Part shown: piece by piece, positions 1-64,000 of the stretch | How positions within the stretch are numbered: position 1 is the first letter of the stretch | Layout of the letters: each line of letters opens with the position of its first letter | DNA from: Bacilli bacterium | Lineage (GTDB): Bacteria > Bacillota_I > Bacilli_A > RF39 > UBA660 | Reading direction: 5' to 3' | Assembly (NCBI GenBank): GCA_017473105.1 | Contig: JAFUNE010000010.1 | Coordinates: forward strand, 1 to 64,000 | DNA length: 64,000 nt | Made by a program: the position numbers and the translations under genes | Notes under the pieces: model-generated | The model's database searches: none | What the model saw: the letters and a program-made list of their open reading frames with translations, nothing else | What the model was told of the DNA's origin: nothing

Positions 1-32
1 CGTTCTTCTATGGTAAGATGATTATAGTTCAT
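1..32 (-). CDS. IS30-family transposase, N-terminal fragment cut by the window edge
   Basis: Only the first ten codons lie in the window: an ATG at 32 preceded by AGGAG at 41-45 with 8-nt spacing. The encoded start MNYNHLTIEER matches the usual opening of IS30-type DDE transposases (Y-x-H-L-T-x-x-E-R). The rest lies left of the window, so intactness cannot be judged. The call rests on ten residues plus the possible terminal repeat next to it. Confidence 0.55.
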   Translation of the reverse strand, partial: MNYNHLTIEE

Positions 33-102
33 ATTATTTACTCCTTAATGTTTGATTAGACACCAACATTATATCATGAGTAAATTTATGAACTTTTTAT
101 TT

Positions 103-140
103 TGAATTATTTAAGTGTTGCACTTGTTATTATAATTTAT
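103..140. mobile_element. Possible terminal inverted repeat of the IS30-like element
   Basis: The stretch around 112-131 (TTAAGTGTTGCACTTGTTAT) contains AAGTGTTGCACTT, a composition typical of IS30-family ends. It lies about 80 bp upstream of the transposase start, where the right end of such an element would be. The other end is outside the window, so the pairing cannot be tested. Confidence 0.45.
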
Positions 141-165
141 CCATAAAAAAAGAAACAAAAGATTC

Positions 166-1083
166 TTATCTTATTGGACCATTTTTAAACTCAGACATTG
201 AATCCATATTGATTTCATCTGATTTATATAACTTTTCAAGTAAATCTTGATCATTTTTTGTATAATCTTTGAAAAAATCATAGTGAATATTTTCAAAAGA
301 ATAAGTAATTGGATCAATCATCCAGTAAAAAAGTTCAAAATCTTGATGTCTTAAAATAATTTCACATATATATCCAATATCTGAACCCTCATATTTATGT
401 GAAGCATCTTCAATATATTTCCATACATCAGGATTAATACCATTTTCAAAATCTTTATAAAGTAAATATGACAAAATAGACATTAACTCAACAAGAGCCT
501 CATCTATAATTTGCTGATTACTCATTTGTTCATTTATTTTACCAGAAGCAAATTCCATGTCATCTAACTCTTTGGTAGTTTTCGAATTTAAAATATCTAC
601 ATCATCTTTATTATTATCAATATTTCCCTTTATTAAGTCTTGAGATGCATCAACATAACTAAAATCAAAATCAAAAGTGTTTTGAATAAATCTACCTTCT
701 TCATAATTATATGCCTTTTCATTTTTTTCATTTCTAGTAGCATCATATATCATCAAATTTCTATTTGAATGAATCATTTCATGAATAACAGTAACAAATA
801 AATTCATATCTACTTTTTGTGTTCTGTAATTTGAATTAACAAGAATAAATCCACGCGAACTAATAATTTTCTTTGATTTATCATCTAATTTTAATTGACT
901 AAGCAACCTATTAAGCCTTGGAGTACCAGGTGTGACAAACTCACCTTCATTACCAAATTTAGGTATTCCCCAAAACATAGGAGAATTACATGTTCCAGCG
1001 TAATACTTACCATCAAGTCCAATTGAATCAACAAAAACTCTAATCATTTGAGTTGACATATTTTTAATATCTCTTAATTCCAT
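166..1083 (-). CDS. Predicted zinc metallopeptidase-like protein (HExxH)
   Basis: A 305-residue protein. It has HEMIH at residues 101-105, a typical zinc-binding HExxH helix, and DEALVE at 194-199, which could supply the third glutamate ligand as in gluzincin-like peptidases. No signal peptide or membrane segment is visible, so it is probably cytosolic. The start follows GAGGTAG. The gene runs toward the IS30-like edge and is divergent from the exonuclease gene at 1177. Substrate and family are unknown. The metallopeptidase call rests on the motif pair only. Confidence 0.6.
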   Translation of the reverse strand: MELRDIKNMSTQMIRVFVDSIGLDGKYYAGTCNSPMFWGIPKFGNEGEFVTPGTPRLNRLLSQLKLDDKSKKIISSRGFILVNSNYRTQKVDMNLFVTVIHEMIHSNRNLMIYDATRNEKNEKAYNYEEGRFIQNTFDFDFSYVDASQDLIKGNIDNNKDDVDILNSKTTKELDDMEFASGKINEQMSNQQIIDEALVELMSILSYLLYKDFENGINPDVWKYIEDASHKYEGSDIGYICEIILRHQDFELFYWMIDPITYSFENIHYDFFKDYTKNDQDLLEKLYKSDEINMDSMSEFKNGPIR

Positions 1084-1176
1084 ACTATCTACCTCATATT
1101 AATTATAACATAATTAAAAAATAAAAAAGAAATATGATATAATTAAAAAGAACAATGATAAAGGAAGGAATAAAAC

Positions 1177-2448
1177 ATGAAGTGTCTTATATGTAATAAA
1201 GAAAATAATAATAAAGTATGTAATGATTGTATAAATAAATTAAGTATAAATGAAATTATAGAAAGAATAAGAAGCATTGAAAATTTAGAATATGAAGAAT
1301 ATAGAGAAATAATAAATAATGTTGCAAATACTTATCAAACTCCATTAAAAGAATATTGTATGATTATGAGTAACGTTAGAAAATATTATAGAATACCTAA
1401 AATTAATCAAGAATACTTGCTTGAAAACGCATTTGTATGTTTAGAAAGTGATTTAATAAGTAATAAAGATAAAAACGTAATAAATACATTACTTCTAGAT
1501 ACGTACTACAAAAATTATTTATTTGATAACGCTGAATCAATAGCTGAGAATCTAAAAGGAGAAATGCTTGATGAATTATCTCTTTATGCTTTAGGAGATT
1601 ACTATACAATTACAAGAAGATACGACATAGCAGAAAATTATTTAGAAAATGCAATTATGATTTGTCATGATGAATCAACAATGAAATATATAACTGATAA
1701 ACTAATAGAATGTCAAGAAAGAAGAAAGGGTAGATTAAACGGTGGAAGAGCAGAATATATGCCATCATCACAAGAAAATAAAGAAAAATATATTGAATTT
1801 ATGAAAACGATAAATATAGAAATAGAAAAAACTGTTTCTAGAGCAAAAGTACCTGATAAAATATCAAATGATGACTATCCACTACCAGTTGAATTAAAAG
1901 AATCGGGATTTAAATCATTTATAGCATTCGACCTTGAAACAACTGGAATAGATCATTCAAAAGATAGTATAACTGAAATTGCAGCAATCAGAGTAGTAAA
2001 TGGTGAAATAGTAGAATCAAAAGAATTTATATTTCAAGAACTAGTTCATCCATACAAAAAAAGAATACCTGAAAATGTAGAAAAAATAACAGGTATTACA
2101 AATGAAATGGTTCATAAATGTAGAGAAGTATGGGAAGTATTTAAAGATTTTTCAGAATTTATTGGAGACGATATTTTAGTGGGATATAATTGTATGTCTT
2201 TTGATAGCAAATTTTTAAGAAGAGCAGGTAGACTAAGTAATAAAATAATAACAAATAAATATTTTGATGTAATGAATTATATAAAAAAATTCGAGAGTGT
2301 ATTACATTATGAAAATAAAACACTAAGTTGTATAAGTGGTCTTCTTGGTATAACTAATCCAAACGCTCACAGAGCTCTTGCAGACTCAGTTACTACAGCA
2401 AAAGTATATCTAAAACTATTAGAATTAGAAGAAACAAATAAAAAATAA
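1177..2448 (+). CDS. DnaQ-type 3'-5' exonuclease with N-terminal zinc ribbon
   Basis: A 423-residue protein. Residues 3-18 hold two CxxC-like pairs (CLIC, CNDC), a small zinc ribbon. Residues 25-185 are helical and repeat-like. A DEDDh exonuclease domain starts near 248: FDLETTG (D252, E254, motif I), VGYNCMSFDS (motif II) and HRALADS near 397-403 (motif III with the catalytic His). The domain resembles the proofreading module of PolC/epsilon, but no polymerase part is attached. Probable role is 3' end trimming of DNA or RNA. The start follows GGAAGG. Confidence 0.8.
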   Translation: MKCLICNKENNNKVCNDCINKLSINEIIERIRSIENLEYEEYREIINNVANTYQTPLKEYCMIMSNVRKYYRIPKINQEYLLENAFVCLESDLISNKDKNVINTLLLDTYYKNYLFDNAESIAENLKGEMLDELSLYALGDYYTITRRYDIAENYLENAIMICHDESTMKYITDKLIECQERRKGRLNGGRAEYMPSSQENKEKYIEFMKTINIEIEKTVSRAKVPDKISNDDYPLPVELKESGFKSFIAFDLETTGIDHSKDSITEIAAIRVVNGEIVESKEFIFQELVHPYKKRIPENVEKITGITNEMVHKCREVWEVFKDFSEFIGDDILVGYNCMSFDSKFLRRAGRLSNKIITNKYFDVMNYIKKFESVLHYENKTLSCISGLLGITNPNAHRALADSVTTAKVYLKLLELEETNKK

Positions 2449-2475
2449 TCCATTTTATATGGATTATTTTCTTTT
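2442..2475. terminator. Bidirectional intrinsic terminator
   Basis: A stem AAAATAATCCAT / ATGGATTATTTT with a 5-nt loop and T runs on both strands. It sits between the convergent exonuclease gene and the membrane protein gene ending at 2464. Confidence 0.8.
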
Positions 2476-3093
2476 TAAACCTAATCTTAAGCCTGAATTC
2501 TTAAGTGTAGTTTCATATTCTGTTTCGATTTGATCATCTAAATTATCTTCAATAGCTTTTGTATCATTAATTAAACTAAATATTTGATTTGGATAAATTC
2601 CTTTTCTAACATATTCATTTTCTTTAAGTCTGTTTTCTTCTTTTTCATAATCATTTTTAATTTTTCTAATAGTATCAATTTTAATACCATCAACTTTTAA
2701 TTTATTTTTATAAATCTTTTTAAGTACTGCCCAATAAATTGCAGATAAACCACCAACAACAGAAGAACCAGCTAAAGCATAAACACTACTTTGAATAGCA
2801 CTAGCATAAAAGTTTGAAATATCTTTAACACCACCACATAAAAATCCGATAGCAGTAACAGAAATAATAAATATAGGTTGAAACTTAATCATAAATTGAG
2901 ATAATTTCTTAACTTTTTTATCTTCTTCTAATTTCTTTTTTGCATCTCTTAACTTATTATCAATCAATTCTTTTTTATTTTCTGATAAAAGTTCACCTTG
3001 AGCACCATGTCCATAATATCTTTTTTCTAAAACGCCATTATGATCAGAAACAATCATGTTTCCTTCATCTAATAATACAAATTCTCTATTCAT
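2464..3093 (-). CDS. Unrecognised membrane protein with C-terminal LRLGLKRK tail
   Basis: A 209-residue protein. A charged helical N-terminal third is followed by two hydrophobic segments (about 72-88 and 98-124) and a second charged helical stretch (126-165). This is a soluble-hairpin-soluble layout like the family C and D proteins of the distant array. It ends GLRLGLKRK, the tail shared by many proteins at 23-62 kb. It has its own promoter (3123-3150) and a G5-type SD (AAGGGGGAA). Function unknown. Confidence 0.85.
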   Translation of the reverse strand: MNREFVLLDEGNMIVSDHNGVLEKRYYGHGAQGELLSENKKELIDNKLRDAKKKLEEDKKVKKLSQFMIKFQPIFIISVTAIGFLCGGVKDISNFYASAIQSSVYALAGSSVVGGLSAIYWAVLKKIYKNKLKVDGIKIDTIRKIKNDYEKEENRLKENEYVRKGIYPNQIFSLINDTKAIEDNLDDQIETEYETTLKNSGLRLGLKRK

Positions 3094-3122
3094 TATAATT
3101 CCCCCTTAAAATTTGCTCATAT

Positions 3123-3150
3123 ATTATAACACAAAACTAAAAAATATCAA
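3123..3150 (-). promoter_or_regulatory. Sigma-A-type promoter for the 2464-3093 gene
   Basis: On the minus strand, TTGATA (3145-3150), a 16-bp spacer, then TATAAT (3123-3128), about 30 bp upstream of the start codon. Confidence 0.7.
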
Positions 3151-3251
3151 AGAAAAATGTTAAAATAACAAAATAAAAATAATATTATAAAAAGTCTATA
3201 TAACTATTTTGTTAATAATAAATAATTAGAATTTTTTATAGTTCTTTTTAA

Positions 3252-3280
3252 TTGAAATGAAATAATAAAATATGTATAAT
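3252..3280 (+). promoter_or_regulatory. Sigma-A-type promoter for the 3307 gene
   Basis: TTGAAA (3252-3257), a 17-bp spacer, TATAAT (3275-3280), followed by a strong AAGGAGGT SD just before the ATG at 3307. Confidence 0.8.
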
Positions 3281-3306
3281 ATACTTTACAAAAAGGAGGT
3301 TTTATA

Positions 3307-4407
3307 ATGTTTGTACCAATAGTACCATCAATCGGAAGAACAACAGTAATAAACAAAACAATTGTATATAGCGATACAGTCTTAAAATTAGATGAATTAG
3401 GACAAAATATAAAACTAACATCTATTTCTAATGTAACTGAATCAGAGTTTGAAAAATGCATTAAATGTATACTATCAAGTAATGAGGATGTGCTTTTTAA
3501 TACAATACAATATTCAAAAAAAGACAAAAAAGTTTATTTTTATACAAATAAAAAACTAGATATTACAAAATGGGAAAATAGAAATGTAAAAGAATATGAT
3601 AGGGTAAATGATAGAGATTCACTTCTAGAAGAACTAAATTATCTTTATGATTCATCGAATAAACCAAAAGATGAAGATGTAATTGATTTATATAGTGTTT
3701 ATACACTGTATATAACAACTAAACAAGCGCATTCAAGAATAGAAGAAATTTTTACATCTAGAATTGAATATGCAATGAAAAATGGATTAAATGATTCAAT
3801 TTATTTATATGGAATAACATTTAATAAAAATAAAAATGAATTAGAATTAAGATACAATTCAGGTCATTCATCAGAAACACAAAAAATAGTATTCAGAAAA
3901 AAAGACAACGAAGTATATATAGTTAAGAGTAATACATCAGACGCGTATGATGTATTCAATGAAATATCAAGTATTATAAACGAAGCATTAGATGAATTAA
4001 AAGATTTTGAAGAAAAACACGATTTAAGTGATGGTAATTATTGCATAGATGTAGTAAATTCAAACTTAAAAGCAGCTATAAATTTATTTGATATCAGTTT
4101 GTATAGAAGAACAAAAGGAATAAAAAAAGATTTTGAATTATCATTTTCAAATCATTTTGATTCAATTGATATTGATTGTAATTCATCATTAATTATAGAT
4201 ATAGTAAAAAATAACGAAATAAAATTATTCAAAAACACATTCATTAAAATAGAAGATTGTCCTAAATGGATGAGAGATATTTTATATGAAACAAGAAAAC
4301 AAAATTTAATAGAAGAAAAAAAATTAGAAGAAGAGAAAATAAAAAAACAATTAAAAAGAGAAAAACTTAATAAAATAAAAAAATTCTTTTTTCTAAATTC
4401 AAAATAA
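3307..4407 (+). CDS. Unrecognised soluble protein with basic coiled-coil tail
   Basis: A 366-residue protein with no signal peptide or membrane segment. Residues 1-325 look like a mixed alpha/beta soluble protein. Residues 330-362 are a Lys/Glu-rich helix likely to form a coiled coil, ending FFFLNSK. It is a single-gene unit with a near-consensus promoter and a terminator at 4406-4440. I do not recognise the family. It lacks the LxLK-type tail of its neighbours. Confidence 0.8.
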   Translation: MFVPIVPSIGRTTVINKTIVYSDTVLKLDELGQNIKLTSISNVTESEFEKCIKCILSSNEDVLFNTIQYSKKDKKVYFYTNKKLDITKWENRNVKEYDRVNDRDSLLEELNYLYDSSNKPKDEDVIDLYSVYTLYITTKQAHSRIEEIFTSRIEYAMKNGLNDSIYLYGITFNKNKNELELRYNSGHSSETQKIVFRKKDNEVYIVKSNTSDAYDVFNEISSIINEALDELKDFEEKHDLSDGNYCIDVVNSNLKAAINLFDISLYRRTKGIKKDFELSFSNHFDSIDIDCNSSLIIDIVKNNEIKLFKNTFIKIEDCPKWMRDILYETRKQNLIEEKKLEEEKIKKQLKREKLNKIKKFFFLNSK

Positions 4408-4440
4408 AAACTACACTGTTTAAAAAAGTGTAGTTTTTTA
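4406..4440. terminator. Bidirectional intrinsic terminator
   Basis: AAAACTACACT pairs with AGTGTAGTTTT, with A and T tracts outside. It serves the convergent genes ending at 4407 and 4458. Confidence 0.8.
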
Positions 4441-4457
4441 TTAACTCAAAATATATG

Positions 4458-5630
4458 TTATTTACCATAATTTATACTCTCTTTAATATTTTTTCTTAAT
4501 GTTATAATACTTAATTCTTTTAGAATCTCCATTTCTTCGGTAGGTTCAGGACCAATTAAAACATGAGTATCCATATTATTAATTGCATTATCATCAAAAA
4601 ACCATAATATACAATTATTATAATAACTTTGATTTCTTAAAATTAATGAACGTGAAAAACTATTTATCAATCTACACACAAACTGTTTATTTTTTTTCAA
4701 GGATTCAATATCATTTGATTTTTCAAGCCATTTAGCAAGTGTTAATGTAAATGAAGTTGTATAATTATAAAAAATAAATTCTAACATATCTAAATCTCTT
4801 TTATATATTTCAGGTAGATAACGAGTCAATTGTTGTTCATATATTATTTTTTTATCTGAATTAAAAAAAATCATTAGTAATTCCTTTACAAATTCTTTAT
4901 CATTAATTATATCAGCTGTAGTATTTTTAAAAAATCTCAAACTTTTATTTTCAGCAATTAATTTTAATATATTTTTATCACTAATAAGCAATGAATCACA
5001 TATCTTATCATTTTGTATTTCTAAAAAAAGTTTGATTTTATTATCAATAGATAAATAATTATAATCAGATACAATATCTCTTTCTTTTATTTTAGATATA
5101 GCTTTTTCATGTTTTTGAGTACATGCCATATAATATAAAAATAAAATATCATCTTCATCAAGAACTTCTTTTTCTAATAATTGAATTAATTTTGTATATT
5201 CATTATATTTCTTAGTTAATACATTAATATAATGTTGGTTTTTGCTTTTATCAATCTCAGTTAGTTTTTCTATTAAAGCAGGTATATACTTTTCATCAAT
5301 ATCTGCACATGCAACAGATGAACCATTAATTTCCACGTAATTTTTTGCTTTCTTTGTGTCATAATCCATATGTTCTTCTATTTTAAAATAAAAAACAGGA
5401 TTCAATAAGTTATTTTCAATTTCATAATATACATAAATATCACCAGGTTTAATGTCGTAATATGGTACTAATTCTCCACATATATGATCTTTGCACCATT
5501 CATAATCATTTGCTATACACCAATCTTTATTAGAATCTTTTAAATCTTCATATAATTGATCATAAGAAGATTTTTTTAACGAATGCCTTTCAGTACATTT
5601 GTCATATTTTTTCCATATTCCTTTTTTCAT
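4458..5630 (-). CDS. Unrecognised protein with N-terminal WC...GDIYVYY segment
   Basis: A 390-residue soluble protein. The N-terminal part has W37-C38 followed about 25 residues later by GDIYVYYE (63-70). Several phage and gut-bacterial proteins pair a Trp-Cys-x-Ala/Thr with a downstream G-x-(I/L)-Y-V strand, and this may be a distant relative, but that is a weak lead. The C-terminal two thirds is helical with repeat-like units (NKEFV/DKEFVKELL), possibly an alpha-solenoid. The start follows GGAGGTAG. No LxLK-type tail. Confidence 0.75.
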   Translation of the reverse strand: MKKGIWKKYDKCTERHSLKKSSYDQLYEDLKDSNKDWCIANDYEWCKDHICGELVPYYDIKPGDIYVYYEIENNLLNPVFYFKIEEHMDYDTKKAKNYVEINGSSVACADIDEKYIPALIEKLTEIDKSKNQHYINVLTKKYNEYTKLIQLLEKEVLDEDDILFLYYMACTQKHEKAISKIKERDIVSDYNYLSIDNKIKLFLEIQNDKICDSLLISDKNILKLIAENKSLRFFKNTTADIINDKEFVKELLMIFFNSDKKIIYEQQLTRYLPEIYKRDLDMLEFIFYNYTTSFTLTLAKWLEKSNDIESLKKNKQFVCRLINSFSRSLILRNQSYYNNCILWFFDDNAINNMDTHVLIGPEPTEEMEILKELSIITLRKNIKESINYGK

Positions 5631-5721
5631 GTACTACCTCCAAAGTACATTTATTATATTATTAAAAAAAATATTATTCAATACAATTATTTTATGTTAT
5701 TATATAAAACAAGGTGATTTT

Positions 5722-6720
5722 ATGATAGAAAAAAATATGTCTTATGAAAATTCTTTAAGAGATGCTAAAATCTTTTTAAATACTTTTGGATTTATTCTTG
5801 AAGAAAACACAAATGAAATACTAAATATTTATGATAAAAATAATAATATTGTAGGTAAATTAAATAAAATAGATAATAGAATAAATATTTCAGTAGAGTA
5901 TAATGGACTTTTATTAGAAGCAGATTATTATATTCCAAAAATTATATCATTTGTAGACTTTGAAGATGATAATCAATTATATGGACAATGGAGTAGTGAA
6001 ATCTTTTTCATATTAAAAAAAGATAACATAAAAATGAATGGAGAATTTTTAATATCGAGTTCATTAGACAGTGAATTTGGTCATAGATGTGTATGTCATC
6101 CAATTATTAGATGTAACTTAGATGGGCAAGCAGAAATAGAAGTTGAAATTTTAAGAAATGGAAATACTTTTGGATTAAATTTTAAAACATTTAATACAAA
6201 AGAAAGTATACAAATAAAACCATATGATGACATGAATGGATATATAAGACACGATATATTATACGGAACATATGATTTCACAAGAAGTTCATATCCTTAT
6301 AGAAAATATAGTGGAGTATTCCCATCATCATCAAATGAACCAAATAAATTACACGCATTTCTACATGAAAATAAATATAATGAATGTATAGACTTTAAAG
6401 AAAAAAAAGTAGATAAGATTAAACCAGATACATGTAGTGAATCTATAATTCAAAAAGGCAATTTAATGAAAGAATTAGATCCAAAAATGTATAAAGAAAT
6501 AAAAACACTTCTACAATTGTTTAGACTGGAAGATATTTTATTACTTGATAATCTAATAAGTGTTTGTTATGATAGTTATACCGATGAAGAAATATATGCA
6601 TTACTTGGAATAAAAAGAAAACCATTTGTTTTTCAAAATGGACAAACAAAATTAAAAAATGCATATTTTTACAATAAAGAACAAGAAGATAAATCGTCTT
6701 CATTAAAAATGATAAAATAG
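5722..6720 (+). CDS. Unrecognised soluble protein
   Basis: A 332-residue protein read from the ATG at 5722, which has AAGGTGA upstream. A longer in-frame start at 5599 adds 41 hydrophobic residues but lacks an SD and overlaps the divergent gene's start. The N-terminal two thirds looks beta-rich. The last 80 residues are helical. No catalytic motif is recognised. The next gene starts 9 bp downstream behind TAGGAGGT, so the two are probably one operon. Confidence 0.75.
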   Translation: MIEKNMSYENSLRDAKIFLNTFGFILEENTNEILNIYDKNNNIVGKLNKIDNRINISVEYNGLLLEADYYIPKIISFVDFEDDNQLYGQWSSEIFFILKKDNIKMNGEFLISSSLDSEFGHRCVCHPIIRCNLDGQAEIEVEILRNGNTFGLNFKTFNTKESIQIKPYDDMNGYIRHDILYGTYDFTRSSYPYRKYSGVFPSSSNEPNKLHAFLHENKYNECIDFKEKKVDKIKPDTCSESIIQKGNLMKELDPKMYKEIKTLLQLFRLEDILLLDNLISVCYDSYTDEEIYALLGIKRKPFVFQNGQTKLKNAYFYNKEQEDKSSSLKMIK

Positions 6721-6729
6721 GAGGTACTT

Positions 6730-7359
6730 ATGAAAGATATTGATGTTAATTCACCGGAATTTAAAGAAAAAATAACAAAAATGAATAGTGATTTTTTAAC
6801 TAAACTATTTGAAAAAGACAAAAAAATAAAAGAAATGAGCACTAGTTCAGAATACATATTATGGCTAAAAGAATTTACAGATAAAACACCAGAATTTTCT
6901 GATGAAGATTATGTATATTTTCCAGAACAAATATGTGAAAGTGATAATAATTATGTAGATGATTTAGGATTATTCTTTGAAGTAATTGAAAGATACGCAG
7001 AAAAAAATTATATTACAAAAATGCCATGTGATTTCGGAGGTTTTTATCCAGTTAGATTAGATAATAATGGTTTTTATATAGGTTGTCTAGTTGGTCAAGG
7101 AGTAGTGCACTTTTGTAAAAGAGTTGAAGTAACAAATAAAGAACATTTTATTGACTATAACGATATTATGAATAATAAAACCCAACCATATGTAGAAGAA
7201 ATAAATAGAAGTTTAGATGATTTAAAAAATAAAATAAACGATTTATATAGAAGTGGAGTACCACTAGAGACTATTAGAAAAACAGCAAATCAATTAGTTG
7301 AAGAACTAGAAAAAGAATTAAATGAAAAAGCAAAATTATTTAATTTAAGATTAAAGTAA
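6730..7359 (+). CDS. Unrecognised soluble protein with LFNLRLK tail
   Basis: A 209-residue protein with a clear AGGAGGT SD, 9 bp after the preceding gene. The first and last 40 residues are charged helices and the middle is mixed. It ends LFNLRLK, matching the tail of the 23-62 kb array. It is the last gene before a terminator, so the basic end cannot be explained by an SD for a following gene. Function unknown. Confidence 0.8.
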   Translation: MKDIDVNSPEFKEKITKMNSDFLTKLFEKDKKIKEMSTSSEYILWLKEFTDKTPEFSDEDYVYFPEQICESDNNYVDDLGLFFEVIERYAEKNYITKMPCDFGGFYPVRLDNNGFYIGCLVGQGVVHFCKRVEVTNKEHFIDYNDIMNNKTQPYVEEINRSLDDLKNKINDLYRSGVPLETIRKTANQLVEELEKELNEKAKLFNLRLK

Positions 7360-7362
7360 AAC

Positions 7363-7399
7363 AAAAAAAGAATTTAAATTAATATTAAATTCTTTTTAT
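7363..7399. terminator. Bidirectional intrinsic terminator
   Basis: AAAAAGAATTTAA and TTAAATTCTTTTT form a long stem between the convergent genes ending at 7359 and 7396. Confidence 0.75.
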
Positions 7400-7794
7400 T
7401 TTCTCTTTTTTAAAATTTTAGCACCATCTAAAGAATAAATTCTCTCAATATCTTTTATATTTGACTGCATAGATATGTCTAATCCTCTATCTAATGCTAT
7501 ATTATTAAAAGTTTGATATAAAATATAATTCTCAAGCAACTCTGCACCATATAATTGCATTAACGCGCTTTGAAGACCACTTGAACTCGGATCTAATAAA
7601 GTACGATTTTTATTATTTAAATATAATGTATAATTTTTTGATAATTTAATATCTAAATCACTCATAACAAGCATTATGTTAAAATCAGTTAGAACAAAAG
7701 GTAATATTTCAGGATTTTCTTTCGCTATTCCACGTAAAGATGTTATTAATAAACCGTGTTTTTCTTGAACATTTTTTATATCTAATTCATTCAT
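7396..7794 (-). CDS. Unrecognised small protein with ILKKRK tail
   Basis: A 132-residue protein. The start is the ATG at 7794 behind TGGAGGT; the longest ORF would add 18 hydrophobic residues without an SD. It is soluble and largely helical, and ends AKILKKRK. It lies 60 bp downstream of rarA on the same strand, but no functional link is evident. Confidence 0.75.
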   Translation of the reverse strand: MNELDIKNVQEKHGLLITSLRGIAKENPEILPFVLTDFNIMLVMSDLDIKLSKNYTLYLNNKNRTLLDPSSSGLQSALMQLYGAELLENYILYQTFNNIALDRGLDISMQSNIKDIERIYSLDGAKILKKRK

Positions 7795-7853
7795 AAAATA
7801 ACCTCCAAATTTGATACATATTATAAAAAAATTAACATAAATAGTCAATATAT

Positions 7854-9050
7854 TTATTTTCTTGTTTTAATAGATTGATTAAATTTATACATTTCTGTTT
7901 CAAACTTATTACGTTTTGGAGAATAGTATTTTCTACCTTTTAAATTTTCGGGTAAATATTCTTGTTCAACCCAGTAGTTAGGGTAGTTGTGCGGATATTT
8001 ATATGTTGGGCTATTAGTTCTAATATGCTCAGGTATTCTACCAACATTTCCCGCGTTTATATCACTAATTGCAGCCGCAATACCAGAGTATCCAGAATTA
8101 GACTTTGGACTTAAAGCCATCTCAGTTACAATAACTCCAAGAGGAATTTGAAGTTCTGGATAACCAATTCTTTCACATGCTTCAATAGCAGCAATAACTT
8201 TAGGACCAATACCAGGGTTTGCAAGACCAATATCTTCATATGCTATAACAATCATACGTCTATAAATAGAATCATAGTCCCCAGAAACAATAAGTCTGCC
8301 CAAATAGTGAAGAGCAGCATCAACATCACTACCACGAATACTTTTTTGAAAAGCACTTAACATATCATAATGTCCATCTTCACCTTTATCTGTAAAAAAC
8401 GAAGGACTATTATTAACTTCTTGTATATTTTCAATCGTAACGTTTTTATTAAAACCAAAGTACGCAAATTCAACTAAATTATATGCATACCTAACATCTC
8501 CGTTTGAAAGTTTAGCGATATATTTGATTGTTTTAGAGTCCATTTTAATATCAGGATAAACACTACTAACTCTTTTTAATCCTTTTTCAACATCCTTTTC
8601 AGTTAAAGCTTTAAGTTCAAGCATTTGACATCTACTACGAATAGCAGGATTTATTGAATGATAAGGATTTGAATTTGTAAGACCAATTAAAGTAATAAGA
8701 CCACTTTCAATAAAAGAAAGAAGAATATCTTGTTTATCTTTATTCATACGATGAATTTCATCAACTATAAGAATTATTCCATTATAAAGTTTAGCTTCTT
8801 CTATAACAACTTCAAAATCTTTCTTAGAATTAACTGTAGCATTAAGCATTCTATATCTTAAATTAAACTCATTCATCAAAGCAAGAGCAATCGTTGTCTT
8901 ACCAATACCACTTTGACCATAGAAAATTATATTAAAAAGTCTTTTGGATTTAACCAAATTAGAAAGAACCTTATCTTTACCAATTAAATGACTTTGACCT
9001 AAAACATCTTTTAAACAAGAAGGTCTTAATTTATTTTGAAGTAATTCCAT
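7854..9050 (-). CDS. rarA: Replication-associated recombination protein A (RarA/MgsA AAA+ ATPase)
   Basis: A 398-residue, full-length member of the clamp-loader-related RarA/MgsA/WRNIP1 family, which acts at stalled replication forks. Seen: Walker A GQSGIGKTT (45-53), Walker B ILIVDEIHRMN (about 93-103), the SRC arginine-finger segment, and the C-terminal tetramerisation region with AYEDIGLANP and the family's closing HNYPNYWVEQEYLPE segment. GTG and ATG codons lie 9 and 6 nt further upstream, but AGAGGTG places the SD correctly only for the ATG at 9050. Confidence 0.95.
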   Translation of the reverse strand: MELLQNKLRPSCLKDVLGQSHLIGKDKVLSNLVKSKRLFNIIFYGQSGIGKTTIALALMNEFNLRYRMLNATVNSKKDFEVVIEEAKLYNGIILIVDEIHRMNKDKQDILLSFIESGLITLIGLTNSNPYHSINPAIRSRCQMLELKALTEKDVEKGLKRVSSVYPDIKMDSKTIKYIAKLSNGDVRYAYNLVEFAYFGFNKNVTIENIQEVNNSPSFFTDKGEDGHYDMLSAFQKSIRGSDVDAALHYLGRLIVSGDYDSIYRRMIVIAYEDIGLANPGIGPKVIAAIEACERIGYPELQIPLGVIVTEMALSPKSNSGYSGIAAAISDINAGNVGRIPEHIRTNSPTYKYPHNYPNYWVEQEYLPENLKGRKYYSPKRNKFETEMYKFNQSIKTRK

Positions 9051-9132
9051 ACTCATCACCTCTAAATATTGTATCTTTTTTTTATGTAAATTAAAAGTAA
9101 AAAACTACCAAAAATCTAGATTTTATTATATA

Positions 9133-10062
9133 ATGAATACGATTGGTATGATAGAAATAAATAATAAAGAATTAATTGACGATTTTAGTGATTATCTAAA
9201 AATAGATAAAAACTATTCTAAAAACACATTAGAGTCTTATATAAGAGATTTAAGATTCTTTTTAGAATACACAAATAAAGAAGTAATTGATATAACAAAA
9301 AAAGATATAGATAACTATATTTTACATATACTTCCCTTATATAATGAAAGTTCTATTAATAGAATTATCGCAAGTATTAAAAGTTTTTATAAATATTTAT
9401 CTTTATTTAAAGGATATGTAAACATATCAGAAGACGTTGAAAGTTTAAAAAGAAAAAAAACATTACCAAAATATTTAAGTATTGAAGAAGTAGATCAATT
9501 ACTTAATATTAAAATAGAAAATGCTTTTGATTATAGAAATAAAACAATATTAGAACTTTTATATTCAACTGGACTTAGAGCAACAGAACTTGTTAATTTA
9601 GATATAATTAATATAGACACAATGAATATGGTAGTAAATGTATATGGTAAAGGAAATAAAGAAAGAATAGTACCATTATCAAAAATATCAGTTAATTATT
9701 TAGACATGTATATAAATCATTATAGAAGCATGTTATTTGTTAAAAATCAAAAACCAACAGATTCATTATTTTTAAATAATCACGGAAAAAGAATGACAAG
9801 ACAAGGATTATATAAAATAATTGGAGAAATAGCAAAAAAACAAGGTATAGAAAAAGAAATAACACCACACGTATTAAGACATAGTTTTGCAACTCATATG
9901 ATTGAATGTGGAGCAGATATAAGAAGTGTACAAGAATTATTAGGTCATGAAAATATAGTAACCACAGAAATATACACACACTTAGCTAATAATTTTATAC
10001 AAGAAAATTATGATGAATTCTTTAACAGAAGTACACTAGAGGAGGAACCTGAAAATGTTTAA
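9133..10062 (+). CDS. xerD: XerC/XerD-type tyrosine recombinase
   Basis: A 309-residue site-specific recombinase, probably resolving chromosome dimers at dif. The N-terminal SAM-like core-binding domain spans about 10-95. The catalytic set is complete: R149, K173, H246, R249, H272 and nucleophile Y281. It overlaps deoB by 8 bp; the same xerD-deoB (ripX-drm) order occurs in Bacillus, which favours XerD over XerC. The start is uncertain: TATAAT at 9129-9134 overlaps the ATG at 9133 and there is no SD. The ATG at 9151 is an alternative, near-leaderless start. Confidence 0.9.
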   Translation: MNTIGMIEINNKELIDDFSDYLKIDKNYSKNTLESYIRDLRFFLEYTNKEVIDITKKDIDNYILHILPLYNESSINRIIASIKSFYKYLSLFKGYVNISEDVESLKRKKTLPKYLSIEEVDQLLNIKIENAFDYRNKTILELLYSTGLRATELVNLDIINIDTMNMVVNVYGKGNKERIVPLSKISVNYLDMYINHYRSMLFVKNQKPTDSLFLNNHGKRMTRQGLYKIIGEIAKKQGIEKEITPHVLRHSFATHMIECGADIRSVQELLGHENIVTTEIYTHLANNFIQENYDEFFNRSTLEEEPENV

Positions 10063-11218
10063 TAGAGTTTTTCTTTTAGTACTTGATGGACTAGGAGTAG
10101 GAGAAGCAAAAGATGCAAAAAAATATGGAGATTCAGGGTCAAACACGCTACTTCATACAATAGGTAAATCATATAATTTAGACGTTCTTGAAAAATTAGG
10201 ATTAACTAAATTAATTGGATATAAAGAAGAAAATATTAGAGGACTTTATATGAAAGCAAATCCAGTTAATAAATTGAAAGACTCGCTTAACGGCCACTAT
10301 GAATTAATGGGTTGCATATCAAATATAGAATACAAAACATATCCAAATGGATTTCCAATTGAATTAATAGAAGAAATTGAAAAAAGTACACATAGAACAG
10401 TAATTGGAAATATAGCAAGTGATGGAGAAATATTAATTAATCAACTTGGAGATATGCAAATTGAACAAAAAGCAATAATTATCTACACTTCATGCGATTC
10501 AGTATTACAAGTAGCCGCACATGAAGATATTATTCCTGTTGAAGAATTATATAAAATATGTGAAAAAATAAGATTTATTGTAGATAAATATGACTATAAA
10601 ATTGGAAGAATTATAGCAAGACCATTTACAGGAAAAAACGGAAGATTTATAAGAACAGGAAGAAGAAAAGATTTTTCACTAGAACCACCAAGAAATGTAC
10701 TAGATGTATTATATGAAAATCATATACAAACAATATGTATCGGAAAAATTGGAGATATGTTTTCAAATAAAAGTATTTCATATTCAATAAAAACAAAAGA
10801 TAATATTGATACAATGCTTAAAGTAGTAGACTTCGCAAAAGGAGAATTTGAAGGTTTAGTATTTGCGAACTTTAATGATTTTGATTCATTATATGGTCAC
10901 AGAAGAGACAAGGAAGGATACCTAAAGGCACTAGAAGAATTTAATTATTATTTACCAATATTATTGAAAAAATTAAAAAAAGATGATTTATTAATAATAA
11001 CAGCAGATCATGGAAACGATCCAACTCATGAAGGAAGTGACCATACAAGAGAAAAAGTGCCAGTATTAATTTATAATAAAAAAATGAAAACAGGAAAAAT
11101 GCTTGAAGAAAGAAATACATTTGCAGATGTAGGAGCTACTATATTAGATAACTTTAATCTTCAAGATGAAGAAATATTAGGTACAAGTATATTTAAAGAC
11201 ATAAAAAGTGAAAATTAA
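10055..11218 (+). CDS. deoB: Phosphopentomutase
   Basis: A 387-residue alkaline-phosphatase-superfamily enzyme that interconverts ribose-1-phosphate or deoxyribose-1-phosphate with the 5-phosphates in nucleoside salvage. Metal-binding motifs are present: LVLDGLGVGEA near the N-terminus, FNDFDSLYGHRRD in the middle, ITADHGNDP and a closing SDHTREKVP. The length is normal for DeoB. AGGAGG lies inside the end of the recombinase gene, so the two are translationally linked. No purine nucleoside phosphorylase gene follows. Confidence 0.95.
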   Translation: MFNRVFLLVLDGLGVGEAKDAKKYGDSGSNTLLHTIGKSYNLDVLEKLGLTKLIGYKEENIRGLYMKANPVNKLKDSLNGHYELMGCISNIEYKTYPNGFPIELIEEIEKSTHRTVIGNIASDGEILINQLGDMQIEQKAIIIYTSCDSVLQVAAHEDIIPVEELYKICEKIRFIVDKYDYKIGRIIARPFTGKNGRFIRTGRRKDFSLEPPRNVLDVLYENHIQTICIGKIGDMFSNKSISYSIKTKDNIDTMLKVVDFAKGEFEGLVFANFNDFDSLYGHRRDKEGYLKALEEFNYYLPILLKKLKKDDLLIITADHGNDPTHEGSDHTREKVPVLIYNKKMKTGKMLEERNTFADVGATILDNFNLQDEEILGTSIFKDIKSEN

Positions 11219-11234
11219 TTTTTCACTTTTTTTA
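11203..11234 (+). terminator. Intrinsic terminator of xer-deoB
   Basis: AAAAGTGAAAA / TTTTCACTTTT stem with a 4-nt loop and a T run, overlapping the last codons of deoB. Confidence 0.8.
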
Positions 11235-11268
11235 TAAATAAATAATAAAGATATATAAAACACCAAAG

Positions 11269-11297
11269 TTGAATAACTAATTTTAATATGATATAGT
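11269..11297 (+). promoter_or_regulatory. Promoter for the 11341-13634 gene pair
   Basis: TTGAAT (11269-11274), a 17-bp spacer, TATAGT (11292-11297), about 45 bp upstream of the ATG. Confidence 0.6.
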
Positions 11298-11340
11298 TAA
11301 TAAAGATGGTAAATAATTTTAAAAGTAGTGGAGAAGTAAA

Positions 11341-12633
11341 ATGGCAAAAAAAGAAAAGAAAAAAATGGGAAAAATTGAAATAGCGTTTACAATATTTAGT
11401 TTAATATTTCTAATAGGTTTTTCTTGTTTTTATGGATATAGAATGTTTTATTATAAAAATAAATTAGCACCAAAAAACAGTGACGGAAAAGAAATAGTAT
11501 TATTATCAAATAAATTAAAAGAAAATACTGTATCAACAGGAGATGGTTTATATGATGAAAATAGTATTTATGTATATAAAGGAAAAGAAGTAAATAATTA
11601 TATAAAACTATCAAATATGCTATTTAGAATAGTAAAAATAAATAAAGATAACACAATCGAAATAGTACTAGATCAAGAAATAAATAAACTAATGTATGAT
11701 CAAGAAAAACTAGATTATAAAGAATCAGATTTAAATAAGTACTTAAACGATATTTTTTATAATAATATAAAAAATGATTCATTAATTAAAGGTACATATT
11801 GTACTGATAAAATAACTGATGCAAACAAAATCACGTGTAATGAAATAGAAACTGATTACGTTAAACTATTATCTATATCTGACTATTTAAATAGTAAAAA
11901 CAATAATGAAAGTTATTTAAATAACAATCAAAAAACATGGTTAATAAACAATAACGAAGAAAATATTTGGATAGTAAATAACGGAGAACTATCTCTTTCA
12001 AAATCAAGTGAATTACAAAAAGTTAAACCTGTTTTAACACTTGATAATTTAACTGAATTTAATGAAGGAAATGGTTCCATAGAAAATCCATATACAATCA
12101 AAAAAGATGAAAGTTATTTTGCCTCTTACATAAAAATTGATAATGACTTATATAGAGTTTCTAATCAAAAAGAAAATGTATTAAAACTTCAAGCAGAAAA
12201 TATATATAACGAAGGTAATACAAAATATCACTTTTCAAACGAAACAAATATTTACTCAATTGAAGATGGTATAGGTAAATATTTAAATGAAACAATTTAT
12301 AATGAATTATCATATAAAGATATACTTATAGATTGTGAAACATATGTAGGAAATTATACTTCATATGAAGAAGTAATGAAAAATAAAGTAACAAATAAAA
12401 TAGGAATTCAAAGCATAATAGAACCAATGTTTAATGAAGAAAAAAATAACTATTATTTTTCAACGCCATTTGAAAATGAAAATGTATATATTTATAATGA
12501 AGAAATATATCCAGTAAAACCAAATATAATAAGAAACATTAATTTGTCAGTTTGCGTGGATAAAAATAAAATAAAAGATGGTAAAGGCACAAAAGATAAT
12601 CCATATATAATAGAAAGTGAAGTGCAAGAATGA
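11341..12633 (+). CDS. Membrane-anchored surface protein with two DUF6273-like repeats
   Basis: A 430-residue protein. A basic N-terminus and one membrane segment (about 11-33) anchor an extracellular part. Two copies of a pattern seen in Firmicutes surface proteins are present: VKP followed by G-x-G-(S/T)-x-x-NPY-x-I, near residues 225-250 and again at the C-terminus (GKGTKDNPYII). This resembles the DUF6273-type module, though I cannot confirm the family. Its ATGA overlap with the next gene indicates coupled translation with the glycosidase-like protein. Confidence 0.7.
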   Translation: MAKKEKKKMGKIEIAFTIFSLIFLIGFSCFYGYRMFYYKNKLAPKNSDGKEIVLLSNKLKENTVSTGDGLYDENSIYVYKGKEVNNYIKLSNMLFRIVKINKDNTIEIVLDQEINKLMYDQEKLDYKESDLNKYLNDIFYNNIKNDSLIKGTYCTDKITDANKITCNEIETDYVKLLSISDYLNSKNNNESYLNNNQKTWLINNNEENIWIVNNGELSLSKSSELQKVKPVLTLDNLTEFNEGNGSIENPYTIKKDESYFASYIKIDNDLYRVSNQKENVLKLQAENIYNEGNTKYHFSNETNIYSIEDGIGKYLNETIYNELSYKDILIDCETYVGNYTSYEEVMKNKVTNKIGIQSIIEPMFNEEKNNYYFSTPFENENVYIYNEEIYPVKPNIIRNINLSVCVDKNKIKDGKGTKDNPYIIESEVQE

Positions 12634-13634
12634 GAAAAACAACAATTTTATTATTAATACTAGATATACTTGCTCTAATAGGTTTTTTCTGTTTTTATGG
12701 ACCAATTAAAGATATAAGAACATGGTGGATTAATACATCTATGCATACAATGTCTCATAAATATTTTGCATATATCTTTTATACAGAAGACATGATTAAA
12801 GAAACAATGAATCAAAATTATTATATACCTCTAACTGAAGAAGTAGATTTAGATAGTATAGTAATAGATACTTCACCAAAACATACATACGAAAATGAAT
12901 ATGATGAACAAATATTAATAAGAGATGAAGGAAATGATGACTATAAATTAATAAATGTTAAAGTAGGTAAGTATGATGCATTTTTAGTAGCAATATATGA
13001 TCCATCTAAAATAAGTGTTGTAACAAAAGAAAAATTAGGAACAGGTGCATATGGAGAAAATATGGTATCCATGAGCAAGAGAACTAATTCAAAAGTATGT
13101 ATAAATGGAGGAAGATTTAAGCAAGATTCACAAGGTTTATCTTCTGATTTTCCAGTTGGATACGTAATAAAAAATGGTGAAATAGTTTGGTCAACAAATT
13201 CAAAAAGAAAAGGCGAACTAATCGGATTTAATAAAGATAATAAATTAGTTCTAACAAAAGCAACTGGTACTGAAGCACTAGATATAGGAATAAGAGATGC
13301 AGTTGAATTTGGGCCATATTTAATAATCAATGGAAAACCGATGGAAACAGTTGGAAATGGTGGCTCAGGAAATGCACCAAGAGTAGCAATAGCTCAAAGA
13401 AAAGACGGAATAGTACTTTTCCTAGTAACAAATACAAAATACGTATATAGTGGTCCGAACTTTACAGAAATGATAGAACTATTACAAAAATATGGAGCAT
13501 ATAATGCAGCTAACTTGGATGGAGGCTCTTCAGCAACACTTGTAATAGAAAATAAATTGATAAATACACCAAGAGACCTAAAAACAGGAGTTATAAGTCC
13601 AAGAGGAACTGTATCAGGCTTTTGTTTAAAATAA
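12630..13634 (+). CDS. Phosphodiester glycosidase family (NAGPA-like) exported protein
   Basis: A 334-residue protein with an N-terminal membrane anchor or signal (about 5-24), then the NAGPA-like domain from about 110. Family features visible: VCINGGRF, the FGPYLIINGK segment, GNAPRVAIAQR and the closing AANLDGGSSATL with NTP-(R) and RG. Members remove sugar phosphodiester caps or act on wall and exopolysaccharide material; here it likely works outside the membrane. It overlaps the preceding surface protein by 4 bp. Confidence 0.85.
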   Translation: MRKTTILLLILDILALIGFFCFYGPIKDIRTWWINTSMHTMSHKYFAYIFYTEDMIKETMNQNYYIPLTEEVDLDSIVIDTSPKHTYENEYDEQILIRDEGNDDYKLINVKVGKYDAFLVAIYDPSKISVVTKEKLGTGAYGENMVSMSKRTNSKVCINGGRFKQDSQGLSSDFPVGYVIKNGEIVWSTNSKRKGELIGFNKDNKLVLTKATGTEALDIGIRDAVEFGPYLIINGKPMETVGNGGSGNAPRVAIAQRKDGIVLFLVTNTKYVYSGPNFTEMIELLQKYGAYNAANLDGGSSATLVIENKLINTPRDLKTGVISPRGTVSGFCLK

Positions 13635-13656
13635 AACACTAGAAATAGTGTTTTTC
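13632..13656 (+). terminator. Intrinsic terminator
   Basis: AAAACACTA-GAAA-TAGTGTTTTT stem-loop directly after the glycosidase stop codon. Confidence 0.85.
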
Positions 13657-13710
13657 TATTTAAAAAGATGAAAAAATATGTTATAATCTATTGCGATTGG
13701 GGATGATGAT

Positions 13711-14553
13711 ATGCATGAATTTATTCATATAATAATTCACACATTAGAACATGGTTTACATATATTACCATTTTTATATTTAGCATTTTTATTAATAGAA
13801 TATATAGAACACAAATTAAGCAAAAAAAACTTAAAATTAATAAAAAATTCAGGTAAATACTCACCATTAATAGGAAGTGCACTTGGATTATTACCACAAT
13901 GTGGTTTCGGAGTAATCGTAACAAACTTATATATTACAAGAATAGTTTCGCTAGGAACATTAATTGCAATTTATTTATCCACAAGTGATGAAATGTTAGC
14001 AATATTAATTACTCAAAAAGCACCACTAATAGAAATAGTAAAAATACTAGGAACAAAATTCATAATCGGAGTATTTTGTGGATTTATGGTAGATTTTATT
14101 TTTAGAAAGAAAAATAATACAAATATAGATTGTGAAATATGTGAAGAAGAACATTGTCACTGTAGTAAAAAGAATATATTATTATCAAGCTTAATACATA
14201 CATTAAAAACATTACTATTTATATTACTAGTATCATTCGTACTAAATATAATAATTGAATTTTATGGAAATTCAGTAGTAGATAAAATATTTATGAAAAA
14301 TAGTATATTTAGTCCACTTGTTTCATCACTAATAGGATTAATTCCAAATTGTGCATCAAGTATCGTATTAACAGAATTATATTTAAAAGGAGTATTATCA
14401 TTTGGAACGCTAATCGCAGGAGTATTAACCGGAAGTGGAGTAGCAATGCTAGTATTATTTAAAACAAATAAAAATATGAAAGAAAATATATTTATATTAT
14501 CTCTTTTATACTTAATAGGTGTAGTAAGTGGAATAATAATAAATATATTATAG
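13711..14553 (+). CDS. ArsP_2-type putative heavy-metal (Mn/As) exporter, 10-TM family
   Basis: A 280-residue polytopic membrane protein. It has two halves, each with a conserved helix motif: LLPQCGFG (60-67) and LIPNCASS (about 207-214). Between them is a Cys/His-rich loop CEICEEEHCHC (about 140-150) likely to bind metal. This matches the putative manganese transporter / arsenic efflux family (ArsP_2, DUF2899). A second metal exporter, mntP, lies 2.3 kb downstream. Substrate is inferred. Confidence 0.8.
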   Translation: MHEFIHIIIHTLEHGLHILPFLYLAFLLIEYIEHKLSKKNLKLIKNSGKYSPLIGSALGLLPQCGFGVIVTNLYITRIVSLGTLIAIYLSTSDEMLAILITQKAPLIEIVKILGTKFIIGVFCGFMVDFIFRKKNNTNIDCEICEEEHCHCSKKNILLSSLIHTLKTLLFILLVSFVLNIIIEFYGNSVVDKIFMKNSIFSPLVSSLIGLIPNCASSIVLTELYLKGVLSFGTLIAGVLTGSGVAMLVLFKTNKNMKENIFILSLLYLIGVVSGIIINIL

Positions 14554-14560
14554 GTAATTT

Positions 14561-15739
14561 ATGAAAATAAATGATATATACGAAGTTATAATAGATAGTG
14601 TAGATATTAACGGAAATGGAGTAACTAGAATAAATAATATAGTTACTTTTATACCAAATGCACTAGAAAATGAAAAATTAAAAATCAAAATAACAGAAAT
14701 AGAAAAACATTTTGCATACGCAGAAATATTAGAAATAATAAATAGTTCAAACCTTAGAAATGAAGTTAAATGCCCATATTACAATAAATGTGGAGGATGT
14801 AATTTCTTACATACAAGTTATGAAAATGAAATAAATGTTAAATTAAGTAACTTAGAAAGACTATTTAATAGAAAAATAAATTATATTTCAAACGAAGACA
14901 TAAATAATTACAGAAATAAAGTTACATTACATGTTTTAGAAGGCAAAATAGGCTATTTTAACAACAAAACACATGATTTATGTGAAATTGATAATTGTTT
15001 ATTATTAAATCCAAAAATAAACCTAAAAATACATGATTTAAATAATTATGATTTAAATGGTATAGAAGAAATAATGATAAGATGTATCAATAATAAAATA
15101 ATGATTAACATTAAAGGAAAAAATATTAATAAAAACATAAAATCAATAGAATGTGATTCACTATATATAAATGATGAATTTATTTCAGGCGAAAAATATT
15201 TAATAGATGAAATAAATAATTTAAAATTCTCTATATATCCAAACTCATTTTATCAAGTAAACAAAGAAGTAATGACTAATATTTATAATAAAGCAAAAGA
15301 ATATGCAGGATTAGGTAATAATTTAATAGATTTATATTGTGGAACAGGTACAATCGGACTTTGGTTAAAAGATAATTTTAAAAATATAACAGGAATAGAA
15401 ATAAATAATTCATCTATAAAAAACGCAAATATTAATAAAGAATTAAATAATGCAAAAAATATTAATTTCAAATTAGGAGACGCATCTATAATAAATAAAT
15501 ATATTAATAATATAGATACAATACTAGTAGATCCACCAAGAGCAGGACTTTCTAAAAGTGTCATAAATACATTAAATAATTCTAAATCAAATAAAATAGT
15601 TTACATCTCATGTAATCCAAAAACACTAAAAAGAGATATAGATAAACTAGATAACTACAATATTATAGAAATAAGCGCATGTAATATGTTTCCAAGAACA
15701 AAACATATAGAATGTGTATGTCTATTAGAAAGAATATAA
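14561..15739 (+). CDS. rlmD: 23S rRNA (uracil-5-)-methyltransferase, RlmD/RlmCD family
   Basis: A 392-residue TrmA/RumA-type enzyme making m5U in 23S rRNA from SAM. Domains: N-terminal TRAM (1-58); [4Fe-4S] site C71, C77, C80 and a later Cys in NCLLLN; C-terminal Rossmann domain with LYCGTGTIGLWL, DPPRAGLSKSV and catalytic YISCNPKTL. The FPRTKHIECVCLLER ending is typical. In Bacilli one enzyme often modifies both U747 and U1939 (RlmCD); which site applies cannot be told here. Eight bp after the permease gene, so probably one operon. Confidence 0.93.
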   Translation: MKINDIYEVIIDSVDINGNGVTRINNIVTFIPNALENEKLKIKITEIEKHFAYAEILEIINSSNLRNEVKCPYYNKCGGCNFLHTSYENEINVKLSNLERLFNRKINYISNEDINNYRNKVTLHVLEGKIGYFNNKTHDLCEIDNCLLLNPKINLKIHDLNNYDLNGIEEIMIRCINNKIMINIKGKNINKNIKSIECDSLYINDEFISGEKYLIDEINNLKFSIYPNSFYQVNKEVMTNIYNKAKEYAGLGNNLIDLYCGTGTIGLWLKDNFKNITGIEINNSSIKNANINKELNNAKNINFKLGDASIINKYINNIDTILVDPPRAGLSKSVINTLNNSKSNKIVYISCNPKTLKRDIDKLDNYNIIEISACNMFPRTKHIECVCLLERI

Positions 15740-15740
15740 G

Positions 15741-16007
15741 ATGAAATACATAATATATTATTTAATTATAATAAATATAATAACACTAATAATATTTGGA
15801 ATAGATAAACTAAAAGCAATAAAAGAAAAGAGTAGAGTAAGAAACACAACATTATTCGGCTTAGCAATATTAGGAGGTTCTATAGGAGCACTAATAGGAA
15901 TGCACATATTTCATCACAAAACAAAAACATGGTATTATATATATGGAATACCATTAATATTAATAATACAAATATATACAATATATAAAATAAAATATAT
16001 GATCTAA
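15741..16007 (+). CDS. DUF1294 family small membrane protein
   Basis: An 88-residue protein with an N-terminal helix (about 2-20), the family signature FGIDKLKA, then R-(N)-T-LF-GLAILGGSIGALIGMHIFHHKT, and a last helix at 65-83. DUF1294 proteins are of unknown function. The ATG follows the rlmD stop by one base (TAAGATG), indicating translational coupling. Confidence 0.88.
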   Translation: MKYIIYYLIIINIITLIIFGIDKLKAIKEKSRVRNTTLFGLAILGGSIGALIGMHIFHHKTKTWYYIYGIPLILIIQIYTIYKIKYMI

Positions 16008-16026
16008 ATCATATATTTTTTATTTA
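15990..16026. terminator. Bidirectional intrinsic terminator
   Basis: AAAATATATGAT-CTAA-ATCATATATTTT, a perfect 12-bp stem overlapping the last codons of the DUF1294 gene and ending at the convergent gene's stop. Confidence 0.85.
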
Positions 16027-16778
16027 TTTACAAATCCATTAATATCTCTTGCTAATGATAAAACCATAGTATTATCAACAGCATCTGTTTTTTGAGATAA
16101 AATAGTATCAATTTCAGGATTATGTTTAACATTAGCTCTAACACTTGCTTTAATAATATCTCTTAAATCTTTTAAATTATACTTAATATCATTAATTGGT
16201 TCAAAAGTAATACATTCTAATCCCTCAGTTGCAAATAAGCCAAAATTTGGACACATAGAATTTAGAATAAATTTAATATTCTCGACATCTAAATTACTTT
16301 CTTTTAATTTGTTGATTAATTCTTTAATTGTTTTCATTTGCAAAACTTGCTCACCCTTACTACGATTAAAATCTAAGGAACTAAACAAACTCAATAATTG
16401 TGAATTCTCATAAAAACTTTTATAAAGAATTTTAAGTAAATTAGCTCTAGGATTTCTATAATACATGCGTCTTCTTTTTTCAACATTAAATTTATATCCA
16501 TCTCTATATACAGTACTAGAATGACCAACATCATACTTAACAGAATTATCGCCAACAAGACAATGAATAATACATTCTTCATCAGTAAATACACAAGGAT
16601 TCTCAACAAAATCATTTGATGCTAAAACAAAATTACTATAATCTTTTAAATAACTAATTAATTCTCCATATTTATCCTCATCAGTAACAACAAGCTTACT
16701 TGTATAAATAATATCAGAATCATTTTCATCTGCTAACCAAATTAAATTATTTTCATTACATTCTACTTTTTCCTTCAT
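16020..16778 (-). CDS. Unrecognised soluble protein
   Basis: A 252-residue protein with a strong AGGAGGATA SD. It has a mixed alpha/beta N-terminal half, an Arg-rich stretch near residues 98-112 and a helical C-terminal half. No signal peptide, membrane segment or known motif. It does not carry the LxLK tail (ends GFVNK). Isolated between two terminators. Confidence 0.8.
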   Translation of the reverse strand: MKEKVECNENNLIWLADENDSDIIYTSKLVVTDEDKYGELISYLKDYSNFVLASNDFVENPCVFTDEECIIHCLVGDNSVKYDVGHSSTVYRDGYKFNVEKRRRMYYRNPRANLLKILYKSFYENSQLLSLFSSLDFNRSKGEQVLQMKTIKELINKLKESNLDVENIKFILNSMCPNFGLFATEGLECITFEPINDIKYNLKDLRDIIKASVRANVKHNPEIDTILSQKTDAVDNTMVLSLARDINGFVNK

Positions 16779-16854
16779 GTTATCCTCCTAAGTTTTAATA
16801 TTTATTATAACATTTCTTTATTTATAAAAAAAGCATTTTAAAAAAATAAAATCA

Positions 16855-16860
16855 TATAAT
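16855..16860 (+). promoter_or_regulatory. -10 box giving a leaderless mntP transcript
   Basis: A perfect TATAAT ends 5 nt before the mntP ATG; a start site about 7 nt downstream would fall at or next to the ATG. No good -35 is seen at 17 bp. Confidence 0.45.
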
Positions 16861-16865
16861 TTAAT

Positions 16866-17420
16866 ATGAATATAATAGAAATAATAATATCAAGTATTGC
16901 TCTTGCAAGTGACGCCTTTGCAATATCCATATCAAAAGGAATAGCACTTAATAAAGTAAAAATTAAAAACTGTATAAAAATAGCTCTATGGTTTTCAATA
17001 TTCCAAGGATTAATGCCTACATTAGGTTATATAACAACAACATTTTTCACAAATATTTCTTTTACATATGATTACATAATATCATTTATATTACTATTAT
17101 ATATAGGAACTAAAATGTTATATGATACACTAAAAAATAAAAATGAAATAAACAATTCATTAAGTTTTACTGAAATGCTAATGTTTTCAATAGCAACAAG
17201 TATAGATGCTTTATCATTTGGAATAGCATACAAATTAGCATATAATAGCCATAATGCATTAATTTGTTTTATAACAATTTCTATTATCACATTCATTTTA
17301 ACTTTTATCGGAGTACTACTAGGTACGAAATTAGGCAATAAATATGAAAAAAAATCAAAAATAATTGGAGGAATTATCTTAATACTATTATCATTTAATA
17401 TATTACTAGATCACATATAA
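16866..17420 (+). CDS. mntP: Manganese efflux pump MntP
   Basis: A 184-residue protein with six membrane helices arranged as two inverted halves, each carrying the acidic signature: ALASDAFAISISKG (about 12-25) and ATSIDALSFGIA (about 110-121). It exports Mn(II). No SD is present and TATAAT lies at 16855-16860, five bases before the ATG, so the message would be leaderless. No yybP-ykoY-type riboswitch can be fitted in the 88-bp gap. Confidence 0.9.
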   Translation: MNIIEIIISSIALASDAFAISISKGIALNKVKIKNCIKIALWFSIFQGLMPTLGYITTTFFTNISFTYDYIISFILLLYIGTKMLYDTLKNKNEINNSLSFTEMLMFSIATSIDALSFGIAYKLAYNSHNALICFITISIITFILTFIGVLLGTKLGNKYEKKSKIIGGIILILLSFNILLDHI

Positions 17421-17444
17421 AAAGAGTCTAAACGACTCTTTTTA
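17417..17444. terminator. Bidirectional intrinsic terminator
   Basis: AAAAGAGTC-TAAAC-GACTCTTTTT between convergent mntP and the NlpC/P60 gene. Confidence 0.85.
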
Positions 17445-18770
17445 CCACATACTAGTTAAATTTCCATCTTCTATATAATATTTATCCATTAAAACTAAAT
17501 CAGGTAAAACATTTTGTATTTCTTTATAACCATATTTAGTAATTTGAACTGCCATTACATTTTCTTCTTTTTTAGTAAGCGAAGTAGGTGCATCATTCCA
17601 TAAAGCTTGAGCTATATAAAACCAGTCTTCATCTATACCAATAATCATACCAATATGACCACCAGAATGTTCACTATGTACTAAATCTCCAACTTTGATT
17701 TTACCACTATTAATAATTTCATCATTAAATTTAACTACATCGCCATAATCAGTTAAATCAAGTTTATTTGAAAAACCAGCACCAACGTCTTTTACATCAA
17801 ATCCTGCATTTAATAATGCCCAAGAAACATAACCACTACAATCAAGACCATTATCAATATATCTTTTACCAGGATTACAGTAAAGTGGACATCCCCATGT
17901 TTCAGGACCAGTTTTACCTCCAGTTATATTTGAATACCTGCTTTCATGCAAATATAATCCTTCATGATAATAACGTCCCTCACCATCTACATTATTAGTA
18001 GTTTGTCTTCCATTTTCATAAAAATAACTTAATTTATAAGGGAACTCAAGAACAAGGAATCTAGCAGCTTCTACAGCTCCAGCACGAGTCTTATATCCTG
18101 CATCATTAATTCTATCTTTAAGTATCTCATCAAGTAAATCATTATCTTCTTTACTATATGTATCACACTCAAGTTCATTTTTACTAAAATCATAATCATT
18201 TCTAGGGTAATCAGATGTAATTAAATCGCTAACAATTACATTTACTGAATGCGAAATATCTTTATATGATACAGTTAATTTACTTTTTCCAGTTTTAAGC
18301 CCTTTAATATTACCAGTTTTATCAAAAGAAATGATTTCTTCATTTTCAATCTCAAACTTTAACTTTTTATTTTTACCAATCAAATGATCAAAATAATTAT
18401 ATTTACCATTATTAGCAATATAAATATTCTTTTTATTTTTTACTTTTAAATCATAAATTTTGTTTTTAGTAATATTTTTAATTTTTTCATCATACTTTAT
18501 ATATATATTATTAATACCATCTTTATAATTTAATATGCATTTTTTATCTTTAGCTAAAATCCATTTATCATCTAAAGTAGGGGAGCCACTAGAAATAATA
18601 CAGCTAACATCTTTTCTATTGAATAATATTTCTATATTATTTTCATTAAAAACTAACTCTTTTACTTTAAATCTGAATAAAAAACGGATAACTAAAATAA
18701 CAATGATTAATAATAACAATTTAAAGAGTTTCAATTTGAAACTCTTCTTTAAAACATATTTTTTCTTCAT
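17442..18770 (-). CDS. Membrane-anchored NlpC/P60 peptidoglycan hydrolase with Ig-like domain (copy 2)
   Basis: A 442-residue protein: membrane anchor (about 13-32), a Big_2-like Ig domain with GNIKGLKTGKSKLTVSY (about 110-183), then an NlpC/P60-type cysteine peptidase with GLDCSGYVSW (C311) and GGHIGMI (H372). It likely cuts wall peptides outside the cell. It is a tandem paralogue of the next gene (18780-20189), starting 10 bp after it with AGGAGGATA. Its Ig domain is shorter and more diverged than the paralogue's. Confidence 0.85.
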   Translation of the reverse strand: MKKKYVLKKSFKLKLFKLLLLIIVILVIRFLFRFKVKELVFNENNIEILFNRKDVSCIISSGSPTLDDKWILAKDKKCILNYKDGINNIYIKYDEKIKNITKNKIYDLKVKNKKNIYIANNGKYNYFDHLIGKNKKLKFEIENEEIISFDKTGNIKGLKTGKSKLTVSYKDISHSVNVIVSDLITSDYPRNDYDFSKNELECDTYSKEDNDLLDEILKDRINDAGYKTRAGAVEAARFLVLEFPYKLSYFYENGRQTTNNVDGEGRYYHEGLYLHESRYSNITGGKTGPETWGCPLYCNPGKRYIDNGLDCSGYVSWALLNAGFDVKDVGAGFSNKLDLTDYGDVVKFNDEIINSGKIKVGDLVHSEHSGGHIGMIIGIDEDWFYIAQALWNDAPTSLTKKEENVMAVQITKYGYKEIQNVLPDLVLMDKYYIEDGNLTSMW

Positions 18771-18779
18771 TATCCTCCT

Positions 18780-20189
18780 CTAATACCATAGAGTAGTTAA
18801 ATTACCATCTTCTTTATAATATGAGTCCATTAGCATAACCCAATAGTATCTTTTATTTACAACTTCATATTTTGAACCAGATTTTTTCTTTACAGCAGAT
18901 GTTTTAGGATAGGCAACTACGGTAACTGATACATTTGGTGGAGTCCATAAACTTTCTGATACATAAATATAATCGTTATCAATTCCAACAATCATAGCTA
19001 TATGACCACCTTCAGGTCCAGTTGAACTAAGTAGATCTCCAACTTTAATTTTTCCAGAATTTAATACATCATCAGTAAATCTAACTCTTTCTCCATAATC
19101 AGTTAAATCTAAGTGAGAAGCAAGTCCAGCTCCTATATCTCCAACATCAAATCCACCATTTAATAAAACCCAACTAATGTATCCACTACAATCAAGTCCA
19201 TTAGCTCTTTTTCCTTTAGATGGATTACTCCATAACGGACATCCCCAAGTTTGAGGACCATTCATCTTTTTCTTAAGTTTACTAAATCTACTTTCATCTA
19301 AATATAACCCAACTTGATAATATCTTCCTTCACCTTCAACTTTATTAGTGTTTCCACGACCATTTTCGCTAAAATATCTAATTCTATAAGGAAATTCTAA
19401 AGATAAGAATCTAGCAGCTTCCACAGCTCCAGCACGAGTCTTATATCCTGCATCATTAATTCTATCTTTAAGTATCTCATCAAGTAAATCATTTTGTTCT
19501 TTAGTATACATGTTACATCCTAAGTATTTCTTTTTATAATCATAAGATTTAGGTCTAACAGTAATTAAATCAGTAACCATAACTTCAACATCTTTTTTAA
19601 CACCATTTATTTGAGCACTTACTTTAGTTGTACCAATTTTAACACCAGTAACTTTACCAGTTTCATCTACTTTAGCAATGCTTTCATCTTCACTTGTCCA
19701 TTTTAATGTATCAGTAACATTACCAATTTTTTCACTAGTTGCTGTTAAATTGTAAACACCATTTTTAGCAACATATATTTTTTCTTTACTTACTTCTAAT
19801 TTGGTAATTTTTCCATACTCACTAGCATCTTTTATAATAGTAATTTTACCATCGTAATTTTTTAAAAAACCATAATACACTTTATCATCAAGTAGAGTAG
19901 AGCATTCGTTATTTTCAGCTAACTTCCAATTTTTATCATTAACACTTGGAGTAGTACCATCAGTATTAAATAAACAATAAATATCTTTATATTTTTTATA
20001 GTCTTCTACAGAATATTTAATCACGAGTTCATTATTATCATTAATACTAATGTTTTCGATAGAAGGTTTAGGAGCAACAATATATTTTTTATAATAATTG
20101 TATCCAAAATACCCACCAGCTCCACCAAGTATAACTAATGATAGTAATATAATAAAGATAACTTTTTTCTTGCCTTTCTTTCTACTCAT
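18780..20189 (-). CDS. Membrane-anchored NlpC/P60 peptidoglycan hydrolase with Big_2 domain (copy 1)
   Basis: A 469-residue protein. Basic N-terminus and membrane anchor (9-30); residues 40-120 contain a motif about number-like text (NTDGTTPSVNDKNWKL) also seen in the paralogue; Big_2 domain about 130-208; peptidase core with a conserved linker EILKDRINDAGYKTRAGAVE (239-258), catalytic C334 (LDCSGYISW) and H396 (EGGHIAMI). First gene of a two-gene operon with the 17442 paralogue. One 87-nt stretch is almost identical to the paralogue at DNA level. Confidence 0.87.
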   Translation of the reverse strand: MSRKKGKKKVIFIILLSLVILGGAGGYFGYNYYKKYIVAPKPSIENISINDNNELVIKYSVEDYKKYKDIYCLFNTDGTTPSVNDKNWKLAENNECSTLLDDKVYYGFLKNYDGKITIIKDASEYGKITKLEVSKEKIYVAKNGVYNLTATSEKIGNVTDTLKWTSEDESIAKVDETGKVTGVKIGTTKVSAQINGVKKDVEVMVTDLITVRPKSYDYKKKYLGCNMYTKEQNDLLDEILKDRINDAGYKTRAGAVEAARFLSLEFPYRIRYFSENGRGNTNKVEGEGRYYQVGLYLDESRFSKLKKKMNGPQTWGCPLWSNPSKGKRANGLDCSGYISWVLLNGGFDVGDIGAGLASHLDLTDYGERVRFTDDVLNSGKIKVGDLLSSTGPEGGHIAMIVGIDNDYIYVSESLWTPPNVSVTVVAYPKTSAVKKKSGSKYEVVNKRYYWVMLMDSYYKEDGNLTTLWY

Positions 20190-20249
20190 AAAAAACCACC
20201 TTATACAATAAATAAATTATATCATAAAAGAGTAGAGTAAAACAATATA

Positions 20250-20280
20250 AAACACTCTATAAAAAGAGTGTCTTATACTA
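20250..20280 (-). terminator. Intrinsic terminator after the 44-residue repeat protein gene
   Basis: On the minus strand ACACTCT-TTTTAT-AGAGTGT followed by TTTTATATTGTTTT. Confidence 0.7.
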
Positions 20281-20283
20281 TAA

Positions 20284-20418
20284 TTATTTACATCTAGAAT
20301 TACTTCTAGCATTATTTTTTGCATTAGAACGTGCATTGCTTTTAGCATTGTTTCTTGCATTGTTTCTAGCATTACTTCTAGCATTGCTATTACTTCTTGC
20401 ATTACTTTTAGCATTCAT
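20284..20418 (-). CDS. 44-residue Asn-Ala-Arg/Lys repeat protein
   Basis: ATG at 20418 with AGGTGGTGA nine nt upstream; stop at 20284; a terminator follows. The product is MNAKSNARSN followed by further N-A-(R/K)-(S/N) units, about ten in all, ending NSRCK. It is highly basic, made almost only of Asn, Ala, Arg, Lys and Ser, and low in complexity. Such small basic repeat proteins occur in Firmicutes as nucleic-acid-binding or spore-associated proteins, but no family is recognised. A 65-residue ORF in another frame over the same bases is a shadow. Confidence 0.7.
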   Translation of the reverse strand: MNAKSNARSNSNARSNARNNARNNAKSNARSNAKNNARSNSRCK

Positions 20419-20496
20419 TTTGATCACCACCTAATATTATTATGTAATTATTAAAAAATAAAATGTATTATTAATATGGTAATTTATGTAAAAAAT

Positions 20497-20542
20497 AAAA
20501 TAGAGAAGAGTACTCCCCCTACTTTCACAAAATAGAGAAGAG
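20497..20542. repeat. Short direct repeat AAAATAGAGAAGAG, two copies
   Basis: Identical 14-mers at 20497-20510 and 20529-20542, each followed by a C-rich stretch (TACTCCCCC and GACCCC), 32 bp apart. Confidence 0.6.
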
Positions 20543-20700
20543 GACCCCTATTCCAAAAAAATAAATTAAAGTAAGAAAAACTATATTCTTTCTTCCAAAA
20601 GAACATCTACTCATTAAAATTAAACTCGATGAAAATTATCAAAACAAATGATTCTATTCTACATATATAATATTACTATTCACTAAATCAAAAATAAAAT

Positions 20701-20941
20701 TTACTTCAAGGTGAATAACTATCCAACTTTTAAGTTCTCGATGCAAAATAGAAAATTCAAAATTTTCAATAAGCTGAACAATCGCCCAACTTTTGCTTTC
20801 TCGATGCAAAATACGAATTTGAAAATTTCATTAAGTAAGATAAACTATCATATTTTTAAAACTCGATGCAGAATACAAAATCAAAAAATTAATCCAAATG
20901 AAGAAATACCCATCTTTTTAAGATTCGATGCAAAATACGAA
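20701..20941. repeat. Four degenerate 62-63 bp tandem repeats
   Basis: The core TCGATGCAAAATA (one copy with G for A) begins at 20738, 20801, 20863 and 20925, giving periods of 63, 62 and 62. Bases before the core are also partly conserved (CCAACTTTT, CATATTTTT, CATCTTTTT). An inverted core GCATCGA follows at 20971. Copies have drifted, so this is an old array. Confidence 0.75.
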
Positions 20942-21104
20942 AAAACAAAAAATAGGGGAAGTGATAATTTGCATCGAAATATAAATTGATGATAAATTAT
21001 CCATATAAATTAAAAATTTAAAAAATAAAAATTTTAGAATTAAAATAAATTTATAAATATACATATATAAAAAATAATCATAATAAATAGGGCGATACAT
21101 AATA

Positions 21105-21135
21105 AAAAAAACTATAAGAAATCTTATAGTTTAAT
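21105..21135 (-). terminator. Intrinsic terminator downstream of the regulator gene
   Basis: AAACTATAAGA / TCTTATAGTTT stem with a 2-nt centre, followed on the minus strand by eight T residues. Confidence 0.75.
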
Positions 21136-21202
21136 AATATATAAATTATCAAAAATATATAGAAGTTAACATAACATATATTATTGGAAGTTAATATTAT
21201 TG

Positions 21203-21976
21203 TTAAATTTTATTACTTCTTGTTTGAATTTCAGCCATTTTTAATGATACTTCTGAAACATTCTCTGGTGTTATTGTTTTATAACCCAATTCTCTTAATG
21301 CTTGTAATTTATAAGTATTAAGTTGTTCAGTTCTAGATAATTTTTCTTCTTTTTCACGTTCAATTTCTTGTACAAATCTATGATGTGATTCTGCAAGTTT
21401 AGATTTAGAAGCTCCACCATTATTATATAAATTAAACGCAGTATATACTATACTTTCAAGAATAAATTGTTTAGTTTCATTAAATTTAAATTCTTTAGGA
21501 TCAGTAAATCCAATTTTTTTAGAAAGATATGCAAATATATATTTAATTTCTTGTACACTATCAAGTGATTGAAGTACATGATATAAATATAAAAATATCC
21601 AATATGTTTCCTTTGTTTTTTCTTCAGTAAATTTTTCTTTAATTAAGAATACTAAATCATTTAATAATTCTTGTTCCTCTTTTGTAAGATTTTTATAATT
21701 GAATGATTGACTATTCATATCTCTTACATTTTGATTAAGTCTAGCTTCAACATTTTCTAAATATTCACTAGTAATCTTAATACTCTTAAGAGCCTTATCA
21801 CTACCCTCTTCTATATCTAATAACTTTAATAATAAAATTCTTTTTTCCTGTGGCCATTTACTTAGTGAATCTAGTTCTAAATAATTGTAAATCATTTGTC
21901 TTGAAACACCTAAGTATTTAGCAAGCTTAACTTTAGATATACCTATTTCACCTAAAATATTATTTAATTCTTTCAT
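21203..21976 (-). CDS. Helix-turn-helix regulator, Xre-like N-terminus
   Basis: A 257-residue protein. Residues 4-33 form a helix-turn-helix (GISKVKLAKYLGVSRQMIYNYL), followed by a long helical C-terminal part of unknown fold. It is divergent from the DNA methyltransferase gene at 22106. A perfect TGTAA-N6-TTACA palindrome overlaps its own promoter, which suggests autoregulation. It probably controls itself and perhaps the methyltransferase. Confidence 0.75.
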   Translation of the reverse strand: MKELNNILGEIGISKVKLAKYLGVSRQMIYNYLELDSLSKWPQEKRILLLKLLDIEEGSDKALKSIKITSEYLENVEARLNQNVRDMNSQSFNYKNLTKEEQELLNDLVFLIKEKFTEEKTKETYWIFLYLYHVLQSLDSVQEIKYIFAYLSKKIGFTDPKEFKFNETKQFILESIVYTAFNLYNNGGASKSKLAESHHRFVQEIEREKEEKLSRTEQLNTYKLQALRELGYKTITPENVSEVSLKMAEIQTRSNKI

Positions 21977-22007
21977 AATTCACTCTCTCCTCTATCTTGA
22001 CAATATA

Positions 22008-22037
22008 ATTGTAATATACTTTACACTTGTTTGTCAA
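22008..22037 (-). promoter_or_regulatory. Promoter and operator-like palindrome for the regulator gene
   Basis: Minus-strand TTGACA (22032-22037), an 18-bp spacer and TACAAT (22008-22013). The perfect palindrome TGTAA-TATACT-TTACA (22010-22025) covers the -10 box and part of the spacer, a good position for repression. Confidence 0.65.
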
Positions 22038-22058
22038 TCTTTTTAAATAATTTTTTTA

Positions 22059-22087
22059 TTGAATTCTCCACCCACAAAATTTATAAT
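22059..22087 (+). promoter_or_regulatory. Promoter for the DNA methyltransferase gene
   Basis: TTGAAT (22059-22064), 17-bp spacer, TATAAT (22082-22087); the ATG follows at 22106 behind AGAGGTGA. Confidence 0.7.
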
Positions 22088-22105
22088 GAATATAAGAGGT
22101 GAATT

Positions 22106-23008
22106 ATGGAAAAATATTATGAGAAAAATAATCAAATAATATATAATTGTGATAATTTAGAATTACTTAAAAAGTTAGAAGATAATTCAATAAATTTAAT
22201 ATACTGTGATATATTATATAATACAGGAAAAGTATTTGATGATTATAATGACAATTTAGGTACACCACAAGAAGCAATTGAATGGTATAGACCAAGAATT
22301 ATTGAAATGAAAAGAGTTTTAAAAGAAAATGGAAGTATATTCCTACACTGTAACTGGAGAATCGATTCATATATAAGAATGCTTATGGATGAAATATTTG
22401 GTTTTTACAATTTTAGAAATAGAATATATAGAAAACATAGTAACGAAAGAGGATTTTATTCGAATTTTGATTCTCAAATGGATGTAATACTATACTATAC
22501 AAAAGATAAAAAAGAATTTATATTTAATGAATTTAAAGACAATTTTGAAAGAGTTAGTCCCTTATTTGAAAATGGTTATGTTGAAGAAAGAAGTCAAGAT
22601 ATAGATTTGGGAAATACAATTATAGAATTTAAATCAAGAAACAAGCATTGCTTAGTTTCAAAAGAAAAAATACTAGAATTGCATAATAAACAAGAACTAA
22701 CATTGATAGATGGTTTACCATATAGAAAATCATATGTTAAACCAATTGGAAATTTGTGGGATGAAGAAAATATGTTAGATCCATATAATCGTGGAAAAAT
22801 AGCAGAATCATATGACACACCAAAGCCAGAAGCAGTTTTAGAAAGGATAATAACAATGTGTTCAAATGAAGGAGACACAATTGCAGACTTTTTCTTAGGA
22901 GGAGGAACAACTGCAGTAATTGCATCAAAACTAAATAGAAAAGGAATTTATTGTGATATAAGTAAAAAAGCATGTGATGTAACAATAAATAAATTAAATA
23001 ACATATAA
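22106..23008 (+). CDS. Orphan site-specific DNA methyltransferase (beta-class N4/N6 type)
   Basis: A 300-residue SAM-dependent DNA methyltransferase. The catalytic region comes first (LIYCDILYNTG, D35 to Y38) and the SAM-binding motif last (DFFLGGGTT, about 261-269), the circular order of the beta class. Motif IV reads D-I-L-Y rather than the usual D/N/S-P-P-Y/F. FLHCNWRIDSYIRMLMDEIFG and the NRIYRKHSNERG segment are also family-like. No restriction enzyme lies beside it; the partner is a divergent regulator. Confidence 0.85.
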   Translation: MEKYYEKNNQIIYNCDNLELLKKLEDNSINLIYCDILYNTGKVFDDYNDNLGTPQEAIEWYRPRIIEMKRVLKENGSIFLHCNWRIDSYIRMLMDEIFGFYNFRNRIYRKHSNERGFYSNFDSQMDVILYYTKDKKEFIFNEFKDNFERVSPLFENGYVEERSQDIDLGNTIIEFKSRNKHCLVSKEKILELHNKQELTLIDGLPYRKSYVKPIGNLWDEENMLDPYNRGKIAESYDTPKPEAVLERIITMCSNEGDTIADFFLGGGTTAVIASKLNRKGIYCDISKKACDVTINKLNNI

Positions 23009-23010
23009 AA

Positions 23011-23038
23011 TAAAAAAAGAGGTTATACCTCTTTTTAT
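23011..23038. terminator. Bidirectional intrinsic terminator
   Basis: AAAAAGAGGT-TAT-ACCTCTTTTT between the convergent methyltransferase gene and the 23035 gene. Confidence 0.85.
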
Positions 23039-23595
23039 AATGCACGAATATTTTGAAATTCTATTTGATTAAATTCTCTATCATAAATAGGAATATCTCT
23101 ATTATATTTTTGAAGTATATCCTTAATCTTAAAAGCCACTTCATTAACTAAATCTTCATTATCAAACATAACACTAATACCTACCACATCATCAAATGAG
23201 ACTCCATCTTTTATTTGTCTTTCTCCAGGTAACATATATACCCCATCACCATTTCTAAACTCACACTTAGATTCAATATTTTTATCAATTATAAGAGCAA
23301 TTTTGTTAAAATAAACATAATTCACATATGAAGATTCAAATCCTTCATTATATCCTTTAAATTCATCCTCAGATGGATTCATTACGCAAACACTAATGTA
23401 ATCATCTCCATTGATAACACCTTTATGAGAATAAAGAATATTATGTTCTTTTAATTTATTCCTAGAATATATTCCACCAGTAATAAGAATATTTTCAAGT
23501 TGTAAAAGTGAGATATTAATAACATATTCATTATCATTGAATACAATAGCATTACCAGCAAGACCATGAAAGTACATATCATTAAACAAACTCAT
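23035..23595 (-). CDS. Unrecognised protein, possibly ADP-ribosyltransferase-fold
   Basis: A 186-residue soluble protein. It has LQLENILITGGIYSRNKL (about 31-48), then DDYISVCV and YVYFNKIALIID. A 'leucine-rich helix, G-x-(I/L)-(Y/L)-S-R, then a (I/V)-S-(V/L) strand and an A-L-I-I-D strand' order is seen in DarT-like and other ADP-ribosyltransferase-fold proteins. This is a weak pattern resemblance and no catalytic Glu is assigned. It ends QNIRAL without the LxLK tail and is last in the leftmost array unit. Confidence 0.55.
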   Translation of the reverse strand: MSLFNDMYFHGLAGNAIVFNDNEYVINISLLQLENILITGGIYSRNKLKEHNILYSHKGVINGDDYISVCVMNPSEDEFKGYNEGFESSYVNYVYFNKIALIIDKNIESKCEFRNGDGVYMLPGERQIKDGVSFDDVVGISVMFDNEDLVNEVAFKIKDILQKYNRDIPIYDREFNQIEFQNIRAL

Positions 23596-23601
23596 ATTAA
23601 A

Positions 23602-24168
23602 TTATTTCCTTCTTTCAAGAACATAATCATCTTCATCATAATATCCAACATTTGAACAAAAATTATTTACGTCATTTCTTAAATCTTTGTATTTATTGAG
23701 AACTGATTCACTTTGATCATGTTTTTCCTCATCTTCATTAATAATTTCATAATATTCAGCATCAATAACAGTTTCTTTAGTAGGAACAATAGATAAATCT
23801 AATAAATAATCAAGTTGATTCATAAATCCTCTAATATCTTTAAATTTTTCCATATCATATGTAGTCATAGGTTTTAAAAAATTAGGAATACTTCTGAATT
23901 CTTCAAAAATCTTATTATTAATTTTACGATTTAAATATAAAGAATAGAAAATATTTATACCTGGAAGACATAATATTAAAGAATTTTTAATATTAAAACC
24001 AATATGCTGTATTTTTTCTTTAGCAGAATCTAAAATTCTAACATAATCTTCTTGATTACCACTTTTAACAAAATATCCTTTTCTAGGAAACATCATAATA
24101 ACATCAAACAAATTTTTACATAAAAGTATCATAGAAATAGAAAAAGATAGAAAAATTAAAAATATCAC
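23602..24168 (-). CDS. Array family A membrane protein (copy 1)
   Basis: A 188-residue protein with a GTG start behind AAAGGGGTGG. N-terminal membrane segment (1-28), then FPRKGYFVKSG, a second hydrophobic segment (about 58-72), an LKPMT motif, and a soluble acidic C-terminal part with YKDLRNDVN. It ends YVLERRK. Closely related to the two genes upstream at 24249 and 24901 in layout and sequence. Function unknown. Confidence 0.85.
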   Translation of the reverse strand: MIFLIFLSFSISMILLCKNLFDVIMMFPRKGYFVKSGNQEDYVRILDSAKEKIQHIGFNIKNSLILCLPGINIFYSLYLNRKINNKIFEEFRSIPNFLKPMTTYDMEKFKDIRGFMNQLDYLLDLSIVPTKETVIDAEYYEIINEDEEKHDQSESVLNKYKDLRNDVNNFCSNVGYYDEDDYVLERRK

Positions 24169-24194
24169 AAAAAACCACCCCTTTAGCGACGTAT

Positions 24195-24223
24195 ATTATA
24201 CAATACAAACACCTTTTTGTCAA
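24195..24223 (-). promoter_or_regulatory. Consensus promoter for the 23602 gene
   Basis: Minus-strand TTGACA (24218-24223), 17-bp spacer, TATAAT (24195-24200). Both boxes match consensus fully. Confidence 0.85.
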
Positions 24224-24225
24224 AT

Positions 24226-24249
24226 AAAAAGTACTATAAATAGTACTCT
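24226..24249 (-). terminator. Terminator of the 24249 gene, fused to the next promoter
   Basis: AGTACT-ATAAAT-AGTACT hairpin with a T run on the minus strand running straight into the TTGACA box at 24218-24223. The same cassette recurs at 24847-24901. Confidence 0.65.
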
Positions 24250-24821
24250 TAAAATTTTCTTTTTAAACAAAAATCATTAGATTCATCTTGATTATTAATA
24301 GAAAAGTTCACATCATTAACTTCATCTCTTAATTTTCTATAATCATCAAGAACACTATTTTTTTCATCATTTTGACTATTTTCATCATTATCGTTTATTA
24401 CCTCGTAAGATACCGCATCAATAATAGTTTTTTTAATCCCACCATAAGATAAATCAAATAAATATTCAAATTTATTAGTCATTCCTTTAATCTTCTTAAA
24501 TTCTCTTATTTCATATCCAGTCATAGGTTTTAAAAAATTAGGATAATTAATATATTTCTCAAAAACTTTTTTATTAATTTTATGATTTAAATACAAAGCA
24601 TATAAAACATTAACAACAGGAACCCACAATAATAAATTAAACTTAGTACTTGTACTTATATACTCTTTAGCAGATTCAGTTATTTTATTATAATCTTCAG
24701 GCTTACCGCTTTTAACAAAATACCCTTTCTTTGGAAACATAAAAATAACATCAAAAAAATTATTCCCCATAATACCAATCGAAGACAAAAATGACAAAGT
24801 AAAAAGTAAAAACAATTTCAT
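24249..24821 (-). CDS. Array family A membrane protein (copy 2)
   Basis: A 190-residue protein, taking the ATG at 24821 behind AAAAAGGGGTG; the longer ORF start lies upstream of the promoter -10 box and cannot be used. Hydrophobic N-terminus (1-28), FPKKGYFVKSG, second hydrophobic segment (LLLWVPVVNVLYALYL, about 59-74), LKPMT, then YRKLRDEVN and the end FCLKRKF. It shares the FVKSG and LKPMT blocks with copy 1. Confidence 0.87.
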   Translation of the reverse strand: MKLFLLFTLSFLSSIGIMGNNFFDVIFMFPKKGYFVKSGKPEDYNKITESAKEYISTSTKFNLLLWVPVVNVLYALYLNHKINKKVFEKYINYPNFLKPMTGYEIREFKKIKGMTNKFEYLFDLSYGGIKKTIIDAVSYEVINDNDENSQNDEKNSVLDDYRKLRDEVNDVNFSINNQDESNDFCLKRKF

Positions 24822-24846
24822 ATAAACACCCCTTTTTGTGTTGAAT

Positions 24847-24875
24847 ATTATATTATACAAACACTTATTTGTCAA
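24847..24875 (-). promoter_or_regulatory. Consensus promoter for the 24249 gene
   Basis: Minus-strand TTGACA (24870-24875), 17-bp spacer, TATAAT (24847-24852). Confidence 0.85.
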
Positions 24876-24877
24876 AT

Positions 24878-24901
24878 AAAAAGTACTATAAATAGTACTC
24901 T
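24878..24901 (-). terminator. Terminator of the 24901 gene, fused to the next promoter
   Basis: AGTACT-ATAAAT-AGTACT hairpin and T run, the same as the one at 24226-24249. Confidence 0.65.
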
Positions 24902-25470
24902 TAAAATTTTCTTTTTAAACTAAAATCATCACTATCTTCTAAATTATCTTCACATGAATTTAAAGAATTTACTTCATCTCTTAATTTTCTATATTCATCA
25001 ATAACTTTGTTTTCTTTAACTTCCTCTTGTGTGTCACTTTTACTATCAACAATTTCATAAGTTTCAGTATCAACAACATCAGATTTTGAAACCTCAGCCA
25101 TCAATTTCATATAATAATCTAATTTCAATAAATATTTTTTTCTATTTTTAAATTCTTTTTTTTCTTCATCACTCATTGCTATTAATAAATTGCTTTGATT
25201 TTTACATTCATTAAAAACTTTATTAGCAGCATCATTCATTAACCATGCAGTATAAATCATATTTACAAAAGGAATTAATAACAAAATTGAAGATTTAGCA
25301 GAAAAAGACACATTATTTAATTTTGATTTTTCTTCTTCTAACTTATCTAAATTAATAATAAATCCTTTTTTAGGAAAAATCATCATCATATCAAAAGAAC
25401 CTTTAATAGCAATTCCAATACAACCAACATATGATAATAATGCTCCTAAAATAATTAAAAATATATTCAT
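24901..25470 (-). CDS. Array family A membrane protein (copy 3)
   Basis: A 189-residue protein from the ATG at 25470 behind AAGGGGGATATT; the longest ORF adds 21 residues upstream of the promoter. Membrane segment 1-28, FPKKGFIINLD, second hydrophobic segment with IPFVNMIYTAWL, M-S-D-E-E-K, then YRKLRDEVN and the end FSLKRKF. The most diverged of the three A copies in the middle, but identical in layout. Confidence 0.87.
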   Translation of the reverse strand: MNIFLIILGALLSYVGCIGIAIKGSFDMMMIFPKKGFIINLDKLEEEKSKLNNVSFSAKSSILLLIPFVNMIYTAWLMNDAANKVFNECKNQSNLLIAMSDEEKKEFKNRKKYLLKLDYYMKLMAEVSKSDVVDTETYEIVDSKSDTQEEVKENKVIDEYRKLRDEVNSLNSCEDNLEDSDDFSLKRKF

Positions 25471-25492
25471 AATATCCCCCTTAAGTAGGCAT

Positions 25493-25521
25493 ATTATAAC
25501 AAAAAAATAATAATTTTTCAA
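25493..25521 (-). promoter_or_regulatory. Promoter for the 24901 gene
   Basis: Minus-strand TTGAAA (25516-25521), 17-bp spacer, TATAAT (25493-25498). Confidence 0.8.
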
Positions 25522-25522
25522 T

Positions 25523-25553
25523 AAAAAACACATAATTATATGCGTTTTTTATT
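25523..25553 (-). terminator. Intrinsic terminator of mnmA
   Basis: AAAACGCATA / TATGTGTTTT (one G-U pair) on the minus strand, followed by T residues that merge into the next promoter's -35 area. Confidence 0.6.
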
Positions 25554-26643
25554 TTAAATACCAAAGATCTTTTCCATCCTTAAATACTTGCTTTATAATT
25601 CCTCCCATTAGACATTGTTCACCTAAATAAACAACACAAGCCTGTCCAGGAGTAACTGCTTTACCGTCAGTATATTTAACTCTAATATGTTTTTCATCAA
25701 TGTATTCAATTTGTACTGGAACATCTTCACTTCTATATCTAAATTTAGCAGTCGCAAAAGTAGGTTTCTTTGATGAAATAAAATTCATATCTTCTATAAT
25801 AGCTTCATCACTTAATAAATATTTAGAGTCTTCACCATATGCTACATATAATATATTCTTTTCAGAATCTTTGCCGCAAACATAATGTCTTTTTTGATCT
25901 CCTGAAAGACCAACATTACGTCTTTGACCAATTGTATAATTCATAAGACCTTGATGCTCACCAACAACCTTACCAGTTTCAACATCGATAATATCGCCTT
26001 TTTTACCCTTTAAATAATTAGATACAAATTGTTGATAATGTCTCTCACCAATAAAACAAATACCCGTAGAATCTTTCTTTTTAGCAACAGGTAAATTGGC
26101 TTCAAGAGCAATTTGTCTAACTTCAGGTTTAGTTAAATGACCAATTGGGAATAAAACATCTTTTAGTTGTTCAGAAGAAACTTGTGATAAAAAATATGTT
26201 TGATCTTTATTATTATCAACGCCTCTTAAAAGTCTATTACCTTCAATACGAGCATAATGACCAGTAGCTATTTTATCAGCACCAAGTCTTTTAGCTTCTT
26301 CTTTAAATTTATCAAACTTAATATACTTATTACACATAATATCAGGATTTGGAGTTCTACCTTTTTTAAGTTCATCTAAGAAATAACCAAAAACATCATC
26401 CCAATATTCTTTTATGAAATCAACTCTATATAAAGGAATACATAACTCATCACATACATCTTTAGCATCTCTATAATCAAGTTCTTGTGGACATACTCCA
26501 TCAGTAACACCCTCTGGATCATTATTAATATTTGAATCCCAATTTTTCATAAAAAGACCAACAACTTCATAACCTTGTTTCTTTAATAAATAAGCCGCAA
26601 CAGCACTATCTACTCCACCGCTTATACCAACAACTACTTTCAT
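25549..26643 (-). CDS. mnmA: tRNA-specific 2-thiouridylase MnmA
   Basis: A 364-residue full-length enzyme that makes s2U34 in tRNA Lys, Glu and Gln. PP-loop SGGVDSA (8-14), the catalytic pair C104 (DIMCNKY) and C196 (STGICFIGE), and the C-terminal RNA-binding barrel with TPGQACVVY are all present. It takes sulfur from a cysteine desulfurase that is not in the window. A housekeeping gene set among the tagged families. SD is AAGGGAAGAG. Confidence 0.96.
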   Translation of the reverse strand: MKVVVGISGGVDSAVAAYLLKKQGYEVVGLFMKNWDSNINNDPEGVTDGVCPQELDYRDAKDVCDELCIPLYRVDFIKEYWDDVFGYFLDELKKGRTPNPDIMCNKYIKFDKFKEEAKRLGADKIATGHYARIEGNRLLRGVDNNKDQTYFLSQVSSEQLKDVLFPIGHLTKPEVRQIALEANLPVAKKKDSTGICFIGERHYQQFVSNYLKGKKGDIIDVETGKVVGEHQGLMNYTIGQRRNVGLSGDQKRHYVCGKDSEKNILYVAYGEDSKYLLSDEAIIEDMNFISSKKPTFATAKFRYRSEDVPVQIEYIDEKHIRVKYTDGKAVTPGQACVVYLGEQCLMGGIIKQVFKDGKDLWYLK

Positions 26644-26693
26644 AATACTCTTCCCTTCTTCGTGTAAATTATACTAAAAAAAGTAAGAAAAAT

Positions 26694-27272
26694 CTACATA
26701 ATTATATATTTTATTATATTTGATAATATATATACTTCAAAAACATTAATAAAAAGAAGAAATATAAATAAAATAATATATCTTAAAATATAATTTTTAT
26801 AAAATGATTTAAAATGAATGCTTTTATTATCTTTAATAACTTTAATTTCTTTAATAGAAATATTAAAACTATAATAACTAAGAATTAAATAAATAAAATT
26901 TTTAACTAATATACTAAATAAACATAAAATAAAGCCCAAAATTAAACCTTTTATATGAAAACACTCAATTATACTAATAATCACTAAACTATCAAAAATA
27001 CCCTTAAAAATAACTAAAAAAGGTATTAAAACAATACCAATAACCAATAAACCACAAATAAAAATAAAAAAAGAATTTTTAAAACTAAAACAAAAAGAAT
27101 TTAATATAGATTCCCCATATCTAATATCACCACTAAACAAATCAAAATAACTAATAATACTATCATTAACAATAGAAGTATCACATATAACAAAACTAAC
27201 TATTCCAAGAATTACCCCAATTATATAAACTAATACTAAAATTCTAAATATCTTACTATTTATTATATTCAT
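26694..27272 (-). CDS. SpoIIM-like (DUF95) membrane protein
   Basis: A 192-residue polytopic protein with about five hydrophobic helices. The order (helix, extracytoplasmic loop, F-x-x-S-(F)-KNSFFIFICGLLVIGIVLIPFLVIFKG) matches the SpoIIM family, whose founding member works in spore engulfment with SpoIID and SpoIIP. Paralogues occur in non-sporulating Firmicutes, so sporulation is not implied. No SD is seen before the ATG. Divergent from the 38-residue ORF at 27341. Confidence 0.8.
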   Translation of the reverse strand: MNIINSKIFRILVLVYIIGVILGIVSFVICDTSIVNDSIISYFDLFSGDIRYGESILNSFCFSFKNSFFIFICGLLVIGIVLIPFLVIFKGIFDSLVIISIIECFHIKGLILGFILCLFSILVKNFIYLILSYYSFNISIKEIKVIKDNKSIHFKSFYKNYILRYIILFIFLLFINVFEVYILSNIIKYIIM

Positions 27273-27340
27273 ATTTAATTATATTTAACTCTTTATTTTT
27301 TATTACATTTATATTATAATACTCTAAGAGGTAAAAAATT

Positions 27341-27457
27341 ATGGCAAAAAATAAAAGTAAAAAAGGAAGTGCTGGTAAAAAAGTAGTAGCTTGGCTATTA
27401 TTAATAGGAATGATATTAAGTTTATTCACATCAGCAATAGCAGTACTTGCTAGTTAA
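27341..27457 (+). CDS. 38-residue single-helix membrane protein, DUF4044-like
   Basis: ATG at 27341 behind AAGAGGT; stop at 27457; a strong terminator follows. Product: MAKNKSKKGSAGKK, then one hydrophobic helix to the end (about 15-38). The very basic Lys-rich start with one helix resembles DUF4044 small proteins of Firmicutes. TATAAT at 27315-27320 is a likely -10 box. One of only two plus-strand genes between 21 and 64 kb. Confidence 0.75.
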   Translation: MAKNKSKKGSAGKKVVAWLLLIGMILSLFTSAIAVLAS

Positions 27458-27458
27458 T

Positions 27459-27492
27459 AAAAAAGGATTGTTTAAGTAACAATCCTTTTTTT
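27459..27492. terminator. Bidirectional intrinsic terminator
   Basis: AAAAAAGGATTGTT-TAAGT-AACAATCCTTTTTT, a 14-bp perfect stem. Confidence 0.9.
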
Positions 27493-27497
27493 ATAAT

Positions 27498-28292
27498 TTA
27501 TTTTAATCTAAGTTTATGTCCTTCTTCTTTCTCCAATAATTCTAAATCTTCACTAATTAATCTAGACATTTGATCATACCCTGTAGGTGTTAACTTTCTA
27601 GATATTTTAGTATCTCCATATTTAATTTCATAGTTTGCTACATATTGCTTCTCACTATTTTCTTGATTTTTTGCTTTTGGTTCTGTATCTTTAACACTAA
27701 TATTTCTTAAATCCATATTATGTTTATCTTCTATACTATCATGTTGACTTAAAAAAGTATTTCTAATATTATCTTTAATTTGATTTACTGATAAATTACA
27801 TCTTTGAATATTCATATTTTTAAAAGTAATTTCACCAGTTTTAGAATCTAAATTAAATTCAACAAAATAATCATTTTCTTCATTAATTTCAGTATATTTT
27901 CCACTAAATGTAGATTCTAATTTATCAGATATTAATGGAACAAATATAGCAAAAAGACCATTTGGCATATCTAAATACATTTTCTTTTCTTCATCAGTCA
28001 TTTTTCTAAAACATACATGATTACATAATTCAGATAAATTATTTTCATCTACTGCTTTATATTTTCTATCTCTTCTTAAAGTATTTAATATATTAATTAC
28101 TGGTACAAAATTCCAAAAAAATTTATCCATTAATCTTGTTTGATTTTCCTTTGTAAACTCTTCAAATTTTTTAAGATCTAATGTATATCCATTATCAGCT
28201 ATTTTATTAAATAGGCTAAATAAATTTTTAAATTCAATTCCAATACTTAAACAAACTGTAACTATTTCAGTTAATATAACCCCTATTATCAT
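27498..28292 (-). CDS. Array family B membrane protein with KLRLK tail
   Basis: A 264-residue protein. N-terminal membrane segment (1-20), then FNKIADNGYTLDLKKFEEF, a second hydrophobic stretch (FFWNFVPVINILNTL), a KMTDEEKKMYLDMP motif near residues 95-110 and a soluble C-terminal half ending EEGHKLRLK. The block order matches the three B genes upstream. SD is ATAGGGGGAATT. Last gene before a terminator. Confidence 0.87.
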   Translation of the reverse strand: MIIGVILTEIVTVCLSIGIEFKNLFSLFNKIADNGYTLDLKKFEEFTKENQTRLMDKFFWNFVPVINILNTLRRDRKYKAVDENNLSELCNHVCFRKMTDEEKKMYLDMPNGLFAIFVPLISDKLESTFSGKYTEINEENDYFVEFNLDSKTGEITFKNMNIQRCNLSVNQIKDNIRNTFLSQHDSIEDKHNMDLRNISVKDTEPKAKNQENSEKQYVANYEIKYGDTKISRKLTPTGYDQMSRLISEDLELLEKEEGHKLRLK

Positions 28293-28320
28293 AATTCCCC
28301 CTATTTTAAATAAATTTTAT

Positions 28321-28680
28321 TTAACGAAGTTGTAGTTCTAATGAACTTGATTTTACTTCATCAGGAAAAATAAGTTCATCACTATATACTATTTCTTCTA
28401 TTTCATCATCCTTAAAGCCATCATAATAATGTCCACCACAATGCCATATTGTATTCCCTCTACACATAATATCCCATTCAGCACCGTATGTTTTTAAACC
28501 TAGAACAGCAACAGCTGCACATAAAGAGATTTGTTTTTCTTGAGCCATTATAGCCGCTCTTTCATATAAATTTCCTTTTTTAGGATTTATTTTTGCTTTA
28601 AATTCAACTAACTTGTCAATATTATCAATAACTACCCACCAAGCACCATTAACAAAGCAAAATTTCCATTTCTTTTCCAT
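28321..28680 (-). CDS. Unrecognised small protein with LELQLR tail
   Basis: A 119-residue soluble protein with a Trp/Cys-rich middle (AEWDIMCRGNTIWHCGGHYY, about 67-86). It ends SSSLELQLR, a variant of the array tail. It sits between two family B genes with GGAAGG as SD, 3 bp after its upstream neighbour. No family recognised. Confidence 0.8.
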   Translation of the reverse strand: MEKKWKFCFVNGAWWVVIDNIDKLVEFKAKINPKKGNLYERAAIMAQEKQISLCAAVAVLGLKTYGAEWDIMCRGNTIWHCGGHYYDGFKDDEIEEIVYSDELIFPDEVKSSSLELQLR

Positions 28681-28682
28681 TA

Positions 28683-29276
28683 TTAATTACCTTCCTTTTT
28701 TATCGTTAATGTTGGACCTTCTATTTCTTCTTTTAATTCTTTATACTCAAACATTTCTTCTCCATACAAATAACCATTTATTTTTAGTGAATCTCTTAAT
28801 TCTCTATATCTTTCTAATTTCGATAATGGTTTCTTTTCTAGAATAGTTTCTTCATTTGAACTAATTTCATATTTTTTAAGATTAGAATCCTGACTATCAA
28901 ATTTAAATCCTTCTATAAAAATACTTTTTGCATTTCTTCCTGTTGGATTAGCTAAATATTTACTAAATTCTTCATCAGTCATTTTTTTAACTAAATCTTT
29001 CTTACATAATTGTTCAAATAAAAGATCAAACTTTTCATTATAAAAATTTAACTTAAATAATGAATATCCAATGTTTAGAAAAGGAAGATATTTAAATATT
29101 ATATCAAGATTTATAGTAATAACCCCTTCTTCTTTTCTATTAGATTCTTCTCTGTATTTTTCTAAATTTAATTTATATCCCTTATCAGCAATGTATTTAT
29201 AAATATTAAATTCTCCCTTTATATCTATAAAAGTACATACTATCATTGATATAAACCAAGTATCTATAAAATTCAT
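28683..29276 (-). CDS. Array family B membrane protein
   Basis: A 197-residue protein: membrane segment (about 1-16), IYKYIADKGYKLNLEKY, second hydrophobic block IFKYLPFLNIGYSLF, KMTDEEFSKYLANPTG (about 97-112), then YRELRDSLK and a near-terminal GPTLTIKK followed by EGN. The GPxL block matches the GPVLKRK ends of families D and H. SD is GAGGGGGTAC. Confidence 0.87.
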   Translation of the reverse strand: MNFIDTWFISMIVCTFIDIKGEFNIYKYIADKGYKLNLEKYREESNRKEEGVITINLDIIFKYLPFLNIGYSLFKLNFYNEKFDLLFEQLCKKDLVKKMTDEEFSKYLANPTGRNAKSIFIEGFKFDSQDSNLKKYEISSNEETILEKKPLSKLERYRELRDSLKINGYLYGEEMFEYKELKEEIEGPTLTIKKEGN

Positions 29277-29315
29277 TGTACCCCCTCATATCGGCTATAT
29301 ATTATAGCATAAAAA

Positions 29316-30011
29316 TCACTTTAGAACAAGTGTTTGCTCATCATCTGATCTTATATTTAAAACTTCATCTCTATGCGCTAGTAAGATTTCCTTTTTTAAA
29401 GTTGTACTAGATTTCTTTTCTAAAACAACTTTCTTTTTATATAAACACTTAAATATTTTATTTAATTCCTTAATTTGTTCTTCTTCAGTTAAAGAAGCTA
29501 TCTCTCCGGATACAGAAGTAATAACAATTCTATCTTCTTCTTTTCTAAAATTAATATCGTTAAATGTTCCATCATTATTATCTTGTCTATAATTACCATT
29601 TGTGATTTTAATAAACCCACTTGGTTTCATATCATTTCTTTTTTCTTCAATAATTTCTTTATCAAATGAAATATTAAAAGCATTTATTGATTTAGGATTT
29701 TCTAAATACTTTTCAAATTCTTCATCTTCCATTTTAATAAATAAATCCATATGGGTAAGATTATGATATATCTCAGATTTAAATTTATTATATTTTTTTA
29801 ATCTACTTAAACTATATATAAAATTAAAACCTGGAATAAGAAGTAAACAATAAGTCCTAAAACTATCTTTCTTATCAATATATTTCTCTACTTTACTTAA
29901 ATCAACTTTATAACCAAAATTAGCAATTTCTTTAAAAATATCTAATTCATTTGCAGTTTCAATACCTAAACTTACAATAATTGAAATAATCATAAAAATA
30001 ATAATTTCCAT
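29316..30011 (-). CDS. Array family B membrane protein with TLVLK tail
   Basis: A 231-residue protein from the ATG at 30011; a GTG 9 nt upstream is embedded in the SD TAGGTGA. Membrane segment 1-18, IFKEIANFGYKVDLSKVE, hydrophobic LLLIPGFNFIYSL, KMEDEEFEKYLENPKS, and a C-terminal part with a beta-rich middle ending DEQTLVLK. Same block order as the two other full B members. Confidence 0.85.
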   Translation of the reverse strand: MEIIIFMIISIIVSLGIETANELDIFKEIANFGYKVDLSKVEKYIDKKDSFRTYCLLLIPGFNFIYSLSRLKKYNKFKSEIYHNLTHMDLFIKMEDEEFEKYLENPKSINAFNISFDKEIIEEKRNDMKPSGFIKITNGNYRQDNNDGTFNDINFRKEEDRIVITSVSGEIASLTEEEQIKELNKIFKCLYKKKVVLEKKSSTTLKKEILLAHRDEVLNIRSDDEQTLVLK

Positions 30012-30030
30012 AAAATTCACCTATATAATA

Positions 30031-30816
30031 TTATTCAAGTCTTAATGATTTATTATTATCATCTCTATATGGATCGTCAAATATTTCTCTATCTCTTGAA
30101 ACTTGATTTCTTAATTTTTCATATTTTTCTTTAACAGATATTGATTCTTTTTCTTTTTCCTTATTCTTAGCTTCATCATCATGTTCTAGGTTTATAACAA
30201 TACTCTTTTTCCCATCTAAACTTTTAGCAAATTCTTCAACATTACCATAAATGCCTTCAATTTTCTTGAAAAAATCACTCATGATAGCACATAATAATTC
30301 TTTTTGTTTTTCTTCACTATATCTAGAATAAAAACCTTCAGTTTTAACAATTCTTAAATCTCCATTTTCAAAAATACAATAAAATTCAGTGGTAGTATTT
30401 CCATCATTTATTGTAAATTTAAACGATTTTTTTAAGTATTCTTCATATTTTCTACTTACTTGAATAAAATTCATTAAAGTAGGATTCTTTTGATATTCAG
30501 TTTTTTCAAAATCTTCCATCTCTTCAATAGCACCAAGACTCTTTAAATACATAAATATCATATCTTTATTATTTTCATATTTTTTAACAAAATTTAAAGC
30601 AAAAAATAAATTATAAATTGGAATGAACATAGATAAAAGACTTAATCTTGAAGCATTATTAACTTCATTTGGCATATTATTATTAATATTATCTACATCT
30701 TTAGTATTAATTTTATATCCCTCATCTGCAAATTCTTTTATCATTTTAAACACTTGATTAAATACAGTATAAACACTAACTATAGTGCTAGCACTCCATA
30801 TCATTAAAAAATTCAT
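30031..30816 (-). CDS. Array family B membrane protein with KSLRLE tail
   Basis: A 261-residue protein: hydrophobic N-terminus, MIKEFADEGYKINTKDVDN, second hydrophobic block (SMFIPIYNLFFALNF), a diverged EMEDFEKTEYQKNPT block, a beta-rich domain with a Glu-Lys stretch, then YEKLRNQVSRD and the end NNKSLRLE. The closing Glu replaces the usual Lys or Arg. SD is AGGAGGG. Confidence 0.85.
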   Translation of the reverse strand: MNFLMIWSASTIVSVYTVFNQVFKMIKEFADEGYKINTKDVDNINNNMPNEVNNASRLSLLSMFIPIYNLFFALNFVKKYENNKDMIFMYLKSLGAIEEMEDFEKTEYQKNPTLMNFIQVSRKYEEYLKKSFKFTINDGNTTTEFYCIFENGDLRIVKTEGFYSRYSEEKQKELLCAIMSDFFKKIEGIYGNVEEFAKSLDGKKSIVINLEHDDEAKNKEKEKESISVKEKYEKLRNQVSRDREIFDDPYRDDNNKSLRLE

Positions 30817-30826
30817 AAAAACCCTC

Positions 30827-31765
30827 CTATTTTAAACTTAAACTTTTTTGATATTCTATTTCTTCTCTATCAATTGAATATTCACTCATAACCTTAGTTT
30901 CATACTGATCACGAATATTTTCAAGTTCTATAATCCTATTAACAAGACCTTCATATAAATCACTATAAGACACATCATCAGAGTCAATACTATCTAATAT
31001 TTTACAAAGTTTACCAAGTATAGTATTTAAATCATTAATAATTTTATTTAGTTCAACAGTATTATTGATTGCATTATATACCATATCAACTTTAGCCTTT
31101 TCTTCAATAATTTTTCCATAAATAATATCTTTACTTATCTCACTAGGTAAACTATCTTTATCAAATAATAAATTACTAACAATAATCTCTCTATCATTTT
31201 TATAAAATCCATCTTCAGAAACCTTTAATTTTAAAATATAATCTCCACTATTACTTTTATATATAATTCTATCACCATATTCAGGTACAAATTCTATATC
31301 AGCAACATAATTAATACTTTCATTATCATTAAAATTCTTATACATTCCATGTCTTAAAGATTTTAAATTATTTATTAAATCTAATGTTATTTTAGAAACA
31401 CCTAGTTCTTTAATTCTTAATAATAAATCTAATATATCATTTAAGTTTTCTTTATTATGTCTTATATAATGATAAAATAATCTAAAATTATCATTAAAAT
31501 AACCAAAACAATCATAAATACCTAGAAAAAAATCAGCTATACCACATTCTTTATGAATAAAATCTAGAGTATCTTTATATTTATTATAAAAAAGTTTTGC
31601 ATGAAAATCATCAGAAGTACCGCATGCAACTCTTTCTAAATAAAAGGCCATTTCATCATCATAATAGTCAAATAAATCAAGAACATCTTTGCACATAGAA
31701 TCAAAATTATTAAATATTTTACAAAAAGTAATTAAATGATCTAATTGAATAGACGCTATTTTCAT
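30827..31765 (-). CDS. Unrecognised soluble helical protein with SLSLK tail
   Basis: A 312-residue protein, mostly helical, with no membrane segment. A central strand-rich part (about 150-200) is flanked by helical bundles. It ends YQKSLSLK. It starts the B-family unit with SD TTGGGGGTG, and TATAAT lies about 15 nt upstream of it. Function unknown. Confidence 0.82.
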   Translation of the reverse strand: MKIASIQLDHLITFCKIFNNFDSMCKDVLDLFDYYDDEMAFYLERVACGTSDDFHAKLFYNKYKDTLDFIHKECGIADFFLGIYDCFGYFNDNFRLFYHYIRHNKENLNDILDLLLRIKELGVSKITLDLINNLKSLRHGMYKNFNDNESINYVADIEFVPEYGDRIIYKSNSGDYILKLKVSEDGFYKNDREIIVSNLLFDKDSLPSEISKDIIYGKIIEEKAKVDMVYNAINNTVELNKIINDLNTILGKLCKILDSIDSDDVSYSDLYEGLVNRIIELENIRDQYETKVMSEYSIDREEIEYQKSLSLK

Positions 31766-31800
31766 TTTACACCCCCAAAAATTGTCTTATATTATAACAA

Positions 31801-31828
31801 AAAAAATACTACTTTAAAAGTAGTTTTT
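31801..31828 (-). terminator. Intrinsic terminator of the Nudix unit
   Basis: AAACTACT-TTTAAA-AGTAGTATT hairpin with a T run on the minus strand, after the stop at 31827. Confidence 0.65.
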
Positions 31829-32231
31829 ATCTAATTAATTTCTTTTCTTTACAATATGGTATAACAACATGATTTAAAGTGTTTGAAAGCATAATATCAT
31901 TAATTGATGTATCATACCATAAATAACTAGTAATCTCATCAGAAGTAGTGATTTTCCCCTCTATTACTCCATTATATTTAAATAAATAATAATGAATAGG
32001 AGTAATATTATCACTAGATGCAATTTCATCAAATTCAAGTATTTGTTCAAATGCATTCACATCAATTATAGCTTTATCACCCAATTCTTCATGAGCTTCT
32101 CTAATCATCGCTTCAATAGGAGTTTCACCATTTTCAATTTTACCAGCAACAAGCTGATAAATAGTGCTTTTACGAGATAAATTAAGTAGTAATTTCTCAT
32201 TTTCAATAAATAAAGTACCAACAACTCTCAT
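31827..32231 (-). CDS. Nudix hydrolase
   Basis: A 134-residue enzyme from the ATG at 32231 (AAGGAG SD); the longest ORF starts two codons earlier at a GTG. The Nudix box spans 30-52 (G-K-I-E-N-G-E-T..REAHEELGD) and fits G-x5-E-x7-R-E-U-x-E-E-x-G-U. It cleaves a nucleoside diphosphate linked to some X; substrate unknown. It follows the 32234 gene by a stop-start junction. Confidence 0.9.
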   Translation of the reverse strand: MRVVGTLFIENEKLLLNLSRKSTIYQLVAGKIENGETPIEAMIREAHEELGDKAIIDVNAFEQILEFDEIASSDNITPIHYYLFKYNGVIEGKITTSDEITSYLWYDTSINDIMLSNTLNHVVIPYCKEKKLIR

Positions 32232-32233
32232 AC

Positions 32234-32446
32234 TCACTCCTTATAATTATTTGTTTTATATAATTCAAACACTAATTTGCCTAGTAATTTTTTATCATCA
32301 ACAATAACTATTTCATCATTCTTATATTCACATATTATATATGTTTTATAATCATCATGACTTACATAATATAAATATTCTTTATTATTAAAAATAATAT
32401 TTTTTATTAAATTATATTCTTTTCCTTCAAAAATAAATATCTTCAT
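32234..32446 (-). CDS. Unrecognised small protein upstream of the Nudix gene
   Basis: A 70-residue protein from the ATG at 32446 behind GAGGTG. It is beta-rich (MKIFIFEGKEYNLIKNIIF, then YLYYVSHDDYK), similar in style to DUF1292-like small proteins but not assignable. The gene ends at the SD of the Nudix gene, so the two are translationally coupled. Confidence 0.7.
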   Translation of the reverse strand: MKIFIFEGKEYNLIKNIIFNNKEYLYYVSHDDYKTYIICEYKNDEIVIVDDKKLLGKLVFELYKTNNYKE

Positions 32447-32509
32447 ATACACCTCAAAGTAATAAGTTTTTATTTATAATACAAAAAACGCAAGAAAAAA
32501 ACAAGTAAC

Positions 32510-32547
32510 AAAAACAAAAAAATCTCAGTAAAATCTTACTGAGATTG
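32510..32547 (-). terminator. Intrinsic terminator of tRNA-Lys
   Basis: AATCTCAGTAA-AATC-TTACTGAGATT hairpin, followed on the minus strand by TTTTTTTGTTTTT. Confidence 0.85.
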
Positions 32548-32558
32548 AAATACATAAA

Positions 32559-32634
32559 TGGTGCTCCGATAGGGATTCGAACCCTAGACCCACCGATTAA
32601 GAGTCGGTTGCTCTACCAGCTGAGCTATCAGAGC
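32559..32634 (-). tRNA. tRNA-Lys (anticodon CTT)
   Basis: A 76-nt cloverleaf including the encoded CCA at 32559-32561. Acceptor GCTCTGA / TCGGAGC with discriminator A; D arm GCTCAGCTGGTAGAGC; anticodon stem ACCGA / TCGGT with loop CTCTTAA (anticodon CTT); T arm with GGTTCGAATCC. It reads AAG codons, rare in these AT-rich genes. A hairpin with the leader is possible at the 5' end (32631-32650). Confidence 0.95.
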
Positions 32635-32732
32635 AAATTTCGATTTGCTCATTAAGTATAGCATAAAAAATATAAAAAATAAATACCTAAAATCATATTT
32701 TTTTAAAGAAATTGAAAGAAAATAAAGAAAAA

Positions 32733-32763
32733 AACAAAAAGATTAGTTTTTTTAACTAATCTC
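32733..32763 (-). terminator. Intrinsic terminator of the 32775 gene
   Basis: AGATTAGTT / AACTAATCT stem with a T-rich run on the minus strand. Confidence 0.75.
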
Positions 32764-32774
32764 AAATAAAAAAA

Positions 32775-33533
32775 TTATATTTTTCTTCCATTCTGATCAG
32801 CGTAACTTAAATTACTATTATTTGGTTTATTACGCATAACATAATGATCATAATAAAATGAATCATTTCTTGCTAAATCAGGATATTGATTTTGAACTAA
32901 ACCACGATTACGCAAAATATATTTACGAACAAAATCAAAAGTAAGTATATCATTTGAATAAATATTATCAATTAAACTTTCAAAAAAACTTTTGTTTTCT
33001 AAGTATTTTCTTTTATAAATCTCTTTTATACTTTGCTTCATGGATTTTCTTTTAATATATGTAGGCAATTCCATAGTAACTTCTTTTACAAGTAAATTAA
33101 ATTGCACATTAATTTCAGGAGTAAACTTTTTAGAAAATCTAGTTAAAAAATGTAAGGGTTCTATTGGAAATGATACTCTAATATTATATTTACTCATCAT
33201 AATCTCATCAATTATAATAGCAATCATATAACTTGATACATTTTGAAAAGTAGCAGGGTCATTTTTATTAATAAATCTGTATTCTCTAATTTCATCAAAA
33301 TCATTTTTTGTGATTTCTATAACTTCACCACTAGAATATTTATAATAAATATCATTTATTTCAAAATAAAAGTCATCTCTAAATTTATATAAAGGGAAAT
33401 TACCAATTTTACCAGACATAGGTAAATAACCATCACTTCCTACTATTAAGTCAACATTTCTATATACAGATGCAGTTTCTAAATCAATAATCCAATTTTC
33501 TCCATTTAAAGTTACATTTTTTTTACTTTCCAT
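32775..33533 (-). CDS. Unrecognised soluble protein
   Basis: A 252-residue protein with SD TTAGGAG. The N-terminal 90 residues look beta-rich, the rest helical, ending in a polar Asn-rich stretch (SNLSYADQNGRKI). No LxLK-type tail and no recognised motif. Isolated between two terminators. Confidence 0.8.
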   Translation of the reverse strand: MESKKNVTLNGENWIIDLETASVYRNVDLIVGSDGYLPMSGKIGNFPLYKFRDDFYFEINDIYYKYSSGEVIEITKNDFDEIREYRFINKNDPATFQNVSSYMIAIIIDEIMMSKYNIRVSFPIEPLHFLTRFSKKFTPEINVQFNLLVKEVTMELPTYIKRKSMKQSIKEIYKRKYLENKSFFESLIDNIYSNDILTFDFVRKYILRNRGLVQNQYPDLARNDSFYYDHYVMRNKPNNSNLSYADQNGRKI

Positions 33534-33609
33534 AAAATCATTCTCCTAACATATTTATTATAACATAATATTTATATTATTAGTTATATTTTATTTTTTA
33601 TATCCAAAA

Positions 33610-33643
33610 ACAAAAAGATTAGAAGATACATTCTAATCTTTTA
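33610..33643 (-). terminator. Intrinsic terminator of the methyltransferase-like gene
   Basis: AAAAGATTAGAA-GATACA-TTCTAATCTTTT, overlapping the stop codon at 33641. Confidence 0.8.
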
Positions 33644-35659
33644 TTCTTTTTCAATTACAATTATTGAAGTACTATCAGGTAATTTAACAACATTCATATT
33701 TTCATCATATATATTTATTTTAGGAAGTAAGTTTAACTCATACCCATTTTGTAAAAAAGATTTACTTTCTATTATTTTACAATTAGGTAAATTTTCTTTA
33801 ATAAAATCAACATATTCACTTACTGTAAAATAACCAAATTGTTCTTTTACCTCAAGTGGATAAGATTGTTCTCCCCATGTATATGTATATAAAAACTCCA
33901 TTGCATCATTTATAAGCATTTTAACAGTATTTTTATTTATTTTCTCATACTTAACTTCTCTACCTTGAAAATCATTACAATATCTTTTTAATATATTTAA
34001 ATCCTCTGGATTATTAAATTCTATTATTCGATATTGATTTATAGGTTCACTCATAATACCGTCTCTTATTATAATTCTTCCACCAACTGATAATATTTTA
34101 TATGCTTCTTTTAAAGATTGTTTAATAGTATCTTTATTAAACTTTTTACCATTATATTCAATATACGAATATAATTCATGAATTATAGAAGAATATATAA
34201 TTGTATCTATTTCATTATCTTTAAAATAATTACTTAAATTTAATGCATCACCTTTAATAATATTCCAGTTATGATTTTCATCTATTTTCTTTTTAGATAA
34301 CTTATCTATAACATTTTGTGACAAATCTATTCCACATACATCAAGTAAAGGATTTGTTTTTTCAATTAAATCTAACATAACCCCTCCACCTGGTCCAACA
34401 TCTAATACCTTTTTACCTACAATATAATCTAGTATTATAGATTTATCTTTAACAGCACTATTCATAGTTTGCAAATAATCAAGTTCATTATAAAATCTAT
34501 CATATGAATCTCTTCTAAAACCAAATAAATCATAAAGCATATATATAGATTTTTGATATAAGACATTACTACTACCAGCAACCTCACAAAATTCAATAAG
34601 CTTTCTTGCTTCTATAGAAAATATAAAATTAAATTCTAAAGTATTGTTTACTTTTCTAACTTTATAAGTTATATGAGGATTAGGATTAATATTATCATTG
34701 ATTATATTTTCAAATGATATTTCTTTTAAATAATTCTCAATTATACGTTTCTTATATAAATTAACCTCTTTTTTATTTTTATAATCTAAATATAAACTTC
34801 TCATTAAAGCTTCCAATGACAAATGATAAGTCTTATCAGATACATATTTTTCAGATAATAATAAAACTTTTATTTGTTCTTCGACAGTAAAATCACACAT
34901 CGCAGCATCAAAAAACCATAATTCTAATCGATTAAATACATTAATAATTTTATCAATAATAACCTTATCTAATTCTTTTATATATTGTTTATCTTCACCA
35001 GATAAACCTTTATTCAATAACTCAATTCTATTTAAAACGCTAATTTCTTCATCAAATTCACCATTAATAATTTTCTCAATTGTATATTCAACTTTTTTCC
35101 TAATGCTAATATACAACTCTTCAGAAACACCTTCTATAATACATTGATTTAAAACCAATAATATAGTTTTTAATTTCTCACTAGAAATTTTACCTTCTTT
35201 GATTAAATTATATAATTCAATATTTTTATTTAAATTAACTTCACCCTTAATATTTTGACCAACTAGTCCATGAGTTTTAATTAAAGTATAAACAATTTCA
35301 TCATTATTATTTTCTAAATAAATTTGTGCAGAAGCAATATTATGACAAAATAAATCATATTTTTTCTTTTTCCACATACTTCTTGTTTTCTTATCACCAG
35401 TTTTAGATACATCACTCCATTTTAAAGTTTCTTCAACATAATAAATAATATCATCTTCAAGATTTAATTCATTTTTTAGTCTATCTAATATTTCTAACGT
35501 TCTTAAGACATAATTAAAAACAGAATGTTTAGTAATCTCTTTTAAACTTTTAACATTTAAAACATTATATTTTTTTTCACTAGTCTCATATAAATACTTT
35601 AACCAAAGTTCTTTGTTTTCTTTTTTTATGACTTTAATTTCATTTAATGATTTTAACAT
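33641..35659 (-). CDS. Large protein with C-terminal class I SAM methyltransferase domain
   Basis: A 672-residue protein. Residues 1-400 are helical and include FCHNIASAQIYLEN (104-117) and LIKTHGLVGQNIKGEV (126-141), a His-rich block of unknown role. A Rossmann SAM-binding domain follows: motif I KVLDVGPGGGVMLD (417-430), CGIDLS acid loop, DTIIYSSIIHEL and GGRIIIRDG. The substrate is unknown. It lacks the array tail (ends VIEKE) but lies inside the tagged gene region. SD is ATGGGGGTT. Confidence 0.8.
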   Translation of the reverse strand: MLKSLNEIKVIKKENKELWLKYLYETSEKKYNVLNVKSLKEITKHSVFNYVLRTLEILDRLKNELNLEDDIIYYVEETLKWSDVSKTGDKKTRSMWKKKKYDLFCHNIASAQIYLENNNDEIVYTLIKTHGLVGQNIKGEVNLNKNIELYNLIKEGKISSEKLKTILLVLNQCIIEGVSEELYISIRKKVEYTIEKIINGEFDEEISVLNRIELLNKGLSGEDKQYIKELDKVIIDKIINVFNRLELWFFDAAMCDFTVEEQIKVLLLSEKYVSDKTYHLSLEALMRSLYLDYKNKKEVNLYKKRIIENYLKEISFENIINDNINPNPHITYKVRKVNNTLEFNFIFSIEARKLIEFCEVAGSSNVLYQKSIYMLYDLFGFRRDSYDRFYNELDYLQTMNSAVKDKSIILDYIVGKKVLDVGPGGGVMLDLIEKTNPLLDVCGIDLSQNVIDKLSKKKIDENHNWNIIKGDALNLSNYFKDNEIDTIIYSSIIHELYSYIEYNGKKFNKDTIKQSLKEAYKILSVGGRIIIRDGIMSEPINQYRIIEFNNPEDLNILKRYCNDFQGREVKYEKINKNTVKMLINDAMEFLYTYTWGEQSYPLEVKEQFGYFTVSEYVDFIKENLPNCKIIESKSFLQNGYELNLLPKINIYDENMNVVKLPDSTSIIVIEKE

Positions 35660-35681
35660 ATAAAAACCCCCATTATATCAT

Positions 35682-36155
35682 TTAATTTTTCTTTTTTAAC
35701 GTATAAGAACTTTCCAAATCTGATAATTCTTCTTCATATAAGAAATTTTTATTCAAAATAGCCATCAAAAATCTTTCTGTGGCTTCTATTTTTCCTGAAG
35801 ATAAATAAACTTTTTTAGGAAGTTTAGAAAATTCAGGAATAATATCTCTTACAATTACAGAATTTCTTTCTAATAAATCAATTTCTTTTAAAATTAATTC
35901 TCTTGCATATTTTAATTCTTTTTCTTTAATACTGCTTATTATAAATCTTTTTTCTACTAAATAGTCAAATTCAAAAAGAACATTTTTTAGTTCTAATATA
36001 CGTATAGTATTTGTTTCAAATTCATCACCTAATGTATAGGAAGGTACATTTTGATAATATGTATTCAAATCATTTTGATAACCACCACAAATACAATAAC
36101 AATAAATACCGCGTTCATCTGGTAATGAACCTCTAATTAGAATATGATTAATCAT
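35682..36155 (-). CDS. Unrecognised protein with YTLKKKN tail
   Basis: A 157-residue soluble protein. The N-terminal part has a Cys pair in YCYCICGGY (18-26), possibly a metal site, then a long helix (about 70-110). It ends SSYTLKKKN. SD is TTTGGGGGTAAG. It follows the 36175 gene by 20 bp and precedes the methyltransferase-like gene by 22 bp, so all three may be one unit. Confidence 0.8.
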   Translation of the reverse strand: MINHILIRGSLPDERGIYCYCICGGYQNDLNTYYQNVPSYTLGDEFETNTIRILELKNVLFEFDYLVEKRFIISSIKEKELKYARELILKEIDLLERNSVIVRDIIPEFSKLPKKVYLSSGKIEATERFLMAILNKNFLYEEELSDLESSYTLKKKN

Positions 36156-36174
36156 AACTTACCCCCAAAAAAAA

Positions 36175-37011
36175 TTATTTAAAAAATAACCTTTTTAATA
36201 TACTATTTTTTTCTTGGAGTTCTAAACTAACTCCTAAATATTTTTCTACTTTATCAAAAGATTTTGATAAACTCTCACAAATAAGATGAGAATCTTTTTC
36301 ACATAAATCACAAAAGAAAGTACTATCTGAATGAATTATTTCTCCAACAAGATTATCTTTAATATTGATAAATTCAGTTTTATCGGCAACTGCAGTTTTT
36401 GCAAGAAAACTATTTGTACAAGATATAATATCTAATTTTGCATCATTATTAAGACCCTTTAATGAGTCATTATTATTAATATCAAAATATGAAATTTCCA
36501 TAAACATACTAAATTTAGGATAATAACAACACCAACCAGATATTTCATCAACCTTTTTTAATTTTAAAGATACAACAGCTAGCTTATCTTCATATAAAAA
36601 AGCTTGTTTAAAATATTCTGATCCGTTATAATCACTTCTTTTATAATATTCTCTATCAATATAAGGACTCATACCAGAACCATTAGAAGGAAAAGAACCT
36701 TTACTTTTAATATCTTTATTTTCAAAATATTCATCAAATCTATATCCATTACAAATACAATTAAACATAGGATTTATTTCTAAAATAGATTTTCCATTTG
36801 AATAATACATAAAATTTTTATTATTACCATCTACTTTTTCTGAATAATTTCTAATTTTTAAAAAAAACTGAATTATAAAATCATCTAAAACTATCCTAGA
36901 ATGACAATGTTTTTTTCGAGTACTCATAAATGATTTATCAGTAGAGATAACAGAATTCACATTATTTTTTTTACTATAATCGACCAATCTTTCAAATTCA
37001 CTTGATTTCAT
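36175..37011 (-). CDS. Unrecognised protein, distant family G member
   Basis: A 278-residue protein from the ATG at 37011 behind TTGGGTGG. The middle has LAVVSLKLKKVDEISGWCCYYPKFSMFMEISYF, and the end has FDKVEKYLGVSLELQEK. The block order matches family G (basic strand, PGW/SGW turn, aromatic strand, then E(K/R)xLG(I/V)xL). It ends ILKRLFFK, a weak version of the tail. Confidence 0.75.
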   Translation of the reverse strand: MKSSEFERLVDYSKKNNVNSVISTDKSFMSTRKKHCHSRIVLDDFIIQFFLKIRNYSEKVDGNNKNFMYYSNGKSILEINPMFNCICNGYRFDEYFENKDIKSKGSFPSNGSGMSPYIDREYYKRSDYNGSEYFKQAFLYEDKLAVVSLKLKKVDEISGWCCYYPKFSMFMEISYFDINNNDSLKGLNNDAKLDIISCTNSFLAKTAVADKTEFINIKDNLVGEIIHSDSTFFCDLCEKDSHLICESLSKSFDKVEKYLGVSLELQEKNSILKRLFFK

Positions 37012-37025
37012 TAAACCACCCAATA

Positions 37026-37697
37026 TTATTTATTTAATTTAAGTTCGATATCTTGTTCTTTATTTTGACATCCAAGTATTTTTTCAAATGAATTAATCCT
37101 AAATAAGTTTATAGTCTCATTTAATAAATTAAGTTGCTTTTCCAAACTGTCTACTTTTTTATGTATCTCATCTTGTTTTTGAATAGTTTCAGTAAGTTTT
37201 GTTTTTAATTCACTTTCCTTATTCTTTAATCGTTCAATTTCAAGTCTTACTTTTTTAGTAGAATCAAAATCTTCAAAACATTTTGAATACTTTTTAAAAC
37301 ATTTTTTATGATTAATAACACAATCAAAACTAGAAGCTAAAATACAAGAAATCATACTAACCAATGGAACAATAATAGATGGAAAAGAAACAAAAGATGA
37401 TAAAACAAAACCAACGCAAGAAGGAATTACATAAAATACCATTCCTATTAGAAATAAACGTTTGTTATGTTTTTTCTCTACAAATTTTGTTTTCTCACTA
37501 TCTATACTATTATTATTTCTATATAACTCCCTTTGAATCTCAAGTAAAGTATAATATTCATCATTTCTTCTTGTATCTACATGTAATTTTTCTAAAATAC
37601 TCTCTTCATATTCAGATTTTAATTTTCTTTCTTGTTCTATAAAACCTAAATATTTATTTTTTATATCATATAATTCATTTTTTAATACAATATTCAT
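37026..37697 (-). CDS. Array family C coiled-coil/membrane-hairpin protein
   Basis: A 223-residue protein: helix-forming N-terminal half (1-80), two hydrophobic segments (about 83-128) with a short loop, then a long Lys/Glu-rich coiled coil (about 140-200) and the end IELKLNK. The hairpin anchors two cytosolic coiled coils. It shares this plan with the genes at 39159, 54172, 54834, 56252, 57062, 58436 and 48784. SD is AAGGGGGTA with long spacing. Confidence 0.82.
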   Translation of the reverse strand: MNIVLKNELYDIKNKYLGFIEQERKLKSEYEESILEKLHVDTRRNDEYYTLLEIQRELYRNNNSIDSEKTKFVEKKHNKRLFLIGMVFYVIPSCVGFVLSSFVSFPSIIVPLVSMISCILASSFDCVINHKKCFKKYSKCFEDFDSTKKVRLEIERLKNKESELKTKLTETIQKQDEIHKKVDSLEKQLNLLNETINLFRINSFEKILGCQNKEQDIELKLNK

Positions 37698-37781
37698 AAT
37701 AATCTAATACCCCCTTTTTTATGAAGAAAAGTTTATATTTTTTAAATTCCTCAAAAAAATTGTAAACATAGTATAACACAT

Positions 37782-37812
37782 AAAAACCCTAATTTAAAGA
37801 AAATTAGGATTT
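37782..37812 (-). terminator. Intrinsic terminator of the 37819 gene
   Basis: CCTAATTT / AAATTAGG stem with a T run on the minus strand, directly after the stop at 37819. Confidence 0.75.
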
Positions 37813-37818
37813 AAATAA

Positions 37819-38325
37819 TTATTTCTTTTTTAAAATATCCACATTAACAAGTTCTTTCATTTTTTCGACAAAAAATGCTTCTACAAATAAAGAATCTTCT
37901 TCAAGATTATATTTTTTATGTTCATATTGAACACTTGTAGGAAAATTACAATCTTTTGCAATTTCTCTTTTAATACGTTCAATTTTAACAATATTTTTAT
38001 TTAATTTACATGCAAGAAATGCCCTTAATTTTTCAAACTCAACATAATTATCCGGAGTTAAATGCTCTATTAATAAATCTAGACACATTCTATTTCCATC
38101 TAACATTCTATCCTCAGTATCACTATATTGATTAATTCTATAGTCATGAGCAGGTAATAAATCATCTCCAAAAACTACACAATCATCTATTATATAATAG
38201 TGTTTATAATACTCTACTGCATCCCTATCAATCATTAAACTACTTAATACAAAATTATAATCTTTTGGTTCTCTAAAAATAAATTTTTCATATTGATTAT
38301 AAATATCTTCTACTTGTTTTATCAT
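37819..38325 (-). CDS. Array family F protein with DILKKK tail
   Basis: A 168-residue soluble helical protein. Its C-terminal part EEDSLFVEAFFVEKMKEL, followed by DILKKK, closely matches the ending of the 46318 gene (DDSLFVEVFFVNKIKEI, RNLLLKK), while the N-terminal halves differ strongly. Last gene of its unit, so the tail precedes a terminator and not a start codon. SD is ATGGAGGGA. Confidence 0.83.
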   Translation of the reverse strand: MIKQVEDIYNQYEKFIFREPKDYNFVLSSLMIDRDAVEYYKHYYIIDDCVVFGDDLLPAHDYRINQYSDTEDRMLDGNRMCLDLLIEHLTPDNYVEFEKLRAFLACKLNKNIVKIERIKREIAKDCNFPTSVQYEHKKYNLEEDSLFVEAFFVEKMKELVNVDILKKK

Positions 38326-38337
38326 AAAATCCCTCCA

Positions 38338-39048
38338 TTATTTTTTTATTAAAGATATAACACTATCTCTTTCTTTTATACTATCAACAAAATCAATATC
38401 AAATCCTCTATTTAAAAACTCAATCTCAACATCATCACTCATAAAACCATGATAATAATATGCTTGAATTTGATTAATATCAAAACTATCAAGTAACTTC
38501 TTATAATTTTTAATACCTCTAACTTTTCCTTTTTGATATAAATTATCAAAAATAGATGAAGCCAGCATAATATCATATTGACAAGAAATAAAATCACTTA
38601 GTTTCCATATAGAAGTTTTATAAAATTCAGGATAACTTAAACTCTTTAATATTGATTGTAACTTATAATAATTATTTCTATCTAAATAAGGAATAAATTC
38701 ACCACTATCATATTTAATATCTTTTCTCACTTTAGGATTATTTATTTTAATAGTTTTTATTTCACTATTCATTAATATTTTGTGAAATAAATACTCATTA
38801 TTAAGTTTATCTATAAAAAATAACTTAAAAAACTCTTCATAACTTAAATTCTTTATAGCTTCAATTTTAAATAATAAGTATTCATATGATAAATTATCTT
38901 TGTCGAATAAATCCACTTTATCGCATCCATATAATAAACAAGATAAATAATCATCTCCGCTATCTAATAAAGAAATAACAGAAGATTGATCAAAATCATA
39001 TAAACGACCATAAGAACTTAAATTTTTATAACTGAATAAATTTCTCAT
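38338..39048 (-). CDS. Possible DUF3419/BtaA-like SAM-dependent transferase with SLIKK tail
   Basis: A 236-residue protein. Residues 24-75 read like the SAM-binding region of DUF3419/BtaA-type proteins: VISLLDSGDDYLSCLLYGC, then DKVDLFDKDNLSYEYLLFKI and IKNLSYEEFFKLFF. BtaA moves the amino-carboxypropyl group of SAM, but the acceptor here is unknown. It ends VISLIKK. The ATG overlaps the stop of the 26-residue ORF upstream (ATGA junction). No SD of its own. Confidence 0.55.
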   Translation of the reverse strand: MRNLFSYKNLSSYGRLYDFDQSSVISLLDSGDDYLSCLLYGCDKVDLFDKDNLSYEYLLFKIEAIKNLSYEEFFKLFFIDKLNNEYLFHKILMNSEIKTIKINNPKVRKDIKYDSGEFIPYLDRNNYYKLQSILKSLSYPEFYKTSIWKLSDFISCQYDIMLASSIFDNLYQKGKVRGIKNYKKLLDSFDINQIQAYYYHGFMSDDVEIEFLNRGFDIDFVDSIKERDSVISLIKK

Positions 39049-39125
39049 CTTAAAAATCTATTACAAAAAAAATATTTAGAAAAAACCAAAAATGTTTTTA
39101 AATATAATTTATATTTACTTTCCAT
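39045..39125 (-). CDS. 26-residue ORF translationally coupled to the next gene
   Basis: ATG at 39125 behind a perfect AGGAGGG; product MESKYKLYLKTFLVFSKYFF followed by CNRFLR. Its stop overlaps the next gene's ATG. It is basic and aromatic, with a hydrophobic middle. It may be a true small protein or a leader that loads ribosomes onto the SD-less downstream gene. Confidence 0.5.
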   Translation of the reverse strand: MESKYKLYLKTFLVFSKYFFCNRFLR

Positions 39126-39158
39126 AAAACCCTCCTAAAATAAAAGAGTTAAAAATAA

Positions 39159-39830
39159 CTATCTATTTAAAACTCTTCCTGCATGAGATTCGATAGTAAT
39201 ACTTTCAGTTGAATTTAATTCTTCTTCCATTTTTTTTAATTCAACATTTAAATATCTAATTTTATTATCAAGACTAATAACGGCTCTTTGAGCAAGATCA
39301 ACTAATCTATTTAAATCCTCTAAAAGTTCAGAATAATCACAAATAACTCTTTCACATTCATTAATTTTATCAATAGAACGCACATAATCTTCACTTCTTC
39401 TATATTGATTTCTATATTTAGAAGTTAAGCCTTTATTCATTAAACCATAAATGCTAGAACAACAAGCAAATTGTGGAATACCAGTAAATAAAGCAACGTT
39501 TAATGCAGTATTACCTATTTCTTGAATATTACCAGAAAGTAATAAAGCAGCATCAACTACAATTGTAGGAACAAAACTAATTCCAATAACTTTATTAAAT
39601 AATTTATTTTGTTTATTACTAATAAAATCACTTTCATTAGCTTCAATTTCCTTATTTAAAGATGCTATTTCACTTTCTAAAGCATTTTTTCTACTTAACA
39701 TTTTATCTCTTTTAGCAACTAAATCATCATACTTAACTTTTGCTACATCATATTTAGCACTATTTGTACTAATTCTATTTACTAAAGAAGTATATTCTTT
39801 TCTAATATCACTAATTTCTCTCTTTTCCAT
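39159..39830 (-). CDS. Array family C coiled-coil/membrane-hairpin protein
   Basis: A 223-residue protein: coiled coil (about 8-75), two hydrophobic segments with the loop between (about 82-125), coiled coil (about 150-205), ending HAGRVLNR, a weak version of the tail. It has its own full-consensus promoter and a G5 SD (TTAAGGGGGATA), and heads the unit 39159 to 37819. Confidence 0.85.
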   Translation of the reverse strand: MEKREISDIRKEYTSLVNRISTNSAKYDVAKVKYDDLVAKRDKMLSRKNALESEIASLNKEIEANESDFISNKQNKLFNKVIGISFVPTIVVDAALLLSGNIQEIGNTALNVALFTGIPQFACCSSIYGLMNKGLTSKYRNQYRRSEDYVRSIDKINECERVICDYSELLEDLNRLVDLAQRAVISLDNKIRYLNVELKKMEEELNSTESITIESHAGRVLNR

Positions 39831-39857
39831 TTTATATCCCCCTTAAATTCGTCGCAT

Positions 39858-39886
39858 ATTATACCACAAAAATGTTCGTATGTCAA
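39858..39886 (-). promoter_or_regulatory. Consensus promoter for the 39159-37819 unit
   Basis: Minus-strand TTGACA (39881-39886), 17-bp spacer, TATAAT (39858-39863). The bases after the -10 (ATGCGACGAATTTAAGGGGGA) resemble those after the 24195 promoter. Confidence 0.87.
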
Positions 39887-39902
39887 ATTTAAAAGGAAAT
39901 TA

Positions 39903-40400
39903 CTACTTTCTTAAAGAAAGTTTCATACCAGTTTCAATCTCACAGATATTGTTTTCAATGTTATCTCTATCAAATAAAGGCATATCTTTAATTTGTTTAA
40001 TTTTATCAAAAGAATCCTTTTGCTTCTTAAAATTTTCTTGAGAAACCATTTCTTCTAAATTTTTAAGTTCTTGTTTTCTAATTTCATCATGCAAAGCTTT
40101 AATATCATTTTCTATTGTAGTGATATCAACATCTATTATTTTAGCTTTAACCTTATTTTTATGATAATAAATTGAAGGAATAACACATATATAACCAAAT
40201 GTAGTAAAAAATACCATTAAAGGTGAAATAGATGCAAACAAATCAAAACTTATACCAAAAACAATTAAACTCATAATTGTATGTAAAATACTCTTATATT
40301 TTCCAAATCTCTTCTTTAATAAATTTTCTTTCTTAATAACAAGATTCTTTTTATTTTCTCTAAGTAAAGCAAGTTTTTTTCTTTCATCTGTTAAATTCAC
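39903..40400 (-). CDS. Array family D membrane-hairpin protein with LSLRK tail
   Basis: A 165-residue protein: basic helix (1-32), two hydrophobic segments (about 36-76) with a short loop, then a coiled coil (about 90-145) and the end GMKLSLRK. GTG start overlapping the TGA of the upstream gene (GTGA), SD TAGGAGGA. Same plan as the genes at 41470, 41931 and 45831. It has no following gene for 70 bp. Confidence 0.83.
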   Translation of the reverse strand: MNLTDERKKLALLRENKKNLVIKKENLLKKRFGKYKSILHTIMSLIVFGISFDLFASISPLMVFFTTFGYICVIPSIYYHKNKVKAKIIDVDITTIENDIKALHDEIRKQELKNLEEMVSQENFKKQKDSFDKIKQIKDMPLFDRDNIENNICEIETGMKLSLRK

Positions 40401-41083
40401 AAATTCCTCCTAAGACACATGTCATCATCTTCACTAAAATACTCCTCACCAAAGTATTCAATCATATCTTTTTTATATAACATTGGATACATAGAATTAA
40501 ATCTGTTTATCATAAAATCACCATTTTTAAATTGTAAACAAATTTCAGATATATCATAATTTTTAAGTTCTTCTTCAGTACACAAAAGTCTATCATTTTC
40601 ATCCATAATGACCCATTCAGATAATAAAGGAATATTAGTGCCATAATAATCATTTATAAACTTAGAAAATCCATCTTTTAGAGTTACATCACTATCAAAT
40701 TCAACAAGTTTTAATATATCAGATAAATTAAAATCAAAATATTTAATTAAATTGATAACTTCAGGGTTAAATTTATTATTAACGCATTCACCAGTCTCAA
40801 TAAATCTAATATATTCAAGCATTCTTGAATAAAACATTTTAGTAAAAATAGTATATTGCGTTTCAGAATAAATAAATTCAAACAATAAATTCGCATTATA
40901 AGATATTTCCATTTTAACAGTTTCATCTATATTATCAAGAACAGATAAACTATAATCAATTTGTTCTTTTTGTCTAATCGACTTTGCAATACTACCAGGA
41001 ACATTTAGTCTTTTTTTAGCAACATTTAATCTATTATGTTCACTTAATAATCTGTTTTTCTTAATATCTTCAAAACTTTTCAC
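40397..41083 (-). CDS. Array family E soluble protein
   Basis: A 228-residue protein, GTG start. Begins MKSFEDIKKNRLLSEHNRL, has YYGTNIPLLSEWVIMDEND in the middle, and YPMLYKKDMIEYFGEEY near the end; all three blocks recur in the paralogue at 42430 (YGTDIPSVRDYEKLD; YPLMTRCEFVKSFGEIE). It ends DDMCLRRNL, a variant tail. Mostly helical, no membrane segment. Function unknown. Confidence 0.82.
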   Translation of the reverse strand: MKSFEDIKKNRLLSEHNRLNVAKKRLNVPGSIAKSIRQKEQIDYSLSVLDNIDETVKMEISYNANLLFEFIYSETQYTIFTKMFYSRMLEYIRFIETGECVNNKFNPEVINLIKYFDFNLSDILKLVEFDSDVTLKDGFSKFINDYYGTNIPLLSEWVIMDENDRLLCTEEELKNYDISEICLQFKNGDFMINRFNSMYPMLYKKDMIEYFGEEYFSEDDDMCLRRNL

Positions 41084-41091
41084 AAAATCAA

Positions 41092-41454
41092 CTACTTTCT
41101 AAGCCCTAATCCATTTTCATCACTCATCATATCACTAAAATTTTCATTAATTGTATCATTTATATTATTGTATTTTGAAGCACAAGTACCAATAAAAATA
41201 CAATCATTTATATTATATTTTTTTTCTTTATCTGTCATTTTAATATAAATATTTCTTGGATCAAACATACCCATACTTTTATCTTCTTTTAAAACTTTAC
41301 CTATAATAATTCTATCTTTAGAAAAAGATTCTAAAAGACCACTATATCTCTCATAGAAATATTCGATTAAAGCTTCTTCGCTTTCAAATTCAATCGCATT
41401 TACCATGCATTCATATAAACTCTCACCTAAAATATTTGGAACAAATAATATCAT
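41092..41454 (-). CDS. Unrecognised small protein with LGLRK tail
   Basis: A 120-residue soluble protein, start behind AAGGAGGAATT. A helical N-terminal half and a strand-rich middle, with FIGTCASK near residues 85-92, then an acidic stretch ending NGLGLRK. No family recognised. Confidence 0.8.
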   Translation of the reverse strand: MILFVPNILGESLYECMVNAIEFESEEALIEYFYERYSGLLESFSKDRIIIGKVLKEDKSMGMFDPRNIYIKMTDKEKKYNINDCIFIGTCASKYNNINDTINENFSDMMSDENGLGLRK

Positions 41455-41469
41455 AATTCCTCCTTATAA

Positions 41470-41922
41470 TTACATCTTAATTCTTAACTTTGGACCATCT
41501 TCTATAGCTTTATCATCAAAACAGCATTCATCATAACTATCATTTAAAAAAACATTACTATATTTTTTAACATCTCTTTTAATTTTATTTAAATCTAAGT
41601 TTTCCTTATTTTCTAAAACCATAATATAATCGAGATTACTTATTTCAAACTGAATATCTCTTATTTTACCATCTATAACACCTATTTTATACTCTTTATT
41701 TCTAATATAAAAATAAGGAACACCAACTATATATAAATAGGTTAAGCAAAAAATTAAAGATGGCGTTGAATTCCAAAAAGTAACACAAGAAGACACCAAA
41801 GTAATAACAATACCAAATACATAAAGAAACTTCTTAAACGCATTTGGTTTTTCATCATTAATTTGATTCTTTTTTTTAACTAAATCATTTTTAACTTTAG
41901 TTAAATACCCCAATCTATCCAT
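41470..41922 (-). CDS. Array family D membrane-hairpin protein with GPKLRIKM tail
   Basis: A 150-residue protein: basic helix (1-28), two hydrophobic segments (about 29-68) with a short loop, coiled coil (about 75-115), acidic stretch with DECCFDDKAI, then DGPKLRIKM. Same plan and partial sequence match (GVPYFY/GVPCIYF after the second segment) as the adjacent 41931 gene. Confidence 0.84.
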   Translation of the reverse strand: MDRLGYLTKVKNDLVKKKNQINDEKPNAFKKFLYVFGIVITLVSSCVTFWNSTPSLIFCLTYLYIVGVPYFYIRNKEYKIGVIDGKIRDIQFEISNLDYIMVLENKENLDLNKIKRDVKKYSNVFLNDSYDECCFDDKAIEDGPKLRIKM

Positions 41923-41930
41923 AAATACCT

Positions 41931-42428
41931 CTAATTCTTTTTAAACCTTAAACTAGGACCTTTTTCAACATTTTCATCACTTAAACAAATTTCACTATCA
42001 GAACTAATATTAATATGTTCAATTTTCTTTAATCCATCATTAATTACACCTAGATAATCTCTTTTATCCTCAATTTTTTTAAAAGATAAAGGTTTACTTT
42101 TTCTAGAAAGCATTTCCTTTCTTTTTTCTTCATTTTCAATATCAATTATATCTTTATCCAAACCAGTAATTTTGTCTTTAAGTTCATTATCTTTTAAAAT
42201 ATTTTTGCAAAAATAAATGCAAGGTACACCAAAAGTAAATAAAAAACTAAATAAATATATTAATACTGGAGCACTTTCCAAAAAAAATAAAGAAGATATT
42301 GCGGTAGTTAAAGCTATACCCCAAACATATAAAGATAATTTTGCTTTACTTACTCTTTTATTTTTTAAATCTTTTCTTTCTTTTTGAAGTAAATCTCTAC
42401 TTTTTATTAATTCATCCTTTTTACTCAT
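41931..42428 (-). CDS. Array family D membrane-hairpin protein with GPSLRFKKN tail
   Basis: A 165-residue protein from the ATG at 42428, two bases after the stop of the 42430 gene; AGGAG lies in that gene's last codons. Layout: basic helix, hairpin (about 30-70) ending FGVPCIYF, coiled coil, acidic part with SDSEICLSDE, then KGPSLRFKKN. Tandem paralogue of 41470. Confidence 0.84.
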   Translation of the reverse strand: MSKKDELIKSRDLLQKERKDLKNKRVSKAKLSLYVWGIALTTAISSLFFLESAPVLIYLFSFLFTFGVPCIYFCKNILKDNELKDKITGLDKDIIDIENEEKRKEMLSRKSKPLSFKKIEDKRDYLGVINDGLKKIEHINISSDSEICLSDENVEKGPSLRFKKN

Positions 42429-42429
42429 A

Positions 42430-43143
42430 TTACACACTCCTTAAAACCATATTATTTACATCTTCAATTTCACCAAATGATTTAACAAACTCACATCTTG
42501 TCATTAAAGGATATACACGACCTTCATCTGTTTTAATTTCACTCATTTCACCATTTCTTATCTTTAATAACAAATCATATTTTGAATATAAACGAGATGT
42601 ATCCTCATGTTGCATAAAGTACACAAATAATTTATCTAATTTTTCATAATCTCTAACACTTGGTATATCAGTACCATATAACTGATTAATATAATCCATC
42701 CAAATACCTCTTAAAACGATATCTGATTTTTTATCTTTAAACATATTTATATCTTCATCAGTTATACCAAAATACCTTATAAGTTTAAGAATATTATTAT
42801 TACTAAATACTGAAAATAATTCATCAGCATATTCACTTTTAGAAAGACTTATAATTTGTTTAAAATGATCTAAAAACGTCATATTAGAATCATTATTTTC
42901 TCTCATATATTCAATATAACTATGACTTATTTCATCAAATAATTCACGAGCAAAAACAACGATTTCAAGTCTAACATTTTCATCTACATTTTTTAGAAAA
43001 TAATTACTTCTCATAAGTTCTTCATTGTATCTAGAATATAAAGGATAATAATCTTTATGTTTTTCAATCATATTTTTTGCATTATTTATAATTCTATCTT
43101 CACACAAAAGCCTTTCTTCTTTTATTTCATTAAATGTTTTCAT
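42430..43143 (-). CDS. Array family E soluble protein
   Basis: A 237-residue paralogue of the 40397 gene: MKTFNEIKEERLLCEDRI start, YGTDIPSVRDYEKLD in the middle and YPLMTRCEFVKSFGEIE near the end. It ends NMVLRSV; the last four codons overlap the SD of the next gene, which may have eroded the tail. Weak SD of its own. Confidence 0.82.
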   Translation of the reverse strand: MKTFNEIKEERLLCEDRIINNAKNMIEKHKDYYPLYSRYNEELMRSNYFLKNVDENVRLEIVVFARELFDEISHSYIEYMRENNDSNMTFLDHFKQIISLSKSEYADELFSVFSNNNILKLIRYFGITDEDINMFKDKKSDIVLRGIWMDYINQLYGTDIPSVRDYEKLDKLFVYFMQHEDTSRLYSKYDLLLKIRNGEMSEIKTDEGRVYPLMTRCEFVKSFGEIEDVNNMVLRSV

Positions 43144-43152
43144 ATATTACGT

Positions 43153-43665
43153 CTACTTTACTATCCTAAGTTTTGCACAATCTATTTTTAATCCTCTATC
43201 TATAAATGCTAAATAAATATCATCTATACTTGTACCATAATAATTCCATATATATTTATTAGATGAAAAACTTTTATGAGGATCATGTATTGCAAAACCA
43301 TTCCAACCATATTCATCAACTTTACTATATAACATTTCATGACCATTCATAAAAGTAACTTTAATAACTCTGTCTCTATTATAAACTTCATCTAAATAAT
43401 CAAGAATATATATATCATCAACTCTAATATCACTATTTTTAATAAAATCAATTAATTCTTCCTCAGTATCAAAAAAATTTCTTTTATAATCAACAACAGC
43501 ACAAAATAATCTCATTTTAGATTCAGGTAAATGATTATAATTATATATACCATCCAAATTTGTTATAGTTAAATTTCGTACTAATGGCATTAATAACTTT
43601 TCCAATAAAGGTATTTGTTTTTTATATAATTTTAAAACTTCTTTTGAGAAAACTTTTTTCTTCAT
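43153..43665 (-). CDS. Unrecognised soluble protein with KLRIVK tail
   Basis: A 170-residue protein from the ATG at 43665 behind TAGGTGGG. Basic N-terminus, a helical first third, then a strand-rich part with VTFMNGHEMLYSK and GWNGFAIHDPHKSF. It ends CAKLRIVK. No family recognised. Confidence 0.8.
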   Translation of the reverse strand: MKKKVFSKEVLKLYKKQIPLLEKLLMPLVRNLTITNLDGIYNYNHLPESKMRLFCAVVDYKRNFFDTEEELIDFIKNSDIRVDDIYILDYLDEVYNRDRVIKVTFMNGHEMLYSKVDEYGWNGFAIHDPHKSFSSNKYIWNYYGTSIDDIYLAFIDRGLKIDCAKLRIVK

Positions 43666-43686
43666 AAAACCCACCTAAATTATAAT

Positions 43687-44169
43687 TTATTTTTTAATAA
43701 GTTTAGGACATCCTAAATTATTTTGCTCAAACTCTCGAGACATTGAACTTATTCTAGTCAAAGATTCATCACTAGCACGACTAGTAGCCTCTTCTCTACT
43801 CATTATAAATGCATGTTCTCTACTACATGGTACAGCTAAAGCTTCATAACTTCTAGGAACTACTGAAGTTTTAGTTGTTGGATATAGTCCCTTCATTTCA
43901 TAAGGTACATCAGTGTGTCTAACACCAAACTCAGGATGTTCACTTACTACTGTTTCCCATAAATCTTCTCTAATTTCATCTTTCATATCAAATTCCTCCT
44001 CTATTTTACTTTCAATTTTATCATCTAACAAACAATCTGAATAATCATCTAAACTACCAAACGCATGACTATTTTCTTCATCTTCTTGAACTCCACAAAA
44101 TAATTCATCGTTTTCAATATTATCATCTAAATTAAATCTACCTTCAATAACTTCTTTTCTTGAAAACAT
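43687..44169 (-). CDS. Unrecognised acidic protein with CPKLIKK tail
   Basis: A 160-residue protein from the ATG at 44169, which follows the upstream gene's TAA by one base (TAATATG). It is very acidic in the first 65 residues and looks disordered, then has YEALAVPCSREHAFIMSREE and SRISSMSREF-like Ser/Arg-rich helices. It ends GCPKLIKK. Confidence 0.78.
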   Translation of the reverse strand: MFSRKEVIEGRFNLDDNIENDELFCGVQEDEENSHAFGSLDDYSDCLLDDKIESKIEEEFDMKDEIREDLWETVVSEHPEFGVRHTDVPYEMKGLYPTTKTSVVPRSYEALAVPCSREHAFIMSREEATSRASDESLTRISSMSREFEQNNLGCPKLIKK

Positions 44170-44170
44170 A

Positions 44171-45214
44171 TTACTTTTCCTTTCTTCTTTTACCAAAAAT
44201 TCTTTTTAATAAAGGTTGAGATTCAATAATCTCTTCTCTTTCTTCATTATTCATATCATCCATTAATTTTAAAATAGAATTTCTAGCAAATTCCATACTT
44301 TCAGGAGTATGAACTTCCTCAAAACTTTTACATCTTGGACTCGGATCTAAAGTATATTCTATCTTGTGTTTAGACATATAATTTAAAACATCAATATAAC
44401 TTGGTATTTTAAAAGCTATAGGAATATATGATAATTTAAATTTATCTTTATTAACTAAGTCTATTTTAAACCAATTTATAGAAAAAGCGCCATCTTTAAT
44501 TGTGATTATTACATGACTAAAATCATTAAACAAACGACTAGAGTAAAGTCTTAAATTTTCTATTTCATCAATTGTTCTTTTTTGAACTTTTTCAGGGTCA
44601 GCTGTTTCTTCATAATCAAAATGATCAGAATAAACAATTTTTCTAGACAATATTCCCATTTCAACACTACTTTTACGTTCTTTATAGTCTTTTTCAATAA
44701 TTTCTTCTTCACTCGGAATAATTTTATTATCAATTACAAGCCCATTTTTCTTACTATTAGCAAACAATATTTTACCAGATGTATCAATTACATACATAGA
44801 ATCATAATTGTCTTTATTAAAGTAATCCTCTATTTCTTCTCTTGATAAAATCATTTCATTACCCTTAACACCTCTAAAATCAGTAGGTAAATCATCGCTC
44901 CAATATAAAGCACGATCGTTGCCTTCAAGAAAATAATTAGTACAAAAATTAAAACCTCCAATACCAGCATTATACACAATATAAGGTTTTTTATATTCAA
45001 ATAAACTATTATAAAAAGGACCATTTTTTACTTTTTCACTATATGGAAATAAATATCTATCAGGATGATTTTCATATGAATTAATCAATATTTTATCCCC
45101 AAGTTTTAAAAGTAATATTTCATCATCACTAATAATCAAATTAATAGAATTTTCTCTATGCATTAATTGAACTAGATTATTATGACAATATTTTTTATCA
45201 ATTGCTTCAATCAT
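44171..45214 (-). CDS. Unrecognised soluble protein
   Basis: A 347-residue protein, start behind AGGAGGGAAAC. A mixed alpha/beta N-terminal half contains YNAGIGGFNFCTNYF and a helical segment, and a strand-rich part at about 230-260 is followed by a helical end. The last residues are very basic (RIFGKRRKEK), without the L-x-L spacing. It overlaps the next start region by the SD only. Function unknown. Confidence 0.8.
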   Translation of the reverse strand: MIEAIDKKYCHNNLVQLMHRENSINLIISDDEILLLKLGDKILINSYENHPDRYLFPYSEKVKNGPFYNSLFEYKKPYIVYNAGIGGFNFCTNYFLEGNDRALYWSDDLPTDFRGVKGNEMILSREEIEDYFNKDNYDSMYVIDTSGKILFANSKKNGLVIDNKIIPSEEEIIEKDYKERKSSVEMGILSRKIVYSDHFDYEETADPEKVQKRTIDEIENLRLYSSRLFNDFSHVIITIKDGAFSINWFKIDLVNKDKFKLSYIPIAFKIPSYIDVLNYMSKHKIEYTLDPSPRCKSFEEVHTPESMEFARNSILKLMDDMNNEEREEIIESQPLLKRIFGKRRKEK

Positions 45215-45223
45215 GTTTCCCTC

Positions 45224-45535
45224 CTATTTTTTTAATAATAAACTTTTCTCTTTTGACTGTAAAGTTTTAGCTTTTTCCCTTAATCTTTTTAATGTTTCTT
45301 TCGAAGGATGAGACCATGATTTTCTACTTTTATGCCTCTCATCAACTCTTTTTCTTATTGCTTCACTTGTTTGTTTCAATTGTCTTCTATATTCACGTCT
45401 TCCATCAATACTCGAAGAATAAGGCCAAGGAATAATTGACAGTGTTCTCCTATTATTTTCAATTATTCTATTTAATTCTTTTTCCTTTTCTTGATAATAT
45501 AATTCTTCTTTATAGCTTTCACTATGTTCATACAT
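45224..45535 (-). CDS. Unrecognised small basic helical protein with SLLLKK tail
   Basis: A 103-residue protein from the ATG at 45535; a GTG 9 nt upstream is part of the SD (AGGAAGTG). Highly charged helix throughout, with PWPYSSSIDGRREYRRQL near the middle. It ends KSLLLKK. Confidence 0.78.
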   Translation of the reverse strand: MYEHSESYKEELYYQEKEKELNRIIENNRRTLSIIPWPYSSSIDGRREYRRQLKQTSEAIRKRVDERHKSRKSWSHPSKETLKRLREKAKTLQSKEKSLLLKK

Positions 45536-45540
45536 AAAAA

Positions 45541-45822
45541 TCACTTCCTAAATGATAATCTTGGAAAATCTTCTCTTTCATCTAATATCTCATCACAAGA
45601 TATTTCATCTTCATCATCAATAAATCCTTTATATAACTTACCTACTACCTGAATTTCATCTCTTTCTGTATGATTTGAAAAAACATTTGGTGAATTATGT
45701 ATATGAGTAACAGGTGTATTTTCTTTTTTATCACCTTCCCACATTTCTGCAGATTTACTAATATCTTTATCACCGAAATTTCTTCTATCATATTTTCCTA
45801 ATATAAACGCATTACTTACCAT
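45541..45822 (-). CDS. Unrecognised small acidic protein with PRLSFRK tail
   Basis: A 93-residue protein, probably disordered, with an His-rich stretch (THIHNSPNVFSNHTER) in the middle and an acidic second half (DDEDEISCDEILDERED). It ends FPRLSFRK. SD is TTTAGGTTTTG, weak; the upstream family D gene ends 9 bp before. Confidence 0.75.
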   Translation of the reverse strand: MVSNAFILGKYDRRNFGDKDISKSAEMWEGDKKENTPVTHIHNSPNVFSNHTERDEIQVVGKLYKGFIDDEDEISCDEILDEREDFPRLSFRK

Positions 45823-45830
45823 ATCAAAAC

Positions 45831-46307
45831 CTAAAACTTTCTTTTTAAAACAGGACCACTTTCTTCTTGAACTGGTTCTTCATCACATATAACACTATTT
45901 ATAATAGGTTTATTATTAACAATTCTATTTTCTTCTAAAACAAAACCTTTATCTTGATCAATGTAATGATGATTAACATTAATACCACCAAGTTCAAATT
46001 CTAATTTATCAATATCTTTATTAAGTTCATTAAGTTTTCTTTTTAATTTTTCTTCTTTACTAAATAAAGAATAAGCAAAAGCACAAGGAACACCAAATCC
46101 ATATCCAACCAATATAGAAGCACAAGCATAAAAATTAGCAGGACAAATAATACAAGTAGCGCCAAATACACCTACAAAACCAATACAATATAACATTGCA
46201 TGCTTATCAGTAAATTTTTTCTTTTTTTGTTCTTCGTATTGTTTTTTTACATCTTCTCTTTCTTTTTTTAAATCATTTAAAATAACAATGGCACCTCTTT
46301 TATTCAT
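45831..46307 (-). CDS. Array family D membrane-hairpin protein with GPVLKRKF tail
   Basis: A 158-residue protein: charged helix (about 10-32), two hydrophobic segments (about 35-82) with GYGFGVPCAFAYSLF, coiled coil (85-108), acidic linker, then ESGPVLKRKF. The GPVLKRK ending is identical to that of the two unrelated family H proteins at 49807 and 51115. SD is TGGAGGA. Confidence 0.85.
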   Translation of the reverse strand: MNKRGAIVILNDLKKEREDVKKQYEEQKKKKFTDKHAMLYCIGFVGVFGATCIICPANFYACASILVGYGFGVPCAFAYSLFSKEEKLKRKLNELNKDIDKLEFELGGINVNHHYIDQDKGFVLEENRIVNNKPIINSVICDEEPVQEESGPVLKRKF

Positions 46308-46317
46308 ATATCCTCCA

Positions 46318-46776
46318 CTATTTCTTTAATAATAAATTTCTACCCGTAATTTCTTTTATTTTATTTACAAAAAACACTTCAACAAATAAGCTATCATCAT
46401 CAGGATAATTATATACAAATTTACCACTAATAATATTTGCTTTTCTTCCCTCAGTAGACCACATATTTAATTTTAATCTTTCCACTAAAAAATTACCTAG
46501 AATATTAATTTCATTAAAGTTAGTTTCATTTAATTCTTCCATTAAAACACTTATTCCAAATTTAAATCCATCTAATATTCTTTTTTGAAGTTCAAATATT
46601 TCACTTACTTCTTCATTATTTATACTTCTATAATTATAATTACTTATAACATCTAAATAAAAATCATAATAACCCATCATATAAATAAGTTCATTTTCCA
46701 TTTCTTCTTTACAACTCTTATCATCATTAAAATAAAATTGATAAGATTCTTCTAATAATTTAATTTTATCTTCCAT
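46318..46776 (-). CDS. Array family F protein with NLLLKK tail
   Basis: A 152-residue soluble helical protein. Its final part DDSLFVEVFFVNKIKEITGRNLLLKK-like ending matches the 37819 protein closely. The N-terminal parts share only composition. It starts inside the end of the 49-residue ORF upstream; SD TTAGGGGGT. Confidence 0.84.
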   Translation of the reverse strand: MEDKIKLLEESYQFYFNDDKSCKEEMENELIYMMGYYDFYLDVISNYNYRSINNEEVSEIFELQKRILDGFKFGISVLMEELNETNFNEINILGNFLVERLKLNMWSTEGRKANIISGKFVYNYPDDDSLFVEVFFVNKIKEITGRNLLLKK

Positions 46777-46915
46777 AATAACCCCCTAATTTTTTATTTT
46801 CTAATTTTATTTCTTTAATTTTATTATTTCTTGAAACACACTTTTCTGATGATTTAGCAAGTGCTGATAAGTATCTTAATTCTTTTAAAACTCTAATTTT
46901 ATTTTTTCTTTCCAT
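46766..46915 (-). CDS. 49-residue basic ORF overlapping the family F start
   Basis: ATG at 46915 behind GCGAGGTAA; stop at 46766, overlapping the next gene's start by 11 bp in another frame. Product begins MERKNKIRVLKELRYLSALA and is Lys-rich. Its stop lies past the next gene's SD, so translation would be coupled. It fills an otherwise empty 141-bp gap. Confidence 0.55.
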   Translation of the reverse strand: MERKNKIRVLKELRYLSALAKSSEKCVSRNNKIKEIKLENKKLGGYYGR

Positions 46916-46917
46916 AA

Positions 46918-47688
46918 TTACCTCGCTCTATATATACGACTCATATCACTAATAAATTTTTCTCTATTTTTAATAACTTTTCTTTTATCAATAAATGATT
47001 TTATAGCCAAATCCTTCCTATAACCCAGCTTTATACCCAAAAGTTTTTCTGCTTCACTATACATTTCAGCAAAAGCAGTTTCAGAATAATCTCTAGTCGT
47101 ACATGTATCAAATTTATATTTAATATCATCATAACGAAGAAAATTCCCAGTACTTTCTGCTTGAGCATCTCTAAGCAATGACCATTCAGAAGACCAATCA
47201 ATAAAACTTGCATTTTCATAATATGTAAGTTGCATATAAGGTCCATGATAGTTAAGTCCAAACCATCCAGGATTAGTATCATGTCTTGGCCTTCTATAAG
47301 TAATAAAAACAGCTTTATTTTTATACTTAATAACATGAGCAAACTCTATAACATCATCCTTAATCCAATAACGTTTTTCTTCATCTTTAAGTGAATTTGA
47401 TATTTCACCAAAACTTTGAATATCAGAATTTCCATAATCTTCAGTAAATCTAATATATTGAGGTATATTAACTTTAACATATGGATAACCTAAAGCATCT
47501 GTTTCTTCTTGATGTTCAAACACATTTTCAAGTATTATAGTACAATATTTATTCTTTAAATTAATAACTTCTTTCTTTTCTTGTTTCTCATAAGAAATTC
47601 TATCTTTAAAATTACGAGAAACAATAAAATATTTAACAAGTCTACATTCCGCTTCAGGACATTGTTTCAAAACTTTATCTTCTTTCAT
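46918..47688 (-). CDS. Array family G protein (copy 2)
   Basis: A 256-residue soluble protein starting MKEDKVLKQCPEAE, shared with the upstream copy. Further common blocks: SYEKQ/SYEKM, VINLKNK(Y/F)C, ISFGEIS-type turn, FAHVIKYKNKAVFITYRRP, and AEKLLGIKLGYRKDLAIK. No LxLK tail (ends SRIYRAR). The two copies overlap by 14 bp. No catalytic motif seen. Confidence 0.85.
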   Translation of the reverse strand: MKEDKVLKQCPEAECRLVKYFIVSRNFKDRISYEKQEKKEVINLKNKYCTIILENVFEHQEETDALGYPYVKVNIPQYIRFTEDYGNSDIQSFGEISNSLKDEEKRYWIKDDVIEFAHVIKYKNKAVFITYRRPRHDTNPGWFGLNYHGPYMQLTYYENASFIDWSSEWSLLRDAQAESTGNFLRYDDIKYKFDTCTTRDYSETAFAEMYSEAEKLLGIKLGYRKDLAIKSFIDKRKVIKNREKFISDMSRIYRAR

Positions 47689-48451
47689 TTTCTAAATACC
47701 TCCTTCTTTGAGATATTCTTCTAGAATGCTCAGCCATTTCAGAATATTTATTTATAATATTTTTCTTATCCATAAGATACTTTAAAGCCAAATCTCTTCT
47801 ATAACCAAGTTTAATACCTAATAATCTTTCAGCTTCTTTATATATATCAGCAAATGCACATTCATCATAATAATGGCAGTAACCAGTAGCATAATTTTTC
47901 TTCATGTATTCTTCCCATGAGTAAGATGAACAACTTTCACTATAAGCATCATGCAACATAGATGATTCACCATGAAATACTTTAGTATAATAATTATTTT
48001 CATAATAACTTAACTGTAAAGTTGGCTGAGAACGAAAGATACTCCTATGTTGCGGTCTTTGATAAGTAATAATAACCATTTTATCATTATATTTAATAAT
48101 ATGCCTAAAATCAAAATATTCTTCTTGATGCCAATAAGACTCGTTCGGATTTAAAGGTTCATTAGATATTTGACCAAAACTAATAATTTCATCATCATAA
48201 TATCTTTCTTTAAAATAAACGTGCTGTGGTTCTACATATTTAACATCACCCAATATAGGCATATCCATAACAGATTCATAAGGAAAAATATTTTCAATTT
48301 TAATATCACAAAACTTATTTTTTAAGTTAATAACTTCTTTATTATTCATCTTTTCATATGATACTCTTTTAAAACCTCTTGATAATAAAAAACATTTAAA
48401 AAGAGAACTTTCCGCTTCAGGACATTGTTTCAAAACTTTATCTTCTTTCAT
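47675..48451 (-). CDS. Array family G protein (copy 1)
   Basis: A 258-residue paralogue of the downstream gene, from the ATG at 48451 behind AGGGGTTTTGG; the longest ORF starts at a TTG 6 nt earlier. Shares MKEDKVLKQCPEAE, VINLKNKFC, FRHIIKYNDKMVIITYQRP and AERLLGIKLGYRRDLALK. It ends RRYLENERR, without the LxLK spacing. Confidence 0.85.
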   Translation of the reverse strand: MKEDKVLKQCPEAESSLFKCFLLSRGFKRVSYEKMNNKEVINLKNKFCDIKIENIFPYESVMDMPILGDVKYVEPQHVYFKERYYDDEIISFGQISNEPLNPNESYWHQEEYFDFRHIIKYNDKMVIITYQRPQHRSIFRSQPTLQLSYYENNYYTKVFHGESSMLHDAYSESCSSYSWEEYMKKNYATGYCHYYDECAFADIYKEAERLLGIKLGYRRDLALKYLMDKKNIINKYSEMAEHSRRISQRRRYLENERR

Positions 48452-48471
48452 TTCCAAAACCCCTATTTCTA

Positions 48472-48687
48472 CTATTTTATTAATCTTTTTACACGTTCTT
48501 GAGTTAAACTATGAATTCCTTTACTTTGATATATAGCATCTAGTTCCATTGAACGTCTACTCATTTCTTCTCTAGTCATTGGAACAGAAGATATTTTATG
48601 TTTAAGAATTCTTAACTCTCTTAATGCTTTAATATATTCTTGATTATCAATTTGTCCAGTTTTTATATATAAATTAAGTTTAGTCAT
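48472..48687 (-). CDS. Small helical protein with VKRLIK tail
   Basis: A 71-residue protein, first gene after its promoter, SD CGAGGTGAG. Amphipathic helices with MTREEMSRRSMELD. It ends ERVKRLIK. No family recognised. Confidence 0.75.
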   Translation of the reverse strand: MTKLNLYIKTGQIDNQEYIKALRELRILKHKISSVPMTREEMSRRSMELDAIYQSKGIHSLTQERVKRLIK

Positions 48688-48723
48688 AAACTCACCTCGT
48701 ATAAAGCATTTTTGTGCGTTAGT

Positions 48724-48752
48724 ATTATATACTAAATATCATTATTTTTCAA
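48724..48752 (-). promoter_or_regulatory. Promoter for the 48472-39903 unit
   Basis: Minus-strand TTGAAA (48747-48752), 17-bp spacer, TATAAT (48724-48729). No terminator is seen on this strand before 39159, so about 17 genes may be read from here. Confidence 0.8.
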
Positions 48753-48760
48753 TAACTAAT

Positions 48761-48790
48761 AAAAAAATAACTGAAAAAATCAGTTATTTT
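48761..48790 (-). terminator. Intrinsic terminator of the 55523-48784 unit
   Basis: AAATAACTGA / TCAGTTATTT stem with a T run, overlapping the stop codon side of the 48784 gene. Confidence 0.75.
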
Positions 48791-49800
48791 CTTAATTTAG
48801 GCTGAAAACCATCATCTTCTAAATGTCTATATAATTCACCCATTTCAATTGTATCGTCTCTCTCAGTTCTAGAAGAGCCCTCAACTAATATTTTAGATGG
48901 GTAATCAGATGGAATATCAGGATATCCTGCCCATCTTCCACTATTACAAATTAATCCATAATCATCTTGTTGTTTAGTACTACTTTGAACATAACCTGGT
49001 TTAACCTTTAATTCATTTTCAAATTTACTTTTTGATTCATAATCAATAGCTTCTTCTAAAGTTCTTTCTTGTTCTTTATAAATAGTTTCCATAACCATAA
49101 TATCATGACATTTTTTATTAATTTCAGAACTTAAATCAAACACTTCTTGCATACCATTTTCACTTGATAACTCAAGTTTATCGCCCTTAAGTTCATCATT
49201 TAACTTATTAAATAATTTAATATTACGATTAGTTTTTAAAACGGAAAAAATATCAGCAACACAAGCACCAACTCCCATAAAAACAAAAGGTAAAAGAAAA
49301 CTTTGATATAAAGAAGAAGTAAATATTGAAACTCCCATACCAAACATAGCTCCCATTAATGAATTAAAACCCAACTCATATTTTTTAAGACCTTTACGTC
49401 TCTCGTCAACAAAATAATGAGAAAGTACTTTTTTTTGAGCTAAAACATCTAATTTTTTATATTCTTTTTCTATAACAGTTTTCATACTATCAAGAGATTT
49501 TTTAATACTTGAAGATGAAGAAAGATTCTTTGTATTTTTTGAACTGTCAATACCAACTTTAGGCATCTCATTAAACAAAGAAATTTTAGCATCAACAGAA
49601 TATATAGCATCATTTAAAACATCAATTCTAGCTTCTAATTTACGAAGTTCCATTAAATCTTTAATTTTCGAGAATTTCTTATCAAAAAGAGTTTTCGCTT
49701 TAACTCTACTCTTATATTTTTTTAATAATTCATCATGTACATCACACAATCTATCATGTTCTTTAACTAATTCATTTTTTGTTTTTTCAAGCGCTTTCAT
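48784..49800 (-). CDS. Large array family C-like coiled-coil/membrane-hairpin protein
   Basis: A 338-residue protein: long coiled coil (about 1-150), hydrophobic hairpin (about 150-190) with GSLMGAMFGMGVSIF-like segments, a second coiled coil (about 195-260), then a 75-residue polar tail with NSGRWAGYPDIPSDYPSK and the end FQPKLRK. Last gene before a terminator, so the basic tail is not an SD. Starts six nt after the LKRK-TAG end of the next gene upstream. Confidence 0.83.
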   Translation of the reverse strand: MKALEKTKNELVKEHDRLCDVHDELLKKYKSRVKAKTLFDKKFSKIKDLMELRKLEARIDVLNDAIYSVDAKISLFNEMPKVGIDSSKNTKNLSSSSSIKKSLDSMKTVIEKEYKKLDVLAQKKVLSHYFVDERRKGLKKYELGFNSLMGAMFGMGVSIFTSSLYQSFLLPFVFMGVGACVADIFSVLKTNRNIKLFNKLNDELKGDKLELSSENGMQEVFDLSSEINKKCHDIMVMETIYKEQERTLEEAIDYESKSKFENELKVKPGYVQSSTKQQDDYGLICNSGRWAGYPDIPSDYPSKILVEGSSRTERDDTIEMGELYRHLEDDGFQPKLRK

Positions 49801-49806
49801 AATATC

Positions 49807-51108
49807 CTACTTTCTTTTTAATACAGGACCATCATTAATTGAATCTGTTTGATCCAAATTATATTTTTTCCATTCCTTATTTGCAACTAATTTACCATAT
49901 TCATAATTTTCTAAACTAATCATATCTATACATTCCATATTATCATTAAAACAAAAATCACATAATAACATAAAATAAATATCAAAAGAATACCATTCAG
50001 CAGACTTATCAATTAATCCAACAGGAAAATATCCCATAAAATAATCAATAACTTTAAAATCTCTATCATTAATAGATAAAGAATTATTATAATATATTTT
50101 TAAAGTCATATCTTTTGAAGAAATAGTTTTAATTTTAAAAACTCTTACATAATGCCCATTTTCATATTCTGTAAAAACATTAATTGTCTTTTGTGTTTCT
50201 ATTGTATCAGTTTCATCCTTTTTATTTAAAACTACATCAGTTTTATCACCATCTACTTGATAAGAAACCTTTCTAGAAACTTTTTCCTCATTATTTATTC
50301 CTTCTACTTTTATATTTTCAATTTCAATATTATATTTTTTAAAATAATTAATTATATTAGCCATAATATTTTCAGGAAAAGCAACACTTTTATTCCCTAT
50401 TTTATTCATTAACTCTTTTTCCTTTGGAAAATTAAATTGAATATCATTTTTTAATTTAAATCTTATTATTTTAGCAAATATTTCACCAAATACTCTTTCA
50501 TTTATTTTTATATTATAATATCCATCTTTATCCCTAAATCTTTCACACACAATAATATCAGTAACAAATGAATAAACACTATCAGGTTCCAATATCACAA
50601 GACTATATTCATTAACTTGTTTAAACTTATAATCCGAATTTTCTTTATCAATTTTGTATGTAAGACTGAATTTTCTAAAATCTCTAATTTTTTCCTTATA
50701 ATCCATATCAAGAACTAAACCATCTTTACATAAATGAACTATATATCTTACGGTATTATCATCACCTATTTCATCTAAAAATCTTTTAGAATATTCATGA
50801 AAAGAATTATCTTTATTAATACATATTTCAAATCTAAAACTTCCTATATATCCAGGAATTTTCCAAACATCATCATATATTGGATAGTCTACATATTTTA
50901 TATCAATATAATCAGGTCCATCCAACTTAAGTAAAGAAAATAAATCAGGAATAGATAAATTAGTTTGATTAATTCCATTCCATTTTTCTAAAATAGATAT
51001 TACTTCATCAGATATATTATATTGAGTCTCTATATTTTCTTTATTAAAATTAATTTTATTTGTAGTAGAATCTTCTACTTTACTTTTTTTAAATAACCAA
51101 TCAAACAT
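49807..51108 (-). CDS. Array family H protein (copy 3) with GPVLKRK tail
   Basis: A 433-residue soluble protein starting MFDWLFKKSK. Shared blocks with its two upstream neighbours: an N-terminal region with DDVWKIPGYIGSFRFEI, RYIVHLCKDGLVLDM, a central strand-rich part, ENGHYVRVFKIKT and NKEWKKYNL close to the end, then NDGPVLKRK. The junction LKRK-TAG-GATATT-ATG recurs at 51108-51118. Confidence 0.85.
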   Translation of the reverse strand: MFDWLFKKSKVEDSTTNKINFNKENIETQYNISDEVISILEKWNGINQTNLSIPDLFSLLKLDGPDYIDIKYVDYPIYDDVWKIPGYIGSFRFEICINKDNSFHEYSKRFLDEIGDDNTVRYIVHLCKDGLVLDMDYKEKIRDFRKFSLTYKIDKENSDYKFKQVNEYSLVILEPDSVYSFVTDIIVCERFRDKDGYYNIKINERVFGEIFAKIIRFKLKNDIQFNFPKEKELMNKIGNKSVAFPENIMANIINYFKKYNIEIENIKVEGINNEEKVSRKVSYQVDGDKTDVVLNKKDETDTIETQKTINVFTEYENGHYVRVFKIKTISSKDMTLKIYYNNSLSINDRDFKVIDYFMGYFPVGLIDKSAEWYSFDIYFMLLCDFCFNDNMECIDMISLENYEYGKLVANKEWKKYNLDQTDSINDGPVLKRK

Positions 51109-51114
51109 AATATC

Positions 51115-52392
51115 CTACTTTCTTTTTAATACAGGTCCTTCTTCTTCAAAGGTATGTCTCTTCCATTCCTTTGTCCCCATTAAATTTTCACCCTTATAAT
51201 ATGATAATTCTACACCACACAAATCATCAGAAATATTAGAAAATGATGTAGCACTAATATTATGAAATAATACATCAATCTTACTAAAATTAGGATATCC
51301 TGATATATTCATATGAGGAAATTCTTTTAATAAATAATTTATCAATTGAGTTTCATTAGGTATATAAGCACTATTATTATCCATAGTAACCCTTAAAACC
51401 ATTCTAGCTGTATTTTTAGCATCAACTTCAATTACTCTAACACTCTTACCATCTTCATATGTATTATATATATTTAACGTTTTTAAAGTTGGTTTCTTTG
51501 ATTCATCTATATCATCACGTAAAGTCTTCTTTTCAAGTAAACTTACTTTCTTAGTATTATTTTCTTTATAATCTTCATAAACCAATTCTTTTGAAATTTT
51601 CCATCCACTTACAATATTACGAACATTAATAAAAGATACATTAATATTATTTTTTTCAAAATACTCAATCATGTATTTTAAAGCAATACTAGGTAATTCA
51701 AAGTTACTATACAATATATTAGTTACTAGTTGTTTTTCATCAACAAAATCAATAAATTGATCTTTATCTTTACTTATTTCGATAACTAATTTTTTACCAT
51801 CACCCTTTATAAATGTAAGTCTAATAATATTATCATGTATTTGTTCTCTAACATAAGATTCATCATTTTTAATTACTAATGATCCATGTCTACCATTCAT
51901 TTGAAGATTTTCTTTATTTTTCACAAATTCAAAATCATTATCTTTTTTATTTAATTTAAAATAAATTCTATGTCTAATTTTTGTAATATCTCCATAAATA
52001 GGTTCATTATATTTATAATTAAGTTCTAAAATAACTCCATCCTTACACAAATGAATAACATGATTCAAAACAAAATGAGTATTTGCATCCTTATATATAT
52101 TTTTAGCATAATCATTAGATGAATTATAAGTATCAAATATTTCTTTATCAAACTCTATACTACCAATATAACCTTGTTCATTCCAAATATCATCTGCAAT
52201 CGCAATAGGTTTCTTCTCAAATATAGAAGCATTAGGATAAATAAGACCTAATTTTCTAACTATATCATCTATTTCATATATAGTAATATCATTAACTAAA
52301 CTAAATACATGTAATATTTTATATACATCATCTGTTGCAGCATGATGTAAAACTTTATCATTTTTACTTCCTTTTTTTAACCACTCAAACAT
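51115..52392 (-). CDS. Array family H protein (copy 2) with GPVLKRK tail
   Basis: A 425-residue protein from the ATG at 52392 behind AGTAGGGGTTTT (a TTG 3 nt upstream opens the longest ORF). Same blocks: DDIWNEQGYIGSIEFD, NHVIHLCKDGVILEL, EDGKSVRVIEVDA, GTKEWKRHTFEEE, then GPVLKRK. It is closest to copy 3. No enzymatic motif seen. Confidence 0.85.
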   Translation of the reverse strand: MFEWLKKGSKNDKVLHHAATDDVYKILHVFSLVNDITIYEIDDIVRKLGLIYPNASIFEKKPIAIADDIWNEQGYIGSIEFDKEIFDTYNSSNDYAKNIYKDANTHFVLNHVIHLCKDGVILELNYKYNEPIYGDITKIRHRIYFKLNKKDNDFEFVKNKENLQMNGRHGSLVIKNDESYVREQIHDNIIRLTFIKGDGKKLVIEISKDKDQFIDFVDEKQLVTNILYSNFELPSIALKYMIEYFEKNNINVSFINVRNIVSGWKISKELVYEDYKENNTKKVSLLEKKTLRDDIDESKKPTLKTLNIYNTYEDGKSVRVIEVDAKNTARMVLRVTMDNNSAYIPNETQLINYLLKEFPHMNISGYPNFSKIDVLFHNISATSFSNISDDLCGVELSYYKGENLMGTKEWKRHTFEEEGPVLKRK

Positions 52393-52400
52393 CAAAACCC

Positions 52401-53618
52401 CTACTTTCTCAACATCATAGAACTTCCTTGTTCTATATTCATTTCATCATCAAATTGATATTGACGAACCCATTCTCTAGATTTAATAACTCTATCACTA
52501 TCTTCTTCTGTTAAAACAACACGAATTAAACTATCATCAGGATTTTTAAAAGAAATAGAACTAATCTTATTAAAACATTCATGTATACCATATATACCAT
52601 CATATTGATCATAAATATGACTTATAAGTTTATCTAAATTAGTAATATCTATATCATTTGTAGAAATAATATCTAAATTAATTCTTTTTTTATCACAAAC
52701 AACAGTTAATCTCTTAGTAAATAGATTTTCTTCTTGTATATTTTCAAATGAAAAATAAACTTTTCTTTTTTTACTAGATTCTTTAATAATAACATTTCCA
52801 TTTTTATCTCTAGTATAAATTAAATTATCAAAACCAGGTATTGCTTCTATCTTTATAGAAACTTCGTTATCATAAACTCCATTTTCTAACAATTCATCTA
52901 AAACAGTTTTTAAATAAGTTGCTCCAGAAAACCACATTTTTCCTCTAACAACTTTATCATCAAAATCTATGATTTGGCCATTAATATATACATTAATAGC
53001 TGTGTTTTCTCTAATATCATCTACTCTAACAAATGACTTATTATTTTCACTTGTCTTGGTATATTGATATCTTGGTCTATCATAATATCTTTCATTACTT
53101 ATAAAAGAGACAGTATCTTTTATTTCATTTAGTTTTTTATTATCATCTAAATTGAAATCTTTTTGAACTTCATGTTTAAATTTATCTCCATATTCACTTC
53201 TAGATACAATTAATTTAGCACCCATACCATTTTTTAATAAATAAATTATATTAGTGATATTATGAGATATATTTAATCTATTTAAGTCTGAACTAAAAGG
53301 ACTAGTTTTATCATCTAAATCAAATTTAATATCATAACCTGAATAAATCCCTTTATATTTAAAACATAATGCACCAACATAATCTGGATTACTCCACATA
53401 GAATCCGATAAATTTAAACAATGAATATCTAAATTTATTAAATCAGTATAATCAAGACCCAACATCTCAATATATTCATCAAATGAAATACCTTCAATAC
53501 CATTTACATTCATCCATTTTTCAATTAAAGCTTTTGCTTCACTAGTATATTCAATTTTAGAATATACTTTCTTTGTTTCATTTGAAACATTCTTAAATAA
53601 GTTTTTAAAATCAAACAT
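52401..53618 (-). CDS. Array family H protein (copy 1) with SMMLRK tail
   Basis: A 405-residue protein starting MFDFKNLFKN. It keeps the family blocks in weaker form: DSMWSNPDYVGALCFKY, TNIIYLLKNGMGAKLI, SREWVRQYQFDDE, and ends GSSMMLRK. Most diverged of the three H copies. SD TAGGGGGAA. Confidence 0.84.
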   Translation of the reverse strand: MFDFKNLFKNVSNETKKVYSKIEYTSEAKALIEKWMNVNGIEGISFDEYIEMLGLDYTDLINLDIHCLNLSDSMWSNPDYVGALCFKYKGIYSGYDIKFDLDDKTSPFSSDLNRLNISHNITNIIYLLKNGMGAKLIVSRSEYGDKFKHEVQKDFNLDDNKKLNEIKDTVSFISNERYYDRPRYQYTKTSENNKSFVRVDDIRENTAINVYINGQIIDFDDKVVRGKMWFSGATYLKTVLDELLENGVYDNEVSIKIEAIPGFDNLIYTRDKNGNVIIKESSKKRKVYFSFENIQEENLFTKRLTVVCDKKRINLDIISTNDIDITNLDKLISHIYDQYDGIYGIHECFNKISSISFKNPDDSLIRVVLTEEDSDRVIKSREWVRQYQFDDEMNIEQGSSMMLRK

Positions 53619-53631
53619 ATTTTCCCCCTAC

Positions 53632-54162
53632 TTATTTTTTTAATAACATACGCCTAATAACAGAAACTTCTCTTTGAACTCTATTTCTTAATTCATATAA
53701 AGAAATATCTGGATTATCTTCAATAATCAAATTATAAATTTTACTAACTTCTTCAATAGGAACATCAATTACATTATCATAAATTAACACACTATTTAAA
53801 AAAGTATCTCTAAAAATTTGTCCCATAATAGTTTTAGGATAATAAACTAACTCTTCCATATCTAAAAGTTCATACATATTTGTAACACCACACTTAACAC
53901 AAGTATATACTTTCTTTTCATCATTCTCACCCAAAGTATCACTAATAACTAAGGCATGATCACAAAAACGCATTCTATCAACAATAAATTCTTTATTTTT
54001 CTTTTCTAAAAGTTCTGAAACACTCATAGTAGATTTATATAAATCAAAAAATTCTCTTACTTTTTCATCTTTAAGTAATTCTTCCATTCTTTCTGTATTA
54101 CTCTTCTTTAAACTAGCAAGTGTATCAAGTTCACTTTTCAATCTTTCTACTTCACCATTCAT
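53632..54162 (-). CDS. Coiled-coil protein with possible zinc site and RRMLLKK tail
   Basis: A 176-residue protein from the ATG at 54162, with AGGTG seven nt upstream. A coiled coil spans about 1-60, then C67-x-H69 and C88-x2-C91 (TCVKCG) could bind zinc. A helical C-terminal part ends IRRMLLKK. The long-ORF GTG start adds three residues. Confidence 0.78.
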   Translation of the reverse strand: MNGEVERLKSELDTLASLKKSNTERMEELLKDEKVREFFDLYKSTMSVSELLEKKNKEFIVDRMRFCDHALVISDTLGENDEKKVYTCVKCGVTNMYELLDMEELVYYPKTIMGQIFRDTFLNSVLIYDNVIDVPIEEVSKIYNLIIEDNPDISLYELRNRVQREVSVIRRMLLKK

Positions 54163-54171
54163 CTCATACAC

Positions 54172-54825
54172 CTATTTTTTCAAACTTAAAGATACATCTT
54201 CAGTTTCTTCATGAATATTTTCATCAAAGAAAGAATTCTTTAAATTATTGATTGCTGCTTGAACTTTATTTTTTTGTTCAGTTATAGATTTCTTAACTTT
54301 TGCATGTTCAGAAACTCTAGCATAACAATCATTTTTTTCTTTTTCATTTCTTAATTTTTGAGCATACATTCTATCTAGTGTATCTTTTGTTTCAATAGTA
54401 CTATCAAGATTTTCAAATTCATCAGTATATTTTTTTCTTAATTTATCCCAAAAAAATTTAATATCAATCATTCCAGCTATAGGTGCAAGAATAGTACTAC
54501 CCCAGTATAGTAAAAATTTATCAGTTACAAAACCAAACGCACTATAAATAGAAGCACAAGAAAGTGCACAAACTAATGTAATTAACATAACTGAATTAAT
54601 ATGACGAGAATGTTTTTTAGAAACATATTTACGCTTTCTTTCACTAAGTCTATTATTAATTTTAGTATACACATCACAAACATCACTATATGCACGTTTA
54701 CTCATTTCATATTCATCAAGTAAAGAACAATGATCATCATTTGCTTTTTCTTCTTCTAAAGTTAATTCATTATATTTTTCTATTAATTCATTATATTTAT
54801 TTTTAATATTATCAATCTTTTCCAT
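54172..54825 (-). CDS. Array family C coiled-coil/membrane-hairpin protein
   Basis: A 217-residue protein: coiled coil (1-70), hydrophobic hairpin (about 78-118), coiled coil (about 125-190), acidic linker and the end DVSLSLKK. SD AAGTAGGATA. Same plan as its upstream neighbour but little direct identity outside the K/E-rich coils. Confidence 0.84.
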   Translation of the reverse strand: MEKIDNIKNKYNELIEKYNELTLEEEKANDDHCSLLDEYEMSKRAYSDVCDVYTKINNRLSERKRKYVSKKHSRHINSVMLITLVCALSCASIYSAFGFVTDKFLLYWGSTILAPIAGMIDIKFFWDKLRKKYTDEFENLDSTIETKDTLDRMYAQKLRNEKEKNDCYARVSEHAKVKKSITEQKNKVQAAINNLKNSFFDENIHEETEDVSLSLKK

Positions 54826-54833
54826 TTTATATC

Positions 54834-55505
54834 CTACTTTCTTTTAAGTTCTAAAGGTTTATCTTCAGTTTCCTCTAAATAATCTGCATATATATGTCTA
54901 AACGTATCAGCATATAATCTAGATAAACTATATTCTAAATCTTTTATTTCCTTTTTTAAAATATCTATTTCAGCTTCACATTCTTGATATCTCATAACAG
55001 CATTATTAAACTTATTAAGTTTTTCTTTAAAATCCTTATCAAGAATTTCATATTCAGAAGTTATCTTCTTAAACATTTCACTTTCAGAAAATTCCTTACT
55101 ATATTTAACTACATTACGAAATAATACAGAATCAAATAAATTTAAAAGCAATCCCCCTCCAGCAGCAATTAATAAAGTCCCTATTTTAGATGCAAATAAA
55201 GCACTTAATTGAGGAAATAAACTAACTATTAATACAAATCCACTTCCAATAAGAAAAACCTTTAAATTATGCTTAAATTCCCTATCAGAAATATATTCTT
55301 TTTTAGCATCATACATTTCAAATCTTTTCTCATTAAGCTTTTTCTCAGCTAAACATAATTCCTCTTTAACTCCATCCATACTCAAATCAAGTTCATCATA
55401 CTCTTCTACTTTAGATTCAAACAATTTTTCTTTTTCTTTCAATTTGACATTTAATTCACTGTATTGTTTTAATACAGGAGCCTCATAACTTTCACGTTCT
55501 ACCAT
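54834..55505 (-). CDS. Array family C coiled-coil/membrane-hairpin protein
   Basis: A 223-residue protein: coiled coil (about 10-75), hydrophobic hairpin (about 83-128) with SGFVLIVSLF and TLLIAAGGGLLLNLF, coiled coil (about 135-205), acidic linker and the end KPLELKRK. SD GGAGGG. Starts 18 bp after the family I gene. Confidence 0.84.
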   Translation of the reverse strand: MVERESYEAPVLKQYSELNVKLKEKEKLFESKVEEYDELDLSMDGVKEELCLAEKKLNEKRFEMYDAKKEYISDREFKHNLKVFLIGSGFVLIVSLFPQLSALFASKIGTLLIAAGGGLLLNLFDSVLFRNVVKYSKEFSESEMFKKITSEYEILDKDFKEKLNKFNNAVMRYQECEAEIDILKKEIKDLEYSLSRLYADTFRHIYADYLEETEDKPLELKRK

Positions 55506-55522
55506 AAACCCTCCAATAAAAA

Positions 55523-56152
55523 TTAACGTTTTTTACTTCTAATTAAATTCATAACTCTATCACTACTAGAAAAATCAGAAAAATAAATTTCACTCGGACA
55601 ATACTTATCAAAATTAACATAACATAAACTATTTAAATCATTATCCGTTGACTTAATAAAATTACCAAATATTGTTCCAATTAATTCATAATTATAACAA
55701 ACATATTTATAAATTATTCCCTTATAAATATCATCCTCAAAATTTACTTTAGAAGAAGTAGCAACAAAATTACCAACATACTCTCTTTTAACATCATGAA
55801 CAAGTGCCGGAAACAACATATTTAAATTTAAATGAAACTCTTCTTCATGCAAAACATGTTCCTTACCATCATTTTTATTTGTATAATTTTTATATCTTAA
55901 TACTTTTAACATTAAAGTACTATTAACTATATCAATTGAATATTTATAATCAAAATTACCATTTTTAAAATATCTATTAGAATAATTATTAATATCAAAA
56001 AATCCATGTTTTTTATCTTCTAAAGCACGTCTTACATCATAAACAATCTCTTTAGGAATAGTTCTAATAAAATATGCAATGTCACTTCTCTTATCAGTAT
56101 TTCCAACAATCATAGCCCAAAGTGATCTATCAATGTCTTTATCAAATATCAT
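55523..56152 (-). CDS. Array family I soluble protein (copy 2)
   Basis: A 209-residue protein starting MIFDKDIDRSLWAMIVGN. Blocks shared with the 57763 gene: LWAM, YFI(R/K)T(I/L)PKEI, KYHYEID-type strand, EEF/EEYYxLNMxFPAL, (E)YVGxF and ICYVNF/INFDKRxPEEIYxSDFxSxDRVxNLIxSxKR. It ends NLIRSKKR. First gene after its own promoter. Confidence 0.85.
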   Translation of the reverse strand: MIFDKDIDRSLWAMIVGNTDKRSDIAYFIRTIPKEIVYDVRRALEDKKHGFFDINNYSNRYFKNGNFDYKYSIDIVNSTLMLKVLRYKNYTNKNDGKEHVLHEEEFHLNLNMLFPALVHDVKREYVGNFVATSSKVNFEDDIYKGIIYKYVCYNYELIGTIFGNFIKSTDNDLNSLCYVNFDKYCPSEIYFSDFSSSDRVMNLIRSKKR

Positions 56153-56192
56153 AACCCCTCCTAAAAATAGTTATACATACAAATGTGTGTAT

Positions 56193-56221
56193 ATTATACA
56201 ATATAAAACAAGTTTTTTCAA
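56193..56221 (-). promoter_or_regulatory. Promoter for the 55523-48784 unit
   Basis: Minus-strand TTGAAA (56216-56221), 17-bp spacer, TATAAT (56193-56198). Confidence 0.8.
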
Positions 56222-56250
56222 TAAAAAATAGCAGTAAATACCGCTATTAT
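56221..56250 (-). terminator. Intrinsic terminator of the 61571-56252 unit
   Basis: AATAGCGG-TATTTA-CTGCTATT imperfect stem and T run on the minus strand, directly followed by the -35 box of the next promoter. Confidence 0.65.
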
Positions 56251-56251
56251 T

Positions 56252-57052
56252 TTATATTTTCATACTTAATACATGATGAGTACCAAAATCTTCAATAGAA
56301 ATGCCTAATTCTTCATTATTAGAAATATTAAATAATTTAGAAATCACATCATTTTCAATAGTTTTCATTTGACAATTAATTACTCTCATTCTATCTTCAT
56401 ATTTTTCTATAATTTTATTTCTATTACTTAGTTCACTTTTAATTTTATTATATTCTTTTTCTTTAACATCCCTTAAAAGCTCTTTATCATAAATAGAAGA
56501 ACTAATATTTTTAAATTCATCAGTTTCTTTAAATACATTTTCGTATTTATTTATAATTTTTTGAAAAAAAGGATATGTAACTAAAATACCAGTAACAGTA
56601 ATACTAACTGGTAACCCAATTAAATATTGAATAAAATCAGAAAAATTACTAACAGCTGGATTCCCTATAATCTTATTCAAAAGTACAAAACCAAAAGGAA
56701 CAAAAACACAAGATGAAACAACTTTAGCTAAGAAAATTTTAATTTTAGAATTAATAAATTTTGTTTTAGATTGTTTCAAAACATTTTCAAGTTCCCAAAT
56801 TTCTTGATTAAAATTACTCAATTCATTACCAACAATTTCAAATTTTTTTGCATCATCATGTTGTAATTCATATAAAGGTTTTACATCATTTTTAATTTTT
56901 TGTAAATTTTCTAATAAGACACTATATTTACCTTGCATATCATTAAGAAATTTTTCTCTTTCTTCTTTATCTTCACTTACAAATACTTTCCCCTCTGCAC
57001 GAGGAACATCTTCTACACAAATATCAGAATATTTTTCAACATCATTAGTCAT
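56252..57052 (-). CDS. Array family C coiled-coil/membrane-hairpin protein
   Basis: A 266-residue protein from the ATG at 57052, nine nt inside the longest (GTG) ORF. Acidic N-terminal 40 residues, coiled coil (about 35-95), hydrophobic hairpin (about 100-150), coiled coil (about 160-230), ending HHVLSMKI. Last gene of its unit. The tail is a weak variant. Confidence 0.82.
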   Translation of the reverse strand: MTNDVEKYSDICVEDVPRAEGKVFVSEDKEEREKFLNDMQGKYSVLLENLQKIKNDVKPLYELQHDDAKKFEIVGNELSNFNQEIWELENVLKQSKTKFINSKIKIFLAKVVSSCVFVPFGFVLLNKIIGNPAVSNFSDFIQYLIGLPVSITVTGILVTYPFFQKIINKYENVFKETDEFKNISSSIYDKELLRDVKEKEYNKIKSELSNRNKIIEKYEDRMRVINCQMKTIENDVISKLFNISNNEELGISIEDFGTHHVLSMKI

Positions 57053-57061
57053 ATAACACAC

Positions 57062-57766
57062 CTACTTCTTTAAATTTAAAACAAAATCAGATTCTATTTT
57101 ATCTTCATCAACAGAACAAATTACATCAAATATAGAACTTTTTATATTGTCCATTTCACATTTATTACTTCGAATTCTATACTCAAGTTGTTCTATATGA
57201 TATTTACATTCTTTTAAAGCTTTTTTCTTTTCTTCAAAAACAATATTTTTCTCACTAAAAACTTTTCTTTTTTCTTCAATGTCATCTAATAATTTTTTAC
57301 TGTCTTCCAAATTATAAAATTTCTTTAAAAATTTTCTTCTTGTTTTATCAGAAAAAAAACTAGATACAATTACTGATAAAGTACCACCAAGTAACGGACT
57401 ACATAAAAAATAATTCAAAACATCTTTAAACGAAAGTATATCTATAACCCCCGCTAAAGTAGCACCTAAACTTACTGCATTTAAAATACCAAAAACTTTT
57501 AATATAATCAAAAATATATATTTAATTTCAGCTTTATTAACATATTCAACTTTACTATTATCAAAGTTACATCTATTTATAGAATAAATTTTATTAGCGC
57601 TATCTAATTGACTTTTAGCTTCTTCATATTCCTCTTGTTTTTTATCTCTTTCAATTTTTAATACTGCAAGTTCATTTTCAAGTAAATTGTTTTTTAAACT
57701 AAATTCATGATATTCATTTTGTTTTTGTTCAATAAATTGTTTTTGTTTTTCAGTTAAATCTTTCAT
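57062..57766 (-). CDS. Array family C coiled-coil/membrane-hairpin protein
   Basis: A 234-residue protein starting MKDLTEKQKQFIEQKQ, coiled coil (1-70), hairpin (about 80-128) with LSFKDVLNYFLCSPLLGG, coiled coil (about 150-210) and the end DFVLNLKK. Nearly colinear with the 58436 protein, including the CSPLLGG/CAPLFGG block. The two are recent duplicates. Confidence 0.87.
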   Translation of the reverse strand: MKDLTEKQKQFIEQKQNEYHEFSLKNNLLENELAVLKIERDKKQEEYEEAKSQLDSANKIYSINRCNFDNSKVEYVNKAEIKYIFLIILKVFGILNAVSLGATLAGVIDILSFKDVLNYFLCSPLLGGTLSVIVSSFFSDKTRRKFLKKFYNLEDSKKLLDDIEEKRKVFSEKNIVFEEKKKALKECKYHIEQLEYRIRSNKCEMDNIKSSIFDVICSVDEDKIESDFVLNLKK

Positions 57767-58401
57767 ATTTTTCTCACCCTCTTATTACTTTTAATTAAAT
57801 TTATTACTCTATCATCACTTTCAAAATCAGATTTATATATTTCTTCAGGCATTCTTTTATCAAAATTAATTTTTGAATCAAAAATTTCATTTCCGGTTTT
57901 ACATCTTATAAGATTACCAAAAGACGAACCAATCAAATGATAATTCCCATTAACAGATTCATATTCAATTCCCTTATATTCACCGCTTTCAAAAACATGA
58001 TTTGATATTAAAGATGCAAAACTACCAATATATTCAGAATCAGCGACATGTCCACAAAATGGTAAATAAAACATATTCAATGTTAAACAATAATATTCTT
58101 CATTTTTAACATGCTCAGTAGAATCATTTCTATTTAAATATGTATGAAATCTATGAACTTTTAAAACCAAATTATCATTAAAAATATCAATCTCATAATG
58201 ATATTTAAGAACAGGAAATACATCAAAATCTTTTCTTATTGGTTCAAATGTATTATGAGCTTGTTTATTAATTGATATAATAACATCCTCTATAATTTCC
58301 TTTGGTAATGTCTTAATAAAATAAACTAAATCTTTTCTATTGGCACTATAACTACTAAGCATAGCCCAAAGTGCTTTATCTAAATTATATCCAAATAACA
58401 T
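57763..58401 (-). CDS. Array family I soluble protein (copy 1)
   Basis: A 212-residue protein from the ATG at 58401 behind TAGGAGGT. Paralogue of the 55523 gene: LDKALWAML, YFIKTLPKEI, EEYYCLTLNMFYLPF, INFDKRMPEEIY, SDFESDDRVINLIKSNKR. Ends KSNKRVRKI. It overlaps the next gene (57062) by 4 bp. Confidence 0.85.
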   Translation of the reverse strand: MLFGYNLDKALWAMLSSYSANRKDLVYFIKTLPKEIIEDVIISINKQAHNTFEPIRKDFDVFPVLKYHYEIDIFNDNLVLKVHRFHTYLNRNDSTEHVKNEEYYCLTLNMFYLPFCGHVADSEYIGSFASLISNHVFESGEYKGIEYESVNGNYHLIGSSFGNLIRCKTGNEIFDSKINFDKRMPEEIYKSDFESDDRVINLIKSNKRVRKI

Positions 58402-58435
58402 AAAACCTCCTAAAAACAATTATTCATAAATACAT

Positions 58436-59140
58436 CTACTTTCTTAAATTTAAACTCAAATTAGAATCAAGTTCTTCATCAATAGTAGAATAAATTATAT
58501 CAAAAATGGAATTTTTAATTTTTTCCATTTCATATTTACTACACCTTATTTTATATTCCAATTCTTCCATACGACATTTACAATCTTGATAATTTGTTTT
58601 CTTTTCTTCATAAACTTTCTTCTTTTCAAGTGAATTTTGTTCATTCTTTTCCAATGTTTCAAGTAAACTCTTTGTTTCATCAAGTTCATAAAATCTTTTA
58701 ATAATTTTCTTTCTTATATTATCAGAGAAAAAACCAGCTCCAAGCAAAATCATAGCACCACCAAATAATGGAGCACAAAAAAAGTTACTAATTACATCTT
58801 TAAATGAGACTATATCAATAAATCCAAGCAATGAAATAATTACATTAATTGATGCAAAAAACATAAAAGATTTAAATAAAAGAGTAAAAACATAACGAAA
58901 TTCTTGCTTATTAACATATTCATTTTTTTTAATATCAAACCCAAAATTATTACTTGTTAAAATGCCTTCAACTTTTATATATTCACCTTTAGCTTTTTCA
59001 TATTCACTTAATTTTTCACTTTTTTCACTACTTAATTCAGCAAGTTCATTTTCTAATAATATTACTTTATTACTAAAACAATGATAATCTTTTTGTTTTT
59101 GAGAAATTAATTCTTTTTGCTCTTCTGTTAAGTCCTTCAT
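58436..59140 (-). CDS. Array family C coiled-coil/membrane-hairpin protein
   Basis: A 234-residue protein starting MKDLTEEQKELISQKQ; coiled coil, hairpin (about 80-128) with VSFKDVISNFFCAPLFGG, coiled coil, ending SNLSLNLRK. Duplicate of the 57062 gene. Its ATG overlaps the TGA of the 59137 gene (ATGA), and its first 15 residues resemble those of that gene. Confidence 0.87.
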   Translation of the reverse strand: MKDLTEEQKELISQKQKDYHCFSNKVILLENELAELSSEKSEKLSEYEKAKGEYIKVEGILTSNNFGFDIKKNEYVNKQEFRYVFTLLFKSFMFFASINVIISLLGFIDIVSFKDVISNFFCAPLFGGAMILLGAGFFSDNIRKKIIKRFYELDETKSLLETLEKNEQNSLEKKKVYEEKKTNYQDCKCRMEELEYKIRCSKYEMEKIKNSIFDIIYSTIDEELDSNLSLNLRK

Positions 59141-59700
59141 ATAACTCGCTTCTTTCTATTTAATGTTTTTTCTTCAATTAAAACATTAATATCTCTTATT
59201 TTAAAAGGATAAGTTAGCCCTAAACGATAAACACCTCTAAATTCACCATAAGGCTTTATCATACAACTATACCTGCATCCACCAGTTTCTTCTTCATATC
59301 CTTCATACATAAAATAACGAGGATCTTCTTCATCCACAACAAATAATTCAGCATGATTTACTAAATATGGTAGCACAATCTCCGCATATAAAACAATATC
59401 ACCAGTTTCAAGTCTTTTATACAAATCTATTTTATAATACTCACTAGGTCTATCTTCAGGTATATCTTCCCCAATAACAAGAGATAAAGTATCATCTTTA
59501 ACGTTTCTCATTTTTTTTAATTTTTCAGAATCCTCATTTGACAAACAAAAACTTTCAACAAACCCGTTCTCTACAGTACGATTCACTAAATTACATAAAT
59601 CATTTTCTTGAACCAAAGCACCCGTTTCAAGGTCTACAGGTTCGCTAAGCGGAATATCATGACTAATCAAATCTTTAAATTCTTCTGTAAAATCTTTCAT
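59137..59700 (-). CDS. Unrecognised protein with a family C-like N-terminus
   Basis: A 187-residue soluble protein. It starts MKDFTEEFKDLISHD, similar to the downstream family C proteins, but the rest is unrelated: beta-rich, with ETGGCRYSCMIKPYGEFRGVYR near the end. It ends LNRKKRVI, basic without the L-x-L spacing. SD AAGTAGGTG. Confidence 0.78.
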   Translation of the reverse strand: MKDFTEEFKDLISHDIPLSEPVDLETGALVQENDLCNLVNRTVENGFVESFCLSNEDSEKLKKMRNVKDDTLSLVIGEDIPEDRPSEYYKIDLYKRLETGDIVLYAEIVLPYLVNHAELFVVDEEDPRYFMYEGYEEETGGCRYSCMIKPYGEFRGVYRLGLTYPFKIRDINVLIEEKTLNRKKRVI

Positions 59701-59708
59701 ACTAGCAC

Positions 59709-60200
59709 CTACTTCTTTAAAATTGTACCATTTTCTATTCTTTCTCTTGCAGAATCTAATGAAGGTCTTTGATTAGTTAAATAAAACATACTACAAATAT
59801 TATCTATATAATCATTAGTTAATAAACTCATAGCTTCTTCTTTAGTTATTTCTTTTTTATCAGTATTCATAATACCCAAGGCTTCAGAAGGAATATAAAA
59901 AGGAAAACCAAATAATATTTCTATATATTCAAATTTACCATATTCACTTTCCATAACAACAAAGTATTCAGGAATATTCATTGCTTTTAAAGATAAATCT
60001 GATATTTTATCATTTCTTTTAAACTTAAAATTAAGACTTTGTAAATCATCAGATCTTTTCATTAATTGAGGATATCTAGCTCTATAAAATTCATCCAATC
60101 TAAAAACATTTTTAATATGAGCCGGTTTATTATAATCTCGTTTAAAACCATACATATCAAGAGAACACAAATTTTTTAAGTCAATTTTATATATTTTCAT
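59709..60200 (-). CDS. Unrecognised protein with GTILKK tail
   Basis: A 163-residue soluble protein, start behind TAGGTGGG. Mixed alpha/beta with FVVMESEYGKFEYIEILFGFP in the middle and a helical end containing RPSLDSARERIENGTILKK. No family recognised. Confidence 0.8.
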   Translation of the reverse strand: MKIYKIDLKNLCSLDMYGFKRDYNKPAHIKNVFRLDEFYRARYPQLMKRSDDLQSLNFKFKRNDKISDLSLKAMNIPEYFVVMESEYGKFEYIEILFGFPFYIPSEALGIMNTDKKEITKEEAMSLLTNDYIDNICSMFYLTNQRPSLDSARERIENGTILKK

Positions 60201-60207
60201 AACCCAC

Positions 60208-61020
60208 CTATTTTTTTAAATTTAATCCTTTTTCTTTAATATTTAATTTTTCACATATTTCATCTACTAAAATTGATAAATCAACATTATCATTTTTAGA
60301 TTCTTTTACATAACCAAAATTTTTTTTATCAATTTCCAAACCTTTTTCACTTAGCATTAATGAAATAATATGATATAGTTCATGTTCAACATTATCAATT
60401 AACTCTCTATCGCTACCAGTATATGATATAACATCAACAGGAAAAGGTCTCTTATCATATTTAATAAACTCTAAAATACAACTCTCGATCATAGAAATAT
60501 GCTTATTTAAATATTGATGAAGACCAACAACAGGAATTCCAAGTGTAGTAAACTCACGAACTTTTAAAAAATATTCTTTGATTTTATAATCTAAATATTT
60601 TATATAAGAAAGCATTTTTATTTGATCATAACTAAAATCATGAAAAGCTTCTTTACCATTTACATATAATATAGAAGAGTGACCATGATTAACCTCTCTA
60701 ACCTCAACCATATCAGCAATATCAGAAATATTTTTAAAAGATAATTCATCAAATGGATATACAAATCTATCGCTTTTATATCTATAATTCTTGTCATATA
60801 TATTAGCTAAATCACATGCAATACCATAAGAGTATTCAGGTAATGCTGCATGAATTCCAATAACATCGAATTTATCATTAAAGATAACCCTTATACCATT
60901 ATTAATCAAAGTAACAACAATAGTATCACCAATTTTATCAATAAACCCACTTTGTAAACCAAATTTTCTACAATTTTCATTAAACTTAGCATTATTTAAA
61001 GTTTCATCTTTATTAATCAT
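60208..61020 (-). CDS. Unrecognised protein with HELYH motif and LNLKK tail
   Basis: A 270-residue soluble protein. Residues 213-217 are HELYH, a zinc-binding HExxH pattern in a helix (DNVEHELYHIISLML), which could indicate a metallopeptidase, but no third ligand is clear and five residues can match by chance. It ends EKGLNLKK. SD AAGGTAGGT. Confidence 0.75.
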   Translation of the reverse strand: MINKDETLNNAKFNENCRKFGLQSGFIDKIGDTIVVTLINNGIRVIFNDKFDVIGIHAALPEYSYGIACDLANIYDKNYRYKSDRFVYPFDELSFKNISDIADMVEVREVNHGHSSILYVNGKEAFHDFSYDQIKMLSYIKYLDYKIKEYFLKVREFTTLGIPVVGLHQYLNKHISMIESCILEFIKYDKRPFPVDVISYTGSDRELIDNVEHELYHIISLMLSEKGLEIDKKNFGYVKESKNDNVDLSILVDEICEKLNIKEKGLNLKK

Positions 61021-61026
61021 ATTTAC

Positions 61027-61554
61027 CTACCTTTGTAATTTAAGTTGAACTTTGTCACCTTGTACTACTAAATCAGAATCATATTGAACTAACTTTTGAA
61101 ATTCAACTTCTGTATATATATTTCCTTGATAAAATCTAACATAAGAATCTACAAACTTCTCAGGATTACTAACTATTTCATTTATCATTTCTTTTGTCAT
61201 TCTAACTTTAGGATATTCATCTTCAATAACACAATTTCTTCTTTTAATTTCAAGTTCTAAAATAGCATCATTAACTTCAGGTATAAAATCTCTTATTTCA
61301 TAAAGAAAAGTAAGTTCATTTCTACCAGTTGCTTTATAATATATTTGACTACATAAATCTATAAGTTCTTTTTTATAATCAGAAGTTACAAATATTGTAT
61401 TACCATTCTCTCCAGGTTTACTTACATATCTATGTCTTCCTTGAATTCTTTCTTTTTGAAATTCATCATCTATTTTTCCAATTCCTGCTATCATTTTTAA
61501 GTCAGCAATCATATCAGTATAATAAAAATAATCTTTTTTATCTAAATTTTCCAT
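61027..61554 (-). CDS. Unrecognised protein with VQLKLQR tail
   Basis: A 175-residue soluble, largely helical protein with SD GGAGGT. A basic Gly-rich loop (RIQGRHRYVSKPGENGN, about 36-52) precedes a helical core. It ends DKVQLKLQR. No family recognised. Confidence 0.8.
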   Translation of the reverse strand: MENLDKKDYFYYTDMIADLKMIAGIGKIDDEFQKERIQGRHRYVSKPGENGNTIFVTSDYKKELIDLCSQIYYKATGRNELTFLYEIRDFIPEVNDAILELEIKRRNCVIEDEYPKVRMTKEMINEIVSNPEKFVDSYVRFYQGNIYTEVEFQKLVQYDSDLVVQGDKVQLKLQR

Positions 61555-61570
61555 AAAAACCTCCTATAAA

Positions 61571-61819
61571 TTATTTTTTCATTTTTCTAACTAAAGGATA
61601 TTCTTCCCTAAAATCATTATCACCTAAATAAAGTTCTCCTGGTGTTTGAAATCTATCCCTATTAGTTCGAACTGAAAAACTATGTGACGTATTATAAACA
61701 AACTTTCTTTTCGTTTTATCATTTCTTCCTCTAATTGGACTATGATCAGAAGAAGTTTTTCTTTCCTTTTGATTCATTAATTTTTCATCTCCTAATAAGA
61801 ATTTTAAAAATGTAGTCAT
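61571..61819 (-). CDS. Small basic protein with RKMKK tail
   Basis: An 82-residue protein from the ATG at 61819 behind TTGGAGGG; the longest ORF starts at the TTG inside that SD. Short hydrophobic start (MTTFLKFLLG), then a very basic polar stretch and the end LVRKMKK. First gene of the 61571-56252 unit. Confidence 0.75.
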   Translation of the reverse strand: MTTFLKFLLGDEKLMNQKERKTSSDHSPIRGRNDKTKRKFVYNTSHSFSVRTNRDRFQTPGELYLGDNDFREEYPLVRKMKK

Positions 61820-61842
61820 TATTCCCTCCAAAATGTGTTTAT

Positions 61843-61871
61843 ATTATATAGTATAATTTATAAAAAAACAA
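61843..61871 (-). promoter_or_regulatory. Promoter for the 61571-56252 unit
   Basis: Minus-strand TTGTTT (61866-61871), 17-bp spacer, TATAAT (61843-61848). Confidence 0.65.
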
Positions 61872-61900
61872 TAAAAAACATTGGATAAACCAATGTTAAT
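61872..61900 (-). terminator. Intrinsic terminator of the 61896 gene
   Basis: AACATTGG-TTTAT-CCAATGTT with a T run on the minus strand. Confidence 0.8.
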
Positions 61901-62699
61901 TTTTCTTTCTTCTTAAATATATATTTCCAGATGAATCATCTAACTTATATCTGCCCAAAGAAGTTGGTTCAAAACTACCTTCTAATGCTATATAAGGTAT
62001 CATCTCAACATTATTAAAATATGATTCTATTAATTCTCTATGATAATCAGAAAAATCACTAGCAGGAAATTCTAAATCAGTAATCATTTTAAAGTAATCA
62101 TGTGTCATTTTACTAAAATCTTTGCCTTCACTTCTTGAGCCAGCAATTTTCACCTCATCTTTTCTTCCTTTATATTCAATCATAAAATCTGGAGTTCTCA
62201 AATTAAATTCATAAGCTTTTGGTACTATTTTTGCTCCTGGAATTTCACTACCATTAACAGCTTTAATAATATGATTAATAGAAAGATTTTTAGCACTTTC
62301 ACTATTTAATATTTCATTTGCAAGTTCCATAAATTCCTCACGTGACTCATACATTGGAAAAATTGCAAATTCATCTTTCTTTATAGCGTCACGTCCATTT
62401 ATTCTTCTTGGAAAAAAATTACCATTATTATCTCTAAGCATAACTGTTCTTGTTGGTTTATGATATGCAAATAAATGATACATCAAAGCTGCAAAAGTCT
62501 TAGGATAATGTTCTTTTCTACATTTATCTGCAACAAGTTCAGGTAACTCCTTAGAATATATATCTTTAAATAAATTATAGTAATAATCATCTTTTCCATA
62601 AACAACTGAAAGTTCTCTTAATCTATCTAATTTTTCATTTAAAATTAATTGTTCTTGTCTTAATGCATTTAAAATAATATCGTATCTATATGTTTCCAT
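61896..62699 (-). CDS. Unrecognised protein with YLRRKKN tail
   Basis: A 267-residue soluble protein, start behind AGGAGGT. Helical N-terminal half with CRKEHYPKTFAALMYHLFAY, a strand-rich middle, and a C-terminal part with GRYKLDDSSGNIYLRRKKN. The end has the array pattern plus Asn. Single-gene unit next to the deacetylase. Confidence 0.8.
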   Translation of the reverse strand: METYRYDIILNALRQEQLILNEKLDRLRELSVVYGKDDYYYNLFKDIYSKELPELVADKCRKEHYPKTFAALMYHLFAYHKPTRTVMLRDNNGNFFPRRINGRDAIKKDEFAIFPMYESREEFMELANEILNSESAKNLSINHIIKAVNGSEIPGAKIVPKAYEFNLRTPDFMIEYKGRKDEVKIAGSRSEGKDFSKMTHDYFKMITDLEFPASDFSDYHRELIESYFNNVEMIPYIALEGSFEPTSLGRYKLDDSSGNIYLRRKKN

Positions 62700-62763
62700 A
62701 AAAACCTCCTAAATATAATTAATTATATAATGAATATATAAATAAGTACAAGAAAAAAGATGA

Positions 62764-64000
62764 TTATTCATCATCTTTCATCATACTTGTTACATCTTCT
62801 AAAGTAAAATCATATTCTTTAATTCTAGCCAAATCAGAAATACTAACCACTTCATAACCCATATCATGAAGTTTTGGTAATAATTTCTTAGTAGCTTCAA
62901 TACTTTCTTCATAAATATCATGCATCAAAACGATACAACCATCACATGCATTCTCAATAACATTATTATAAATTTCTTCACTATCACGATTAATCCAATC
63001 CTTTGTATCTATATTCCAAGTTACAATTTCATATCCTTTATTTAGAACATCAGCATTATAATTATTATAAGGAGGTCTTAAATATTTTAAAGTATCATTT
63101 GTAATATTATTATAAATGATACTAGTTGAATTTATCTCATTAATTATATCTTCATTACTTAATAATGATAAGTCTTTATGAGAATAAGTATGACTTCCTA
63201 TTTCACTATTAGATTTATATATTTCTAAAACTAAATCATTATAATTTTTCATTCTATTACCAATCATAAAAAATGTAGCACTAGAATTGTTAACTTCTAA
63301 AGTCTTAAGCAAATCTAAAGTATATTCACCCGGGCCATCATCATAGGTAAAAGCAATATATTTTTTATTTTCATCAAAAATAACATCATTATTTACTTTT
63401 AAAGAATCATCTAAACTTATATTTATATATGGAATATAATCAAGACCTTCAAACTTTATATCATTGAAATAAATTATTAACTCTTTATCATTTAATATAT
63501 ACGTATGATTATTAAGTGATGTATCTTTTATTAATTCATATATATCACTAGAATATTTATAATACACAAAATCATTAATTTTATTATTTAAATAATCTTT
63601 ATCAAATATATTTGTTATATAAGCAATTTCTTTTTTATCCAAATCAATTAAAATATTTCTGTTTTTTATGTTATTTGTAGTATTCTCTATATGAAAAGTA
63701 ATATTAACATAATCTTCATAATAAAATAACTCATAACTCATATCAAGTGATCTATTACTATCTAAATCGTATTTAAACTCTTTAACATAAGAATAAATAA
63801 TATCAGTTATAATAGTATCTATTTTATCATCATGAAACCTAGGATATTCAACATATATACTGTAATTATCTTCATTATTTTGTATAATAGATGTCTCAAC
63901 TTCAGGAACTTCCTTTTCATTAGTAATGTCAAACAAATTAACTATAACAAACAAAACTAAAAATAATACAAAATAATATAAAATTAATTTTACAAAAGAA
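62764..64000 (-). CDS. PdaC-like polysaccharide deacetylase (5' end outside the window)
   Basis: In-frame sequence continues off the right edge. The TTG at 63954 is internal, and the bases upstream encode a hydrophobic helix (LILYYFVLFLVLFVIV), so the protein is membrane-anchored. Then a DUF4163/DUF3298-like region (about 20-190 from the TTG) and a NodB deacetylase domain: TYDDGPGE, GSHTYSH (zinc His pair), RPPYNNY and LMHDIYEES. This layout is that of PdaC, which removes acetyl groups from peptidoglycan sugars. It acts outside the cell. Confidence 0.88.
   Translation of the reverse strand, partial: SFVKLILYYFVLFLVLFVIVNLFDITNEKEVPEVETSIIQNNEDNYSIYVEYPRFHDDKIDTIITDIIYSYVKEFKYDLDSNRSLDMSYELFYYEDYVNITFHIENTTNNIKNRNILIDLDKKEIAYITNIFDKDYLNNKINDFVYYKYSSDIYELIKDTSLNNHTYILNDKELIIYFNDIKFEGLDYIPYINISLDDSLKVNNDVIFDENKKYIAFTYDDGPGEYTLDLLKTLEVNNSSATFFMIGNRMKNYNDLVLEIYKSNSEIGSHTYSHKDLSLLSNEDIINEINSTSIIYNNITNDTLKYLRPPYNNYNADVLNKGYEIVTWNIDTKDWINRDSEEIYNNVIENACDGCIVLMHDIYEESIEATKKLLPKLHDMGYEVVSISDLARIKEYDFTLEDVTSMMKDDE

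What the first reader, a model, noticed from the sequence alone, without database searches (positions are those of the whole stretch)
23602..62699. A shared C-terminal tail on most proteins of a 39-kb array of unrelated genes
Roughly 35 of about 55 minus-strand proteins end with hydrophobic-x-Leu-(Lys/Arg)-(Lys/Arg/x), often after an acidic or Gly/Pro residue. Examples by gene end: 24249 FCLKRKF, 24901 FSLKRKF, 27498 KLRLK, 29316 TLVLK, 30827 SLSLK, 35682 YTLKKKN, 37026 ELKLNK, 39903 LSLRK, 41092 LGLRK, 41470 PKLRIKM, 46318 LLLKK, 54172 SLSLKK, 54834 LELKRK, 57062 LNLKK, 58436 LNLRK, 60208 LNLKK, 61027 LKLQR. Carriers differ in length and fold, soluble or membrane-hairpin. A tail shared by non-homologous proteins suggests one reader: a secretion, compartment-loading or anchoring machine. 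A purely DNA-level cause (SD or terminator bases inside the last codons) is unlikely as the full answer, because the tail persists in genes that end a transcription unit (39903, 48784, 37819, 27498) and the Leu spacing is kept.
Basis: partly seen in the sequence, partly recalled or inferred. Interest (0 to 1): 0.92.

Follow-up and report, generated by a model that had tools for sequence, protein, structure and literature searches.

The report
Shared protein tail across unrelated genes
In an uncultured bacterium, some three dozen uncharacterised proteins from about twenty unrelated families, encoded close together on the chromosome, end in the same kind of short flexible peptide, which is conserved by selection and looks like a docking tag for a partner that nobody has identified.

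Summary
The tail is an acidic spacer, often Gly/Pro, then Leu, then Lys/Arg. It does not depend on a close downstream gene: 29 of 39 against 8 of 11. Most of the array is a 30.1-kb island between a polysaccharide deacetylase gene and tRNA-Lys, which lie 75-89 bp apart in 5 of 7 relatives checked. One carrier family, of membrane proteins, occurs in 30 of 193 related genomes; in 20 of its loci 16 proteins keep the tail against 4.6 shuffled. A motif learned from 29 such loci also fits the unrelated array proteins better than 300 of 300 column permutations. Best reading: a lineage-specific C-terminal docking tag, partner unknown. Encapsulin loading and WXG100 secretion are not supported, an FtsZ-tail mimic only weakly, and the universal C-terminal Lys/Arg bias explains part. 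No reader, location or function is established.

The parts
32635..62763 (-). 30.1-kb lineage-specific island between the polysaccharide deacetylase gene and tRNA-Lys; 42 chosen ORFs, all on this strand, 29 with the looser tail
32559..32634 (-). tRNA-Lys(CTT), downstream border of the island
62764..63954 (-). polysaccharide deacetylase, upstream border, no tail
   Evidence: PdaB-type match (member inferred)
27498..31765 (-). second carrier cluster between tRNA-Lys/NUDIX and spoIIM (27498 HKLRLK, 28321 LELQLR, 28683 GPTLTIKKEGN, 29316 TLVLK, 30031 SLRLE, 30827 SLSLK)
23602..25533 (-). third carrier cluster beyond mnmA (23602 YVLERRK, 24249 FCLKRKF, 24901 FSLKRKF), same membrane family as 27498/28683/29316/30031
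35682..36155 (-). carrier, tail SSYTLKKKN
37026..37697 (-). carrier, coiled-coil/TM-hairpin family, tail IELKLNK
37819..38325 (-). carrier, tail DILKKK (next gene 121 nt away)
38338..39048 (-). carrier, tail VISLIKK
39159..39830 (-). carrier by the looser pattern, tail GRVLNR; coiled-coil-like
39903..40400 (-). carrier, small TM-hairpin family, tail KLSLRK
40397..41083 (-). carrier, tail DMCLRRNL
41092..41454 (-). carrier, tail GLGLRK
41470..41922 (-). carrier, tail DGPKLRIKM
41931..42437 (-). carrier-like (missed by the looser pattern), tail KGPSLRFKKN
42430..43143 (-). carrier, tail NNMVLRSV
43153..43674 (-). carrier, tail AKLRIVK
43687..44196 (-). carrier, tail CPKLIKK (PKLIKK also lies near the end of an unrelated membrane protein of another genome, L134)
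45224..45544 (-). carrier, tail SLLLKK
45541..45822 (-). carrier-like (missed by the looser pattern), tail FPRLSFRK
45831..46307 (-). carrier, tail SGPVLKRKF
46318..46776 (-). carrier, tail NLLLKK
48472..48687 (-). short ORF, carrier by the looser pattern only, tail VKRLIK
48784..49800 (-). carrier with a predicted TM segment, tail FQPKLRK
49807..51108 (-). carrier, soluble family, tail DGPVLKRK; modelled, tail unordered
51115..52395 (-). carrier, same soluble family, tail EGPVLKRK
52401..53618 (-). carrier, joined to the same soluble family by alignment, tail SSMMLRK
53632..54171 (-). carrier, tail MLLKK
54172..54825 (-). carrier, coiled-coil/TM-hairpin family, tail VSLSLKK
54834..55505 (-). 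carrier, same family, tail PLELKRK
56252..57061 (-). carrier-like (missed by the looser pattern), same family, tail VLSMKI
57062..57766 (-). carrier, same family, tail VLNLKK
58436..59140 (-). carrier, same family, tail LSLNLRK; modelled as long helices with an unordered tail
59709..60200 (-). carrier, tail GTILKK
60208..61020 (-). carrier, tail GLNLKK
61027..61554 (-). carrier, tail VQLKLQR
61571..61831 (-). carrier-like (missed by the looser pattern), tail PLVRKMKK
61896..62699 (-). carrier, tail IYLRRKKN
2464..3093 (-). isolated carrier outside the array, one predicted TM segment, tail GLRLGLKRK

Best explanation
The tail is a C-terminal short linear docking tag: an acidic spacer, then a core of about [G/P]-P-x-[L/hydrophobic]-x-[K/R]-[K/R] (in many proteins L-x-L-[K/R]-[K/R]), placed at the free end of many unrelated proteins so that one cytoplasmic partner can collect them. 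Shown: the tag is real, is shared by non-homologous families, is conserved where the spacer next to it varies, is modelled as unordered in the two proteins folded, and is kept by one carrier family across related genomes. Inferred: that a single partner reads it, that the carriers' ends lie in the cytoplasm, and that the carriers work together, plausibly at the membrane, because at least three carrier families have predicted membrane segments. The partner is not identified.
For: Enrichment 23 of 55 against 2.1; 14.7 of 30 families against 1.3. Ordered acid, G/P, Leu, Lys/Arg profile. Independent of downstream gene distance. Of six homologues of 49807 at 55-72% body identity, five keep 88% of the last 8 residues, four of these with 25-58% of the spacer (the fifth keeps the spacer whole); one lost the tail (7 of the 14 other rows of the alignment compared). 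In 20 loci of the membrane family 16 keep hydrophobic-x?-[KR][KR] in the last 12; shuffled 4.6, maximum 12 of 5000; a same-strand ORF was seen within 30 nt downstream in 2 of 20. A motif learned from 29 such loci scores 1.69 on 43 array proteins outside that family against 0.07 shuffled (maximum 1.34 of 100), 0 of 300 column permutations as good, -1.99 on the 25 other window ORFs. Tail below pLDDT 50 in both models.
Against: No reader found, so the shared partner is inference. The core is loose; Pro-containing tails and L-x-L tails may be two classes. 13 of 50 array proteins miss the looser pattern, about eight of them clearly. With the learned motif only 8 of 43 array proteins score 5 or more, and 41 of 600 ORFs of relatives do too. 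Relatives: G007 50 of 1091 against 30.1 shuffled, maximum 49; G002 6 of 201 against 4.6 and G001 13 of 279 against 8.2; G005 16 of 369 against 10.2. P0009 lost its tail. Part of the Lys/Arg excess is universal (PMC7246954).
Confidence: 0.5

Rival explanations
1. Expression or stability tail: Lys/Arg ends raise protein level by slowing degradation, and the array proteins were selected for that, with no specific partner.
For: Lys 2.32x and Arg 1.76x at the last position over 1,582 genomes; C-terminal Lys raises and hydrophobic residues lower expression in Mycoplasma pneumoniae (PMC7246954, abstract and section 7 read). Relatives here show K/R 2.5x and the other window ORFs 3.2x at -1.
Against: The bias does not predict Leu 3.5-4.3x at -5..-3, G/P at -8..-6 or the acidic spacer, nor the recurrence of GPVLKxK-type strings in unrelated proteins.
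Confidence: 0.2
2. [quoted passage not shown]
For: Similar layout: 20 of 20 FtsZ proteins read from related genomes end with P-x-F-[L/I]-R-x-[R/K] after a mostly acidic stretch. SepF is in 19 of 22 and FtsZ in 21 of 22 genomes. A P-x-h-x?-KK end search gave 25 of 3340 unique ORFs (9.7 shuffled, maximum 20), 3 of them FtsZ and 7 the membrane carrier family; the pool was enriched in both because loci had been fetched for them.
Against: An FtsZ-tail matrix scores the array only modestly (mean -9.2, shuffled -11.4, none at 4 or more) and 14 of 200 column permutations do as well. Most tails lack the I/L-P-x-F-L-R core. SepF was not found in 2 of the 10 carrier-family genomes of the set.
Confidence: 0.08
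3. Secretion or compartment-loading signal (encapsulin-like shell or a type VII-like secretion machine).
For: Encapsulin targeting peptides are also short, C-terminal and have LKR near the end (consensus SDGSLGIGSLKRS in PMC8346489, passages read). WXG100 proteins occur in 7 of 22 related genomes, 3 of 22 over the curated cut-off.
Against: PF04454 in 0 of 22 genomes; an L.[IVL]..L[KR] end in 1 of 80 chosen window ORFs. WXG100 in 2 of the 10 genomes of the set in which the membrane carrier family was found. Only 5 of 37 carriers have a hydrophobic segment starting in the first 20 residues; no signal-peptide program was run.
Confidence: 0.08
4. Degron: the tail is a C-terminal recognition site for an ATP-dependent protease.
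For: Short, unordered, extreme C-terminal, shared by unrelated proteins; some known protease tags are basic (recalled, no call).
Against: C-terminal Lys raises expression in Mycoplasma pneumoniae (PMC7246954, abstract); nothing on proteases was tested here.
Confidence: 0.07
5. DNA-level cause: ribosome-binding bases of the next gene, terminators, or a repeated gene-junction cassette produce the last codons.
For: TAG stop in 19 of 37 carriers against 3 of 25 ORFs outside; long identical junctions in two paralogue pairs (45 and 30 nt); AAG and AGG over-used in tails.
Against: Tail equally frequent with and without a close downstream gene (29 of 39, 8 of 11); apart from those two pairs shared junction strings are at most 17 nt. 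Tail Leu codons follow roughly the usual mix. Homologues without a close downstream ORF keep it.
Confidence: 0.05

Closest known systems
Encapsulin family 1 targeting (cargo-loading) peptides
   Same: Short C-terminal peptide on non-homologous proteins, Leu-rich, with Lys/Arg near the end (PMC8346489, passages read)
   Different: Different core; no PF04454 shell in 22 related genomes; far more carriers, several with predicted membrane segments
FtsZ conserved C-terminal peptide, bound by FtsA and others
   Same: Disordered linker, then a short Pro/hydrophobic/basic end with several binders (PMC5832921, passages read; FtsZ tails)
   Different: Matrix test not convincing; most tails lack the P-x-F-L-R core
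Universal C-terminal Lys/Arg bias of bacterial proteins
   Same: Lys/Arg at -1 and -2
   Different: No Leu, Gly/Pro or acidic component (PMC7246954, abstract and section 7 read)
C-terminal tip of single-stranded-DNA-binding protein
   Same: Flexible acidic tail with a hydrophobic end used as a docking site (recalled, not tested)
   Different: There one protein has many partners; here many proteins would share one partner, and the end is basic

Membership tests
Encapsulin cargo system | HK97-fold shell gene in the genome | tested here: not met
   PF04454 in 0 of 22 related genomes, control rings in 3 of 14 named genomes. The window's own genome is not held and other encapsulin families were not searched
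Encapsulin cargo system | Targeting peptide like SDGSLGIGSLKRS | tested here: not met
   L.[IVL]..L[KR] in the last 16 in 1 of 80 chosen window ORFs
FtsZ-tail-type docking peptide | Match to the FtsZ C-terminal peptide of related genomes | tested here: inconclusive
   Above shuffles, but 14 of 200 column permutations reach it and no array ORF scores 4 or more
FtsZ-tail-type docking peptide | Binding to FtsA or SepF | not testable with these tools
   SepF found in 19 of 22 genomes; FtsA was not searched; binding needs an experiment
Type VII secretion substrate | WXG100 partner genes in the genome | tested here: inconclusive
   7 of 22 genomes at E<=0.001, 3 of 22 over cut-off; 2 of the 10 in which the membrane carrier family was found
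Universal C-terminal Lys/Arg bias | Only Lys/Arg enriched, in the genome at large | tested here: not met
   Acid, Gly/Pro and Leu enriched too in 50 array proteins and not in 1142 ORFs of relatives; weak Leu excess in the 25 other window ORFs
Shared C-terminal docking tag on non-homologous proteins (general kind) | Tail shared beyond homology and conserved more than its spacer | tested here: met
Shared C-terminal docking tag on non-homologous proteins (general kind) | A dedicated reader protein | not tested
   No candidate identified

The most novel reading that the evidence does not exclude
A previously undescribed addressing system of one family of uncultured Bacilli: a lineage-specific machine, perhaps membrane-bound and built partly from coiled-coil hairpin proteins, gathers dozens of fast-evolving unrelated proteins through one C-terminal tag, and new proteins join it by evolving the tag, which lets the island grow.
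Probability: 0.3. Interest if true: 0.85.

Novelty: new variant of a known kind. Interest (0 to 1): 0.6.

Why it matters
The array proteins are dark: scanned singly, 6 of 50 have any PHROG match at E<=0.01, the best (39159, 2.5e-8) to a family of unknown function, and of 20 scanned singly against Pfam none reaches a curated cut-off. A shared tag is one of few handles on such genes: it predicts that they belong together and gives a direct bait, the tail peptide, to find the partner. If true, it would show how a small bacterium recruits many new proteins into one process by a short, easily evolved peptide.

Tried and rejected
A census in the window's own genome was impossible: none is held. Soluble family 49807/51115/52401: no match in 12 and in 193 related genomes, none confirmed in viral contigs, none in phages. 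Coiled-coil family: two weak partial matches in 145 genomes. Fold searches gave no usable match: 49807 best Foldseek E 1.0e-3 at TM 0.16; 58436 best E 2.8e-2, mostly coiled coils and helical hairpins including pore-forming ones. Profile searches of PDB sequences: best E 0.87 (membrane family) and 0.18 (49807 family). Defence-system models: four weak matches, best E 1.3e-4, over 60 proteins. A gene-junction cassette was considered and dropped: apart from two paralogue pairs no shared junction string exceeds 17 nt. The longest string shared by the two border regions of the island in the same direction is 12 nt, AT-rich. No integrase or transposase name appears in the family lists that were shown (60 of 80 chosen ORFs scanned; 25 of 31 Pfam, 21 of 21 PHROG and 25 of 36 NCBIfam families listed), so the mode of insertion is unknown. 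FtsZ mimicry was tested and left as a weak rival. In print: the searches returned 0 papers; one search listed 10 of 45 papers on RF39, of which I read passages of one (PMC10868615). led to PMC7246954, to PMC8346489, to PMC5832921; the other listed papers were seen as listings only.

ORFs are mechanical calls of at least 60 aa, picked by hand in the window (80 of 108 listed) and by a greedy rule elsewhere, so some starts and genes may be wrong. The pool and the relatives' pool still held loci fetched because of the carrier family. The motif finder placed several of the 29 training sites poorly. In one search the fetched stretch showed no same-strand ORF downstream for 9 of 20 loci, so a neighbour may lie beyond.


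Full report
What the window is. The window is about 24% G+C and carries ordinary bacterial genes: mnmA (homologues), spoIIM (member inferred), tRNA-Lys and, by eye from the sequences, xerD- and deoB-like genes. Its mnmA protein is 89% identical to that of a MAG called 'bacterium isolate SUG1194' (L001) and 82-85% to six MAGs labelled Bacilli, Tenericutes, Erysipelotrichaceae or Clostridia. I think of the group as the order RF39; that is recalled, no call names it. PMC10868615 (passages read) describes most RF39 species as walled and predicts that the order can form spores. No genome is held for the window itself.

The observation. The listed tails are there. With a looser end pattern 37 of 50 match after five host-type genes are dropped; of the 13 misses five still look like variants by eye. 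All-against-all comparison, with 52401 joined by alignment, groups 51 array ORFs into 30 families; weighting families equally, 14.7 of 30 match the end-anchored pattern against 1.3 shuffled, maximum 6 of 3000, and 22 of 30 families have at least one member with the looser tail. So paralogy is not the reason.

Shape of the tail. Over the last 14 positions of 50 proteins there is an order: acidic residues at -12 to -8, Gly/Pro at -8 to -6, Leu at -5 to -3, Lys/Arg at -3 to -1. In 1142 ORFs of four related genomes only Lys/Arg rises towards the end; the 25 other window ORFs show a weak Leu excess as well, perhaps because a few of them look like carriers (2464). In the two AlphaFold models the tail is below pLDDT 50: residues 420-433 of 49807 (15 sequences, mean pLDDT 74.1) and 223-234 of 58436 (6 sequences, mean 83.6). 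The second is modelled as long helices whose two predicted membrane segments lie in the middle, which I read as an antiparallel coiled coil with a membrane tip.

Protein or DNA? Leu codons in tails follow roughly the usual mix. There is a DNA-level side: TAG stops in 19 of 37 carriers against 3 of 25 ORFs outside, and AAG and AGG over-used, which I read as overlap with the next ribosome-binding site. Homologues show selection on the protein. Of the seven closest rows aligned to 49807, P0002 is nearly identical throughout; five at 55-72% body identity keep 88% of the last eight residues, four of those with 25-58% of the spacer; P0010 keeps the spacer whole, which looks like recombination; P0009 lost the tail. 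Homologues of the coiled-coil family keep ends such as MSLNLRK, ISLSLKM, TLSLKI or VLSMKI (7 of 9); P0048 and P0049 end differently and may be cut. Homologues of 29316 keep ends such as KLRLK, KLSLK and KLILK, with exceptions such as P0028 and P0037.

Beyond this organism. The membrane family 23602/24249/24901/27498/28683/29316/30031 has matches in 21 of 145 genomes of the family of G002 and, with a better model, in 30 of 193 genomes of the family of G001. In a draw of 296 genomes from the class 7 match, and all 7 are among those 30, so the family looks restricted to that group. Of the 20 proteins in the first loci, 16 have hydrophobic-x?-[KR][KR] in the last 12, against 4.6 shuffled (maximum 12 of 5000) and 2.0 in internal windows (maximum 8); a same-strand ORF within 30 nt downstream was seen in 2 of 20. 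One search printed 12 further loci; nine hold a full-length homologue not used before, and by eye 7 of these 9 have the tail (L262 and L272 do not), while L251, L271 and L273 were set aside as short, cut or not the matching ORF. Tails include EEGPTLIKRKK, QQGPVLKK and QQGPKLIKK, strings that recur in unrelated array proteins (SGPVLKRKF, EGPVLKRK, CPKLIKK). A position matrix learned only from 29 such loci scores 1.69 on the 43 array proteins outside that family, against 0.07 shuffled (sd 0.46, maximum 1.34 of 100) and -1.35 for internal windows, and none of 300 column permutations reaches it (maximum 1.19). The 25 other window ORFs score -1.99 and a sample of 600 of 3303 ORFs of relatives -1.15, with no excess over shuffling (-1.09). 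Per protein the matrix is weak: 8 of 43 array proteins and 41 of 600 relatives' ORFs score 5 or more.

How common is the tail in relatives? In about 84% of G007, 50 of 1091 ORFs match the end pattern against 30.1 shuffled (maximum 49 of 300). In samples, G002 has 6 of 201 against 4.6, G001 13 of 279 against 8.2, G005 16 of 369 against 10.2. Ends of the kind acid, then [TKSV]-L-x?-[KR][KR], occur in 54 of 3340 unique ORFs of all held loci against 14.9 shuffled (maximum 24 of 200), a pool that includes the carrier-family loci. So the motif exists in relatives, thinly spread; no array of this size was met in the parts fetched.

The island. In L001, L002, L003, L004 and L007 the deacetylase gene and tRNA-Lys(CTT) are 75-89 bp apart; of the seven relatives checked, L006 has one ORF between them and L005 has another arrangement. 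In the window 30,129 bp lie between them, with 42 chosen ORFs on the same strand, 29 with the looser tail. The upstream side of tRNA-Lys is conserved with L001. Two smaller carrier clusters sit at 27498-31765 and 23602-25533. One island gene, 33641 (probably the PRK06922-type methyltransferase), has its homologues in G007 and G005 in a stretch with a nadD-like gene (by eye), so the island also holds a gene of host type; it lacks the tail.

What reads it? Encapsulin shells (PF04454) were found in 0 of 22 related genomes. WXG100 is found in 7 of 22, but in 2 of the 10 of that set in which the membrane family was found (ten of the other twelve were not searched for that family). FtsZ is in 21 of 22 and SepF in 19 of 22, and FtsZ tails have a similar layout. 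Yet an FtsZ-tail matrix is matched by 14 of 200 column permutations and no array ORF scores 4 or more. I keep this as a lead only. The universal C-terminal Lys/Arg bias (PMC7246954: abstract and section 7 read) explains the last two positions in part, not the Leu, Gly/Pro and acidic parts.

Verdict. This is a real, conserved, protein-level C-terminal motif on unrelated proteins, concentrated in a lineage-specific island. A docking tag with one reader is the best explanation at about 0.5, because nothing here shows a reader, a location or a binding.

Noticed in passing
32635-62763: 30.1-kb insertion between two genes that are adjacent in five of seven relatives checked, with no integrase seen in the lists shown and no long direct repeat at its borders; how it arrived is unexplained.
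   Followed up: partly
carrier genes in 23602-62699: TAG stops are over-represented in carriers (19 of 37 against 3 of 25 outside), probably tied to ribosome-binding sites that begin right after the stop.
   Followed up: partly
P0008/P0004, P0010, P0031-P0036 (homologues of 49807 and 29316): Homologues look like mosaics: stretches or 3' ends nearly identical while the rest differs much more, which suggests recombination among these genes.
   Followed up: no
33641-35659: Large SAM-methyltransferase-like protein inside the island; its homologues in G007 (L163) and G005 (L202) lie in a stretch with a nadD-like gene.
   Followed up: partly
L114:8246-9367 and L221:18804-19850: A DHH-phosphoesterase-like protein (family recalled from the sequence, not scanned) in two relatives ends in VSLKLKK and LSLKKSI, a possible carrier with a recognisable fold.
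   Followed up: no
L240:8454-17795: In G007 a short run of unknown genes starts with a protein that resembles the membrane family by eye and holds several tail-like ends (MSLKK, SILRLK, VSLTKKQ).
   Followed up: no
166-1083 and 60208-61020: HExxH-like stretches (HEMIH, HELYH) hint at metallopeptidases among otherwise unknown proteins.
   Followed up: no
20288-20386: A 12-bp-based tandem repeat inside a small ORF (20217-20414) beside two proteins with Ig-like and NlpC/P60-type matches (members inferred).
   Followed up: no
G001, G002, G005, G006, G007: Close relatives hold WXG100-like genes (over the cut-off in G005 and G007 only), so a type VII-like system may exist in this lineage.
   Followed up: no
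39159-39830: The only array protein with a clear PHROG match: family 21066, unknown function, E 2.5e-8.
   Followed up: no
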